Shown: positions 1 through 64,000 of the stretch, piece after piece
How positions within the stretch are numbered: position 1 is the stretch's first letter
Layout of the letters: each line of letters starts with the position of its first letter
DNA from: Symbiodinium natans
Lineage: Eukaryota > Sar > Dinophyceae > Suessiales > Symbiodiniaceae
Reading direction: 5' to 3'
NCBI GenBank assembly: GCA_905221605.1
Contig: CAJNDS010002823.1
Location: 591,001 to 655,000 of the forward strand
Length of the DNA stretch: 64,000 bases
Translations under genes and position numbers: made by a program
The notes under the pieces: model-generated
What the model saw: only the letters and a program-made list of their open reading frames with translations
What the model was told of the DNA's origin: nothing
Database searches by the model: none

Positions 1-1229
1 GTAGGCATAACACTTAAAACTGTAGGTCAATGGGAGTTTAGGAAAATATCGGACCCTAATACCGACGCCCAAATAGTAGGATTCCCTTATAATAAGGATC
101 CCAACAAGGTAAGGACCCCAACAAGGTGCCCCTAGTTTCGGAAACCCCAAATAGGGTCCCAGGTCCAGGAACTATACTGAACTTGGCACCCTAGCAAAAA
201 TCACCATGTTAACTGTTCCTCAGGGAGTATAGTAACCAACAAATATTTCCAAGTACCCCTACGGGAAGAGTTCAGGGCGTGTCGGGGTTTAGGGGTCGGT
301 GCAGTGCTTAGGGCAGACACTTTTGCCAAGCGGCCCGGCTTTAGCCATGAGGACCTGGCAGGGTTAGAGCTCTTCCATAAACCCTAAACCCTAAACCCTA
401 AACCCCAAACCCGAAATTCTCGGCTTCGGGTTTTGGGGTTCAGAGGTTCCTCGTTCTCAGGTTGGGTTTAGGTATTCGAAGCTTGTGTGTGTGCTCTGGG
501 GTTAGAGGGCTCCAGGGCTTTAGAAAGGCCTTGGGGCTTGCAGCTACAGGGTTTAGGGTTTAGGGTTTAGGATTTAGGGTTTAGTAAGCATCGGGGAATC
601 TGCTGGGAGCTTGAACGTGCTCAGCGAATCCTGAAAGGGGGGGGAGGGGTTAGGGGGGCGGCGGGGGGGCGGGGGGGCGGGAGGGGAGGGGCGGGGGCGA
701 CCCCTAAGATTGTGCCCCTCAGCGGTTGCCCTTAGTACACACCTAACATGCCCCTTATCTTACCTTGGGAATCTGAACTAAGTGTCCCCCAAACCGACCT
801 TAGGGGCCCAAGGTCGGGTCAGATGTACGCAGTCCGGAGAGGGGCTTTATGGGTGTGTCTTCCTGCATGGGCTATTATGCCCTATAGTATGGGGGGCCTT
901 AATAATTGAAACAGGGTTTTGGTGATTATAGTACGTTTATAGAGGGACCATAAAGGAACATTTTTAGCAATCATTCCGACCCTATAGTAACCCCTTGACA
1001 CGGCCGTTTATAGGGTTGGTTAGGGGGGATCAGAAGGCCCGGCTTCGGATTGCAGGCTTTCGAGGCTGGGGTTCGGTCCGAACCCCTCCACTCTCCCCAG
1101 CAGCCTAGATCCGAAGTCTTGGAAGGAATCTTCCAGATGGGCTTAGCTTACTGTCTAGCGCCCCCCCCCCACCATCTGCAACCCTAAACCGTACACTCCA
1201 AGCTCCGGATCCCGGCTCTTTGCTTCTTC

Positions 1230-1312
1230 CCTAAACCCTAAACCCTAAACCCTAAAACCTAAACCCTAAACCCTAAACCCTAAAACCTCAAACCTAAAAC
1301 CTAAAACCTAAA
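1230..1312. repeat. CCCTAAA array
   Basis: Mixed CCCTAAA and CCTAAAA units. It is the left partner of the TTTAGGG array at 1404-1486 around a short island. Confidence 0.9.
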
Positions 1313-1711
1313 CCACGGCTTAGGGTCCAGGGGCCCAAGGCCCTAAAGGCGATCTTCGGTTGAGTTGGTGTGTAGCTGTTCCATCCGAAGCCTGAAGCCT
1401 CAAACCATAAGGGTTAGGGGTTTAGGGTTTAGGGCTTAGGGTTTAGGGTTTAGGGTTTGGGGTTTAGGGTTTAGGGTTTAGGGTTAACACACGGAAGTCT
1501 TGGTTCGATTTGCCAAAGAGACTCCCTCAACCACAAGGCACCTAAGACGGCTCCTTACAGGAATGAAAACCTTATTTACCCTAAAACCCGAAACCTCGGA
1601 CACAGGAGCTTGAGCTTAGGATTTAGCCCTAGACCCAAAACCCTAAACCCCAAACCCCAAACCCTAAACCCGAAACCCTGACCCTGAACCAAACCCTGAA
1701 CCCCTTAGAGC

Positions 1712-1790
1712 CTACGGGGGCCCTGCACAAGGCAGCGCCGTGCGCCTTCAGCACCGAGCTGGTGTCTGAAACAGACCTCGCTCCTGGGGG
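1712..1790. other. exon-like island, strand uncertain
   Basis: It lies between CCCTAAA repeats (1628-1700) and TTTAGGG repeats (1798-1932). Plus reading: acceptor CCTTAG|A and donor TTG|GTCTTGGG, with ALHKAAPCAFSTEL. Minus reading: acceptor CCCCAG|G and donor GTAGG, with ARSVSDTSSVLKAHG. Both are plausible. Confidence 0.35.
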
Positions 1791-1797
1791 ATTGGTC

Positions 1798-1932
1798 TTG
1801 GGTTTAGGGTTTAGGGTTTAGGGTTTAGGGTTTAGGGTTTAGGGTTTAGGGTTTAGGGTTTGGGGTTTGGGGTTTAGGGTTTAGGGTTTAGGGTTTGGCG
1901 TTTAGGGTTCAGGGTTTGGGGTTTAGGGTGTA
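1798..1932. repeat. TTTAGGG array
   Basis: About nineteen units, with TTTGGGG and TTTGGCG variants toward the right end. Confidence 0.95.
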
Positions 1933-4295
1933 GGGCTTTTGCAAGGCTAAGGGGGCTGGGGGGTTTGAGGGGTATAGAGAGACTGCCCTTTAGCTGGCCG
2001 GCTTAGGGGCTTCGTAGGGGTTTAGGGATTGGGGCTTATGAGGCTGCACCCCGCTTGCTCTCTCAAGAGACCCGTGTAAAGACTCCTCTCCACACCCAAC
2101 CACCGAACCCTCGGATAACCCCAATTCCCTAAAGCCTTTTTCCCCTGCAACCGAAACACGAAACCCTGAAACCCAAGCCTAAGTGACATGCTTCTTGGGC
2201 TCCGACAGACAAAGTTAGAGAACTTCAAGAAAACATTTGGGGGGGCCGGGGGGGGGGGGGGGGGTTGTCGAAAAGACAGGGGTTTCTCGGGTGTGGGGTG
2301 TAAACCAGGCCACGTGTGCGACTAGATGAGTTCTCCTCATAGCTTGGGGTACCAAAAAGGGTTCCTGCATTATACAACGAATTATTTTCATGTTTGAAGG
2401 TTCACAGGTTCTTCGGTATTGGGGGTTCCTGCTCAGCAGGGTAGCTGAAACAACACGCCTAACATGAGGCACGCGGGCGATCAGGATTTCGAGGCTGAGC
2501 TAACTCGAGAGACTGTGGGGGCTTAGAGTACTCGAACGCATAAGGAGCATGCAAGACTGAGACCCCCTTAAAGAAGCTCATTTGCTGGATCACCCCCCCC
2601 CCCCTCTTGGGGTGTAGTGGAGAGGTCAGGGGTTTAGTAAGACTTGCACACCCTGTAACCCTAAACCCTGAACCCTAAGTCCCATGGATCCTGTCCCTCA
2701 ACTCTATGAACCCCACACCCTAAACCCTAAACCCTAAACCCTAAACCCCAAAAACGCTCAACATCTTGGCCAGGTGGCTGGCGAAGCTCCTGCAGCTTTG
2801 AGACTTCGGGCTTAGAGCATCCGGCTTCCGGCTAAGGTTCATGGCAAGATTAGGGTTTAGGGTTTAGGGTGTAGGGTTTAGGGTTTAGGGTTTAGGGTAT
2901 TCTTCATCCCAATCATGAAAGAACCCAGCCCTACAGTACAAGTGCTGCTGTCCCTTGTGGCCACTTTGTGAGTTTGAGGGGGTGGGGGGGGTACAGACCC
3001 CTAGACAAACCTCACCGCGAAGACCTCTGATTTTGATTCAGGGCTTTGCGTGTGAGGGCGTAGGCTTTGGACTCTCAAAGGTTCAGGGTTTACGGTTTAG
3101 GGTTGTAGGGTTTGAGGGCTTTTGGCTTTGTGTTGCAGAGTCCGAAGATGGATGGTTGACAATGGTTGACACTCCAGTTTTCTGGGGCAGCTACAGGTTT
3201 AGTTTCCTTATGGGGGAACTACCCCAACATGGTTAAATGTCACGCGACTGCTCGGCAATTGCCGAAACCATAGGGAAAACGTATTATTTACAGCTCGCAT
3301 CCTCTGAGCACTACGTTTGAACTACGCCAAAGCAAAGGATACAGGGCTATCACTGGCAGTCACCAACACTGAAGAACTTGTGCAGGCTCATGCTGCTGGC
3401 GCAACAACTACCAACCTACTTAGTTGCTGCGTTCATAAGCCCCAAAAAAGTGTACACTTTCAGTTCTATAGGGGATTCTAGTATCCCAAAAAGTGTAAAG
3501 TGTGCTCACTTAGCTACTAAACCTAGCAGCACCTCAAAAGCCAACCCGTCCGATCGAACCTCGAAGCAACCCTTAGCATTCTTCTCGTTTCGAACTTTAA
3601 GGATGTCTTTCTTTCCCCTAGTTGTCCAGTAACCTGGGAGAATTAAAGGTTCACCTTTGGGATTATACGGGGATTATACTCCCCAAAAACGTTAAAGGTC
3701 ACCTACTCTACTGCTAGGTTCCTGATTTTTTCCACTCAAGTCTTATTTTCGCAGGCCGACTTGAGCCATTTTGTACCCCCGGTCGACCCACAAACCCAAG
3801 GCACAGAGGCACGGAGCTCAGCGCCGGCGCAAGTTGTCCGCATGCGTCTAGGGTTTAGGGTTTAGGGTTTAGCGTTTAGGGTTCCTGGATCCAGAGATCG
3901 CCCTGGTTCTGGGAGGGTGACCAGTGCTCCCACAACCGTCATGCCTTCACTTCCCTGGAGCTGCAGCAAGAAAGCTGCTTTGGCTGCACAACGAACTCTC
4001 GAAACCCTGCACTCTAAACCTGCAATTCCCTACTGTCCGCTCTGCCCCTCCCCCTTCTTTGTTAACCTAGCCTAGAAACCCTAGCAACCCTAAAATCCCT
4101 TAGAAACTCTAGAAACCCTAGAAACACGAAACCCTAACTAGCCAAGCGCAAAGATCATAGAAACCATCAACCCTGAAACCTAACTAACCAAGCTTAGAAA
4201 CCCTAGAAACCCTAGAAACGCTAGAAACCCTAGAAACCCGTGAAACCCTAAACCCTCAAGCAACTGCCTCCCTGATCCGTTCGGGAGACCCCAAA

Positions 4296-4421
4296 CCCTA
4301 AACCCTAAACCTAAACCTTAAACCCTAAACCCTACACCCTACACCCTAAACCCTCAACCCTAAACCCTAAACCCTAAACCCTAAACCCTAACCTAAACCC
4401 CAAACCCTAAACCCCAAACCC
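4296..4421. repeat. CCCTAAA array
   Basis: Contains CCCTACA variants; its right edge supplies the donor of the exon-like island 4420-4474. Confidence 0.9.
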
Positions 4422-4474
4422 GCCTTTTCATGGTTTGCTCGTGAAGCTGCGGCAGGTCCAGGTCGAAGGAGGAG
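4420..4474 (-). CDS. possible exon (SSFDLDLPQLHEQTMKRR)
   Basis: Acceptor CATTTAG|C and donor GG|GTTTGGGG at the edge of the array 4296-4421. Protein-like composition, no family recognised. The plus strand also has an open frame. Confidence 0.45.
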
Positions 4475-5598
4475 CTAAATGAGCCTCGCCCGACTGTAAA
4501 GGGTGTTTGAGGGTCCTTTAGGGTTAAAGGGTTTTGGGTGGTTTTAAGGGCTAAAGGTTTTCTAGGCTTTAAAGGGTGTTTTAGGGTCTGTTAGTTTTTT
4601 ACGGTGCTTAGGGTTAAAGGTTTTTAGGGTTTCAAGGGCTTTTAAGTTTTTAAGGTGCTTTAGGGCGTTTCGGGTTCAAAGGGTTTTTAGGGTTCAAAGG
4701 CTTTTTGGGGTGTTTAGGATTTAAAGGGGTTTTAGGGTGTACAGGGCTTTTGGGGTTCTAGTGTTCTTGGGATTTAGAGGTTAGAATTCAGGCTTTAGTC
4801 GGTGCCTTCTTCTATGTCATTGTTCTTTGTTTTTGGGGGCGTGAGGGGGGGTGCACGTCAGATGGTAATTTGAGGTGGTTAAATTCAATGAAGGCTTCAA
4901 GGGGTTTAGGGTTTCTGTTCCAAGGGTCTTCAAACTGGGCGTTTCAAGGTTTAGGGCTGGGGCTTAGGGCAGGGCTGAGGGTTTGTCCTTGATGTGCTTT
5001 AAGGCTGGGAATTGGAGTTTGTTAGGGGCTTACTGGGAGTGACATGTTGCTGAATGCAGGATCGACTACTCATTCATGTAAGAGTTCATGGCTGTTGACA
5101 GGAGCCCGACAGAAAAAAAACAAATTAATCAAGTGGCGCATGGTGGGTCTAGCCGATTTTCGCGACCTCAGCGGCAAGTATCAACTGCCCAACAGCACAG
5201 GGGGAAGTTAAGCCCACGTACCTGGCCAACAAGAAGCACAGACAACCTTCTTCCGCGGGCACCAGGCAACTAGCATCCGACATGCACGATACGCTCAGGT
5301 TCCAGTGCAGCTGAAGATTCATGTGGATACCTCTCGGGCGTGCGTGCTCTAGAACTCGCCCTCAGCCTGGTTGCTACAGGAAGATTTGGTGAGGGAGGGT
5401 TTCGGGGGAGGGTCTACCAGCTTCATGGACAAGCTGCTTCTCCTCCAGCGTGTCATAGCTGAAGGACAAGGGTGTGGAGGAGTTCACGGAGCTTGACCGC
5501 TCAGTGCGCAGCGTCGCCTTGTTGACGGCACATGCGGAGCGGTTTAAGGTTTAGGGTTTAGGGCTTAGGGTCTAGGGTTGGAGCGCGAGGCCCCAGTG

Positions 5599-5629
<31 letters not shown>

Positions 5630-5712
5630 AGTGGGAAGGAGCCGTGCTTTTGGGGTCCAGGGTTCAGCCTTCATACCGTACACGGAAAACCCCAAGCCCA
5701 ACTATATATTGT

Positions 5713-5854
5713 ATGTACCATATACATATATATATATATATATTATACATTATATATATATATTATATATATATATATATGTATTATATTCTATTATATT
5801 ATTATATATATATATATGTGTATGATATTATATATATATATTATTATTATTATG

Positions 5855-5905
<51 letters not shown>
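5713..5905. repeat. (TA)n and (TAT)n microsatellite
   Basis: AT-dinucleotide tract merging into a long ATT trinucleotide tract, preceded by a poly-G run at 5604-5629. Confidence 0.95.
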
Positions 5906-6029
5906 CATATGTACTACTATACCAGAATACGCCCCAGATCCTGAAACACCCGAAGCGTCAACCCTGAAGCCTTTAAAAGCCCCCTAAAGAGCAGGACGCC
6001 CAACCCTAAACCCTAAACCCCAAAGCAGG

Positions 6030-6420
6030 AGGGAGGGGAACCAGACAACCCAGACCCCGCAACTCGGGGAACCAAGGAGCAACCCAAACCAAGCGTACAG
6101 TAGCAGGCGAGGAATAGACAACCCAACTCGGCTGGAGAAAGGGGGTCTGGGATCGGAAGTAACTCATGGAGAATAAAAAAGAAACCCCGAGAAAAGGGAA
6201 GTCGAGAACTCACCAAGCGTTCTGGACAAAACCCAAGCCGGCAGGCGACGAGTCGACAACCCCAGACCTGCTGGGGGGGGTCTTAGGAGGATGGAAGGGC
6301 CTGTGGCTCGGCTCGGGCGGGGGGGTCTGGGCTAGGAAGTGGAGAAAGGAGCAATCAAGCGTTCTGGGAAAAAGCAAGGAGGCAGCCGAGGAGACGACGA
6401 CCCAGACCCCGTAACGGGCT
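6030..6420. repeat. degenerate direct repeats, no gene
   Basis: Phrases such as AAGCGTTCTGG, GGGGGTCTGGG and CAGGCGA recur two or three times at irregular spacing. The overlapping open frames look like by-products. Confidence 0.4.
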
Positions 6421-6907
6421 CAAGGCCGGACGCGAGAGCAAAGGACGAGTATGGCCAGGGCGCGAAGCGGTGTGCCACGTGCTGCAGGAGTGTTGCGCAG
6501 GTCCAGCCAAGAGATTTGGGAGTGGTGCCCGAGAACGCCAAATCGCAGGAGAACATGAGGAATGGCACTATGGCTCGGACGGGAGGGAAGGGTCGGGCGC
6601 TCGTCGACATAAGACAAGGAAGGCACTAATCCCGACCACCCACACAACCCAGACAGCCCGAACACAACCCCGCTTTGGCTCTGCTTGCCAGTGCTGCCAC
6701 TATTTTCGAATGGTGCAATTTTTTTAATTGCCACTGTTTGGATTGTACTTGCGAGACCGAAAAGGGCCTCTGGAGCTTTGTACCCCGGCGTTCCCACCGA
6801 TGTGAAGGTGTGGCCTCATCCAGCGCAACCGACTGCAACCACTATATAATAACCTACTGTCGAAAGGTGGAGGATTAGAACAACCCTCTAATGATCCTGT
6901 CTGCGGC

Positions 6908-7614
6908 TGACGCCATCACAGCGCTTGCTGAGGCCGAAATCCGAGGCCTTTGCGTGTCCCCCGCGCATCCAGGAGCACGTTCGCCGGCTTCATGTCCCGT
7001 GGTCGAGGGCCTCGGTCAGGCAGGCCACATGGAACCTGACGCTTGGGAGGTTGCCTCGGTGGCCTTGCCAGTGGTAGAAGGTGTGCAGATCTCCACCGGG
7101 CGCCACCTCCAGAAAAGGTACACATTCTCGGCGTCCCGGAACGTGGGCACCAGGATGCCACGAAACTGGAAGATCGCAGCCGCCTCTGGATGTCAACCTC
7201 GCGAAGAAGGTAAGACTCCATCTGGAGGGTGCTCCACCCGTAGCGCTCGCCGGTCGGGCCGTGCTCCTGGAGGCTGACGCTTCCGAACCGGCCGGTGCCA
7301 AGCAGGCCGAGCTCCCGCAAATCGGCCCTCCTCGGCGGACCTGGTCTTGGCCTGGCGCTTCTGAGCCGCCAGCTGCTTCACCACATCACTTAAATTGCGC
7401 TCCAAGCCGGTCTTGTCGAGGCGTCAAGGGCCATGTTCCAGCCACGGCCAGCTTCGCCGCTTGCCTCCGCGCACGGGCCTGGCACATGGCTGCCAGCGTT
7501 GCAGGCCATGCCTCACACACTGCCATTGCTCGGAGACGTAAGGCGTGATTGTATCAGAGCCTACTGTCGCGATGTTGCATTCACAACTCAAGCTTGAGCC
7601 AAAATGGCTACGGA
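6908..7614 (-). pseudogene. processed pseudogene of a Ser/Thr protein kinase with DinoSL relic
   Basis: Seen on the minus strand: DinoSL at its 5' end, then no introns, then kinase landmarks in order but in different frames: glycine loop LGTGRFGSV (about 7302-7276), FLEVAPGGDLHTFYH in a second frame, RDMKPANVLLD (about 6999-6967), and DFGLSK around 6941-6927 after another shift. The lysine region after the G-loop is damaged. The pattern resembles AGC/cGMP-dependent kinases (inference). An SL joined to an intronless, frameshifted coding sequence is what a reverse-transcribed, reinserted mRNA looks like. The catalytic domain ends soon after DFG, so it is also 3'-truncated. Confidence 0.8.
7593..7614 (-). 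other. dinoflagellate spliced-leader (DinoSL) sequence
   Basis: The minus strand reads TCCGTAGCCATTTTGGCTCA followed by AG: the full 22-nt DinoSL with T at the variable first position. It is not followed by a GT donor (the next bases are CTTGAG), so it is not an SL RNA gene but the fossil 5' end of a trans-spliced mRNA. Confidence 0.9.
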
Positions 7615-7989
7615 CAAGCTCGAATCCCTAAACCAAGTCCTGTATAGTCCCAAGTGGCGTAGTCCTCATCCGGATGGAGCGAAGGCTGCGTGATCTGCGG
7701 CGGTGGGAGGCGTGCTATAAGCAGGGTTCTAAGTGCCCTAAAATACGGTTGTAGCCGCTTTTATTTTCGAGTTACCCTACTTATAACCCCACTCATAACT
7801 ACCCAAATGGGGGTTTCCAAAAATAGGTATAATCCTGATTATAGGAACCCCCAAAAGGGTACCCCTATTTGGGGAAAGCCCCAAATGAACCTCCAAGTGG
7901 GATCTAGGGGTCGTCGGGTCTGAAAGCTCTGACAAGCATGTCGCGAGACCTTTTGATTTGCTTGAACTTTTGGGCCCAAACGTCCCATG

Positions 7990-8089
7990 TTGGGATGTTC
8001 CCCCTAATACTAACAGTCCTTCATAGGGAATATAGTACCCCCTCTTATAATCCCTATTTTGGACTATAGTCGTTTGAGGGGAACATAAC
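7990..8089. mobile_element. inverted-repeat element, family T1 (GGGATGTTCCCCC termini)
   Basis: About 100 bp with GGGATGTTCCCC at the left and GAGGGGAACAT at the right. It is flanked by a 12-bp direct repeat AAACGTCCCATG (7978-7989 and 8090-8101), which suggests insertion. No coding capacity, so a non-autonomous MITE-like element. Confidence 0.6.
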
Positions 8090-8583
8090 AAACGTCCCAT
8101 GCCTTGAGTAGCCCCTACCCAGGGCCGGATAAAATCCCACTCAGCGGAGTCGGGTTGCTGACTTAGTTGGGGAGTCTTGGCACAAGAAGCCGTTGAATCA
8201 AGCCATGTGTGGGAACACAGTTCCCTCTCGTAACAGACTCCTGATAAGCAAAGAGGTCTCGTCTTCTTCAGAACAACCCCCATGATCGAACTAGGTCCCA
8301 ATGAATCCCAAAAGGAGCTCTAGATCCCAAACCCTAAAGTCTAGACCCCTAAACCCTAAGCCACAAAAATCACATATCTAGAGCCTTATACCCCCCTGTA
8401 CACCCCCCAAAGTCACATATACCCCCTAAACCCTGATAATACCTCATATAATCCCTTAGAAGCCCCCAATAACCCCTTATGCAGCCTAAATCCCCAAACA
8501 GACCCCGAAACCCTAAACCCTACGTAATCCCTAAACCCTAAACCCTAAACCCCAAACCCTAAACCCTGAAGGAGACCCAACAC

Positions 8584-8641
8584 TGGGGATCGGAGCCATG
8601 TCGGCAAGCTCCAGGTCGGTGCTCATCGGTGACCTCCGGAG
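8584..8641 (-). CDS. possible exon (SPMSTDLELADMAPIP)
   Basis: Nineteen codons with G/C third positions. Acceptor GAAAG|C, donor A|GTGTTGGG. Flanked by CCCTAAA (8510-8572) and TTTAGGG (8657-8782). It is downstream of the stop at 9884, so it would belong to another gene. Confidence 0.4.
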
Positions 8642-8656
8642 CTTTCTTTTGTTTTG

Positions 8657-8782
8657 TTAGGGTTTAGGGTTTAGGGTTTAAGGTTTAGGGTTTAGGGTTT
8701 AGGATTTAGGGTTTAGGGTTTAGGGTTTAGGGTTTAGGGTTTAGGGTTTGGGGTTTGGGGTTTGGGGTTTAGGGTTTGGGGT
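8657..8782. repeat. TTTAGGG array
   Basis: About seventeen units ending in TTTGGGG variants. Confidence 0.95.
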
Positions 8783-9883
8783 ATGTGTAAGTTATGTTGT
8801 ATCAACTAAATCAAATTACTGCTACTGTATCTTGCTGTGACCCGAGGAAGAGCAACATTTCTTGCAGATCCCTGTCAGGGTCCAAGTACCTCACCTTTTA
8901 CATACTTGGGCCCCAAGCCCTAGCTATATGGGAGGAAATTTAAGGCCCAAGTATTCCCTATTGAGGCACCTAATCCCTGGACCCTAAAGCCTAAACCCCC
9001 AAAAGGGCACTTTTTGCGGGGATGATGAGGGCTTAGGGTTTGGGGTCCTCCGGGTTCAGGATGTGGCTTCGTTCAGAGTTGCGGCTTAAGGCCTGTACTT
9101 GGAGGTTCCTGGTCACAGAAAAGTAGGGTTATAAGCAGGGCAACCACGCTTGCAGCCTTACTTGGGATACTTATAACCCTACTCCATGACCTACCAGTAC
9201 TCCTTAAGATGTCCCGAGTTGCGATTTGACGCTTAGGCTCTTAAGGTCCAAAGAAGGCTCTTGGGTATTCGGGGTTTAAGATCGGACGATGCGTATGTCT
9301 GCCTAGGCTTTTCAGACCTTCTTGCGCTGATACCTCTTGGAGATTAAAGCCCTGCAGCCTACAGCCTCAACCCTAGATTGGCCTGGGCCTCTGGTTGATT
9401 TTTAGGACCTCCCCCAAGAGGGCCCACTCAAACAACAATCATGGGATGATGTACCCAAAGCCCTTTCTACAGTTCAACTCAGAAACTATCTATCTGCTTT
9501 CCCCTGTCTCTATATGTACGCATGTATATATCAACTAAGGTATGCAGATGTTTCTCAGGGTTTGCTGCAATTGCTGCCGATACTACAAGATCTGCGGGCA
9601 GGGAAGGATGTTGGCTTCCAAAAGGCCAATGCAGGATGTTAGAGCAGCAAGCCTCAACAGAGGAGAACTGGATGCAGGTGAAACACATGCCAAAAAGTCC
9701 AGTCCGGAACGCAGGACGACTGTGGTTGCTTTCTTTCGTCATGTAACTGCTATGACCAAAGTTAAGAAACCTTGTATGATTCTTCTTCTTCTTATGATTA
9801 TCATTACTATGATTGTTTAAAATGTTGTTTAGTTTTTAATTCATTTATGAATTTATGTGGCTTTGTTGTAATTGCAAGTGCGA

Positions 9884-9992
9884 CTATTGTCCGTGAAGTC
9901 GCAAAACGTCTCTCCATCCGAGATGCGATGGCATCGGCTTGTACTTCGCCAGGGAGTCCGGGCTCGACTCCACCTTGCGCGCAAGGCGCACC
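9884..9992 (-). CDS. probable terminal exon with stop (VRLARKVESSPDSL...)
   Basis: Acceptor ATTTTAG|G just inside a TTTAGGG array (10004-10050), then 35 codons with strongly G/C third positions and a TAG at 9884-9886. AT-rich sequence follows (9780-9880), as expected of a 3' UTR, and no CCCTAAA array follows. Assignment as the CLC C-terminus is by position only. Confidence 0.5.
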
Positions 9993-10646
9993 CTAAAATT
10001 CGTTAGGGTTTAGGGTTTAGGGTTTAGGGTCTAGGGTCTAGGGTTTAGGGCATGTACCTCATAACTATACACTTGGGCCCCAAAGTCCCCTATATAGGAG
10101 GTACTTTTAAGGCTCAATTGTCTACTCCGTATCCCCAAAAGGATGCCTATACACACTCACCAATAGCAGAATTACAGAGCACCCAACATGGAAAGCTGTT
10201 GACCCTTCGGCTCATACCCCAACTCCTGACCCAAAGGGTCCACCGCTCGGGAAGCAGGTGCCAAGCAGCACTATCGAGCCCCGGGTGCCTAATGCCCTAA
10301 ACCCTAAACCTCTAAACCCTAAGCCCTAAAAATCTCATTCTCTACCATTTGCTTAAGAACCGCACAAGAGTAAAAGAAACAAAGATCTCTTTATTATACC
10401 CTTAATAAGGAGACATGCTTTTTTGCTTTTCCGGGGTTCTTGAGCAATTGGTAGTCCTACGTGAACAAGCCTCTGCCCCACCTCCCCGCCAGTTAACGAC
10501 CACTCACATGGTAAGACTAGACCTTTGGCAACATGCAGAGGGGGTTAGACCTTGGACATTGCTAGGTTGCCCAGTCAGCTAGGATTAACAAAGGGTGCCC
10601 GTGTTTTGCTTGAAGGGGTTTATAAGGGAACTAAGCCCCCCGCTCC

Positions 10647-10677
<31 letters not shown>

Positions 10678-13600
10678 AAAAAGAAGGAATCATGGTACTA
10701 CTGGGCTCCCCCTCGGCCCCAAGCGCCTCACGGGGTGACTCGGTGAACGATGTCGGGCAGAGTTCTTGATTCGAACTGTCGTAGACATTCATCATTTCGA
10801 CTGACAGCGAAACCGCCAACCACAATAGTAGGCATGGCGCCCCGCAAGCCCAGAACTTCAAATTCATCGAGCCCCCCCAAAACCCTAAACCCCAAACCCC
10901 AAACCCCAAACCCTAAACCCTAACCCCTAACCCCAAACCCTAAACCCAAACCCCCCCCCCCCCTCAATATGGCCTGAGGCTCCACCTTCTTTGGAGGGGG
11001 ATGGATGCAGGCCCACCTTGGCACGGACCAAGGGCGGTTTGCAAACAGAAAGGGCACCACCCTATCTTCGGAAACCCTCAAGAGAAAGGGTTTAACATTT
11101 AGGGTTTAGGGTTGAGGGTTTAGGGTTCCTGAGGGGCTTGGAGGTTCGGGTCTCTGGCACCTGGGTAGAAGGTTTTTGCATTTTGATTTTAGCCAGAACT
11201 AACTAGGCTCCGGGGATTCGGGTTGGGGCTTAGGGTTCAGTAACGGCGGAGCAGCCGAGACCTCGATGACACCCGGAGGACACATAGGAGGTATCTTGTT
11301 CTCAGGCATGCCCCAAAGCACGTGATCCGACAAACCCCATCAGCATGAAAGACCCGACCGAGAGGCACCATGGGCCAGTATGGTTCTCGGTACCTAATTC
11401 CATAATGTCGTGTAACTTAGCAGCCCAACAACCAGATCATACTAAGGCCCTTTTTGGGAGTGGTTGCTTAAATGAGGAACCCCTAGCACCAGCAACAGGC
11501 AAAAGGGTACCACTGCGCCACCAAGGTAAGTAAAACGCAACATATCCTCCAAGCAGCCCTCTAACCCGCATCATCTCCATAGCGCTCGCAGGCTTAGAGT
11601 GCAGGGTTTCGGGAAAAGACACCAGGATGGCCCTTAAAACCCTCTGAACAAAGTCTTCCTGAAGATGATCCTCTGAAACACAACATGGTAGCCCAGCAAC
11701 CATATTATGATAAGGGCACCCTCTTTTGGGGTTGGTTCTTTTGGAAGGGAAACATAAACAACAAAAAGGGTAAAGGAAAACCACTGGGCTATCAAGACAG
11801 CAAGGGCAAATGCAAAAAATGCCCCAGGGTCCTGCCGAGAATCGTTTTGCTACGGCAAGGGTGTGGCCGGACAGTTAGTTTACTAGTAATTGCTTAAGAA
11901 CCCTCAAGAAAAATGAAAATGAATGAATAATACAAACCTTCCTTATAAGGGTGATATAAGGATTAATGTTTCTTTATAAGGGTGATATAAGGATTAATGT
12001 TTCTTTGTTCTGTTGGGGTTCTCAAGCAAATAGTAGTCTAGCCACTTTCTTGGGAACATGTCCTTGTCGATGCTTGTGCATTGCCTCTGTTTACCCGCTA
12101 GGATCACAAGCTTGCTTTTCAGGGAGGGGCGTTTTCTTTGGTTTTAGGGTTGTGTATAGGAAACCCTAAACCCTAAACCCTAAACCCTAAACCCTAAACC
12201 CTAAACCCTAAACCCTAAACCCTAAACCCTAAACCCTAAACCCTAAACCCTAAACCCTAGGGTTTGTCTGACTCATGAGCGAGCCTAAGCAGCAGTCTGA
12301 GGTTGGTTCCCCTCCGCTGCTTCCCGAAACTCAGGTACAACTCTCTCTCTCTCTCTCTCTCTCTCTCTGGCTTAAAGGCTTCAAGCCTTAAGAGACTTGG
12401 GCTCCAGGAATCTTGAAGAGCCTTAGCCCGGAGACTCCAGGAAGCTAAGCCCGGCCAGTTCCATCCAAAGCCTATTTTAGATTTCCTTACGACATGAGGC
12501 CCCAAACACTTCTCGTGACTGGCAGCCCACGGGCCAGACCGTTTCGCTTTAGTAGGTTTGTTTTGGTCCCTGCCATAAGCCTAACGCCGGGGAAGCCTAG
12601 CAAGGAAAGCTTCAGGCCGTAAGGCCCCCAAAGGCTTGAGGACTTTCGGGCCTGGCTGCAGATCTGAAGTTGGATGGCTTCCCCCGCCCCAAAATTTGTT
12701 TGGGAGAGAGGGGGGGTGGGAGACCCCAAACCCGAAACCCTCAACCCTAAACCCTAAACCCAAGGCCCGGGCAGCCGTGTCAGGATCGCCACGGACCCCG
12801 TAGCGCAAACCACCGCGATGGTCATGGGTATCCTGAACCAGTCAAGGGACTTAGGGTTTAGGGTTTAGGGACCTTAGGGGTTCTTCTATAGTATGTGTTG
12901 GCATCTACCTTACAGCTTGATTCCCACGGTTGACATGAAGCAACGGTTTCAGCAGGTGTCCTGAAATTCTTTCAGTCAGATGCCTTGCGCACCACTGAAC
13001 CCTCAACACTAAACCCTAAACCCGGAACCCTGAATTCACTTCCTTGAACCCTAAATACCGGCCATGGCGCAGCATGCCCACCGCACCGTCAGACTGCCGT
13101 AGCTTGGCGAGGTCGCCCTGAAAGGCAGCCTGCCCGATGGCCGTTCTAAGGCAGGTTTTGTGTCTTATAAGCCCTAAGCCCTAAGCCCTAAACCCTATAA
13201 ACCCTAAACCCTAAATTGGTTTACAAGCCTCTAAAACCCCTCTGGGTTTAGAATTTAAAGGCAACCCGTAGCTCTCTTCCTAGCCGTTTTGGGTTTGGGG
13301 GTTTAATCCCCAGAGATCTCGTGGGGAAGCGCTTTTTTGGTAGAGGGAGCTCAGGTAGGGGGGGGGGGGGGGGGGGAATTTGGTCCATGGGACCCCTGAG
13401 ACACAGAACATGGGGTTTCGGGCCTGAGAGGAGGTTTCATGGGTTTGAGAGTTTGAGGTTTCAGGGCCTGCGTGGACCTTGAGGGTATGTATAGGGTTTA
13501 GTACAGGGCTTCGGCTCTCTGGGAATCACAGGGGGGTTTAACGGTGGTTGCTCGGTCAGCGCGATTGTCACCAATTCCAACCCCCCCCCAAGTTCTATCT

Positions 13601-16600
13601 CCTTGGAGCGAGCAGCTTTGCGGTATTCGTACCACTTGTCATGCGGTGGTGTTGACTTTCAACTGTTGTGAGAAACTTTCTGCTTGACGGTTTACTACTA
13701 CTTGCTTAAGAACCCCAAAAGAATGCAAAATAATATTCCCTATATTACCCTTAAGAAGAGTCGGCGTCAAAATTACTTGTTTAAGCCTTGCTTTTTTTCA
13801 ATTAGCGCGTCCCGTATCGTTTTCCATGTGTTTCACCTGCCGCATTTTTATCCTCTCGTATCGTACAACCCCATCATTTTAGCGCGCCCCCTATCGATCC
13901 TCGGGGTTTTGCTGCAACAACTACCCCTTCTACTAAAATAAGGAAGCGGTAATGTTGCACCCGGTTTAGTATCGGCCCCTGCTTTAAAGACAAACTGGCC
14001 GAATTATTCAGGACATGCTGACTGTTTGGGAGTCCCTCTTTAAAGACAAATCGTCCGGGCGCCGTAAGAAAATTCCACGTGGCGCGCCTTTAAAAAAGAT
14101 AACCGGGCATCGCTGCCCCTTTTGAACCTATCTAAACTCCTCCCTATTAAAAACATATGAGCCCCCGGGCCGTGTTATCACAATCCCATCCACCCCCGCG
14201 ACTGCTCAGGGGGGGGGCGGGGGGGGGCACACTAAACCGGGAGCAACATTAATTTTGACCGCGTCATAGATTTTCTCAAGGAGTAAGATATCCGTCGTGC
14301 CGACGGGCGGGGTTCAAACCTGGGTTCTGCGGAATCGGCTCCGGTTCTGAGACCTTCCTCTACTACCCTAAGGGTCCATGTTCCTAAATAGGGAATACTT
14401 GGGCCTTAACGTAGCTGCTTTACAGGGACTGTTGGGCCCAAGTATATAATTATGAGGTACATGGGCCCTTAGGGTGATAAAACACTAGTAACATGGCTGA
14501 AGTCAACCTGCAACAGTCTGGGCTGATTTCGAGGAGGCTGATGGACAGGAGGCATCATGATGACTCACAACCCCTTCACTTTGTATCACCCCAAAGAAAG
14601 GCTATCGGATGGCCATGTACTCATTGGCAATTCCAGCCAATGGTTATCTTCTGTTGCGGAGCAGCAGGGTCCTAAAGTCTACTCACTCAGAACGGCCAGC
14701 GTAAGCTGGTAACTGTGTCGCGCAATTTAAGTTGAACAACTTGCAGCGCGGGCAGTGGTATACACCAGGCTAGAAGTACACATGACTTTCTGACCGTTGA
14801 TTTCGAACATTGGCCATGAACCTTACGAAACCTGCAAACCCGACCTTCTACCTAAGCCCGTATGTCCGTTCCTAGCACACTATACCGTACGATTGAGTCA
14901 TTACCCTAAACCCTAAACCCTAAACCCTAAACCCCAAACCATGAAAGCAAAACAAATGACAATGTTGGCATCCAAATCTTGTGTCAAGGAGCGAGAAAGG
15001 CTTCTGTGCCAATTCCCTGCGCAGCGAACTCCATGAGAAGCCAAAGCCCAGTGACGGGGCTGTTCCTCGGCAAAAGCTGCCCTAGACCCTAAACCCTAAA
15101 CCCTAAACCCTAAACCCTGAACCCGGAACCCTAAAACCTAAACCCTAGACCTTACTTAGGTTACAGTACTGAAGACCCTACTCATAACTACCCATGAACC
15201 TTCAGGTACCTCTAAGCCCTACAAACCCTGAACCCCCGAAACTCGACCCTAAACCCTAAACCCTAGAACCACTGAGCCCCTTGCCGTCCTGGGGCTCTTT
15301 GTGGCAACTATGTTGAGTGTTCTACACTCCGTTCACAGGGACTGAGTATGGGGTAATTCCCAGAATAGGGGTACTTTTTATCCCCCAAATAGAATAGAAT
15401 CAAAAGGGACCCCCCCAACAAGGGTACCGAATATGGGGTTTGTCGAAAATAGGGGGGCCCTAATATAGACCATCGCGGGATTCACTTATCAGGACAACCC
15501 CAGTAAAGTACCCCGAATTTCGGAAACCCCCCCATAATTTTACCTTAAGCTGCAAAAGGATTCCTATGAAATGTACGACTACATTCGGTAATCCAGGGGA
15601 CTAAGGCTCAATGGCTTCAGGGGTCTACAGCTGCGACCCCCAAGAATCCAGGCCAGAAAGCCGAAACCCTTACAGAAAGTATTGCTGCGGAAAGTTGAGA
15701 GTCGAGGGTACCCTCTTTAAATGCTTGTCCCATTTGGGGGGCACCCAAGAAGATTCAGGGGCCGTATTCTTAACAGGCACCGGGTAGGCTCGATTCAAGG
15801 TCCGGGTCATAACCATCATAAATCCTAGGCCCGAGGCCCCATGAGACCCCTAAGCCATTCCGAAAACGCAAAGAACCCCAAACCCCCATACGGGTTTAGG
15901 GTTTAGGGTGTCGGGTTAACCTAAGACCCCTAAAACCCTAATCCGGAAAATTCCGGAGCCCTTAGCTCTGAAATTCAGCTCGGCGTCATGGCCACGGCTA
16001 GGAAAGCAGCAGCCGAGACAACGGACATCCGCGGATCCTGCACCCGAGTTGCGAGGCGTGGGGCTCTTGCAGCCTTTGCTTTTCTGTTCTGCAACTGCCC
16101 CCGCCCCCCAATGGACCGAGAATGTCTAAACCCTAAACCCGAAACCAAAACCCTAAACCCTAAACCCATCTAAATCTCGAAAGCCTGAACCTTCTGAAGC
16201 CAATGCCGGACATCGGGAAAGCCATTCTGCCAGCAGAACCAGCCCCAACCCTGACCTCCTTCCTCTCAGCTTGAGCTTGCCAACGGACTGCTTGAACAGA
16301 TACACGCGCCAATGTCCACAATAATAATCCGACAGTTCGGGCATGAGTACTTGAGCGTTTCGGATCACAAGGGTACAAGGAGCCGCTCTCCGCAATGACC
16401 CTGAACCGCCACAAGCCCCAAAACCCTGCAAAATTGGAGTCCGCACCTCCCCCCACCCCCCCACCCCCACCCCCCCCCCACCCCCCCCCCCCCCCCCCCC
16501 CCCCCACCCCCCCCCCCCCACCCCCCCCCCCCCCACCCCCCCCCCCCCCCACCCCCCCCCCCCCCCCAACCCCCCCCCCAACTCGCGCCATGCCTGTGCT

Positions 16601-19600
16601 GGCGCCCAGTCTGGTAGGTAGGACCTGGTCCAGCCGGAGGTGGGCTTCTGAGAGTGCTCAAAGATCTAGGAGCTTGCTTGCTTGGGATTGTAGGCCTCAC
16701 GGCTTCGCTGGGCTTAGGGTTTCGGGGCTTAAATTGCGGGTTTTTTGGGTTTTAGGGGGTCCTGGATCGGCCTCTAGTTTCAAGGTTTTTTTTTTAAGCA
16801 ACGGGAAGTGACATCCTGAACCCATAAAACCTAGCTGTACCCTGCCCCCTCAAAGGCAAAGAGGTGCTTGAAGCTTCAAGGCGAAGGTATGCGTGCATTT
16901 GAAAAAGGGTTTTGAACACAGCTTCCTGAGATTAAGTCTACATGAACCTCCAAGCGGAGCTCACAAGCCTACTGCCAAACCTGCACATTAGCAGCAGCAT
17001 AGCTTCATAGTCGGCCATTTCCCGGAGCTGTGCTCGGATCTTCCGTTTTCGCCCAGGAAGCCCCCCCTTCCCTAGAGACAGAAACCAAGCAGTGTGTGCC
17101 TAGGTTGGAAGCCGGCATCCCAAATAGCAACCTCCAAGCGCAAAGGGTAAAACTTCAACGTTCGATCCAAGTGCTGGTAGATCTCACCCAGGATAGCGCC
17201 CAGTGTTGCACCTGCGATGTGTCAGGGGAAGAGGCCTGGTTGTTCCACAACTCGCTCCACAAGTGTCTAGACCCTAAACCCTAAACCCTAAACCCTAAAC
17301 CCTAAACCCTAAACCCTAAACCCAGAAACAGTGACGGTTCCTCAACCTTCAAGGCCCAGGCCTCGACCCCCTATGCAGTCAAGCCCCCTATAGGGTTTAG
17401 GGTTTAGGGGTTTAGGGTTTAGGGTTTAGGGTTTAGGGGTTTAGGGTTTAGGGTTTAGGGTTTAGGGATTTAGGGTTTAGGGTTTAGGGTTTAGGGGTTT
17501 AGGGTTTAGGGTTTAGGGTTTAGGGGTTTAGGGGTTTAGGGTTTAGGGTTTAGGGTTTAGGGTTTAGGGTTTAGGGTTTAGGGTTTAGGGGTTAGGGGTT
17601 TAGGGATTAGGGGTTTAGGGTTTGTAGTAGACCCACTGTCAAGGCCCTATAGGGTTTAGGGTTTAGGGGTTTAGGGTTTAGGGGTTTAGGGTTTGTAGTA
17701 GACCCACTGCAAGGCAAGGGTCGTTGACCCTGAATGGCCCACGACACCCAAAACACGAGAATGGAGGTCCCAGAGCGCAGGCCTAAACCCTGAACACCAG
17801 GCTTCGGACGTTGGAGCTGTAGAAACCCGAAGAAACCCTGCGAAAACGTGCAAAGAGGCCCAAAAACCCCCAAAAGCCTCGTGACGGTTCTTACACACCC
17901 TAAACACAAACATGCAAAAACCCCAAACTGTAAACCCCACGCCGAAAAATCCAGACAAGCCTCATGATAATCCCTACACACGCTAAATATTTCTTGTACC
18001 TCCAAAAGGACACCCGGTATATACACTCACCAATTGACTCACCAATCTTAAAAGGAACTTTTGTACACTCACCAATAACAGTAATATAAACCCTGCTTCA
18101 TATCAAGGCACCCAAGGAGACCGAGGGCGTGAGCGTCCCACCAGCCGCGCCCGCGCCAATCGCAGCAGCTGTCATCAGCGCTTTGAGCCTTGACCATCGG
18201 GTTTAGGGTTTAGGGTTTAGGGTTAGGGGTTGAAAGGGTTTGGGTTTTAGGAGTTCAGGGTAGGGCTTAGGGGTGAATAGGGTTTGGGGTACAGGGTTTC
18301 AAGTTCAAGGGTGTAGGGTTTTTAGTTTATAGGGTTTAAGCTGTAGAGTTCCCACGGTTACTGGATTCTGGATAGCCTTTGGGCGTGAACCTTGAGCACA
18401 CACGTTTGTGTGTGTGCTAGTTTCCCATGGCAACCTCTACCAGCCAACCCCAAGACATGTTTCAACTGAAGCCCTGTCGGACCCCACAGAGGCTTGCTGC
18501 AAGGAAGCTCCCAAAACACGGCATCCTCCCCCTCTAAGCCCGAAGCCCTAAAGACCCCAAACATCTAACTCAGAACCCAAAACGACAAAGATGCACCCAA
18601 AATTACAATCATCCTTACTGTAGAAACTCCCCGAAAGGGTTTAGGGTTCAGGGGGAATATAGAAGCCTTATTGTCGGATGCCCGCACGTCCATGGGTAGC
18701 TGCACATGGGGTTTAAAGAAAGGTAGCTACAATACCTTATCACTGGCTATAACCTTACTTAGGGTACTTATGCCCCCTAAACCCTAAACCCTAAACCCTA
18801 AACCCTAAACCCAAAACCCAAAACCCTAAACCCTAAACCCTAGACCCTAAACCCAAAAGGGTAGCCGAGACACACCAGGAGCATCCCAAGAACCCAGGTC
18901 TGGCGCTGGCGCTTCATGGCCTCGTTGTGGGAGCTGGTGCTTTCGGGTCTAGGGTTTAGGGTTTAGGGTTTGGGGTTTTGGGTTTAGGGTTTAGGGTTCA
19001 GGGTGTTAAAGTAGGGTTCGAAGTGCCCTAAGTATGGATATAAGTACAGTTACCCTACGTATAACCCTACCTTTAACTACCCATGAACCTCCTAGTCGGC
19101 GATCCCAGTCACAATCTCCGCCAGCGCCCGGCCGTTGCCAAGGAGGCTCGGGTATGTTCGGCTCAGAACAGCGAGCACCACAAAGGACCTCGAGATTGGG
19201 GGCAACTGCACAAGCATACCGACACCCTAAACCAAAACATCCACAAACACAACTGCCCTGAGCTCTGAACAAAAAGAACTGGCATAAAGCCTAGAACCAA
19301 AAAACCGGAACAACCCGCATGAATCCCAAGACCTACCAACGCCACCGCTGCGGCACGGTGGGCCTCCGGGGGATTGAGGAGACGCTCTCTTGGGCTGGTG
19401 CTTGCTGCAGTTGCTGCCGGGGGAGTATGGGAATTTACGATAGTAAGGGGCCCCGAATAGACCCCCAAAGAGCAGGTTCCCCTGATAGTAAGGACCTGAA
19501 AAAGGTGCGCCAATAAGAACAACGGGCCAAGGAACTTGTCGCTGGAATAAGTGTGGTTATAAGAAGGGAAACTGTAGATACAATTGGTTATAACCTTATT

Positions 19601-22600
19601 TCGAGTACGTATAACCCTACGTATAGCTACCCATGAACCTTCAACCCGTGCTTCATCCGAACAAAGGCCTTGTTAAGTGCACAGGCACTCCACACAGATC
19701 CTGCAAAGCCCTGTTCAAAGAACATCTTACATGAGCCCCTGAACCGTAAACCCTAGACCCGAGAGGAACCTAGGAAGAAAAGGGGTGCCCTTTTCGTTTT
19801 GCCGGGGCTGAAAAGGGAACCGAAGCACGAAGAAAAGGGAATAGGGGCCTGCTCTGGGCCTCAGAGCCCCAAACGCGTCTGTCCGAGTCGCAAAGGCATG
19901 AAGATAAGGATGGTCCAGTCCCGATCACCTTCTGCTTGGGCCTGGTATTGGGGGAAAACGGGGGGAGGGGGGAGTCTGGGGCTTGAGGGTCTAGGGCCTA
20001 AGGTTTTGTAGGGGAGTTTAGAGCTTAGGGTTTGGGAGTTGCACAGTAGAGGGGCGTGCTTGTTGGCGCTTGTTCGCTGAATTTAATACTTGCTGGTGGC
20101 TCCTATGGCAATGTGGAGCTTGTGGTTCCCCATACGGGACCATAATTTTGGGGGACTTGCCATTTGGGCCTGAGTTGCTTGGGGTTTAAGGGGGTTAGGG
20201 CTCTTGGGTCTTGGGCGTTTAGCGTTGCAGGCTTTAGGGTTTAGGGCATGGCCTGTGCCGTCTTACCCGCAAGTGCAGAACTTCACATTCAGCTACTCCC
20301 AGAAAGATTTGAACGGCCAGGAACTTGAGGGTCTGGGGTTTAAAACTCAGTTTGGGCTTAAGGCTTACAGGACAGAGACACGATACTCCCCTTGCAGCCA
20401 TTTGACAACATTATGTGTGCACATCCTCTTGGGGATTGTCTAAACAAAACATAGTCCCGATGCAGTCTAAGCCCGAATGGACCTATGGAACACAGCCGGA
20501 TTTACCCTAAACCCCAAACCCTAAATCCCAAACCACAAACCCTGAACCCTAAACCCTAAACCCTATAGAAACCCTAAAACCCAAAACCCTAACCCTAAAC
20601 CCTATAGAAACCCTAGACCCCTAAACCCAAAACCCCTAAACCCCTCAACCCTAAACCCGCAAACCCCTAAACCCTAAACCCTAAACCCTAAACCCTAAAC
20701 CCTAATTCCCAAACCCTAAACCCTAAACCCACCTGCTCCCAGTCCGTCTCGTCCAGCTCCTCGGGTTGACCTCCCAGCCGGTCCTTCAGAGACACCAGGG
20801 TTCGGTTTTAGGGTTTAGGGTTTAGGGTTTAGGATTAAGTATTTAGGGTTTAGGGTTTAGGATTTCGGGTGGGCTTTTAGGGGTCTGACGGGTTTCCATA
20901 GGGCTTCATCGTGTTTTGTTAAAGGGGGTTGAGGATAAACCCTCAGCCCATGGGGCTACTTCTAGCTCCACATGAACCTCCGAGTAATGCTTGAAACTAC
21001 GAGGGTTTAGGGCTTAGGATCTCAATTAATGGTTGACAGCTCACTCACCCCTTTCTCGCGACCATAGGATTATAGCTCTCATGATAAGGCCTTTGTTAAT
21101 AGAATAAGTGAGCCTGCGAACGGGCGCTCTTTGTATTCTCTTTTTATGCGCCCCTTAAACACTATTATCTTCTTTCAACTAATCTCAACAGATACAAGTG
21201 AATGAAATGAACGCGTGATCTGTGAATTAGCGAAAGAAAGAAGATAATAGGGGAAAAAGGGGGTCATAAAGGAGAACACGAAGACAATACCAAAAGCCCC
21301 AACAAATGCACTAATTCATGCGCACAGTACGCTTATAATATAGTACATTTATTGGGTTTTTGGGGTTCACTTCGTTCACTTATTCTTCTATTCTTTGCGT
21401 TCACATTGTTCACGCTTTATTAATACTAACCGGGTGTGGGACGCATGACACTCATTCCCCTTTCTTCACGGGCCGGTTTTACTGTGTGGGAAGATCTCAA
21501 AGAGTGCGGTGAACTGCCAACTTGTCCAGCGGTTACACTATTAATGGGGTTTTTTGACCAATCATCGGTTAACCCTTGATTTGTGGTTCGCCAAGGATAA
21601 CAGGTTCTTGAATCCCAAGAGCTCCTACAAAAGGATTCTGATGGCACCTCCATGTCGGCTCACTTGTTTCGTTCAATCATTCAGGCGTTTTCGTGCTTCA
21701 CTTATTCATTACAAAACGCCCTCATTCATTCACTACACTTTTAGTATTCTTGCGCATTCATTCATTCTATTCATTGCTCAGGGTTTACGTTTCGGGCGCC
21801 TAAGGGTTTGGCGACCTGCCTACACTCTCCCTCCCACACAAGATTGACCCGAAAACTTCGAGGGTTTCGGATTTGGGATTTGGGGGTTTAGGGTTTTGGG
21901 TTCAGGGTTCAGGGTTGGTCTGCGGGTTTAGGGTTCAGGACGTCAACTGCAGTGTAAACCCTCTACAATCAATGCCCGGGCGGTCCTGAACGAAGATGAG
22001 GCCGTCTGCCTTTCCTGCTAGAAGGGGCGAGGGACGCAGGCAACGCGCAGAGATAGGGGTTTCGGGAATAAGGGGTGTGAGGCTTCTGGATCCAGAAACC
22101 CTAAACCCTAAACCCTAAACCCTAAACCCTAATTGAACCCTAAACCCTAAACCCTAAACCCTAAGCTTTCAAGTACTTTAGTCCAAGCTTCGGACAACTG
22201 CCACTTGCTCCCGGTAGATGCTCCCGTTGGCGTCTCGCGTCAGCCACACGTTGTCACCTCGGAAGATCCAGAGAGCCCCCTTCGGAGGTTGATGGGTTTA
22301 GGGTTTAGGGTTTAGGTGTAGGGTGTAGGGTGTAGGGTTTAGGGTTTAGGGTTTAGGGTTTAGGGTTTAGGGTTTAAGGCTACTTGGAGGTTCAGGGGTA
22401 CTTCTGAGTGGGGGGTTAAGTATACAGTCAACTACTCTACAGGAGGCCCTGATCGACTGACTGTTTAATAGGCACATTCCTTCAACGTCGGAATCTTGGG
22501 CCTGGACGTGGGTCTGCGAAGATAACTTCAAAGGCTCATACACCAGAACCTCCTAAATCCTACACACTGAAACGCTATAGCCACCCTGTTGAGTCCCCAG

Positions 22601-25600
22601 TCCATACCTATGCTGCCCAAACCCTACACATCAACGAAATCTCATGCGGTACGGTAGAACTCAGCAACACATGGGCTACATAGAGCCCTGGGGTCCTTGG
22701 TATGGTCCCTTAAAAGAGGACCCCTTATATACCCCCCCCCCCCCCCATATACCCCAAATCAATCCAAGGGCCCAAATACTTCAGAACCCTTTAAAGGAGG
22801 AAAGGGGCCATATGAAGGGCCCAAATAACCAGCCTTAGAGGTTCGGGCTCAGGCTCCTTGATTGTAGTTCGTATATGTGCTGGTTATCAAGCTTATGGAG
22901 ATCATCGCTGGTGATATTGAAAAAGCAGCCCCTGCATGTAATCGCAACAACGCAAAACCTTAGGCCCGCAGGGTCTTGGAGATGTTTAGAGGTTGTAGGG
23001 TGCCATCACCTGGGGGGGCGCTTGTTTCTGGCCCCTGGAAATCCGATTCCGAAACCCGGCAAGTGACCCCGAAACGGCACAATATCCCCAAAGCACTGAA
23101 CCCTAAACCCTAAACCCAAAACCCTAAACCCCTGGAACCTTGCACAGGCCAACCGTCAAAGCAGCCACCCCAAGACCCAAGGACTGAACCCTAAACTAGG
23201 GTTTAGGGTTTAGGGTTTAGGGCTTAGGGTTTAGGGTTTAGGGTTCAGGGTTTAGGGTTTAGGTAAACTCAAGCTGAGTTAGGCCCAGGGACCCACGTTT
23301 GCAGCGGCAAATTCCAGGGGGAATCGGCCGTATGGCTTGAACCCCTGGGAGAGCTTCGCGCTTCGAGTTGGGCTCTCAGGGTTTACTTCGGCTATCCGCT
23401 GACAAGACTATGCTTTGTTGGGCGGGGGGTGCGCGGTGGGGGGGGGGGGGGAGAAAGGTCTTCTAAGCCCTAAACCCTAAACCCTAAACCGTAAATCTCA
23501 CAAACCCTGAATCCTGAGACCTCCACCCCAATCCCACCCCCAAACAAAAGACAAAAACTAAAACTAAAGCTAAACATGGGATGTTCCCCCTTCTTCTAGC
23601 AGTCCTTATTAGGGATATCCCAATTAAGGACTGCTAGAGAAGGGGGAGCATCCCAACCCTAAACCCTAAACCCTAAACCCTAAACTCAGCCCTCAACACC
23701 CCCCTTTAACACCCCGCCTCGACGAACTTGATGAAGCGTCGGAAGGCAGCCTCAGCTTCCAGGAAGGGAAGGGGGGTTTCGGGGGTTTCGGGTTTAGGGT
23801 TTAGGGGGGGGGGGGGGTTTGGGGTCTTAGGGTTTAGGTACCCTCAAAAACCCCTTTAGAGGGTACAGGGTTCAGGGGCTTAGGGTTTGGGCACCCTAGA
23901 GAATCCCCTTGAACGGGGTACTCTAGCGGGGGATACAAGGTACCTAACCCCCTCACTCCCTACGCAGAACCCCTAAGGTGAACGATGCGGCACGGGATTC
24001 GGGCTTCTAGGCTTGACCAGGGCTCATCAGGGCTTAGGCCTTATTTGGATTTAGGGTTTAGGGTTTAGGGTTTAGGGTTTAGGGTTTAGGGTTTAGGGTT
24101 TAGGGTTTAGGGTTTAGGGCTAAGGGTTTAGGGTCTTGTGGCTTAATCAGTAGGGTTCTGGGCCAAAGCCTTAGGAGTAGTAGGCCGTGGGGTCGTCATT
24201 CGGGATTGGGGGCTCGCTGCAGCTTGGGGTCGACTAGCGCCTTCGGGCTGTCATGAGGGTTTAGGGTTTAGGGTTTAGGGTTTAGGGTTTAGGGTTTAGG
24301 GTTTAGGGTTTAGGGTGGGTTTAGATGGGTTTAGGGGGGTTAGGGTTTAGGATTTAGGTTTTTAGGGTTTAGGGTTCAGGGCTTGAAGTTGATTGGGGTT
24401 CATTGGGCCTTTGAAAAGTTTAGGGCACATGAGGGTTTAGGATATAGAGCTGAGTGTCTCAGGTCCTGTTTAGGGTTTAGGGCTTAAAGCTAGCCCCTGA
24501 AACCCTACTACACCTCAACATCACTTCCCTGGAAGGTCTTCAATAAAGGCCCAAGATAAGAAGGCCGCGCAGTTAGCCCTTCATTGTCCTACGTCCCAAA
24601 TTTTTCAAGTCCTGTAAACCTTGGAAAACACTGTTGCCTTAGGCTTCAGGTCCTAAAACCCTAAACCCGAAACCCTAAAACCCTAAAACCCCAAAACCCT
24701 AAAACCCTAAAACCCTAAAACCCTAGAACCCTAAGAACCCTAAGAACCCTAAAACCCTAAAACCCTGAAACCCTAAAACCCTAAAACCCCAAAACCCCCA
24801 AAACCCCCAAAACCCTTAAACCCTAAAACCCTGAAACCCTGAAACCCGAAAACCCTAAAACCCTGAAACCCTAAAACCCTGAAACCCTAAAAGCCTAACA
24901 CCCTAAAACCCTAAAACCCCAAAACCCCAAAACCACTAAAGCCCTAAAACCCTAAAACCCCAAAACCTCAAAACCCCAAAACCCCAAACCCCATAACCCC
25001 AAAACCCTAAAACCCTAAAACCCTAACCCTAAACCCTAAACCCTAAACCCTAAGCAACGAACCGGCCGAGCCAAGGCATTCCTAGGGACGGCCCCGAGGC
25101 CAGCCACAGGGCCGATCCTCGGCCATGCAGGGTTTATAGGGTTTAGGGTTTAGGGTTTAGGGTGTTCCTTCGTTTCAGGTTTTCAGGGTTCCGATTCAGG
25201 GCTTAAACAAATGTAGGGCTGAGGGTGCTCCATCTTTTCTGGGGTTTAGGGCTGAAGGTTTCTAGGAGTTCAAGGGTTTACCTGGGCCCACCGGCTTAGG
25301 GTCGGGTATTTAAGGCATGGGACTTTGAGGTTTGCCAGGTTGCCAAGAAACCTAGGATCAAAAAGGGTGCCCGTTTTTGCATAAAGGAAAATTCTGAGGG
25401 AACCTAAGCCCCGCAAAAAGGGAAAAAGGGCACTACTGAACATCCAAGTTTGAGGGCCTGCTGCAGGGTTCAGGGATTGTTGTTGTTCTCTCTTCCTGTC
25501 CCGGCCGCCCGCGTTAGTTTTACAAGCGCAGGTGCAGTATTGAAGTGAGCGTGTACATGTGTCCAAAGTTCTGAGCCGCATTTTTTTGAACCCTGGCCTT

Positions 25601-28600
25601 ATAACCATAAACCTGCCTAAACCCTAAACCCTACGACTCTAAACCCTAAACCCTAACACCTACAGCCCTAAACCCTACATAATCCTGCCTCATCCCCCCT
25701 TCGCAATGCAAGCCCAAGCCTCCATCATGTCAACCTTCCCTTTTGTAGGGTTTAGGGTTTAGGGTTTAGGGAAACGCATGGCTTGACCATTCACTCCAAA
25801 TCGTCCTACGCAGAATCTTTTGCAGCAGACCGGCCGGTGCGTCTGCATCCTGACCGTAGTAGACTACATTCGAGAGCCCCCAGTCCCAAAAGACCATGCC
25901 TAGACCGTTGAGAATGCGGCTCATGATGAGAAACCACTGCTGCAAACCCCAGAAACGTGCAGGCTTTGAGGTTTAAGAGCAGGTGTTGGGGGCTTAGTGT
26001 TTACTGGCTGAAAACTTAGGATCCAACCCTAAAAAATTAACTTGGATGAATTCACACCGAAGCCGCATAGCAGCCCAGAGAATAATCTCCCAGGAAGGAA
26101 GCCTGGGCGGAGTGGGGTTTACGGTTTAGGGCTCAGGATTTAGGGTTTGGGGTCTAGGGGGGGAATCCAAGCTTTCCAAAAACAAGGAATGAAAAAAGGC
26201 TAAGCTTTTGCGTATTCCTGTCGAATTACCAGGCCCCGAAACGTCCAGATTTTAACTGCTGGCGACGCCAAAGCCTGCAACCCTTAGACCCCTAAATCCC
26301 TAAATATCCTAAACCTCTCACACAGACACAGACACAGACACAGACACAGACACAGACACAGACACAGACCCAGACCCAGACCCAGACCCACACACACACT
26401 ACACACTCACATGCAGAACTTTTTCAGGTCTCCCAGAACTTGCCTTGGAAACTCAAGCAAGGCTTTATCCTTTAACCTTCCAGTACGGTTTAGGCTGGGG
26501 CGACACTGAAGTCAAAGAAGTCCAGTCTTTTTGTCAGCTGCCGGGACTGCATAGGTGGTACGCTTGGCAAACTTTCTAAACTGCGACCTGCGCTAAAGAT
26601 GGCACAGTGCAAGCCCGCGACCTTTCAGACTGGGAAACACAACCCTAAACCCTAAACCCTAAACCCTAAACCCTAAACCCTAAACCCTAAACCCTAAACC
26701 CTAAACCCTAAACCCTAAACCCTAAACCCTAAACCCTAAACCCACCAAAAAAGGGGCTACGTAGACGTCGGTGGGCCCAAAGCTTTGTTTCTGCCAAGTC
26801 ACTCGGCGCCTGGGCTTGTGACCAACACAGGGAGGGTTTAAGGTTCATAGAGCTTCGGGTTTAAGGTTTAGGGTTTAGGGTTTAGGATGAGGTTGAGGGT
26901 TTAGGGTTTGGGGTTTCGGGTTTAGGGATATAAGCAGGGTAGCTACAGTCAGACTGGGCTGTGGCTTTAAAGTCTTCGAGGTACCCAAACTTTGCGGACT
27001 ACAACTACCCACGAGCCGTCAAGCAGAGATTATGAGTCCTGAACTTCTTGCTCGCTGCCTAATCAGCTCGCAATGCAAGTCGTCCGCAGCCGACATGAGT
27101 ACTCCGGTACGTATACACCCAACATCCTAAGCCCTGCTTGAAACTTTCGAGGACCTTTGACTCCCCTTCTTCTGCTTCTGAAGCCTCGCGCATACGCCCG
27201 GCGTGCCTTGCAGTCTAGGCCAGAACCCGACACCCCCAAGTTCGGGTGATTTAGGGTTTAGGGTTTAGAGTTTTCGTAGTTTTCTTGACGACAGACGGCG
27301 CAACTGCTGCAAGAAAGTTGCTTGGGCCAGCGAGCGGGCTCCGTCAAGGCCGATGGAGTTGCAAAGAAAAATCTTAAGCACAAAAGGCCACTGCAGTGCA
27401 GTTTTTAGGGTTTAAGGTGCACGCATGCACGCGCACCCACGCACACACACAAACTTGCTGACATTCTTCTGTTCAACCCCGAACCTTGGAGACTGCTCCG
27501 GCCCTTATGAGTGTGCCGATTCGCTGTTCCATTTTTGCGGTTCCAGGCACTAAACCCTGCCACATCCGCACGTATCGCAATTTAAGGTCACGGTTTGTGG
27601 TTTGGGGTTTGGGTCCCCCGACAAGAAACGGGAAACCCTTAAGGAGTTTAGGGTTTCATGAGGGGAGTGCTCGATTGGTTACTTGTTAATGGTACAGGAC
27701 AAAGGGTCCATCTCCAAGCGCGGTCGACATACTACCTTCCTTGAAGGTTCATGCGCTGTTGAACAAATCTGGGTTGCGCGAAGCTTCACCATTAACTAGG
27801 TTCAGAAGTACAGTTTCCCTGCTTACCACACTACTTGTGAAGTACCCATGGCCCTTCAAACAAGCCGTCTGTACCCACACCCCAAACCCGAAGCCCTCTA
27901 AACCCGCAAGGCCCTTTACACACCTACAAGCCCCTATGCGCCCTAGCTCAAGGCTTCAATACAGTTCCTTTTGGGGTTAGTTTATAGGTTGTAGTATACT
28001 ACACTCAACAGTCCTACGTGAGGAGCCATTAGGTACACAAGCCAAGGAAGCCTGGCCCTTCAGAGCCTCCGGGTGCTGGCTTACCCTCGGCACACCTGAA
28101 CTCTAAGGAACACAGAAGAATCGATGTCCAACAAAAGCCCCAACATTCAGATCTAATGTTGGGCCCATTGAATGAGGGCTTATTTCGGAAAGTTGTTGAT
28201 CAAACTACATAGGGGCTAGAAAAGGGGCAGCGTTGTTGTATTCCCCCCTCCACCCTCATCTCGGCCCCGCCCTTCCCCCAGGTACCCTAAACCCTAAACC
28301 CTAAACCCTAAACCCTAAACCCTAAACCCTACAGGCTGGAAATGCTCGGAGCTCAGGCTAGGAAGCCTTGGCATGATGTAGGCTCGTAGCCCATACGAGT
28401 TGTTACGAGCACGGCATGACAAGATACCAAGATACGGTTAGGGTTTAGGGTTTAGGGTTTAGGGTTTAGGGTTTAGGGTTTACGGTTGAGGGTTTAGGCT
28501 TTCGGGCTTGACCTAACCCTAAGAGTCCTTGTCCCTCAGTTTTCTATACTTGGGCCCCAAAGTCCCTGCGCAGGGAGTACTTTGAGGCCCACGTATTCCC

Positions 28601-31600
28601 GATTTAGGTACATGGACCCTTGGGGTAAGAGTAACCTAGGCATACAACGGGTGGCCCTTTTTGGTTTAAACAGGCTCTTGCGGGTACCTAAACCCTAAAA
28701 GGAGGCAATCGGAGCCTACTCTGGGTCCTTGTGGCCCTAAACCCTAAACCCTAAACCCTAAACCCCTAAACCCTAAACCCTAAACCCTAAACCCTAAACC
28801 TTAAACCCAAAACCCAGGATTTCCTGCCGGCGCCTGGTGTAGTTGGAAGTTGCTGGAACTACCCGAAACCAAAGCCCGAAGCCGAATGCGTTTCACACTG
28901 AAAACCACCAGCGGCACTGCAATCACAAGGGCCTGACACACCATCATCATTGCATGAGAATGAGTGCCGGAGTTGCAGAAGGCCTAGCATCCCGAAACCC
29001 TCACACCTTAAACCTATGGACATATATATATATATATATACTCTACGACTTAAGCCTTACCCTAAACCCCAAACCCTAAACCCTGAACCTACTGTTGCCC
29101 AGGGTGCTGTAGCACGGCATGGAATACCTGGGCCATGGGGGGAGCGGTTTGGGTTTAAGCCAAGGCCGCTGCCGGCGCACCTCTAGCATTCTTATCGCTA
29201 GTGTTTCTGTCATCAGGGTTTAGGGTTTAGGGTGTGGGGTTTAGGGTTTGAGGTTTAGGGTTTAGGGTTCAGGCTTTAGGGGTCATCCCGACTGAGTCGG
29301 AATTGGGCACTCGAAACTTTCTGGGATGGTCCTTGGTGCTATAAACACCATACACTAAGGTTTTGGCGTCAGGGATTTGGGGGATCACAACAATCATGGG
29401 CGTTTCAACAATACAATTCCGCCGTAACGCACCGAACCGTGCAGGAGGCTTGCCGTACCGCACCGAACCGTGAACCCACCCTCCAGCCACCCACCCCCCC
29501 ACCCTGCGGTCTTGCGCATGCACCCCTTCCATGCAGCCAGGAATTCATAAGTTGTTGGCAGACAAGGTCTTATGAAAGCATCGCCCTCCTATGCAGCCGA
29601 TATTCCAAACGAAGCCAAAGCGTGGTTTAGGGTTTAGGGTTTGGGGTTTAGGGTTTAGGCCTTCGGCCTTTGGGTCTATGGTTCCAAAGCCCCAAACCCT
29701 CAAAATGCTCTGTCACAACACGACTTCTGCCCGTGTGGCAATCCGCGGGTCTCCACCGTAGTGCTTGTCACCAAGGTGGCCACCTCAGTGCAGCTTTCGT
29801 CTAGGGGTTCTACCTTGGACCCTCAACATAAGGGCCATATTAGGAGTATGTATATTAACGGGAACCTCTAGGGGTACAACCTTAGGGGCACGAGTCTTCA
29901 TCCCTTGATTTCGACGATTCATGCAGCTCAAGAGGCTGACAGGAGTTCGGGGTTCGAGGAACAGGGTTTAGGGTTTAGGGTTCAGGGGTGTTGAGCAGTA
30001 CTTGTGGCCCAGGCATCAACCCATCGTCACGCACCGGCGACTGTGCGGGCATCCGAGTTTCACTTTATCGTTTGGTGTGTCCTCGCCATTTATTTTTCCC
30101 AGGCTCTGCCACCCTCCACCAAAAAACAGCTAAGTGGGATGCAGGTAATGTTCAACATGAGCGGGTCCTGTCTTTCAGCTAAAATTTGTGCCCACGAGAA
30201 GAATGGGTCGTCATTGTTCTGAAACGGGTAGGGACCGCATATCCCCCCACATGACCCCCTGGGAGACTATAATAGGGAACCTAGGTTTCCGAACTCCCTA
30301 CTAGGAACCAAATTGCGCACATGACCCCTTGAGAGATGATAATGTTCCTACTTCCCTACTAGCAACCAGGAAGTTCAAAGGTGCATGGGACTCTATCTAC
30401 CTGCCAAGCTTAAGAATGCGCGAAGCCCCCCCCCCCCCCCTCTGCAGGGTCCAGGGTTCAAGGCTTATAGTTGAAACCCTAACCCTAAACCCTAAACCCT
30501 AAACCCTGTAGACCAACCCCTGTTAACCCTCAACAAGGAACACACTCCTCAACAAAGGCCCTCAGCCACAAACCCTCAGAACCCCATGAACCATGACGCC
30601 CTGAAGCAACGCAACCTTTCGACCTTTGAACCCTAAACCCTAAACCCTAAACCCCAAACCCTAAACCCTAAACCCTAAACCCTCGCCAAGTTCGGCCGGG
30701 CGGCTGCAGACGTAATCATGGCAGGCAGCACCGCTGAGGGGGAGAGATCCCAGCTGAGCATCTGGGCCACAATGGTGGCTCAGGGCTACAGCGACTACAG
30801 ACGAGTGTGGGGGTGGTATACTGATATTCGAAAAAAAGCAACATAAGAAGAATAAGAAGAATAAGAATGATAAGAAGAATAAGAAGAACAAGAAGAATAA
30901 GAACAACGGAACAACATAATATAACAACACTATGGAAGTATAATCATAAATCACAAGTAGTAAAATGCTAACATAATACGCGAAGCTCATGGGAGTATAA
31001 TGATATTTCACAAAAATATGTAAGAATACGAAAATAAACCAAATTGATCAGAATAATGGCAACAAAAAGGAATATATGAATCATATCATGTAAGTATAAG
31101 AATATTTCGAAAACACATGAATCATATACTAATCGCAACATAAGACAAGAGTAACATATGTATAGACCTTTATACCATACAATAATACTGGTACTGGAAT
31201 AAAAACATAAGAATACTGTTTAAGAAATAGAATGGTATACATAAGCATAATAAAACATGCTATTTCTGCAAAAAAAAAAACACACCTTGCACCTGGGATG
31301 TTCCCAACCTTGCACCGATGCAGGGCACCGGGACTCCTTGGAACAAGGCACGTGCTCGATGGTGTAGAGCATTCCTTTGAGAGGGGATGGCATGAGAGCT
31401 CTGGGTCCCAGCCCTAAACCCTAAACCCTAAACCCTAAACCTTAAACCCTAAGCCCTAAACCCCAAAAAAGGGTGCACCCCAGGCCTCCCGGCTCTGGAG
31501 GCCTTGGGCCCTTAACAGCTTCGACGCTGCAACTTGTGGGTTTTTGGGGACTTGGGAGGACTCGGGCTAAGGACACATCCCCAAGGTATCCCAACCCTAA

Positions 31601-34600
31601 ACCCTAAACCCTAAACCCGAAACCCTACAGCCTAAAACCTAAACCCTACACCCTACACCCTAAACCCTAATTAAATCCTAAGCCCTAAACCCCAACCATG
31701 ATATCCCCCCCCCCCCCCCCCCCCCCGAACCCCAACCTCTCCCCTAACACCTTAAACCTTTCTTTCTTGGGGCCAGGGACCCCTCCGCAGGAAAGGTCTC
31801 CCGCTCCCTCTCTCTCTCTCTCTCTTTTCCAGAAGACCTGTGCCTCAAAGCCCTCAAAGCCCCTAATCCTCAAGCCTCTGCCTCTCTGAACCTCCGAAAA
31901 CATCATCCTTCGAGACTCCAACCTCCCAAGGCCTGGCAATGAGGGTTTCCAGGGCCTATGGGCTTCAGGGCCCAGGAGCTAAGCCCTAAACCCTAAACCC
32001 TAGCCCTACCCGAAACCCTAAACCCTAAACCCTAAACCCAGGGTGCACAAGCTCAGGGTGAGCGTTCTCAAAAACGCCTATAGCAGCAGCTGGCTCTGGA
32101 CTAAGAAGTAAACCCTAAACCCTAAACCCTAAAACCCTAAACCCTAAACCCCAGACCCTCTGAGCTGAAACCCACGAACACAGCTGACATCAAGGTCTGG
32201 TTTTGCTACGGTAAGCCCTACAAAAACTATGCCCGCAGTGTCTGGGAGTGGGGATGGTAGGGTATAGGGTGTGGGTTTAGGGTTGAGGGTTTAGGGTTTA
32301 GTGGGATTTGAATATGCATGGGGCTGATAGCCAACAAGCAGCCCTTGCAAACCGGATCAAACTCCCCCCCCCCCCCCGGCCAAGCCGCCGCTGATCGGCA
32401 CCGAATACACCTGAGCCATTCTTTCATGTGGGTTTGTTACTTGGAGGTTCATGGGAAGTCATAAGTAGGAATCTCAGAGGATACTGATAAGCCTACTCAC
32501 AACTACGCATGAACCTCCACGTAAGGTACCCTAAACCCTAAACCCTAAACCCCTACACCCTAAACCCTAAACTCAAACAGGTCGGCAAAAGCAAAGGCCC
32601 TTCAGCCCAGAGGTGAGGGGAAAGGCGAAATTCGGCTTGGCGATTTCCTAAGTAGGGGAAGCGTTGGGGAGAAAAATAAGGGTCACACTGATTACATTAC
32701 CACCACCACCCCCCCTCCCCCCGGCACCCCTGCATCCCCGCAAAACCCTAAACCCTAAACCCAAAACCCCCTGACCCCCTGCATGGCTCACTCATTCTTT
32801 TGTGCCCGGGCGCAGCCGCCAAGCCAGCCCCGGCGCCGCAGGCCACCAGCCTTGCATGTGACACCCTAAACCCTAAACCCTAAACCCTAAACCCTAAACC
32901 CTAAACCCTAAACCCTAAACCCTAACCCTAAACCCTTTAGAGCCTAAACCGCAATGGATGATAGGGTTTGTAATTAGGTTTTTTTGCCTTGGGGGGGACA
33001 TTTATAAGGTTCGGAGAGCGCGGGTGGGGGGGTGGGTGGAGGGGGGATAGGTATGCAAGCTGTTGAAGTTGCTGAGTGTCTTCTTACTGTATTTCCAGGG
33101 CTAAGGGCTAGGCTGCCCAGTAACCAAGGCTTAAAAAGGGTGCCTTTTTTTTGCTTAAACGGGTTTATAAGGGAACCTAAACCCCCCCAAAAAGGGAATA
33201 AGGGTACTACTGGGCATCCCAGAGGGTCAACCAAAACAAGGGATCTGTAAACCCTGCTTGGGCAGGGAGTGGAGGAGGATCGCCCGCTAAGCTCCCCAAG
33301 CAACCCTCCAAACCGAAGACTCGAAACCTCAAGCTCTCAGAGGAGATCATTCCTACTGGACTCGTGTAGCTATATAAGGTCTTATACTTCCTCATCATGA
33401 GAAACATGCTGCAAAACTGTAGGTAAAGGATCGGGATACAGGGTCAAACCTTGTCAACCCTAAAAAACTCAGTTTGGCTGCTCACCACGACCCTATAAGC
33501 CACGTCAATTCAAAGGTTCCACTGAACCTGCTCGGAGGTTCCTGGGTAGTTATAAGTACGGCTATAAGTACCCCAAGTAAGGCTACAAGTTTATAGGTTC
33601 CCCAACTTACAACCCTCCTTATAACTACCCATGAACCTCCAAGGATGAGAACCCAGGGGTTGGGACAATTACTGATAGTATCCCCTTATGGTCCCTTATA
33701 AATGTACTACAATGACGCCCAAAAACCTTATTTTAATTCTTCCGACCCCTTTAACAAAGCCCCGCAAGCCCTCTTCCAAGGCTTGCGGGCACGGGCCAAG
33801 GAGCACTTTGCGCTGTTCCGACGACACCCTGAACGCCTCGGTCTGGGGTGGGTTTAGGGTTTAGGGTTTTTGGGTTTACATTGCTTGGAGTGCTTTGCGG
33901 TTGTGTTTGGGCTGATGTGCTGCTCATGAAGACGGTGGAGGATGGCAAGAAAACCAACCTCCCAAGCCTGCTGCCGAATCGTAGTGGGTCCCTAAACCCT
34001 GAACCCTGAACCCTGAACCCTATACCCTAAACCCTAAACCGTGCTGGGAGTGCCTGATATCGGCTTCGAGAGTTGAGTTTGCTACTCCAGGGCCACAAAC
34101 GCAAGTCTAAGCGGGCTTGATAAGCCTCAATCAACCTGAACCCCAGCAGCCCCCCCGAAGCCCGAAACGCTAAACCCTAAACCCTAAACCCTAAACCCTA
34201 AACCCTAAACCCTAAACCCTAAACCCTAAACCCTAAACCCCAAACCCTAAACCCTAAACCCTAAACCATGCATGCCCACAGCTTAGAATCCTGAGCCCTT
34301 TGCCCTGGGCCCCTAAACATGCAAACACAAAAAACCCACACCACGCCCCCCTCCCCAACACAAAAACACATCTTGTTCTTTCAAAAACACCCTCCTCATG
34401 CCTCCAGTTCCCAAAGCTCTCGAAAACGCGTACGCCTCTACACAAACCAGAGAATCTCCGAAACCGGGGTTTGGAGGTTAAGTTTTGGAGTTTAGGGTCA
34501 GGGTGCAGGCCTTTCAAGTTTCACCTGAAGGTTCATGCGTATCTGAAAGTAGCCTTGCTGATGGTTTTTCAGCACAGATAAGAACCCTACTTAGAACTTA

Positions 34601-37600
34601 AGACTTTAAACCTTGAAGGACGATTCCCACTCAGTGACTCAACCCTGAATGCTGTCTGCAAGGACAGGGGCATCACCCACCATGCCACCCCACATGGCAG
34701 CAATCTCACGCGGAGCGGCCTGCGCGCAGAACCCCTCATTCAGAATTCAAACCCCAAGGGTCCATGTACCTAGAGAAGGAAAGACTGTTGTTGGGGAACA
34801 CTTGGAGTACTTCCTATGATTATATGGGGACCGCCTCCATGTAAAATTGAATTTCGGTTGGTTTTACTGTACATGAAAACAACACAGAAGAGACAGAGAG
34901 AAAGATATTTGTACACATATTATATACTACAGCATCTGGGGTTTAGGACTCATAAGACCTGAAAAGCATGTTCTAATTCCACCGCATCTTTGGGCCCCTA
35001 CAGGTTTTTTTTGTTGAAGCCTCTGAAACCGAGTAATTCTTAGGGGTTACCCTAAACCCTAAACCCTAAACCCTAAACCCGAATGCAATCACGCGGAGGC
35101 CTCACGGCCAAACGAGCCACCGAGGGCCACGACGACATCCTGACACAGGGACCACGGGAACAATCCTCATAGAGCTGTTACTCTGCAACGTGTACCCCTA
35201 CATCCGGGTTTAGGGTTTAGGGTTTAGGGTTTAGGATTTAGGTTCAGGGTTTGGGGTTTCTGGTTTAGGATGTAGTAATAGGGTTTAGGCTTTAGGGTTT
35301 TAGGGCTCAGGCTTTAGGGTTTAGGAACCCTCGAGCCGTTTAAGCCCTCCAAGCGAAAGTGCATGCAAACCGAAATCCCCAAAAAATGGAACACCTCCAA
35401 ACTCACCAAAAACGACAGACACAAAACGCCCAGCCCCCTACAAGGCCCCTGGATACCCTAAACCCTAAACCCTAACCCCTTTAAACCCTAAACCCTAAAC
35501 CCTAAACCCTAAACCCTAAACCTAAACCCTAAACCCTAAACCCCAAGCCTGCACCATGGCATTCATCACAGTCGCAGCCGGCGGCATCTTGGCTCCTTCT
35601 TCTGGGGGATTCGGGCTTGATACATGCGGTTTAGGGTTTAGGGTTTAGGGTTTAGGGTTTAGGGTTTAGGGTTTAGGGCTAGGGTTTAGGGTATAGGGTT
35701 TAGGGCTAGGGTTTAGGGTTTAGGGTTTGGGGTTTGGGGTTTGGGCTCTGGGGTCTTGGGTTAGGGCCCTCAAGACCCTCAAGGGCTTCGGGCTGGAGGC
35801 TCACTGCGACCGTCGGGTCTCAGGGTGGGCAACGCCAAGCACTAAACCAAAACCAACACCCTGCAGGGTTTAGGGTTTAGGGTGTAGGGTTGAGGGTTTA
35901 GGATTTAGGGCTTAGGGCTTCGGGCTTAGGGTTTCACGTTTAGGGTTTAGGGTTTAGGATTTAGGGCTTAGGGTTTCACAAAGTCACAAAATCCCTGACA
36001 TGTTCAAACCCAAACCTAAAACCGCACCACCTGAACCCTGCACTGCCTACACTCTCTACTCCCTAGACCAACGTTCTATGTCCAGCGGAGCGATCGCCCC
36101 TCCCACCCGCCTCGCAAGGATTCATCCACAGACACCTTGCAAGCAGAGGGGAAACCTCCCTTAGCCCTTCATAAGCTCTAAACCCTAAACCCTAAACCCT
36201 AAACCCTAAACCCTAAACCCTAAACCCTAAACCCTAAACCCTAAACCCTAAACCCTAAACCCTAAACCCTAAACCCTAAACCCTAAACCCTAAACCCTAA
36301 ACCCTGCCCCACAGGCTTCCGGAGTCCACGACGACTCCACCTCCCCGTTGGCCAAAAGCCTCTAAACCCTGAAGCCCTTTAAAAGGGTTGGGGTGGGATT
36401 AGGGTTTAGTGTTGTGGGTTTAGGGCTTAGATCAAAAGCACCCCTACGCCCTAAAACCTGCTAAACGCCGAAACCCAATCAAATCGCAAGAGCCCCCTAA
36501 GCCCAACCCTTACAAAGCTGAGTTTAGGGCTGAGGGTTTTGGGCTCTTTCGGCCTAGGGATTCCAAGCTAGGAGGGTTTAGGGATCTAGGGCGAAACAGT
36601 GTGTGTTCTTCTGTCTTGCAGGGCTCCCCAAGCCACGAAGCCAAAAACCGGTTTAGGGTTTAGGTTTTGCGGGTTAGGGTTTCGTTCGGCAGCAGTTGCT
36701 TCGGGTTTTAGGTTTCTGGCTTAGGCGCTGGGCGGCTAACCCGAACACCCAGTGGAAAGGCGGGCCACGATATATGTCTCCCGGCCACGCAGCCAGTACC
36801 AAGCGCCAGCGCCAATCCTTACCAAAGGCTCCATGTGCCATGCATCCATATGAAGTCGGGTTTATATTTCTTGTACGAAAGGACACCCAGAATATACACT
36901 CGCCAATATTAAAAAGGAACCTTATATACACTCACCAAGAACAGTAATATAAACCCTGCTTCATATATCCATACCGGCATTTCCGAAAGTAGGTTCCTGT
37001 GATAAGAACGACAATGTCATTTTGGGCTTCAAACGGGCATGGCGGCGCATTTGGGGCTTTTCCCCTCTGTTAGTTCTAATAGAGGCTGATTATACCCAAA
37101 ATGCACGTGTGTAGTAGCCACCATGGACCCAAGATTGGACACTGTTTACAGACGGGGCCGGAAGGTGGGGGGGGGGAGGGGGCAGCGTTGAGGGTTTAGG
37201 GTTCAGGGTTTATGGTTCAGGGCGTGATATAGGGATGAATCGTAGGGGGGAGGGGGGGGGGGGTGAAAGCAGACGTGAGTCTGGTGCGTCGAAAGTGAAG
37301 CAGGAGTGATCTGCGGATACTCGGGGTTGTTTGTCATGCAATGAAAACAGGGACCAGAAAAGGGAATATCTTGGGAACTCGAACGCTGTAAATGCGCAAC
37401 CCTGAAAGGAGGATAACTATGGCAGTTGTTATTCAGGCTCTCTTGAATTTGGAGGTTTACGAAATAAGGGACCCCTAATAGAGTCCGCCAAATAGTAGAA
37501 TTCCCTGATAATCAGAACCCCAATAAGGTACCCCTAAACCCTAAACCCTAAACCCTAGTACCATTGAAATGCCCTGAGAACCCGCCGAGCCGCACCCCTG

Positions 37601-39234
37601 CAACGGTTACCGAGAGCATTCGGCGCTGGGCAGTGGACTCCTGGGAGAAGATTTGAGGGTGAGTGGTAGGGTCTTGGGCTTACCTGGAGTTTTAAGGGTT
37701 ATACCTACTAAATGGGGGTACTTACTACTAGTCTGTAGTAGGCAAGTAGGGTCCCGGGTAGAGGTTCAGGGTTTAGGGATTACATTTGGGATTTTCAGGG
37801 TTGCGGGTTCTAGGGTTAGTGGTTCAGGGGCTTCGGGTGCGGGGTGCAGAAGGTCTACATAGGGTCGAGGGTTGCAGGCCGCAAGCGCAATGGGCATCCC
37901 ACTCGTTGGTCGCATATCAGGGGAAGGCAGAGCATAGTTTCGAAGAGAGCCACTGGATTGGCTGCTTGCTGGGTCGGGCTGCCTGGGGTTTAGGGCGCAG
38001 GAGACGGGAAGCCAAAAGAATCAAGCGTGCGCCGAACTCAGCACCCTCGCAACACCCTGCCTGCACTATCGGAACAACTTTTGCCAAGCGCTGATCCTCA
38101 ACCTGCACCCGGATACAAGCCCCTGGCTTATACAACTGTCATGGGTTCCCCTACGCCCCTCTATAATACCCCCCTAGGTTCCCCCCATAATTAGCGATTT
38201 AGGGATAATTACGCCTAATGAAGGCTATTTAAGGGGAGTAGGGAAACCCATGAAACTGTCTGACCTGGTGGAAGCTTCATGGGATCTGGGGCCATGGATC
38301 CTAACATCCAAATTCCTGGAACCGATGTCGCAATGAGACGTGCGGGCTGAGGGCGGGGTCGGAATAATTGCTAGTAGTATTCCTGAGGGCCCCTTTATAA
38401 ATATGCAAAAATATCCTTCTCCCCCCCCCCCCCCCCCAAATCCCTATTCTAATTATTTAGGCCCCTATATTGCAGGCTTGTTGTTGTGGGTGTTTGTCTA
38501 CAGCGACAAGCTTTGCATTGCATCATGGAACAATGCAGTCGCCCCATTGGCTCGCAAGCGACGGTTCACACGTGGATCCGACACACTTAACCCCAAATTT
38601 CCCAAAGCCTTAAAACTTGGTCGCCATATGAACCCACCCATAAAACCCCGAAGAGGCAGCCAAAAAGCGCTAGCGATCTCGAGGAAGCCACCGTGGTCGT
38701 AGCCAAACCTAGTCATAGGGGCCCATATCATTCCCAAAAGCACGCGCTGCTGGTCTCTACAGAAAAGAGGCCGGACAAAAAAAGGAAATGAGGGTGTGCA
38801 GCTGGGAACTTTCCAGTGGAACCCAGAAACAAACAGTAGGTAATGGCTCAGGCTCCGGGGGCACCTCAATGGAAGACCGCATTGGAGTTTAGGGTTTGGG
38901 GTTTCGGGTTTAACCCTAAACCCAAAAACCCTAAAGCCCTCAAGGAAATCCTGAAGCCGGCCCCTCAAACTAGGGTCCCTTTTTAAATTCTTGTGTACCC
39001 ATTGTAAGGCGGCACCCTTGCAAAAGGGATCTCAAAAAGGGAACCTAGTTTAGAGAACTACCCACATTCTTCTCACAAAACGCTGGCACGAGTCTGAACG
39101 CGGGTCCCAACCAGTAGGGCCCAGCCTAGGGCCCGCTTGAACCCTAAACCCTAAAAACTTGCGCCGAGGTGCCCCAAGATCTGCACCTGGCGTATCAGGT
39201 GCGCGATGAAGATGCCGACCAGGCCCGAGCCAGC
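9884..39234 (-). CDS. CLC-type chloride channel / Cl-/H+ antiporter gene, many tiny exons (gene-level entry)
   Basis: The gene was assembled by eye from minus-strand exons, each listed separately. Two blocks splice in phase. Block A is 36111-36135, 35549-35592, 35101-35139, 34681-34719 and 31479-31518. It gives VSVDESLR, KMPPAATV, GGSFGRE then AAPRE: the helix-D/E/F signature with the gating glutamate of CLC proteins, in its GREAAPR variant. Block B is 19341-19404, 19101-19188, 18874-18899 and 18112-18188. It gives YPSLLGNGRAL then GAGAAGGTLTPSVSLG, the helix-M/N region. Further exons at 15.0, 13.1 and 12.8 kb give P/Q/R-helix-like sequence, and a terminal exon stops at 9884. CLC proteins are dimeric membrane channels or antiporters for chloride. 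The product would resemble the bacterial GREAAPR subgroup. Uncertain: the 5' end, the stretch between 31.5 and 19.4 kb, and whether blocks A and B are one gene or two paralogues. Confidence 0.72.
10562..10712. mobile_element. family T2 copy expanded by a poly-C/poly-A tract
   Basis: Ends match T2 (CTAGGTTGCCCAGT ... ACTACTGGGC). The central C-run has grown to about 30 bases followed by an A-run. Confidence 0.5.
11888..12026. mobile_element. family T5 copy with an internal tandem duplication
   Basis: TTGCTTAAGAACCCT to GGGGTTCTCAAGCAA, with a roughly 32-bp unit (ATAAGGGTGATATAAGGATT...) present twice in tandem. Confidence 0.55.
12161..12259. repeat. CCCTAAA array
   Basis: About fourteen perfect units, reversing to AGGGTTT at the right edge. 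Confidence 0.95.
12760..12832 (-). CDS. CLC exon, last membrane helix (IPMTIAVVCATGSVAI)
   Basis: Hydrophobic, with IPMT resembling the LPMI start of helix R. Acceptor GGTTCAG|G; the donor is G|GTTTAGGG, the array itself. Other frames and the plus strand are open too, but this frame is the one in phase with 13059. Confidence 0.55.
13059..13145 (-). CDS. CLC exon (TAIGQAAFQGDLAKLRQ)
   Basis: Acceptor GCCTTAG|A and donor CG|GTATTTAGGG. The two leftover bases join 12832 in frame to continue into IPMTIAVV. It corresponds to the loop before the last CLC helix. The 226-bp intron to 12832 contains telomere-type units at both ends in opposite orientation. Confidence 0.6.
14366..14470. mobile_element. 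inverted-repeat element, family T4 (AAGGGTCCATG / ACTTGGGCC)
   Basis: Left AAGGGTCCATGTTCCTAAAT and right TGAGGTACATGGGCCCTT are imperfect complements. Related segments lie at 8902-8972, 10050-10130, 28546-28636 and 34757-34830. Confidence 0.5.
15021..15076 (-). CDS. CLC exon (SPVTGLWLLMEFA)
   Basis: RNSPVTGLWLLMEF resembles the helix P/Q motif R-x-P-L-T-x-x-x-L-x-x-E of CLC proteins. Acceptor GGGCAG|C; a GC donor (GC|GCAGGG) gives the two-base remainder required by the next exon. Other frames are also open. Confidence 0.5.
16441..16580. repeat. poly-C tract with scattered A
   Basis: About 140 bp of almost pure C on the plus strand. Open frames through it encode only proline or glycine runs and are not genes. 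Confidence 0.95.
17269..17321. repeat. CCCTAAA array
   Basis: Seven perfect units adjoining the exon candidate 17322-17370. Confidence 0.95.
17322..17370 (-). CDS. possible CLC exon (GVEAWALKVEEPSLFL)
   Basis: Phase 0 reading from acceptor GCATAG|G to donor TGG|GTTTAGGG, where the donor is the first unit of the array 17269-17321. It joins in phase only if 18112 uses its GC donor. The plus strand is also open here. Confidence 0.4.
17394..17690. repeat. long TTTAGGG array with GTTTAGGGG variants and internal duplication
   Basis: Seven- and eight-base units mixed. A stretch reading TTTGTAGTAGACCCACTG occurs twice (17621 and 17690), pointing to a segmental duplication inside the array. Confidence 0.9.
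17987..18103. repeat. dispersed repeat, copy 1 (pair with 36864)
   Basis: Shares ATATTTCTTGTAC, ACACTCACCAA and AGTAATATAAACCCTGCTTC with 36864-36967 in the same order. A fragment recurs at 10145-10175. Confidence 0.7.
18112..18188 (-). CDS. CLC exon (GAGAAGGTLTPSVSLG)
   Basis: G-x-G-x-x-G-G-x-L-T-P-S-x-x-x-G is the CLC helix M-N signature that lines the inner chloride site. It is the best single family match in the gene. Acceptor GTCAAG|G; donor G|GTGCC, or a GC donor two bases later. TTTAGGG repeats lie on the right. Confidence 0.8.
18874..18899 (-). CDS. CLC exon, 26 nt (TWVLGMLL)
   Basis: Phase 0 start and two leftover bases, completed by G of the next exon to read L-V-L-K. The chosen acceptor is CGCCAG|ACC; nearer-upstream CAG sites are also possible. 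Donor GGT|GTGTCTCGG. Arrays CCCTAAA (18776-18855) and TTTAGGG (18953-19000) flank it. Confidence 0.6.
19007..19096. mobile_element. family T3 element at a splice donor (GGAGGTTCATGGGTAG termini)
   Basis: T3 elements carry ACTTGGAGGTTCATGGGTAG and its complement at the two ends, with TATAAGTAGGG repeats inside. This copy's right end lies within four bases of the GC donor of the CLC exon 19101-19188. Confidence 0.6.
19101..19188 (-). CDS. CLC exon (VLSRTYPSLLGNGRALAEIV)
   Basis: The YP.LLGNG..LA motif is a hallmark of the bacterial-type CLC family. Acceptor CTCGAG|G; GC donor (ATC|GCCGACTAGG). The donor is followed within four bases by the end of an inverted-repeat element (19007-19096), so that element forms the 5' part of the intron. 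Confidence 0.75.
19341..19404 (-). CDS. CLC exon (RERLLNPPEAHRAAAVA)
   Basis: It ends with two bases that the next exon completes. Donor GGC|GTTGGTAG; acceptor CTGCAG|C. It fits the amphipathic lead-in to the helix carrying LLGNG. Confidence 0.55.
20503..20730. repeat. degenerate CCCTAAA array
   Basis: CCCTAAA with CCCTATAGAAA and CCCCTAAA variants; supplies the donor flank of 20733. Confidence 0.9.
20733..20783 (-). CDS. possible exon (DRLGGQPEELDETDWEQ)
   Basis: Seventeen codons. Acceptor CTGAAG|G and donor CAG|GTGGGTTTAGGG, where the donor leads directly into the array at 20503-20730. The peptide is acidic and unassigned; phase does not join simply to 19404. Confidence 0.45.
20995..21830. 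other. AT-rich island without recognised gene
   Basis: AT-rich and without telomere-type arrays, with many ATTCATTC, GTTCACTT and GAATGAA words. It resembles 39290-39790 in style (TTCACTTTGTTCAC), suggesting two relics of one unidentified element. Confidence 0.5.
22178..22279 (-). CDS. possible terminal exon (GALWIFRGDNVWLTRD), unknown protein
   Basis: Thirty-three codons and a TAA. Acceptor CCGAAG|GGG lies next to a TTTAGGG array, and CCCTAAA repeats follow the stop. The third positions are largely G/C, better than the opposite strand. An internal donor CAA|GTGGCA is possible, in which case the TAA is intronic. If terminal, it conflicts with a single CLC transcript running through here. Confidence 0.45.
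   Translation of the reverse strand, partial: GALWIFRGDNVWLTRDANGSIYREQVAVVRSLD
23577..23655. mobile_element. family T1, near-perfect hairpin copy
   Basis: Its two arms of about 35 bp pair almost completely around a few-base loop. Same termini as 7990-8089. The best-preserved palindrome in the window. Confidence 0.65.
23713..23755 (-). CDS. possible exon (EAAFRRFIKFVEA)
   Basis: Minus frame with donor GGG|GTGTTAAAG and acceptor GGAAG|C, CCCTAAA repeats on the left and TTTAGGG on the right. It lies inside the span of the CLC gene, but the peptide is hydrophilic and I cannot place it. Confidence 0.4.
24051..24385. repeat. two TTTAGGG arrays separated by about 120 bp
   Basis: Units at 24051-24135 and 24256-24385, same orientation. 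Confidence 0.9.
24655..25055. repeat. CCCTAAAA eight-base variant array
   Basis: About 400 bp dominated by CCCTAAAA, CCCCAAAA and CCCTGAAA, returning to CCCTAAA at the right end. It is the longest array in the window. Confidence 0.95.
25063..25117 (-). CDS. possible CLC exon at the helix F/G region
   Basis: Two minus frames are open: one reads GPVAGLGAVPRN, the other SALWLASGPSLGMP. Both resemble the AGAGLGAVYN region of CLC proteins; phase from 31479 favours the second. Acceptor GCCGAG|G, donor CCG|GTTCG. The large CCCTAAAA array lies on the left and TTTAGGG on the right. Confidence 0.4.
25334..25446. mobile_element. diverged family T2 copy
   Basis: Retains the AAAAAGGGTGCCCG core and GGGAACCTAAGCCCC with worn ends. 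Confidence 0.5.
26318..26398. repeat. (ACAGAC)n then (CCAGAC)n microsatellite
   Basis: Hexamer array in which a one-base variant takes over halfway. Confidence 0.9.
26641..26742. repeat. CCCTAAA array
   Basis: About fourteen perfect units. Confidence 0.95.
30691..30804 (+). CDS. possible exon (GRAAADVIMAGSTAEGERSQ)
   Basis: Thirty-eight open codons starting after CCAAG following a CCCTAAA array, with a possible donor CGA|GTGTGG. AT-rich DNA follows. The minus strand is also open. No family recognised. Confidence 0.35.
30838..30905. repeat. (AAGAAT)n-type tract
   Basis: Imperfect AAGAATAAG repeats heading an AT-rich island that extends to about 31290. Confidence 0.85.
31479..31518 (-). CDS. 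CLC exon, 40 nt (LLRAQGLQSREAW)
   Basis: Phase 0 start fits the previous exon; it ends with one extra base. The sequence fits the cytosolic loop following GRE-AAPRE in CLC proteins (LxxRxGLSPExR-like). Acceptor CGAAG|C, donor G|GTGCACCC, leading into CCCTAAA repeats at 31412-31462. Confidence 0.55.
32042..32111 (+). CDS. possible terminal exon (KLRVSVLKNAYSSSWLWTKK)
   Basis: Acceptor AACCCAG|G at the end of a CCCTAAA array, then 22 codons with G/C third positions and a TAA. It lies on the strand opposite to the CLC gene, inside its span. Confidence 0.35.
32438..32523. mobile_element. family T3 copy
   Basis: ACTTGGAGGTTCATGGGAAG to CATGAACCTCCACGT. Confidence 0.6.
33108..33222. mobile_element. 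family T2 copy
   Basis: Closely similar to 48850-48962 over its whole length (CTAGGCTGCCCAGTAACC ... ACTACTGGGCATCCCAG). Confidence 0.65.
33531..33643. mobile_element. family T3 copy
   Basis: Both ends preserved: GGAGGTTCCTGGGTAGTTAT at the left and ATAACTACCCATGAACCTCC at the right. Confidence 0.65.
34169..34266. repeat. CCCTAAA array
   Basis: About thirteen units, one CCCCAAA. Confidence 0.95.
34681..34719 (-). CDS. CLC exon, 39 nt (AAPREIAAMWGGM)
   Basis: Phase 0 at both ends. It completes the preceding GRE to GRE-AAPRE. Acceptor GCGCAG|G, donor ATG|GTGGGT. No telomere-type array directly abuts this exon. Confidence 0.7.
35101..35139 (-). CDS. CLC exon, 39 nt (DVVVALGGSFGRE), gating glutamate
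   Basis: Thirteen codons in phase 0. GGSFGRE matches the CLC filter motif GxxGREGP/GREAAP, in which the glutamate gates Cl- and passes protons. Acceptor TGTCAG|G; GC donor (GAG|GCCTCC). The alternative GT donor eight bases on would break the join to the next exon. CCCTAAA array on the left (35050-35080), TTTAGGG on the right (35203-35240). Confidence 0.72.
35458..35546. repeat. CCCTAAA array
   Basis: Donor-side array of the CLC exon 35549-35592. Confidence 0.95.
35549..35592 (-). CDS. CLC exon, 44 nt (KMPPAATVMNAMVQ)
   Basis: It starts with two bases that complete the codon opened at 36111 and ends in phase 0. Acceptor GGAG|CC; GC donor (CAG|GCTTGGGG). The donor runs into the TTTAGGG complement at 35458-35546, and the opposite array lies at 35631-35745. 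MPP..TV precedes the GRE motif in the GREAAPR type of CLC. Confidence 0.65.
35631..35745. repeat. TTTAGGG array
   Basis: Acceptor-side array of the CLC exon 35549-35592, opposite in orientation to 35458-35546. Confidence 0.95.
36111..36135 (-). CDS. CLC exon, 25 nt (VSVDESLR)
   Basis: Acceptor CTTGCAAG|G, GC donor (GAG|GCGGG). It leaves one base that completes Ala with the next exon's CC. In related CLC proteins a similar short V-S-V stretch precedes the MPP segment. Confidence 0.6.
36177..36306. repeat. CCCTAAA array
   Basis: About eighteen perfect units. Confidence 0.95.
36864..36967. repeat. dispersed repeat, copy 2
   Basis: See 17987. Both copies lie in presumed introns of the CLC gene. 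Confidence 0.7.
37582..37640 (-). CDS. possible CLC exon (ESTAQRRMLSVTVAG)
   Basis: The minus reading has a strong acceptor (CTTCTCCCAG|G) and donor GG|GTTCTC. The sequence could be the amphipathic start of the second CLC helix. The opposite strand is also open and ends in a stop (WAVDSWEKI then TGA at 37655), so strand is uncertain. Confidence 0.35.
39159..39234 (-). CDS. possible CLC exon, N-terminal transmembrane helix
   Basis: Translates to AGSGLVGIFIAHLIRQVQ then ILGHLGA, resembling helix B of CLC proteins. Acceptor AATCAG|G and donor GTTTTTAGGGTTTAGGG. CCCTAAA repeats lie on the left and TTTAGGG on the right. The third codon position is mostly G/C. Its link to the later exons is not phase-tested because intervening exons are unclear. 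Confidence 0.5.
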
Positions 39235-39289
39235 CTGATTTCTTTTCTTGAGGGTTTCGGGTTTAGGGTTTAGGGTTTAGGGTTCTCTC

Positions 39290-39790
39290 TTCTTCGCACG
39301 TCCATGTTATTATTATTATCATCTTAATTCTAAAGCTTGTCAAGGAACGAGCGAATTGAAGGAGCGAATTAGTGAACGAAAGATTGGTGTGTTCACTTTG
39401 TTCACATGGTTCATGGTTTTACTATGTTCTCGACTGTTCTTTTCATGAGTTCGTTCATTCGTATATTTGCATCACTTCGAAGTGATATAAACAGTGTTTG
39501 CGTGATCTTAGATTATCGCGAAAGAAAAGCCAATCATAAAGAACTTCGTGAAGAAATTCATATCATTACTGTAAGCCCCGGGCACTTATTATTAGTTTTC
39601 AAGGAGCTGGTAACTCATTTATTCGTACTAAGTGAAAATCATAAGTTTGAAATACCATGTGAACGTAATGAATAAAGCGCTTTCCTCTCGTCTTTTTCCT
39701 TTCGTTCGATATTAGATGACTTCGCGTGCTTCCTTGCAAGTCAATCTAGTATGGAACGAAGGAAAAGAACAAGGAGAAGATTCAGACGGG
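39290..39790. other. AT-rich island with an 89-codon open frame (39406-39675, plus)
   Basis: The open frame is AT-rich and unlike the G/C-ending codons of other exons. No family recognised; may be chance. The surrounding words match 20995-21830. Confidence 0.4.
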
Positions 39791-40227
39791 TCTGAGGTTT
39801 AGGGCTAGTCCTAAACCCTAAACCCTAAAACCCTAAAACCATAAACCCTAAATCCTAAACACCTAAACCCCTAAACCCTAATGTGGCCCAAAGCAAGCCG
39901 TAGGGCTCGCTGTGCCTGCAGCCTAGTCCTCTATGAAGTTCGCTGACCTCCCAACGCGCGCCGCAAAAAAAAAAAAAAAAAAAAAAACGCCCTTAACCGA
40001 TAAACTACCGGATCGAAGACTCGGCTTTAGGGCTTATGGTGTTACTAGGGTTTAGGGTTTACGATTTTAGGGTTTTAGGGTTTTAGGGTTTTAGGGTTTT
40101 AGGACCTGAAAGCAGGGCTTACCTTGAGGGCTATTCCAGCACTTTGTCGGTTGCGGCACCTATTGCTGTAAGGTGGGAGCAGCCGAACTTCTGTGGCTCT
40201 TCGGGTTCAGGTCTTAGGAGTTGACAG

Positions 40228-40370
40228 CTATGGGTTTAGGGCTAGGGTTTAGGGTTTAGGGTTTAGGGTTTAGGGTTTAGGGTTTAGGGTTTAGGGTTTA
40301 GGGTTTAGGGTTTAGGGTTTAGGGTTTAGGGTTTAGGGTTTAGGGTTTAGGGTTTAGGGTTTAGGGTATA
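40228..40370. repeat. TTTAGGG array
   Basis: About nineteen units, nearly perfect. Confidence 0.95.
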
Positions 40371-41361
40371 AGGGGGACATGCGAATCGCCCCGTTCTGGG
40401 ACGTAAATGCTTGTAGCCTGATCCTCAAGATACAAAACAAGTACAGGGTGGCTTCTGACAGGAAAGGTTTGCACAAGCTGAACATGTCATGCTAAGCCAC
40501 GGGACGAGACCACTCCACTTCGAAGGTTCAAAAAACGTGCAATTGTCTGCCAAGAAGCCCTGTGCCACCTGGGCTATGTCCCTAAACCCTAAACCCTATA
40601 TCCCTAAACCCTATATCCCTAAACCCTACATCCTTAAACCCTATATCCCTAAACCCTAAACCCTGATCCCTGGGTACGCATCAGGTCTCAGTGGCTCCGT
40701 GCAGAAGCGTCGCGAGCAGCCTCGGCCCAGGATCGTGGCGTTCATCCGTTAACCCTAAACCCTAAACCCCAAGCCCTAAACCTAAACCCTGAGCCCTAAT
40801 GGAGGGGCCGAGTTGGAGGCTGGAAAATGACCTGGACCGGAACCCGGGCTCCGGTGAAAACGAGGGAGCAGGGCGCTGGATAACCCTCAACATCAAATGC
40901 GTTGCTCCAAGCATGTAGGGTTTAGGGTGTAGGGTTTAGGGTTTAGGGCTTAGGGTTTAGGGTTTAGGGTTTAGGGCTTAGGGTTTAGGGTTTAGGGCTG
41001 ACACCTGAAAGAGACCATTGCTTGAAGTGCTGCACAGTTGGTCTGTCCCACAATGCAAAACAACTCCAAGGACCTCCAAAGACACACCGGGAAGAACTTG
41101 GGAGCGATCACTTAAACGGTTTCGGGTTTGGGGTTTAGGGTTTAGGGTACTTAAGAGATACGTGGCGGTGGCCCTGGATTCCCATCTCCCTGATCCCTCC
41201 CCAAAAACACAAACATCCTAAACCCTAAAGCCCTGAAGCCCTCAAGCCCTAAACCCCGCAACATTGAGGCCCTGAATCGTCATTCCTGGGCCCTTACTTG
41301 AACGACTACCGAGCCCGCTATACAACTCTCCACCCTCTCCACCCAGCATTTTTGAACCCTA

Positions 41362-41468
41362 TACTTGGAGGTTCATGGGTAGTTGTAAGTGGGGCTTTAG
41401 GAAGGGCAACTATAGTTCGAACTGGTTATAACCCTTCTTAGGGTACGTATAAGCCTACGTGCAACTAC
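41362..41468. mobile_element. family T3 copy, right end worn
   Basis: ACTTGGAGGTTCATGGGTAG left end, with internal TTATAACCC and GGGTACGTATAAG. Other T3-like segments are at 9098-9200, 19547-19643, 46016-46080 and 47023-47103. Confidence 0.5.
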
Positions 41469-42300
41469 ACCACAGTACCCTATGAACCCGAAAATATGGG
41501 CAAAATATGGGCTTAGGGCTTGGGGTCTTTACGGTTTAGGGAGGTCAACACCCCCCCCCCCCCCCCAAGAAATATCACAGCACGTATTGGGAACTGCGGG
41601 AGCATGTATGGGACCAGTTTGGGGTTCAGGCTTTGAGTCAAGTCGCATGCATCCAGCAGAGCATGCTTGCCTGAGTACCCAAACTCTTGGCTTTAGGGCT
41701 TCGGGCTTAGGGCTTGGGGCATAGGGCTTAGGGTTCAGGGGGGCATCGTAATCAGCGAAAGCTATGGGTAAGCACAATGTTTAATCCTAACCGAAACATC
41801 TGGTAGAACCTCTCAGAAAAGGCTTCGAATCCTGCAAACGGAAGGATGACGGATGAACCCTGACCCGCTGAAACCCGGCAATTCACCCGGGTTTAGGGTT
41901 TCGGGTTTAGGGTTTCCATCCGGACTCTAGGCTTTAGGGTTCAGGGCAGGGTATCAGGGGTTTAAAACCTATGGTTCCAGGAGTAAACCCTAAACCCTAT
42001 AAACCGTACACTCTAAGGGTTTTCAGGCTTTTAGGGATTTAGAGCTTTAGGTTTTCAGGAAATTGAAGGGTCTGAGGGGTTTTAAGGGGTTTAGGGTTTT
42101 AGGGGTTCCGGGTCCCAGGAGTTTAGGGCCTAATTCCGGGTTTGGGGATTTAGGTTCAGGGCTTCAAGGTTCAGGTTTATTATGGAGCTCTGAAGGGAGG
42201 GGAGTTCAAGGGGGGGTAGGTACCTAGGGAATCTTAGGGAAGCCGCGAAAAAGCCACACGCCATGCTGGGCAACTGGTAACCCAGGTTTTCAGCTACGAA

Positions 42301-42390
42301 TTGCTTAAGAACCCCACAAAAAGTGAAATCTTTTCCTTTCAAGGGTAATATAGGGATTATACTTTTATTCTTGGGGGGTTCTTAAGCAAA
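42301..42390. mobile_element. inverted-repeat element, family T5 (TTGCTTAAGAACCCC termini)
   Basis: TTGCTTAAGAACCCC at the left and GGGGTTCTTAAGCAA at the right are exact complements. Related copies at 10350-10456, 11888-12026, 13700-13780 and 46694-46795. Confidence 0.65.
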
Positions 42391-42566
42391 CAGTTTTCAG
42401 CCCTACATACCCAGACGGAGACCCAGACGCAAACCCTGAACACTCTCAGCCCCAAACATCCCCGCAAATCCCTGAACCCCAGGCTCTGAACACCCCTCAA
42501 AAAAAAACTAAACCCAAATCCCCCCCCCCCCGCCCAAAAAAAGAACCGTGCCCTAAGACTTATTGC

Positions 42567-42664
42567 CCTAAACCCTAAACCCTAAACCCTAAACCCTAAA
42601 CCCTAAACCCTAAACCCTAAACCCTAAACCCTAAACCCTAAACCCTAAACCCTAAACCCAAACC
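42567..42664. repeat. CCCTAAA array
   Basis: About fourteen perfect units, opposed to the degenerate array at 42735-43030. Confidence 0.95.
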
Positions 42665-42713
42665 CAGAGAGCCCGAGAGTCTCTCGGATGGTGAGCCGCA
42701 CCGAGCCAGGCTC
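42664..42713 (-). CDS. possible exon (EPGSVRLTIRETLGLS)
   Basis: Acceptor CCAAG|G and donor GG|GTTTGGGTTTAGGG, so the donor is the first array unit of 42567-42664. The plus strand is also open. Confidence 0.35.
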
Positions 42714-42734
42714 CTTGGCTCAGGGTGATGAGAT

Positions 42735-43030
42735 CGAGGGTTCAGGGTTTAGGTGCTAGGGTTTATAGGGTTTAGGGTTTAGGGTTCAGAGTTTAGGTGT
42801 CAGGGTTGATAGGGTGTAGGGTTCAGAGTTTAGGTGTTAGGGTTGATAGGGTTTAGGGTTTATAGGGTTATAGGGTTTATAGGGTTTATAGGGTTATAGG
42901 GTTAAGGGTTTAGGGTTTAGGGTTTGGGGTTCAGGTGTTAGGGATTTTTAGGGTTTAGGGTTTAGGGTTTAGGTGTTAGGGTTTTTTAGGGTTTAGGGCC
43001 TAGCGGGGTTAGGGTTTAGGGTTTTGGGTT
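42735..43030. repeat. degenerate TTTAGGG array with TTTATAGGG units
   Basis: Variants TTTATAGGG, TTCAGGG and TTTAGGTGTTAGGG recur with a longer-period pattern. Confidence 0.85.
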
Positions 43031-43265
43031 CTAGGATTTCAGGCAAGAGTTCAATAGGACTTGTATGGCCAGGGGGTTGGGGGGGGGGGGGAAGGGGGGG
43101 GGGGGGGGATGATCCAAACTTTGCCTGCCGTTATACGGGTACCCTTAACAACTGTAAGGAATCTACCAAAAACAAGACACAAATACGCGAGCCCTCGAAT
43201 TGAGGTTTCCAAAAAAGCTCCCTTGTTAAGCCCAGAAGGAGACTATGCAGCAGCCACTGTGGGGT

Positions 43266-43562
43266 CCCCTAAACCCTAAACTCCTGAACCCCGAAACCCT
43301 AAACCCCTAGTTAAACCCCTGAACGCCTAAACCCCGAAACCCCGAAACCCCTAAACCCCTAAACCCCGAAACCCCTAAACCCCTAAACCCCTAAACCCCC
43401 AAAACCCTAAACCCCTAAACCCCTAAACCCCTCAACCCCTCAACCCCTAAACCCCGAAACCCCTAAACCCTAAACCCCTAAACCTCGAAACCCCTAAACC
43501 CCTAAACCCCAAAACCCCTAAACCCTAAACCCTAAACCCCTAAACCCTAAACCCTAAACCCC
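43266..43562. repeat. CCCCTAAA eight-base variant array
   Basis: About 300 bp of CCCCTAAA and CCCCGAAA. This is a different eight-base variant from 24655-25055, so each array looks locally homogenised. Confidence 0.95.
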
Positions 43563-43685
43563 CCAAACAGTATGGGGTACATGGACCCTTCAGGGCTCCC
43601 AAAACAAAACCCTCCCCACTCCCCCAGGGCTTTTGTCAGCAGAACCTGGGCATGAACCCGGAAACCCTTCTTTGCTTTACCTACT

Positions 43686-43772
43686 AAAGATATATAATCC
43701 CTATATTCCCAATTTAGGGTTTTTTTTACTAAAGATAATAATCCCTATATTCCCAATTTAGGGTTTTTTTTA
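43686..43772. repeat. tandem duplication of about 46 bp
   Basis: ACTAAAGATA...AATCCCTATATTCCC followed by a T-run, present twice in tandem and related to the T5 interior. Confidence 0.7.
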
Positions 43773-44837
43773 CATGCAATGACTCCCAAGTTAGGGTTTA
43801 GGATGGTTTAGGGTTTAGGGTCTAGGGTTTAGCTTGTTAGCTTTGTTTTTCTCTTTGGGGGGGGGGGGGGGGGTTCTGAAGCAAATAGAAATTACGGAAC
43901 CTATAACAGCCCACTGCAAACCGGACAAACATTGCTATGGGATGTGTCACCATAACCTCTTGATGTGTGACCCCAACATTCCGGGTACCCATATCATACT
44001 TGGGCCTGAAAGGGTTCCTAGATTGTGGCTTTCGGGCCCATCAGGGATTAGGGTTTAGGGTTTAGGGTTTAATTAGGGTTTAAGGTTCAGGGTTCAGGGT
44101 TTAGGGTTTAGGGTTTAGCCACATGGGACCCTCAGGGTTAAGCTTCAAGCTTGAAGACTTGATCACCGGCAAGCTCGGGCCCAAAACGCGCGAAGTCCCG
44201 AAGCCCTCCGTCCGACTGTCTGGGAAGGAGTACTCTACTCCCCTTATAGAACCGTAATAAAAAAAACAGTATGTTTACTATCCTCTTGGGTTTTATATGA
44301 AAAAATTAAAAAAAAAAAAAAAAAACAAAGGGGCATGTAGAGTATGCCAAAAACCGCGGCTGATGGATTAACCATACGAGCGAAAGAGAAGCCGTTCGCT
44401 GTTGTGCAAAGAAAAGTGGGGCTGTCGGTAAACAAGGTACCCTAACCCTAAACCCTAACCCCTAAACCCTAAACCCTAAACCCTAAACCCCAAACCCCAA
44501 AAAACCCAAAAAACCCAAACCGAAGCCCCGGAGTGCTGTTAGGATGCCTCAGGAGCTACTGCAACCTGAGGCGCTTCCGCCACGGGCTCCAGATTTCTCT
44601 TCATGCTCCGGCAACGGGTTTTTCTGTTCGGCTTAAAAAAAATGCTTGTTGGTGGGTGGTGGGCATGGGCATTGAAGCCTTGTCTGCGCTGCTTGAAGCT
44701 GCAGAGAGAAGGGGCGCGGGCCTTCTTCAGGAGCTTCTTTTTAGGGGGGCACTTGTGGGGAATGTAGGCCTGCCGAAACTTGCAAAAGGTCAGGTCATGT
44801 AACGCACTTTGGCAAATATGCAAGCAGAGGATGCACC

Positions 44838-44898
44838 TTCAGTATATTATATATATATATTATTATTATTATTATTACGTATTATTATTATTATTATA
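44838..44898. repeat. (AT)n/(ATT)n microsatellite
   Basis: Short AT run followed by two ATT runs. Confidence 0.9.
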
Positions 44899-45419
44899 TT
44901 ATTTCATCGCGTCATGTCGGCTTGGGGCGTGAGGGTATGTGTTGCCGTTGCTGGGTGCTGAGAGCCGAGGCCAACAGATCGTGCAAACAGCGGAGTGCGG
45001 GGCTCTAAATTCTAGGGCCTTGGGGAACTTCTATACTCGAAAACCTAAGGCGCTCTTGGTGAAATGAACGCCTCAGCATCATCCTGTAGCAGGTCCTTAC
45101 GCTACAACTCGCGACAGCTAGGGGGACCTATACTGAGTATACTAGGGGATAGGATTAGGGGGACCCTTGGGGATATAGACCCTCTGAATAAGGTCTCTGT
45201 TTAAGAGAGCCAGAAGAGGGTAAAGAAGGGGTTCCCTTTTAAGGGTCCCCCTTATCCTACCTAGGATATACATTGCCACTTGTGCCACCTATGAAACGAT
45301 GCTGCTGAGAAATGCATGGTGCCACCTCTGAAACAAACCCTAAACCCTAAACCCTAAACCCTAAACCCTAAACCCTAAACCCTAAACCCTAAACCCCCCC
45401 GCCCCCCCCCCCCCTGCAG

Positions 45420-45502
45420 CCAGGGGCATGCTGAGCCACAAGGAAGTCACTTTATCGGCGTATCAGCATCGGCTTTGTCAGGACCCGCCTTTCATCAACC
45501 GG
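45420..45502 (+). CDS. exon of an unknown plus-strand gene (MLSHKEVTLSAYQHRLCQDP)
   Basis: Canonical structure: CCCTAAA array, poly-C tract ending CTGCAG|, 27 open codons, then CGG|GTTTAGGGTTTAGGG. The minus strand is closed here, so strand is clear. It ends in phase 0 and continues in frame into 45581. No family recognised. Confidence 0.6.
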
Positions 45503-45580
45503 GTTTAGGGTTTAGGGTTTGGGGTTTAGGGTTTCCTTCATCCTCATCTGGGGCTGAGAAAACAATTATGGGGTCTTCAG

Positions 45581-45724
45581 GCTGAAGCTGTGGGTTATTC
45601 AGGGCCCATGGAGCTCTACAAGAATGCTCCAAACCAGCCTCCGTTCCACCCCCTAATGACCCTCAACCCCGCGTCTGTGCCGCCGCACCTGGATCTCGCT
45701 GATCTCAACTTCCTCGGACCCTAA
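45581..45724 (+). CDS. probable terminal exon of the same plus-strand gene
   Basis: Acceptor GTCTTCAG|G, 47 codons including MELYKNAPNQPPFHPLM and LDLADLNFLGP, then a TAA at 45722. Phase 0 matches the previous exon. CCCTAAA repeats follow the stop, so it might instead be an internal exon. Together the two exons give 75 residues of proline-rich, soluble-looking sequence. Confidence 0.5.
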   Translation, partial: AEAVGYSGPMELYKNAPNQPPFHPLMTLNPASVPPHLDLADLNFLGP

Positions 45725-46112
45725 ACCCTAAACCCTAAACCAGGAGCCGCGCCATGTTGGGTCTCAGGGCTTTGGGGGTGGGGACTTCAGGGCTTCGGGT
45801 CCACGTTGGCTGCTGAATATGTTGCTGTTTAGGGGGGGGGGGGGGCGTTGGAGCATCCACGGGAAGCCCTACGCATCCCCTTCGTGCAGTTCCTGCAACC
45901 AAACAGTGAGGCGACCGAAGCAGGAGTTCCGCGCCGGAGGCAACAAGAAATGCCAACAGCGACAATTTTCAACTTAGAATGTTACCATGTATCTACAAAT
46001 CTGCAAAAATCATAACTGGCTATAGCCGCAGTTAGGGCACTCTTTAAACCCTACTTATACCTACCCATGAACCTTCGAGTATGCATTGAACCTTCGAGTA
46101 TGCATTGGGCAC

Positions 46113-46177
46113 GGGGCATAGCAGCCGCGTCCGAGGGCTCGCATGAGCGGCTCCCCAAAGCGCGCCCGCACCTGCTG
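46113..46177 (-). CDS. probable exon (VRARFGEPLMRALGRGCYA)
   Basis: Twenty-one codons with very high G/C at third positions. Acceptor CTCGAAG|C; donor CC|GTGCCC. An inverted-repeat element end (ACTCGAAGGTTCA) begins within about ten bases of the donor. No family recognised. Confidence 0.5.
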
Positions 46178-46263
46178 CTTCGAGAGCCAAAACCCATGCG
46201 TGGCAACCCTAAACCCTAAACCCTAAGCCCTGAACCCTGAACCCTAAACCCTAAATCCAACAA

Positions 46264-46378
46264 ATGGGGGTTTACGATCTTCGCGGTACCTTGTTGGGGT
46301 CCAATATGAAAAGGGGATCCTGCTACTTGGGGTCTATACGAGGGGCCCCTTAAGCCTTCATATCGTAAACCCCCAAAT
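46264..46378. repeat. inverted repeat (GGGGGTTTACGAT termini)
   Basis: ATGGGGGTTTACGAT and ATCGTAAACCCCC close a 115-bp element containing nested inverted pieces. Confidence 0.55.
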
Positions 46379-46393
46379 CCCACAGGATCCACG

Positions 46394-46493
46394 TACTTGG
46401 AGGTTTATCGCCAGGTCGAGGTAGGGCTAGATGTACCAAAAAAAGGCTGTAGCTAGAGCTATCCTACTTACAACTACCCATGAAGCTCCGAGT
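46394..46493. mobile_element. family T3 copy
   Basis: ACTTGGAGGTTTAT at the left, ACTACCCATGAAGCTCCGAGT at the right (one end base change per arm). Confidence 0.55.
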
Positions 46494-47313
46494 ATGGTAA
46501 TCTCACGAAAGCAACTGGGCACAACAAATCATGCTAGATAGGGCTGCTGGAACTTCGGAACCTAACTCCATGGTATAGGGGCCTTAATGATTTTGGGATG
46601 GGGTCTTGGGGTTCACATCGGGACCATACGGGAAGACTGGTAGTATTTAGTTGAAGCCCTCAAACATGGAAGCCTTCATGCGAACTTGTTACCGGGTAAC
46701 TGCTTTTTGCTTCAGGAACGCCCCTCAACATATTCTGCCTTTTAAGGGCAAATATAGGGATTATTGTCTTGTTTCTTAGGTATCCTGTGGGGTTGGGAGT
46801 TCCAGGAAAATTTTCAATAGCCCTAAGCGCAAACAACTTCCGACCGAGATGCACCGGTACCAGGATGGTCATGGTTGGACGTAAAAAAATGTCGGGCAAT
46901 TGAAGGCACAACTGTTTACAGCCTTTATGCAGGCTACGCCGAACCCTACGTCTAACTCCTCATGAACCATCGTTGGCCCTAAGCCCTAAGCCCTAAACCC
47001 TAGACCCTAAACCCTAAACCCTACTTGGAGGTTTACGGGTACTTCTAAGTAGGGATATAACTACCCCACGTAAGGTCGTAACTGCTACCCTACCTATGTA
47101 CCATAACCCCTGCCGCCTAAACCCCGCAAACTGTGCAAAAGGGGCTGTCGCGACTTATCGGCCAAAAAGGTCTGGGGCTTCTGTGTCTCACAACCTTGCC
47201 CAAACACCTCAAAGACTCCCAAAACCCCAAAGGACTCTGAACCCTAAACCCTAAACCCTAAACCCTAAACCACTAACCCAAACTTCAACCCCCAAGCCCG
47301 AACTAGGTTGAGC

Positions 47314-47373
47314 CCCCGCCTTCTCCAGCGCAGGCGCCTGCGCGTCGGAGGCGCGGAAGGTCAGGAAGACCAC
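47314..47373 (-). CDS. probable exon (VVFLTFRASDAQAPALEKAG)
   Basis: Twenty codons, 19 ending in G or C, the clearest coding bias in the window. Acceptor CGACCAG|G, GC donor (GGG|GCTCAACC). CCCTAAA repeats on the left, TTTAGGG-like on the right. It could share a gene with 46113 and 48401. Confidence 0.55.
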
Positions 47374-48190
47374 CTGGTCGTTGGGTTTCGGGTTTAGGGT
47401 TTGGGGTTTAGGGTTTCCGGTTCAGGGTTTAGGGTTGGAGCTTCGGGTTTGGGACTTTTTTGAGGTTTCGGGCTTAGGTCTTAGGTGCTTCTACTGATGG
47501 CGTTGAGGCTTTGAGGTTTGTTGTGAGGTACGGGGCTCTTTCAGGAGCAGTGGTTCTAGTGTAGGGGCTCCTAAACCCTAAACCCTAAGCCCTAAACCCT
47601 GGGGGCCAAACCTCCAGAACCCAAAGTGACTCGACGGTTCGAGGGATCCTGACTCCATCCGGGGATCCTAACACATCCAAAGGCTTTAGGGCTTATGAGG
47701 TATTAGGGTTTAGGGTAGGATTAGGGTTTAGGGTTTTGAGGGCATAGAGGGTGTCTAGGGTATGGTATATACGGTATATGGGGTATTCAGGGTGTATCGG
47801 GTATACAGGGTATAGTATAAGGGGTATAGGGAAACAGGGTATACAGGGCATGCAGGGTTTAGGGTCTATGGTAGAGGAAGTCCTCTAAAGCCCAAGTATA
47901 CCCTGTTTAGGTCCACACGGGCTCTTAGCGCGTCAGGAGACCTAAGTCAGCACAGGGGACAAGTGTACCATAGCAGGGACATGCCTGGCGCTATACTAAC
48001 CAACCCTAAACCCTAAACCCTAAACCCTAACCCAAAACCCTAAACCAGAACACCGCCAGGTCGACAACCCCAAAAAAGAGCAAAGGCGGAAACACAATAC
48101 AAGTACCAACCTGCTTCATCTTAGGTCTTCCACCCTACTGTCCCACACCCACTCCAAAACCACTCCAAAAAGAAGCACAAAGAACTCAAG

Positions 48191-48295
48191 TAGGGATGTT
48201 CTCCCCTCATACGAACAGTCGTTAATGATTAGGGATTGTAGTGCCCCGTGCTATAATCCCTAAGAAGTACTGTTGGTATAAGGGGGAACATCCCA
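48191..48295. mobile_element. family T1 copy
   Basis: Starts GGGATGTTCTCCCC and ends GGGGGAACATCCC, with the shared internal AACAGTC...AATCCCTA core. Confidence 0.6.
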
Positions 48296-48400
48296 ACCCT
48301 AAACCCTCAACCCTAAACCCTGAACCCCTTCGGAAGACTCAACCCTAAACCCCAGACCCCAAACCCTAAACCCTGAGCCCTAAACCCTAAACCCTGAAGC

Positions 48401-48498
48401 CAAGGCCCTTGCCGTATTCACGCAGACGAAGGCCAGTAGGAGGTAGATCACCTGGCTCGCGCGATCGGCAGGTACCTCAGAATGCAGGCCCCGCATCG
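48401..48498 (-). CDS. probable exon with a membrane segment (VIYLLLAFVCVNTARAL)
   Basis: Thirty-two codons, largely G/C-ending. Acceptor TCCTTAG|C and GC donor (TTG|GCTTCAGGGTTTAGGG) leading into array repeats; TTTAGGG repeats on the other side. It contains one hydrophobic helix. Protein unknown. Confidence 0.55.
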
Positions 48499-48778
48499 CT
48501 AAGGATTTTAGGGTTTAGGGTTTAGGGTTTGACAGTTGCAGAGTTATGCAGCTTATGACGAGAGTTCGTAGACTAGGGTGTAGTCCATGTGCTAGTGTCG
48601 ACGCCGTGGAAGTGATCTCATGTTGCGGAATTTTGGGAATGACAGAGCCCGAAACACTGAATCCTAAACGCTAAACCCTGAACCCTAACCCCCTCAAACC
48701 CTTGCAGAGCCCAAAGTCCTGAAGCCTTTCCTCAGTTCCCTAGGGATCCGATGAGGGTTTCAGGTTCAGGGTTTAGGG

Positions 48779-48985
48779 TTGGGGTGTTCCCCTTTATACG
48801 AACAGTCCTTAATAGGGATTATAACAGGGGGTACTATAATGACTGTTAGCTAGGCTGCCCAGTAACCTAGGCTTAAAAAGGGTGCCCTTTTTTGCTTAAA
48901 GGGGTTTACAAGGGAGTCTAAACCCCCCAAAAAGGGAATAAGTATACTACTGGGCATCCTAGTTAGTATAAGGGGGAGCATCCCA
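48779..48985. mobile_element. family T1 copy interrupted by a T2 element
   Basis: Left arm at 48779-48849 and right arm at 48963-48985 belong together. The middle is a complete T2 element. Confidence 0.65.
48850..48962. mobile_element. inverted-repeat element, family T2, nested in T1
   Basis: CTAGGCTGCCCAGTA at one end and the complementary TACTGGGCATCCTAG at the other, with TTAG repeated at both junctions. Internal sequence TTAAAAAGGGTGCCCTTTTT. Confidence 0.65.
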
Positions 48986-49427
48986 AGTTTAGGGTGTAAT
49001 TAGGGTTTAGGGTTAGCGTGCTGCCTTCTTTGGCTTTCAGAAGGGCTTTGACAAGGAATTTGGACCCCAAAGAGGAGAAGGGTATGACTGTGCCTCCTAG
49101 AGCCCTTAATCGTAAAAAAGCCTAGGTCGTAAACCCAAGGATTGGCTTTAGTCCTTATAAACCCTAAGCAACGAACCCTGAACTTCTGCACACCAACCCC
49201 CTCCCCAACACAAAAAGGAAGGAAGCAAGGTGCTGTGCCTACAGCTAGCAACTGCGGCATCCTATGAATGGCACCCGAAAGCCCATTCCGCCCCCCCCCC
49301 CCCCCCCCCCCCCCGAACCCCTAAACCCAAACCCTACAAAAAGGGGATGAGGGTGCTCAGAAACCCAATCCTGAATAAGCCCCAAACCCTGAACCCTAAA
49401 CCCTAAACCCTAGATCCTTCATCCCAG

Positions 49428-49520
49428 CTCTCCGAGCGTATCCTCCCCAAAGCTCCCGGAAGGCGCACCGCAAGCAAGCTCAGTGCGGCCTTTGCAAGTG
49501 GCTTCTACTTTTTGTTGTGA
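49428..49520 (+). CDS. possible terminal exon (LSERILPKAPGRRTASKL)
   Basis: Acceptor CTTCATCCCAG|C after a CCCTAAA array, 30 codons and TGA, followed by an AT-rich tract that could be a 3' UTR. Confidence 0.45.
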   Translation, partial: LSERILPKAPGRRTASKLSAAFASGFYFLL

Positions 49521-50199
49521 CATATACATATATATTTATATATGTATTTTCAAAAAAGTTTTGTAAGGGAACCTAAACCCCCCCCCACCAAGGGAATAAG
49601 CGCACTAGTGGGCAGCCTAGATATGGTCGGTTCTCAAACTTATGGTCCCTTTTTGGGTACCCTGAATGATAGGGGCCGCCTTATGATAAGGATCCCAAAA
49701 AGGACCACAATTGAGAAGACTCATGATGTTTTCATACTATGATTCTCTATATGAATAATGATACCAATTACAATATTGTGGTTCCAAAGGCCGGGTTTGG
49801 GTTTAGGACTCTAGTTTATCCTTCAGTTGGTAGAAATTACCCCTCCTTAGCTACGTGGTGGAACCCACTAAAGCTGCAGGAATCCCGGGCAGTCTTGAAC
49901 AACCCTTAACGCCAAGCCCCACACCCTAAACCCTAAACCATAGGGGTTAAACCCTAAACCCTAAACCCATGGACCGAACTCCAAGATACCAAAACCTTAT
50001 ATCCTGGTTTAGGGTTTAGGGTTTAGGGTTTAGGGTTTAGGGTTTAGGAGCTCGAAAGACCGAGTGCTGTAGCACAAGTTGGCATCGACCCTCGGCTTCT
50101 GAACATTCGGGCATGTTTCCCTGCCCTGCTGCAGCACCCTTTTGGTGCTTGTACCTTGTGCTTGATGCGCGCGAACATTCTTTCATGCACCTTCAGGTT

Positions 50200-50460
50200 C
50201 GGGTTCTTGGGTGTAAAACGTTGGAATATTCTGAACAGTTTCGTAATCAGATACGAATATGACAAAGGATATAAAGCAACGAAGAATAGGTCAGATCACT
50301 ACCGCTGCTGCTATTGCCAATGGCGTTCATAACGCGAATAATACTGATATAACCACGAGAGTATGAATAACTTGGATACTCTGAGTATTCCAAACATTAT
50401 GACGATTGTCATAACCCGTATTCACTACTACTAATGATATGTCTTTGATAATCTAGGGCT
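50200..50460. other. AT-rich island, nothing recognised
   Basis: Low-GC unique sequence between array-rich blocks. Similar islands are at 30830-31290 and 54150-54370. Confidence 0.5.
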
Positions 50461-50607
50461 CAGGGTTTGAGGCTTCTAGAATTCGGGCTTAGTGTCGAGG
50501 GTCAGGGCTCAGATTATAAGTTGGGACGTTCCCCCTTTCTCTAACAGTCCTTTTCGTATGGGTTCTAGTAGGGGGGGTACTATAATCCCCATTAAGGACA
50601 GCCCCCT

Positions 50608-50702
50608 GGTTCTTAGTTGGGGAACGAGGGAGTAAGGGCCCCCTATGTACCCTTTAAGGGCTTGTATAGGGTACCTCATTCCCTGATTCCCAACTAAGAA
50701 CC
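50608..50702. mobile_element. inverted-repeat element nested in a T1-like element
   Basis: GGTTCTTAGTTGGGGA at the left and TCCCAACTAAGAACC at the right, inside a T1-like sequence beginning GGGACGTTCCCCC at 50523. Confidence 0.55.
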
Positions 50703-50767
50703 AGCCAGACTGCGATTGGTTTAGGTAGGGACTCGGGGGCCGGACCGGCTTCCCGCCACTCCTGAGA

Positions 50768-50908
50768 AGGGTTTAGGGTTTAGGTTTCAGGTTAGGGTTT
50801 AGGGCTTAGGGCTTAGGGCTTAGGGCTTAGGGCTTAGGGTTTAGGGTTTAGGGTTTAGGGTTTAGGGTTTAGGGTTTAGGGTTTAGGGTTTAGGGTTTAG
50901 GGTTTCGA
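50768..50908. repeat. TTTAGGG array with a CTTAGGG sub-block
   Basis: Five or so GCTTAGG units followed by perfect TTTAGGG units. Confidence 0.9.
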
Positions 50909-51116
50909 AGGTGGGTTGCAACCTCGGGCTACAGGGTTGACCCTAAGCCCTAAACCCTGAACTTAACCCCCTAACCCTAACCCCTGAACCCTCTCGCTCT
51001 GCCCGAAAGGTCCACATCACGGCAAGGCGAAAACCTGAAGCCCAAGAACAGCTTGTCACGGCCTCAGCAAGGAATGTTCTGGGGTCATTCTGGGATCTGG
51101 GCTGAAGATCACACCC

Positions 51117-51149
<33 letters not shown>

Positions 51150-51677
51150 ACCTAAACCGAAACACGACTCAGGCGGAGAGAAAATCAAAGAGCACCAGCG
51201 TCGAACCATGTCGAACCCCACAAGCCCAAGCCATGAGCCGGAGTCCTGTGAGAACCAGCAGCGGATGAGCCCTGGCGCAAAGGGTGGGTGGGTGGGTGGG
51301 GGATATAGGGTGGGCAAGGGATTTGGAGGGGTTGAGGTTGAGGACTTTGAAACTTGGCGCTTGCGGCGAACCCTATAACATGAAGCCTATGAACGCTACA
51401 CCCTGCAAACCCTAAACCCTAAACATCCTCAAACCCTAAACCCTAAACATCCCTAAACCCTAAACCCTAAACCCTAAATCCCAAACCCCAAACCCTCAAC
51501 GCATGCGCTTCTCCACTCCCGTCCTGCGGAGCTAGGCTGCCTCAGAGAAGCGCCAACTGAAGGATTTGGGGTTTAGGGCTTAGGGGTTTAGTAGTTAGTA
51601 GGGTTTAGGGTTTAGGGTTTAGGGTTTAGGGTTTAGGGTTGAGGGTTGAGGGTTTAGGGTTTAGGGTTTAGGCAGGG

Positions 51678-51757
51678 GATCCGAAGTATGGGCCCCCAAC
51701 TTGGGTCCCCTAACCCTTCTATACACTATGCAGAATAAGGGCCCATACTTCGGATCC
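51678..51757. repeat. perfect 19-bp inverted repeat hairpin
   Basis: GGATCCGAAGTATGGGCCC and its exact complement 40 bp apart, directly after a TTTAGGG array. Confidence 0.65.
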
Positions 51758-52348
51758 CGGTAAATCCCCTTGAACAAGGGTAAGGGACCATACTCAGGGC
51801 CCATGGTTCCAACCTTAGATTAGGGCTTAAGGGGGTTTAGGAGTTTAGGGTTTAGGATTTGGGGTGTCGGGTTTAGGGCTTAAGGGGATTTTAGGAGTTT
51901 AGGGGTTAGGATTTGGTTTAGGGTTTAGGATTTAAGGGCTTCGTCATGGGATTCGGTCTACGCAAAGCCATAGTAGAAGGGCTTTTGGTACCTTACTCCA
52001 GACTCGGAAAAAAGTGGGACCCTCTTGGGTGTGTAGCCTAGTACAGATCCTACAGAACTCGGCGAACATACCCACCAGAAAACCAACGGAGCCTATTGCC
52101 ATGAATTAGGGCCCCCTTGGTTATAGGGTTCTTAGAAAAGGGGGTTCAAGGGGGGTAGGCAAATCAAGGGTTCAAAAACTCCCTACTACCCCTAAAGCTC
52201 CCTACCCCCTCCCCCAAGAACCTTAACCCTAAACCCTAAACCCGAAACCTATATCTTGGGGCTACTTTTGCACAAGGAAGTTCTAACTGCAACCCACATA
52301 AAAGCGGCAGGAGACTCACAGGTACACTTATCCAGGGATGGCCAGCCG

Positions 52349-52467
52349 TAAACCCTAAACCCTAAACCCTAAACCCTAAACCCTAAACCCTAAACCCTAA
52401 ACCCTAAACCCTAAACCCTAAACCCTAAACCCTAAACCCTAAACCCTAAACCCTAAACCCTAAACCC
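52349..52467. repeat. CCCTAAA array
   Basis: About seventeen perfect units, followed by a poly-C tract. Confidence 0.95.
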
Positions 52468-53118
52468 TCACCCCCCTCCCCCCCCCCCGCCCCAACAAAA
52501 GCAACTCTAGACCTAAAGGCCCTACATGGATTCCCGGCAGCTCAAAAAGCCTTCAACATGAGTACCGGAAGCTTTAAACTAGGGGGTTTTAGGGTTTTAG
52601 GGTTTAGGACCAACAATCACACATAAAGATAAGGATTCTACAAACAGGGTTTAGGGCTTAGGGTTGTCCAGAATCCCACTTATCGGGGGCCCTTCTACCC
52701 CAATAGTAGGATCCTTATGATTATGTGGTCTTTGGGCCCGTATAGAGCCCTAATGACACAGCACAGCCTCCTGGTAAACCAGCACCCTTGGCCCGTAACA
52801 CGAAAGCTTGTCTGCGGGGATTAGAAGCAGGCGGGCTGTAGGGCCATGAAGTACTTTTAACTTTGGCCTGCTTGTCCATTGTGCTCCCCACCCCCCATTC
52901 CCCCCACGAGGGTTCGTCTGAAACCCTACTCATAACGCAAAATGGGATGCTTCAAGATGATGATGCCGTTTTGGGTACTTACCCGGAGGGGTCCCATTCA
53001 TCACTAAGCCACAAGAGCAAGCAGGGGCCCTACATGGGGTGTTTGTCTGAACCGTACACAGAGGGTGACCCAAAACGGCCCCACATCTTCGAGAATCCCT
53101 AAGCCCTAAACCCTAAAC

Positions 53119-53184
53119 CCTGGGCCGCCCGTCGCTGGAGTTGCTCTCGGAGGCGGTCGTTCTGCGAGTTCAGCGCCGCCTCCG
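53119..53184 (-). CDS. probable exon encoding coiled coil (ALNSQNDRLREQLQRRAAQ)
   Basis: Acceptor AACCCAG|C, donor AGG|GTTTAGGG. Twenty-one codons with G/C third positions and heptad-like L/N/L spacing. CCCTAAA on the left, TTTAGGG on the right. Confidence 0.6.
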
Positions 53185-54488
53185 CTGGGTTTGGAGGTTT
53201 AGGGTTTATAGGTTTAGGGTTTAGGGGTTTAGGGTTTAGGGTTTAGGGTGCTTTTTGGCTTTTTGGAAGGATTTGTGGGGTTTGGGGGGTAGTTTAGGGG
53301 TTTAGGGGCTCAAGGTGACAGGGGAGGTTTGATGGGTCGGAGTTTCAAGAAGCTTGGGGCTGGGGGAAATAGTACGTAGGAAGGTGTCCGGCTTCTGTCG
53401 ACGCCTTGGACGAATGGGCAGACAGGGAGAGAGAGAACGACCGAGATAGTGACAGAGAGGGACAAGAGACAGTGAGACAGCGGCGGAGAGATAGAGAAGG
53501 GCACGGGTTGGGATGTTTCCCCTTTTTCTAACGAAGGGTGCCCCGCCGTGGGCGACCACAATCTGAATGTCAGGATCAGGGGTGGTTGACCCCCCCCCGC
53601 ACCCGGCCCCCCCCGCCCCTGTCCCACACCCCCCCCCTCTGCCCCTTTGCGGGTTTGGCTTGAACCTTGAACCCCAAACCCAAAAACACGAAACCCCAAA
53701 CCGTGAACCTTGAGCCCTAAACCCTCAACCCTTAACTAACCCTCAACCCTAAACCCCAAACCATAAACCATAAACCCGGAACCCTAAACCCTAAACCCAA
53801 CCATTATTGCTTGGGGTCCAGCGACTTGGGCGCTACGGAATCACCATGCTCACGCGGATGCGCTGGGCCGGGCCGAGGCAGGTCGCGTAGCGATAATCCC
53901 TGCCAAGGAGCTGTGAGTAGAAGGGGGAACATCCCAGGGCGTTTAGGGTTTAGGGTTTAGGGTTTAGGGTTTAGGGTTTAGGGCTGATCAGAGTTGAAGC
54001 CCCAGCCTCGGCCGATCGTACATCTGCCTCGGTTCACCGTCGTTTGGGAGCTGGCTGATGGCACTCCCGGAGCCCTTTTGGATTTCGGGTTTCGGTTTTG
54101 GGGTTTAGGGTTTAGGGTTTGGGGTTTAGGGTTTAGGGTTTAGCACTTCAATGACACCATTTGCCCTAGAGGCCTCAATAAGATGGAAAAAATCAGTTGG
54201 TAATCATACTCATCATGAAACACTTAAACAAAGACTGACAATACCAATGGAGCGTTGAAAATGACTTTGATAGTACCAACATATTCATAAGCATTAATAT
54301 TGCCAAGAATGTTACAGAACATTCAGAATACTGATAACCAGACTCTTACTAACCTTGAGAAAAATTAAACCCTAAACCCTGAACCCTAACCCCCCCCCCC
54401 CCTCCAAGCCCAAGGACAGGATGTGTTGTGCTGCCCAGCTTCTCAGGTTCCGTGGCTTTAGGGCCTAGGGTTTAGACATGGTTTTGAG
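53185..54488. other. arrays, split T1 ends and ambiguous islands
   Basis: T1-like ends at 53508-53533 and 53914-53936; islands at 53.82-53.88 and 54.0-54.08 kb are open on one or both strands, some with stops. AT-rich from 54150 to 54370. Confidence 0.35.
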
Positions 54489-54539
54489 CCTGAGCCTTAT
54501 GTACAAGCGGCCCGGGCCACCTCGGCCCACGGAAGTGCG
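54489..54539 (+). CDS. possible exon just upstream of the copia insertion (PEPYVQAARATSAHGSA)
   Basis: Acceptor TTTTGAG|C, donor GCG|GTTTAGGG. The donor is the start of the TTTAGGG array into which the retrotransposon inserted 40 bp further on. If real, the element sits inside an intron. Confidence 0.35.
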
Positions 54540-54573
54540 GTTTAGGGTTTAGGGTTTAGGGTTTAGGGTTTAG

Positions 54574-54578
54574 GGTTT
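54574..54578. repeat. target-site duplication, left copy (GGTTT)
   Basis: Five bases GGTTT directly outside the left LTR, repeated directly outside the right LTR. They are part of the TTTAGGG repeat that was hit. Confidence 0.85.
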
Positions 54579-54806
54579 TGCAGCGGAGGCTGCACTGGTG
54601 CGCTTGGGCTCGACGGGTTTCAAACCCCTCAAGAGGTTGCTAAGAGCTCCACGCTCTGGTTTTCACACGTGCTCCGCGCACGATCCGTGGCTCAGGCTGT
54701 TGCCTAAAGGCTTCTGCACGAAACAGGGGCCCCTGCTCGAACCTAGAAGTTCAGCAGTAACCCCACATGTTCCCATGAGACATCACTGAGAGGCATATCT
54801 GTTGCA
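54579..54806 (-). repeat. 3' LTR of the copia element
   Basis: This is the downstream LTR in the minus-strand sense, identical to the 5' LTR. The polyprotein frame runs into it and stops at 54743-54745, so its first 64 nt are also coding. No strong polypurine tract precedes it; the bases just upstream read GGGGCTGG, which is itself coding. Confidence 0.95.
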
Positions 54807-57800
54807 CCAGCCCCAAAAGATGTCAGTGATGACTCATTCTTTCTGTACAAATGCTGATTTACGGTGTCTACGGCTGTACGTCCTTGCTGCTTGGCTTTCT
54901 TGGCACTGGTGAAGGCGGGGTCGTACTTGATGCACCAGTGGCCTGATCGAAGGAACTTGATCAATCCCAGGCGGCAGTCAGCTCTCTTCTTGGTCAAGGC
55001 ATCACCAAGATCGTAGTCACTGGCAACCCATCGAAGAACTCCAGCTGCTCGAGCCAAGTTTCCACGAAGCTGGAACGCCTGCAAGGCCGATCTCATGTTG
55101 CTCAGCCCTAACAGGGGTGACTCATTCAGCTCCACGGCGTCGTATCCACCCTTGCTGTCGGTGCACACTATGCCTTTGACACATAGTACCTGACGTTCCG
55201 TGGCATCCACCGGATCCTTGCGCTGAAGCTGCTCATAGTCCAGGTCGCCAGCTGCATGAAGTTCACTCCACAACAATCTTGCTCGGAAGTTGTTGTCTTC
55301 TGCTTCAAGTGCTGCTTGAACTTCTGCATCGTTGCTGCTGATGGATTTCCGCTTCAATTTCCATGTCCGCCAGGCAATGGCATTCATGGCGCAAACAACA
55401 CCGGTGTCACATTCTGGTCCTGACACCAGTGTGATGTATCCCCCAGTGGAATCGCCCTTGGGCCTGTTGTTGTGTGCCTGGTCGCCCATGCTGACGAAGA
55501 CAAGGTCTGTCCAATGTTTGACAGATGGAAATCGTTGAAATGTTAGGCGAAAAGGTTCTCGACGTACTTCGCCAATCATCTCCTGAATTTCCCTTGCCGT
55601 AGACATCGAACCATTGACTACCAGCTCGGTGAGTAGGAGGTTGCAGCGTGCACACAGCTGCGGTTGAGACTGAACAGCCAGCCACTGCAAAGCGCCCAAA
55701 CTGGCACGACAGGCTTCCATGTCCTTTCGCTCCAAGGGTGCCTCAGTTCGAAGTCTGTTTGGGCTGATGTCCAAGTCGGGCAATGCCTCCACATAGTAGT
55801 CCTGGTTCACGCTGATACGCAGGAAGCCATTCTCGTCGGTGGTCGTGGAGACATCGGTACCAGCATGACGATACGTGCCTTGCTTGGTCATTCCCCACTT
55901 GCATGCCTTGTCGATTGAGGCCTTGATCGCTAACCATTCTTCAGATCCATCTCCAATGCGGTGAAAATCATCCACATGTCCACCCATTGCTCCAATGGTC
56001 AGCTTGTGATCGCGATCCTTTCGGTCCTTCGAGGTCCATCGCCATAGGCATCTTTCTCCCATCACTGGGGTGGCACCCAGTTTGGTGAGTGTCTTGTGGA
56101 GATCCAACCATAGTCCTCGTGGTGCCGTCGTGCTGCCATAGATGTTCCGAAGGACACGCATGATGGCCTCTTCTCCAATGCCTAGGGCTTCTCTGAGCTC
56201 CTGAACACCCGAGGTCCACAGCTCCTGATCGGCCTCTGTCGGCTGCGTTTGTAGAAAAGCCGTCGCCAAATCCAGTCCTTCCAGCATCCACTGATGTTGG
56301 GCCGACATGGTGTAGAGGAGGTTCCTGCCCAACGTCGATTGCACCGGACTTGCTGTCTTGAAGTTGGGATCCAGCAGGCTCGGGTGCTGGAACCCTAGCA
56401 GCACAATCCTGGCCTTGGCTTTCTTCATGCCATCCTTCTTGTGCACGGTGTTGTCGTTGGTGTTGGCGTCCTGAATTGCCTCCTCACGATCCTCTGGCGG
56501 AACCAACTTCCACGTCAATACCCATCTCGCCTTCACGATGCGGTTCGTCTCGTAGGCCTGTCGAACTTCACGATCATCAAGGCACTTCCGGACAGCTTCA
56601 TGCTTCACAAAGGAGTCCACCTCCTTCGCCTTTGCTCGGCCAAAGAGCTTCCGCTCGGCTGGATTCAGCTTGGTGAGCACCACTTCCGAGTCGCGCATCT
56701 TCTTCACCATATAGGCTTGCGGATTGCGCTCAAGTTGTTTACGCTCTCTGTTCGACTTGGGTGCTTCCAGGTTGAACTCAATCTTCAGGAAGTCATGGGT
56801 CTCGTCCATGGCATTGAAGAGGTCGAACTCTGCTTCCCTTGCCGCTTCCGTGCACAAGGCCTCCACCCAGTTGTCTTCCTTCCTTGACCTCTTTGCCGCA
56901 GTGTCATCGTAGTCGTTGACCTCGACAACGGCCGGATTTTTGGTCGTAGAGGAGACATTGGCCTTGGTTGTAGACGATGAACTCGTTCCCTGTTCTTCCT
57001 CCTGATCGATGGTGGTAGGCGACTTCTTGCCTACAATTCGTCGACTGGGCTTCACCACAGTGGTGTCGTCAGGTTGTGCTGGTAGTTCAGGAAGTTCACG
57101 GTCGGTCTCGAGAGGCTCCTCATCCATCAGGTCCGTGTATTCTCGTTGAGGGACAATGTCCGCTAGGGACTTCCATCGAGCGAAGTCTTCTCGATCTGAT
57201 GTCTCGTAGACGAACTTTTCCGCCTCCGTTGCCGGCCGAACAGAATGCACGGAGCAGCGGTAAAGACGTGAGCCAATCAAGACCCACACGATGTGACGCC
57301 GATGATCACCTTGATCTTGCTGTGGCAGAACTTCATGGAAGACCACTCGTCCAGGGCCAATCCAATGTGGTCGTCCGGATACTTTGAAGCCACCTTTGGG
57401 TCCTTGATGAACGTCTAGCGGCCACACTTTTCTCCAAATCTTCACAAGGTCCATCTCCTTGAACGTCCGCAGGGGTTGTCGCACGGTGCTGTTGGTAAGC
57501 TTGGAGAGGATGCGCTGGGACCTGGTCTTCAGTGCTATTGCCTCAGCTTTTTGCCGATTGGTCACCAACTTTGTGTACTCCTCTTGTCCGTCATGGGGGA
57601 TGGAGTTGAATGTGCGCACGTCCTCATCGGTGATGTCGTAATTCTTTCCAAAGGCCCATTGGAAGGCAGAGTAACCAGCCGTGTACTCGGTGGAGTTCAA
57701 GGAGGCAACCGTAAGCTGCAAAGAGACAAAGGGGTGCTGGTCCAGGGCATCCAGGTGGATAGCCGTTGCTGTTCGTTTTACATCCTGGACGGCTGCTTCA

Positions 57801-60800
57801 GCGGTTCCATGGGCCCAGCTCTCCTTGTCTGCAACGAAGTGTGGTTGTATATTGACGGAGGCCAAGAAGTCATGCATCCGCTCTGACGCGAAACTGTAGG
57901 CGGCATCGAGGATGATGAAGGCTGGCTTGGGGTATTGTCCCAACCGTCTTTCTGAGAAGGCCTGAATGACTTCCTCAGTGGATTCGCTCTGCATCGCCAT
58001 CACCTCATAGATCATCAAGGGCTGAATCACCCGCAGCTTCGTCGCCATGTCCATGAAGAGGATGAACTTCGCCTTCTTTTTGGTCCCCGGAATATACCAT
58101 TCACCCACATCGGCCGTCACCGCCTGCCACGCTTTGTAGGCCGGTGTCACACTGGCTGGGGGAATCTTTCCGGAGCTGACGCTCCCTGCCTTCAGAGCAT
58201 CACATGCGTCACATCGATGATGTAGTGCAACCTGTACCTTCCACTCATCATGTCCACCGTCGCGAACGATGCGAGCCAAGTTCTTGTTGGTCGGATGACC
58301 CGCGGCACGATGAATCTTGCTGATCTTTGCTCGCCACGCTTCCACTTCATCTTTTGAGACATCCGGAGGGATCCCAAGGGGGTCCTGCACCTTGTTATCC
58401 TTGACTTCAGCACCAAGGACTACATGGTCATCCGTCATCTTCGGCAATGGGAATCCATACTGTCGAAGTTCCTCCCTCCTTGCGTCCGACATCTTGTGGA
58501 TCATCCGAGTGGTGTAAGCGGAGATGCCAATCCTCTCGCCCTTCCATTGTTGGGTGGCGTGTGTCGTAGTGGGATCGAAGATGACCACTCGGTGACACGT
58601 TTCTTTCACCACTCCACCAGGTAGACTGCCGTCAGGAAGTCGTCGACGAACTCGTGTTTCGCCACCTTGAGGTTCTTGTTGTATCCACAGTCCACCACCT
58701 GAGAAGTTCCCCACGCACAGGAGGATGTTGGAGCTCCCTTTCAAGTTGTGGTGGTCCTTGTGGGGCCTGGTTTGGACGTTGAAGTTGAGCATCACTGTGG
58801 TCCAAGTCTCTTGGGGCGCGTAGTGATGCAGGACGGCGTTGACATATTGTATCAACTCAGGAACCTCAGAGGTGATCTTGGTGATGCCCTCTTGAGCACC
58901 ATGAGAGTAACCACCAAGAATGAGGCTTGTGGCCCCTGACATGGTGCCCCGACCATGTTCCCGGACAGCTTGCCGTACTTTGACACACTTGGGCACTTCC
59001 CGAAGAATGGTTCCGAGATGTTCCAGGGACCAGTTGCCACGCATCCGGGCTTCCCTTGCCATGTGCTCGAGGGCGATCTTGTCTGCGCTTGTAGTGGCAA
59101 CTTCGTAGTCCTCAATGACCATGTCCGACGTTTCTTTCAACTCGTCGAGAAACTCTTCTGTCTCTTCGACTTCGATCTCTTCGTCATGAAGTGCGGGAAG
59201 ATCATGCTTCAAGGATAGCAGGTGTTGATGACGTCCGGGCGCAAATTGATCACGCCAGTGTCGAGCAATGGATTGCACCATCTTCCAGGGGTAGTACGCA
59301 GTGCGAGCCGTCTCTGCCCCTTGAATGGACGCATGTTGTCCATGATTGCCCGGACATACTTTCGCTCGGAAGGCACGATGGAAAACTTCATCGTTGGTGC
59401 GGATCAGCCACTTCTTCTGGATGAACTGGTCACTAGCCTCGTTCTTCATCCCGTAGTTACATCCATCAATGCGGCACTGCAACCATGAATGTCCATGCTC
59501 CTCCAGGTACCTCGCTAGGTCTTCCATAGGAGCTTGTTTCCATCCAAAGCATGGATATGGCCATTCGAAGTAGAACTTGGTGCAGTCGTTGTCCTCGAGG
59601 CAGTCCTTGATGAAGTTGTTGACTTCCCAAAGCAAACGGCGTTCCTTGCGTCGAGCCGTTTCAAGTTGCGCTTGTCGTTCGGGGGTGTTGTAGTTCACAG
59701 ACGTCCATGAGCACCACTTTGTGCACGGCAGCGAAAACCAAACGCGTTGGGGTTGATGTTGCCGCCTCAGAACTCGAAGTCGTTGCCAGGTCTCCTCCTT
59801 GTACAAGTCGTAGCCGCTGGCCAAGTTGATGCGCCGTGGTCGTAGTCCATGTTGTTCTGCTGCTTCACTCAGCCAGCTGTGTGGTGCACATGCTACTTCC
59901 CACAGCCCATCGCGTCCTGTCAGCTGCAGGTCCACAAGGTGCGCCGTCATGGTGGCAGTCATCATGGTCACCATGGCCATCAACCGCTTCCCCATGTAGA
60001 GTGGCAGGTGTTCCACCTTCGGCTTGTAGATCACACCTCCCCGGTTGCTTCGTTCTCGTACGCTGCCACCAGTTCCTCGTCGTCCGGGTCCGTGACTACT
60101 CCCCATGTGGTGTTGGTCGGAGAGTGGTAGCCGTCGGTCGTCGCGATGTAGGTGTCCGGCACAGCCTGGTTGCGCAGCTCCACGATGGACCGATTCAGGA
60201 CAGCCTCGGCCGTGATCTTGTTCATCATGTGGTGGCACACCGTCGCTGTCGGCTTGATGGTCCCCAAGATCTGCTGCAACTCGTTGAGCATCTGCTTCAC
60301 CATCACGTGGTTCACAGTCATGGTTGTGCTCGAAGGTGACCCCTTTCTGGGGGTGTACAGAAGACGAAGGTCGCAGCAACTGCAGTGGATCCATTGACCC
60401 CACTGATTGGCCTGCGGTGGTCCCGGCTGATGCGTTCCGAAGCAGGGCCATTGATCCTTCCGGGAGCGAGGATCCCGTTGGTCTGCTTTGATCCTTCGCG
60501 TTGTGTCCAGTGACCTCGGTCTCTGCTTGGCGCGACTCTTCGCTTTGGCCGCCGCCGTGAGGATCTGCTCGGTCTCGCGGTCGATCTCCTGGGGAGCGCT
60601 CGAAGGGGCTGCCATCACAAGGAGAGGAACTCGGAGGGGATGTTGACGAAAAAACTTGTGCTCCTGTCGCACAGTTCATTTGAGCTTCGGCGTTGGAAAC
60701 TGTTGATGGTCGAGATCGACGATACATCACCCACAGCCGATTGCGAGACGCCTCTAGCTCTCGATTGTGCAGCTCAGCATCACTCACAGTCAGATCAATC

Positions 60801-62974
60801 CATGCTGTCCCAAGTTCAAGAACTTGCTGTGACATGTGAGGACAATCACTAGAAGTTGCTTCTCGAACTATCACATGGGCTTGACCATCAAGGCAACGTA
60901 GACCCTTAGTTAGGTACTGCACAATGTCCAAGGTGTAGTGGCCCTTGCGGTTGACGTTCAACTGGAAGATTTCAGGTTCTGGATCCTTGGAGAGCATGTA
61001 CAGGCCAGTAGAAAAGTCGACCAACATTCCAACTCCCAACGGACCCAGGAAATCCATTCCTATCAAGATGGGCACTAAGGAATTCTTGTCAAAGCCTGAC
61101 TGATAGTACTCCGCAGGATTGGGAAGTGTGTAGAGGGAAAAGGAACGTTCGCTTCCCGATAGGCTGCTCCGAATCGTGACCTTGCACAAGGCTCTACCCC
61201 ACTTGCCGTTCCCAAACCTGAAATACGGGCGCGAGGATTGGTCCAGCTCAATCTTGGCACTACGGTCCTGGGCAACAATGGCTGATAGCAAGGACTGTAC
61301 AGCGGCTTCGGGGGCTGCGGAGGCTGTCGCTCCACAGTCAAGCATGCCGACCTCTGGCTTGGGCGGCTCCGACGCTGAAACGGAGTGAAGCTCCTTTGAA
61401 TCTCTCAGTTCCATGCCACCGACGAAGAAGTCCTGCGCCATGTACGCATTCACCGATCGATTGCCATCCTTGGACTTGGTCTTGAACTTCCCCTTGCCCT
61501 TGTTCGACATGAACTGACCTTCCATCCACATGCCTCGCTTCCCCTTGTTTTTGCCCTTGCCCTTGCCAATGTAGTACTGGTACTCGTCGTCCATGCCCGC
61601 ATGTCGACGATCAGGGCATTCTCGAGCGAGATGCTGGCCGCCACAGTTGTAGCAGCGAAGGCCATGGCCCGTGGAATTTGAGGGAGACCCAAACCCACGG
61701 TCACGTCTCAAGGCCTGTGTCACCTTCTGGGCGTCAGACCACGTTCTCTGCGCCTCCATCGCCAGGCTTTCGGCAACCTTTTCGGCCTGTTGGGCTTCAC
61801 GAAGCTTCTCCTGGTGTTCGGGGTCAGGAGACTCTTCAAGGGCCTGCATACCATCATGATTGCCAGTTTGCCAATCTTGATCAGACCACCAATCATTCTC
61901 CACGTAGGCGTCGTCGTACCACCAGTCGTCTTCATACCACCACTCATCCATGGCATTCTGGTAGTGCATGTGGTCCTCGTCCTTGTGATCGATGAAGTTG
62001 GCGTGAAACTGGCCACCGGCATGAGGCGACCCTCGATGGCCAAGAAGCTGTTCATCCCACAAAGTCTGGAGCGCTGCCGCAATCACCTCGTACTCCAAGG
62101 AGTTCTTGCTTGTGCTGAGGATGTCACGCTTCTCCTCGGCACTGAGTCCTGCAGCTTGCAACAACCGCCATCCTCGGAGGACACCAAGCAGGAATGAGTC
62201 TGCGATACTCAGCTCATCAAGAGGGCCTGGTGCTGCGGCAACCACTTCCTGAGCTTCTGGCTCCACGCTGCGACGACTGGGGGATGACCCAGCCGAGGCC
62301 CGAGTGCCAGCATCGGCATTGGCTGGCGTGGCACCGCCATCTGGTCGAGTGGCAGGTCCTTCACCTTCAGGACTACCTTCGCCCACATCTCCTTCTTCAC
62401 GACCATGCTCATCAGGCTGCTCGTCATCCTCATACCAGCTGCTCTCATCATACCACCAGCTATCGCGCCTCTCTGCCGGAGGAAGGCCGAAGTCCCGCTG
62501 GTCCTGGGCAATGCCGTGCTGCTCCTCGTAAAGTCGGTGGATGGCCTCCACAAACTCCTCATGCACCAAAGTCTCTCTCACCAGGAAGTTGCCTATGCTT
62601 TCGCCCGCACTGCGCTTGAAGCTGAAGTACTGCTGACAGATCGCCGCTGCATTCGGAAGTGATTTTCTGACAAGGGGGCTTCTGGCAAGCCGTTGCAGAA
62701 AAACGCGGGTCCCGTCCTCCTGGTCAAACATCGTCATCGGCCATGACATTGCCAGGAGTCGAGCGGGGCCGGTGAGCTTCGAGATCAAGGTCGCAGCGAC
62801 ATGTCTCCTTTTGTGCGGTGCGGTGCTCTGCACGTACCAGGCAACTTCTCGTGTGTATCTGCGCCAACCACGAGCAGCACCATCCCAAGCTGGAATTGTA
62901 GATCTACCGTAATCCTCGGGCATGGCCAAATGCCACGCAACGAAAACTGAAGAAATGAAAAAGGAGAAAACCAC
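54743..62974 (-). CDS. copia Gag-Pol polyprotein with methyltransferase-like and 2OG-Fe(II) oxygenase-like insert domains
   Basis: One 2743-aa frame carries the whole retrotransposition machinery. Domains in order: Gag (to about 430) with W/D/E-rich patches; a CCHC zinc knuckle at C441-C453, spaced CX2CX3HX4C, one residue shorter than canonical; K/G-rich basic tract; aspartic protease with D546-C-G in place of the usual D-S/T-G, and a later ILIGMDFLG near 636-644; an insert at about 1020-1250 resembling a C5 methyltransferase (LWEVACAP near 1024, SLPCTKW with C1084, FEWP with E1137); an insert at about 1314-1500 with H1405-x-D1407, H1472 and R1481, the 2-oxoglutarate/Fe(II) signature; integrase with H1555, H1560, C1588, C1591 and D1622, D1690, E1726 (exactly D-X35-E); reverse transcriptase with D2235 and HVDD (D2335/D2336); RNase H with D2498, E2551, D2606, D2658. 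Met18 (62923, MPEDYGRS) starts the Gag-like sequence and may be the true start. The last 17-20 codons are LTR-derived. Confidence 0.92.
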   Translation of the reverse strand: MVFSFFISSVFVAWHLAMPEDYGRSTIPAWDGAARGWRRYTREVAWYVQSTAPHKRRHVAATLISKLTGPARLLAMSWPMTMFDQEDGTRVFLQRLARSPLVRKSLPNAAAICQQYFSFKRSAGESIGNFLVRETLVHEEFVEAIHRLYEEQHGIAQDQRDFGLPPAERRDSWWYDESSWYEDDEQPDEHGREEGDVGEGSPEGEGPATRPDGGATPANADAGTRASAGSSPSRRSVEPEAQEVVAAAPGPLDELSIADSFLLGVLRGWRLLQAAGLSAEEKRDILSTSKNSLEYEVIAAALQTLWDEQLLGHRGSPHAGGQFHANFIDHKDEDHMHYQNAMDEWWYEDDWWYDDAYVENDWWSDQDWQTGNHDGMQALEESPDPEHQEKLREAQQAEKVAESLAMEAQRTWSDAQKVTQALRRDRGFGSPSNSTGHGLRCYNCGGQHLARECPDRRHAGMDDEYQYYIGKGKGKNKGKRGMWMEGQFMSNKGKGKFKTKSKDGNRSVNAYMAQDFFVGGMELRDSKELHSVSASEPPKPEVGMLDCGATASAAPEAAVQSLLSAIVAQDRSAKIELDQSSRPYFRFGNGKWGRALCKVTIRSSLSGSERSFSLYTLPNPAEYYQSGFDKNSLVPILIGMDFLGPLGVGMLVDFSTGLYMLSKDPEPEIFQLNVNRKGHYTLDIVQYLTKGLRCLDGQAHVIVREATSSDCPHMSQQVLELGTAWIDLTVSDAELHNRELEASRNRLWVMYRRSRPSTVSNAEAQMNCATGAQVFSSTSPPSSSPCDGSPFERSPGDRPRDRADPHGGGQSEESRQAETEVTGHNAKDQSRPTGSSLPEGSMALLRNASAGTTAGQSVGSMDPLQLLRPSSSVHPQKGVTFEHNHDCEPRDGEADAQRVAADLGDHQADSDGVPPHDEQDHGRGCPESVHRGAAQPGCAGHLHRDDRRLPLSDQHHMGSSHGPGRRGTGGSVRERSNRGGVIYKPKVEHLPLYMGKRLMAMVTMMTATMTAHLVDLQLTGRDGLWEVACAPHSWLSEAAEQHGLRPRRINLASGYDLYKEETWQRLRVLRRQHQPQRVWFSLPCTKWCSWTSVNYNTPERQAQLETARRKERRLLWEVNNFIKDCLEDNDCTKFYFEWPYPCFGWKQAPMEDLARYLEEHGHSWLQCRIDGCNYGMKNEASDQFIQKKWLIRTNDEVFHRAFRAKVCPGNHGQHASIQGAETARTAYYPWKMVQSIARHWRDQFAPGRHQHLLSLKHDLPALHDEEIEVEETEEFLDELKETSDMVIEDYEVATTSADKIALEHMAREARMRGNWSLEHLGTILREVPKCVKVRQAVREHGRGTMSGATSLILGGYSHGAQEGITKITSEVPELIQYVNAVLHHYAPQETWTTVMLNFNVQTRPHKDHHNLKGSSNILLCVGNFSGGGLWIQQEPQGGETRVRRRLPDGSLPGGVVKETCHRVVIFDPTTTHATQQWKGERIGISAYTTRMIHKMSDARREELRQYGFPLPKMTDDHVVLGAEVKDNKVQDPLGIPPDVSKDEVEAWRAKISKIHRAAGHPTNKNLARIVRDGGHDEWKVQVALHHRCDACDALKAGSVSSGKIPPASVTPAYKAWQAVTADVGEWYIPGTKKKAKFILFMDMATKLRVIQPLMIYEVMAMQSESTEEVIQAFSERRLGQYPKPAFIILDAAYSFASERMHDFLASVNIQPHFVADKESWAHGTAEAAVQDVKRTATAIHLDALDQHPFVSLQLTVASLNSTEYTAGYSAFQWAFGKNYDITDEDVRTFNSIPHDGQEEYTKLVTNRQKAEAIALKTRSQRILSKLTNSTVRQPLRTFKEMDLVKIWRKVWPLDVHQGPKGGFKVSGRPHWIGPGRVVFHEVLPQQDQGDHRRHIVWVLIGSRLYRCSVHSVRPATEAEKFVYETSDREDFARWKSLADIVPQREYTDLMDEEPLETDRELPELPAQPDDTTVVKPSRRIVGKKSPTTIDQEEEQGTSSSSTTKANVSSTTKNPAVVEVNDYDDTAAKRSRKEDNWVEALCTEAAREAEFDLFNAMDETHDFLKIEFNLEAPKSNRERKQLERNPQAYMVKKMRDSEVVLTKLNPAERKLFGRAKAKEVDSFVKHEAVRKCLDDREVRQAYETNRIVKARWVLTWKLVPPEDREEAIQDANTNDNTVHKKDGMKKAKARIVLLGFQHPSLLDPNFKTASPVQSTLGRNLLYTMSAQHQWMLEGLDLATAFLQTQPTEADQELWTSGVQELREALGIGEEAIMRVLRNIYGSTTAPRGLWLDLHKTLTKLGATPVMGERCLWRWTSKDRKDRDHKLTIGAMGGHVDDFHRIGDGSEEWLAIKASIDKACKWGMTKQGTYRHAGTDVSTTTDENGFLRISVNQDYYVEALPDLDISPNRLRTEAPLERKDMEACRASLGALQWLAVQSQPQLCARCNLLLTELVVNGSMSTAREIQEMIGEVRREPFRLTFQRFPSVKHWTDLVFVSMGDQAHNNRPKGDSTGGYITLVSGPECDTGVVCAMNAIAWRTWKLKRKSISSNDAEVQAALEAEDNNFRARLLWSELHAAGDLDYEQLQRKDPVDATERQVLCVKGIVCTDSKGGYDAVELNESPLLGLSNMRSALQAFQLRGNLARAAGVLRWVASDYDLGDALTKKRADCRLGLIKFLRSGHWCIKYDPAFTSAKKAKQQGRTAVDTVNQHLYRKNESSLTSFGAGATDMPLSDVSWEHVGLLLNF

Positions 62975-63113
62975 CAGCGTCCTTGACCTGGTGGGCGGAC
63001 ACGAGCGGGTAGAAGTCGCCGTGGTGAAAGTAGCCCAGTGTCCTGGTAATCGGAGATGTCAAGCAAGAGCAAATGCCCAGGCCAAACAGGCTTTGCCTCA
63101 AGGTCCAGGTCTT

Positions 63114-63127
63114 CTGCTCCGCTACCA
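63114..63127 (-). promoter_or_regulatory. primer-binding site, probably initiator tRNA-Met
   Basis: One base inside the 5' LTR the minus strand reads TGGTAGCGGAGCAG. The TGG pairs with a tRNA CCA end. The next bases imply an acceptor stem beginning A-G-C-G-G-A-G. A1 (hence A1:U72) is typical of eukaryotic initiator tRNA-Met, whose stem commonly reads AGCAGAG, one base different. Initiator tRNA is the usual copia primer. The tRNA identity is inferred. Confidence 0.6.
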
Positions 63128-63128
63128 A

Positions 63129-63356
63129 TGCAGCGGAGGCTGCACTGGTGCGCTTGGGCTCGACGGGTTTCAAACCCCTCAAGAGGTTGCTAAGAGCTCC
63201 ACGCTCTGGTTTTCACACGTGCTCCGCGCACGATCCGTGGCTCAGGCTGTTGCCTAAAGGCTTCTGCACGAAACAGGGGCCCCTGCTCGAACCTAGAAGT
63301 TCAGCAGTAACCCCACATGTTCCCATGAGACATCACTGAGAGGCATATCTGTTGCA
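63129..63356 (-). repeat. 5' LTR of the copia element
   Basis: This is the upstream LTR in the minus-strand sense. It is 228 bp, has TG/CA termini with TGCA at both ends, and is identical to 54579-54806. It should hold the promoter and transcript start; I recognise no clear TATA box. It is followed by a leader of about 150-200 nt before the gag start. Confidence 0.95.
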
Positions 63357-63361
63357 GGTTT
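63357..63361. repeat. target-site duplication, right copy (GGTTT)
   Basis: Matches 54574-54578. The TTTAGGG array resumes in register immediately after it. Confidence 0.85.
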
Positions 63362-63536
63362 AGGGTTTAGGGTCTAGGGTCTAGGGTTTAGGGTTTAGGG
63401 CGCTGCAAGCTGGAGCTGGGATCAGGGCGTTAGGACTATGTAGGGTGGGGGGATGCTGGCACTTACACTCCCCAGGCCCTGAAGCCCGCAAATTGCATCT
63501 ACACTCCCAAACTCTTCTTGAAACCCCCGCAACTGA

Positions 63537-63766
63537 ACCCTGAACCCTGAACCCTGAGCCCTAAACCCTAAACCCTAAACCCTAAACCTTAAACCCTAAA
63601 CCCTAAACCCTAAACCCTAAGAGCAGGCCGGAGAAGCGAAGCCTAGGGCCCTGAAACGATAGCCGCCCCACACCCCTCGGCTGTCTGAAAACCTCTCCGA
63701 ATCATGAATCATGAGCCCTAAACCCTAAACCCTAAACCCTAAACCCTAAACCCTAAACCCTAAACC
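63537..63766. repeat. two CCCTAAA arrays
   Basis: 63537-63620 and 63717-63766, same orientation, separated by an unassigned GC-rich segment. Confidence 0.9.
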
Positions 63767-64000
63767 CCCCAGATACCCCCCCAGATCTTAATCCCTGTTC
63801 CCCTAGGAAGAAAAAAGGATCCTTTTTTGTTCATATATAAGAAAGCCCATAACCCAAAAAAAGTAAATAGGATCCCTAACACTGATCTAGAGATAAGCAT
63901 CCAAGAAGCTAAGCTGGCGCTGCCTCAAGCATGAGGCTGGTTTTTGACTTGAGGTTTCGGCAGAACAGCCAAAGCTGCCAACAGGGTTGGGCTGTGCTCG

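Follow-up and report, generated by a model that had tools for sequence, protein, structure and literature searches.

Telomere-type repeats in the window, a 64,000-nucleotide stretch of DNA from the dinoflagellate Symbiodinium natans, were found to be arranged by direction around exons, and the arrays on either side of an exon were matched, with no such match between the start and the end of an intron. The window carries one CLC chloride channel gene of ∼53 kb on the minus strand, together with a Copia element whose protein, used as a query against viral contigs, gave no match. With arrays defined by a minimum of 13 nt of exact repeat and gaps of up to 20 merged, the window contained 163 arrays (76 TTTAGGG and 87 CCCTAAA). 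As it is internal to a 1.14 Mb contig, all are telomere-type repeats at non-terminal sites, i.e., interstitial telomeric sequences. In array-rich S. natans genes the introns are where the arrays lie, filling them, and the mapped islands between arrays are exons. Across the S. natans genome, (TTTAGGG)4 gave approximately 1.7 million overlapping matches. In the viral and bacterial/archaeal collections scanned, no instance of the array-pair pattern was found; plain (TTTAGGG)4 occurred in 9 viral stretches and at least 119 other stretches, and the most arrays in one locus was five among the 128 (TTTAGGG)4 loci listed from the scanned collections.

Dinoflagellate genes like this one have very many tiny exons, mostly with non-canonical donors. 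The gene in the window was split into exons with a median of 39 nt, and its splice map was built without giving any weight to arrays. Exons 37 to 77 of the model, of 7 to 80 nt each and with a median intron of 813 nt, were identical to P0121 at 578/578 residues in the spliced alignment, while the N-terminal part showed a weaker homology to P0124 (148/272 identical). The joined island peptides matched S. natans P0121 with an E value of 5e-61; they gave no match in Pfam, and their best match in PDB reached only E 0.01. The 40 introns used for the CLC counts leave out introns 33 to 36, with some fillers of 3 to 11 nt, and everything upstream of exon 37. A coding scan called 5459-5542 plus, although minus exon 72 overlaps it; the scan was wrong on strand in places and was replaced by the splice map.

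Features of the window, with positions counted from its first nucleotide
Feature	Position	Strand	Remarks
CLC chloride channel gene (PF00654 family)	334..53184	-	Mapped by spliced alignment to P0121 of S. natans and, less reliably in the upstream part, to P0124
Island 1.75 kb: exon 76 (1746-1783)	1672..1799	-	Plus strand: C array left, T array right; secure P0121 exon
Exon 74 at 4.45 kb	4424..4484	-	Clear array on left side only; right-hand repeat degenerate; secure P0121 exon
Island 8.6 kb: exon 70 (8597-8633)	8568..8656	-	Secure P0121 exon
Island 12.8 kb: exon 67 (12773-12832)	12762..12850	-	Secure P0121 exon
Island 18.9 kb: exon 60 (18874-18920)	18843..18949	-	Secure P0121 exon
Exon 57 (20733-20783)	20665..20861	-	Between arrays of 66 nt and 55 nt; predicted stem around exon -108.3 kcal/mol, z -8.8
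Island with exon 55 (22192-22257)	22165..22293	-	Strict island list and splice map
Island 25.1 kb: exon 52 (25090-25117)	25054..25136	-	Secure P0121 exon
Island 35.1 kb: exon 41 (35101-35139)	35081..35205	-	Secure P0121 exon
Island 35.57 kb: exon 40 (35549-35595)	35544..35627	-	Secure P0121 exon
Island 39.2 kb: exon 32 (39173-39234)	39156..39258	-	Homology to P0124, weaker
Island 45.45 kb	45397..45500	.	Without exon in splice map
Island 47.3 kb	47272..47389	.	Without exon in splice map; open minus frame inside
Island 48.4 kb: exon 17 (48413-48451)	48396..48506	-	Homology to P0124, weaker
Island 53.15 kb: exon 8 (53129-53184)	53122..53195	-	Homology to P0124, weaker
Copia LTR retrotransposon	54579..63356	-	Two identical 228 bp LTRs; sits inside TTTAGGG array

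The initial annotation had named 13 places where the plus strand reads CCCTAAA array, island, TTTAGGG array, and had read many of these islands as exon-like, with an open frame and splice sites at the edges. The order was upheld at 12 of them by the strict island list, the exception being the degenerate site at 4.45 kb, and 11 of the 13 contained mapped exons, 8 of them securely. An island is not always an exon, however, and two of those named have none assigned. CCCTAAA-then-TTTAGGG neighbors less than 200 bp apart numbered 36, whereas 10,000 label shuffles averaged 23.0 and never exceeded 35, and the reverse order was seen 12 times. At gaps of 100 to 150 bp the counts were 22 versus 4, and the same 22 versus 4 was obtained from 20 other stretches, of which 2 adjoin the window and 9 are array-free. 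Coding signal per base, scored with a codon table derived from the Copia frame, was higher in islands than in other inter-array intervals of 60 to 300 bp (p 2e-7; raw score, p 0.002). Exons were held by 14/21 islands versus 4/32 other short intervals where mapping was secure (Fisher, 8e-5), and by 4/15 versus 2/22 in the N-terminal part.

Array direction was then expressed on the transcript strand, with T5 and C5 denoting TTTAGGG and CCCTAAA near the donor, and C3 and T3 denoting CCCTAAA and TTTAGGG near the acceptor. Within 60 nt of the splice sites of the 40 securely mapped CLC introns, the counts were T5 22, C5 2, C3 17, and T3 7. The resulting oriented score of 30 compares with a mean of 0 (sd 4.7, maximum 15) across 2838 circular shifts of the exon map, so that the claimed polarity relative to splicing was borne out as non-random. 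Enrichment lay 20 to 100 nt from the splice sites, with TTTAGGG after the donor and CCCTAAA before the acceptor. Ten CLC exons tallied separately gave, within 100 nt, 7 T and 0 C at donors and 5 C and 3 T at acceptors, exon 37 being counted in both sets. Wrong-way C arrays near donors were fewer than by shift (2 versus 6.5; 55/2838 shifts as low), which is partly expected because T arrays already occupy those places. T arrays close before acceptors occurred at the background rate (7 versus 7.4), and the polarity rule is therefore loose. No clear branch-point motif was found upstream of acceptors lacking a C array. Inside introns, T came first and C later in 120 pairs, versus 25 pairs in the reverse order.

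The polarity recurred in seven other loci, where 73 introns gave T5 14, C5 0, C3 17, and T3 6 within 60 nt and an oriented score of 25, versus -0.4 (sd 5.2, maximum 14 of 400). With the weakest locus and exons of <20 nt left out (L170 to L175), 48 introns retained T5 6, C5 0, C3 9, and T3 3. L170 and L171 were modeled with proteins recorded on the same contig (553/577 and 394/400 identical), and L172, L173, L174, and L175 with relatives (269/352, 315/448, 402/551, and 142/154 identical). The exon ranges judged reliable (L170, 1-22; L171, 7-19; L172, 13-20; L173, 9-20; L174, 6-10; L175, 20-26) were picked from exon lists without arrays displayed, and L173 and L175 retain doubtful exons of 2 to 19 nt. 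The seventh locus, C1424:377-394 kb, is a paralogue of P0193 (225/358 residues identical); 13 of its 34 modeled exons were used, in a range picked from a table that also displayed arrays. The 36 counted introns of L170, L173, and L174 contained no array at all.

Matching between arrays was examined in the five array-rich loci, the CLC gene among them, which were picked because they bear arrays, the other three, with no array in their counted introns, being uninformative. Pairs of complementary repeats enclosing an exon were more frequent than expected: C upstream and T downstream within 60 nt were counted 21 times versus 15.0 expected (p 0.004), and within 100 nt 29 times versus 21.2, a value reached in 0/3000 shuffles (p 0.0003 in a second test). 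Pairs of the same direction tended to be scarce, with T-T at 2 versus 4.5 (60 nt, p 0.07) and 6 versus 9.0 (100 nt, p 0.08) and C-C at 1 versus 4.2 (100 nt, p 0.018). Reverse-complementary T-C pairs across the exon at 150 nt numbered 7 versus 3.6 (p 0.03). All 31 of 31 C-exon-T cases folded with 20 or more pairs spanning the exon, an outcome dictated by the repeat itself. Intron ends were not matched in this way, as T5 and C3 co-occurred within introns at chance (15 versus 16.0 expected). The earlier description of introns as opening with UUUAGGG and closing with CCCUAAA applied to both ends together in only 10/40 introns (60 nt).

We tentatively favor, at slightly less than even confidence, an explanation in which telomere-repeat insertion provides the supply and an exon-centered constraint sorts the arrays, in the form of either an RNA stem enclosing the exon or the binding of factors. 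Supply would come from telomerase-type or break-repair insertion followed by expansion, and the edges of array runs with clean flanks count for it: 55/201 ended at ...TTTAGGG and 51/211 started at GGG, against a null of ∼15 to 16%. The sorting would most likely work through a stem of upstream CCCUAAA and downstream UUUAGGG that closes a loop of ∼107 nt with the tiny exon and both splice sites, or through binding of splicing factors by the two strands; either would define the exon as a unit. That the exon map was made without arrays and still reached full identity to P0121 counts in favor. Several observations count against it: in known cases, a stem that spans an exon causes it to be skipped (PMC9198270); a C-T pair within 60 nt was present in only 21/72 exons of the array-rich loci, and the counted introns of three loci had no arrays; the effect in the CLC gene alone was weak at 60 nt (p 0.33); the five loci of the exon-level test were chosen for their arrays; and the T-first, C-later order inside introns is not needed by a purely exon-centered rule. 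Likewise, exons with a C-T pair were not clearly shorter (48 versus 57 nt, p 0.15), and GC donors were not enriched (T within 100 nt at GC 25/47, GT 9/19, and GA 7/10). If the marking of exons is real, telomere repeats shape gene structure and not only chromosome ends, and a direction-marking repeat would give a testable handle on tiny-exon recognition in dinoflagellates. The wider proposal is rather unlikely, namely that the dinoflagellate telomere repeat marks exons genome-wide, with CCCUAAA before and UUUAGGG after closing a stem loop or binding paired factors, tiny exons with weak GC/GT/GA donors being recognized as units, and telomerase as the source of the signal.

Rather unlikely, too, is that the arrays are nothing but scars left by break repair. 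Telomerase would heal trimmed breaks in introns, leaving TTTAGGG at the end of the upstream piece and CCCTAAA at the start of the downstream piece; with recurrence, introns would be eroded down to the ∼20 to 30 nt that splicing needs, and polarity would be a by-product without function. This accounts for the polarity and the T-then-C order inside introns, as well as for the GGG edges, the large number of arrays, and their 20- to 60-nt distance, and mammalian telomere repeats do enter at double-strand breaks (relevant sections of PMC7215372). However, a single break exposes both ends of one intron, and T5 and C3 should then co-occur, which they do not; nor do such scars give any reason for matching across exons. 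Even as repair scars, the arrays would document, in readable form, where intron breaks had been healed.

It is improbable that the pattern is a compositional side effect, with telomere repeats happening to fit G-rich intron starts and C-rich intron ends. After repeat-like sequence had been masked, GC skew of the same sign was still present, though weak, at 10 to 100 nt (mean 0.13 at the intron start, p 0.03; -0.15 at the intron end, p 0.009), and the 13 introns without a T array retained a 5′ skew of 0.15 to 0.19. The skew was not significant in those introns (p 0.08) or in the 14 without a C array (p 0.25), and across-exon matching would be left unexplained.

The initial annotation had proposed that the UUUAGGG start and CCCUAAA end of one intron pair, forming a stem that brings the splice sites together; this was not supported and is very improbable. 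The polarity is as required, and there are precedents in the complementary dinucleotide repeats of zebrafish (PMC9198270, in part) and the inverted repeats at both intron ends of Amoebophrya and Prorocentrum (passages of PMC7789003 and PMC10666404). T5 and C3 also associated within introns when loci with and without arrays were pooled (odds 3.2, p 0.005, 100 nt), but this was lost within loci. Ends of the same intron bound no better than swapped ends (p 0.35 to 0.70; 40 introns, falling to 38 with the widest window), and in folding, real array directions brought splice sites no closer than random ones (22 introns, p 0.97; energy, p 0.37). Most improbable is that each intron is an old copy of an introner-like mobile element ending in telomere repeats: such elements are reported from dinoflagellates (excerpts of PMC7789003 and PMC10666404) and inverted repeats do lie near intron ends, but no target-site duplication was found (75/160 matching bases versus 73.2 expected; four bases, 40 introns), only 34 matches of 28 to 116 bp were present within the masked window, and own-end complementarity was absent.

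No description of array-flanked exons in inverted order was found in the open-licence PMC papers searched. Among known systems, mammalian interstitial telomeric sequences, as portrayed in the part of PMC7215372 used here, are telomere repeats at internal sites, many of them intronic, with the broken end often in register with the repeat. The S. natans arrays share the internal and often intronic placement, but 31% of human sequences lie in introns, which fits random insertion, whereas in S. natans position and direction follow the exons. The introners of Amoebophrya and Prorocentrum cordatum, according to portions of PMC7789003 and PMC10666404, have inverted repeats of 8 to 20 nt within one intron and direct repeats of 3 to 5 nt. 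These too are introns of dinoflagellates that bear simple inverted repeats close to either end, but in S. natans the repeat is telomeric, peaks 20 to 100 nt inside, and is matched across exons; matching of the ends of one intron was not seen, by tests that differ from those authors' own rule (within 30 nt of the ends). Zebrafish introns with complementary dinucleotide repeats at opposite ends, spliced without U2AF2 in the account drawn from PMC9198270, likewise have simple repeats polarized relative to splicing; in zebrafish, both repeats are found in the same intron, whereas in S. natans their co-occurrence did not exceed chance. The same part of that paper associates inverted repeats flanking exons with looping-out or skipping and with circular RNA. 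S. natans resembles these cases in that single exons are flanked by complementary repeats, but differs in that the flanked exons encode residues throughout the predicted channel protein.

The arrays were examined around a minus-strand chloride channel (CLC) gene. The joined minus-strand island peptides matched P0121, an S. natans chloride channel (PF00654), at 5e-61, and a spliced alignment in which arrays carried no weight placed residues 1 to 578 of its 584 on the minus strand of the window, with 578/578 residues identical. For several relatives, such as P0122 (505 amino acids from 1,542 bases) and P0123 (666 amino acids from 2,104 bases), the source contigs barely exceed the coding length, and these lengths suggest that they are transcripts. 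The exons were short (median, 39 nt) and the introns long (median, 813 nt), with zero overlaps in the window between exons 33 to 77 and arrays. The 40 introns separating exons 37 to 77 had GC (28), GT (9), or GA (3) donors, and 38 had an AG acceptor followed by G, in agreement with the dinoflagellate splice-site table of PMC10666404. The donor motif was extended, with C at +5 (29/40), G at +8 (30/40), and G at +9 (25/40); C-Y-N-G-G at +5 to +9 was found at 16/40 donors compared to 67/5340 other GC/GT/GA sites within the same introns. Similar donors were also found in L170 to L175, which are among the seven other modelled channel-type loci. Two possible micro-exons, both within C-T islands, are too small for certainty.

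Arrays near splice sites showed a clear polarity on the transcript strand. TTTAGGG was present within 60 nt past the donor in 22 of the 40 CLC introns and CCCTAAA in 2, while the last 60 nt before the acceptor contained CCCTAAA in 17 and TTTAGGG in 7. Shifts of the exon map across the gene gave mean counts of 7.3, 6.5, 6.5, and 7.4 for donor TTTAGGG, donor CCCTAAA, acceptor CCCTAAA, and acceptor TTTAGGG, respectively. Therefore, the signal is an enrichment of right-way arrays, wrong-way arrays near acceptors being at background level (7 versus 7.4). Arrays peaked 20 to 60 nt past the donor and 20 to 100 nt ahead of the acceptor. Within introns, TTTAGGG preceded CCCTAAA in 120 ordered pairs versus 25 in the opposite order, or in 29 introns versus 6 with a single vote per intron (P = 0.0001). 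At least 100 nt from both splice sites, the figures were 37 versus 8 pairs and 7 versus 3 introns (P = 0.34). The order holds for whole introns and is not established for interiors.

The initial annotation had noted that the UUUAGGG and CCCUAAA ends of one intron can base-pair, and had proposed that the repeats either spread by insertion or were selected to bring the splice sites together. The matched ends that such pairing would need occurred at chance level in five array-rich loci (77 introns and 72 exons with both flanks; TTTAGGG flags shuffled within loci), at 15 versus 16.0 expected within 60 nt and 22 versus 22.4 within 100 nt. Pooling array-rich and array-free loci gave an intron association (odds, 3.2; P = 0.005; 100 nt), attributed to locus mixture because it was absent within loci. 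Around the same exon, CCCTAAA upstream with TTTAGGG downstream was observed 21 times versus 15.0 expected within 60 nt (P = 0.004) and 29 versus 21.2 within 100 nt, a count reached by 0/3000 shuffles. At 60, 100, and 150 nt, TTTAGGG on both sides was found 2, 6, and 8 times versus 4.5, 9.0, and 12.2 (P = 0.07, 0.08, and 0.02), and CCCTAAA on both sides 1, 1, and 4 times versus 0.8, 4.2, and 7.1 (P = 0.83, 0.018, and 0.055). The reversed but still complementary arrangement, TTTAGGG upstream with CCCTAAA downstream, numbered 0, 2, and 7 versus 0.3, 1.7, and 3.6, in excess at 150 nt only (P = 0.03). The exon effect was weaker in the CLC gene alone, with Fisher P values of 0.33, 0.05, 0.09, 0.02, and 0.004 at 60, 80, 100, 120, and 150 nt.

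The polarity was also observed in the seven other loci, where 73 introns gave counts of 14, 0, 17, and 6 for the four classes in the same order, exceeding all 400 shifts. One of these, the paralogue at C1424:377-394 kb, has a model at 63% identity, whose exon range was picked after the arrays were visible; the 12 introns of this locus had donor TTTAGGG in 6, acceptor CCCTAAA in 7, and acceptor TTTAGGG in 1. Excluding this locus and exons of <20 nt left 48 introns with counts of 6, 0, 9, and 3. Three of the seven loci account for 36 counted introns without any array, a sharp gene-to-gene difference, and the related channel genes form two classes by array content and intron size. L170, L173, and L174 are array-free with mostly short introns; L171, L172, L175, and L179/L180 are array-rich with longer introns. 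In L179 and L180 joined, a single 2198-nt intron (12250-14448) contains arrays of which the first two are TTTAGGG and the next fourteen CCCTAAA.

Twenty further stretches were chosen regardless of genes; two adjoin the window and one is mostly N. Nine contained no array. In the remainder, CCCTAAA-then-TTTAGGG pairs again exceeded the opposite order at gaps of 100 to 150 bp (22 versus 4), and the 34 such pairs at <200 bp equalled the highest count in 2000 shuffles, which averaged 22.0. Across the 759-Mb assembly (2543 contigs), (TTTAGGG)4 had 853,942 and 852,709 overlapping matches per strand, versus 21 and 10 for the reversed control.

The Copia element is flanked by a 5-bp duplication, GGTTT, as judged by eye. 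Its frame of 2771 codons gave a reverse transcriptase match slightly under the Pfam cut-off and a weak match, also under cut-off, to the Tet_JBP oxygenase domain; the proteins closest to this frame come from Symbiodinium, with 77% for the one from Symbiodinium sp. CCMP2592. Short repeats of 28 to 116 bp recur among the window introns in both directions.

Coordinates of features in the window
Feature	Position	Strand	Remarks
Possible micro-exon	2779-2789	minus	11 nt
Possible protein-kinase fragment	6916-7377	minus	open frame; read by eye; Pfam E 0.07, below cut-off
Possible micro-exon	26803-26809	minus	7 nt
Shared intron repeats (examples)	7986-8085, 19001-19108, 33544-33656, 48187-48294		
Copia element	54579-63356		two identical 228-bp LTRs; inside TTTAGGG array

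These data show the polarity, position, and exon-level matching of the arrays. Arrays would enter introns through telomere-repeat insertion, as suggested by clean-run edges favouring GGG (55/201 at the 3' edge and 51/211 at the 5' edge); the 3' bias was weak in the window alone (P = 0.04), and the 5' bias was missing in the other stretches (P = 0.20). The main paper on dinoflagellate introners, by Roy and others (2023), is cited and summarized in PMC11453091. An exon-centred constraint may sort the inserted arrays. A stem around the exon was predicted in 31/31 folded cases, but this is a consequence of repeat complementarity and not evidence of use. Proteins of the hnRNP A1 type recognize a UAGGG motif, and other factors bind C-rich runs, so factor binding ranks equally with the stem as a form of the constraint.
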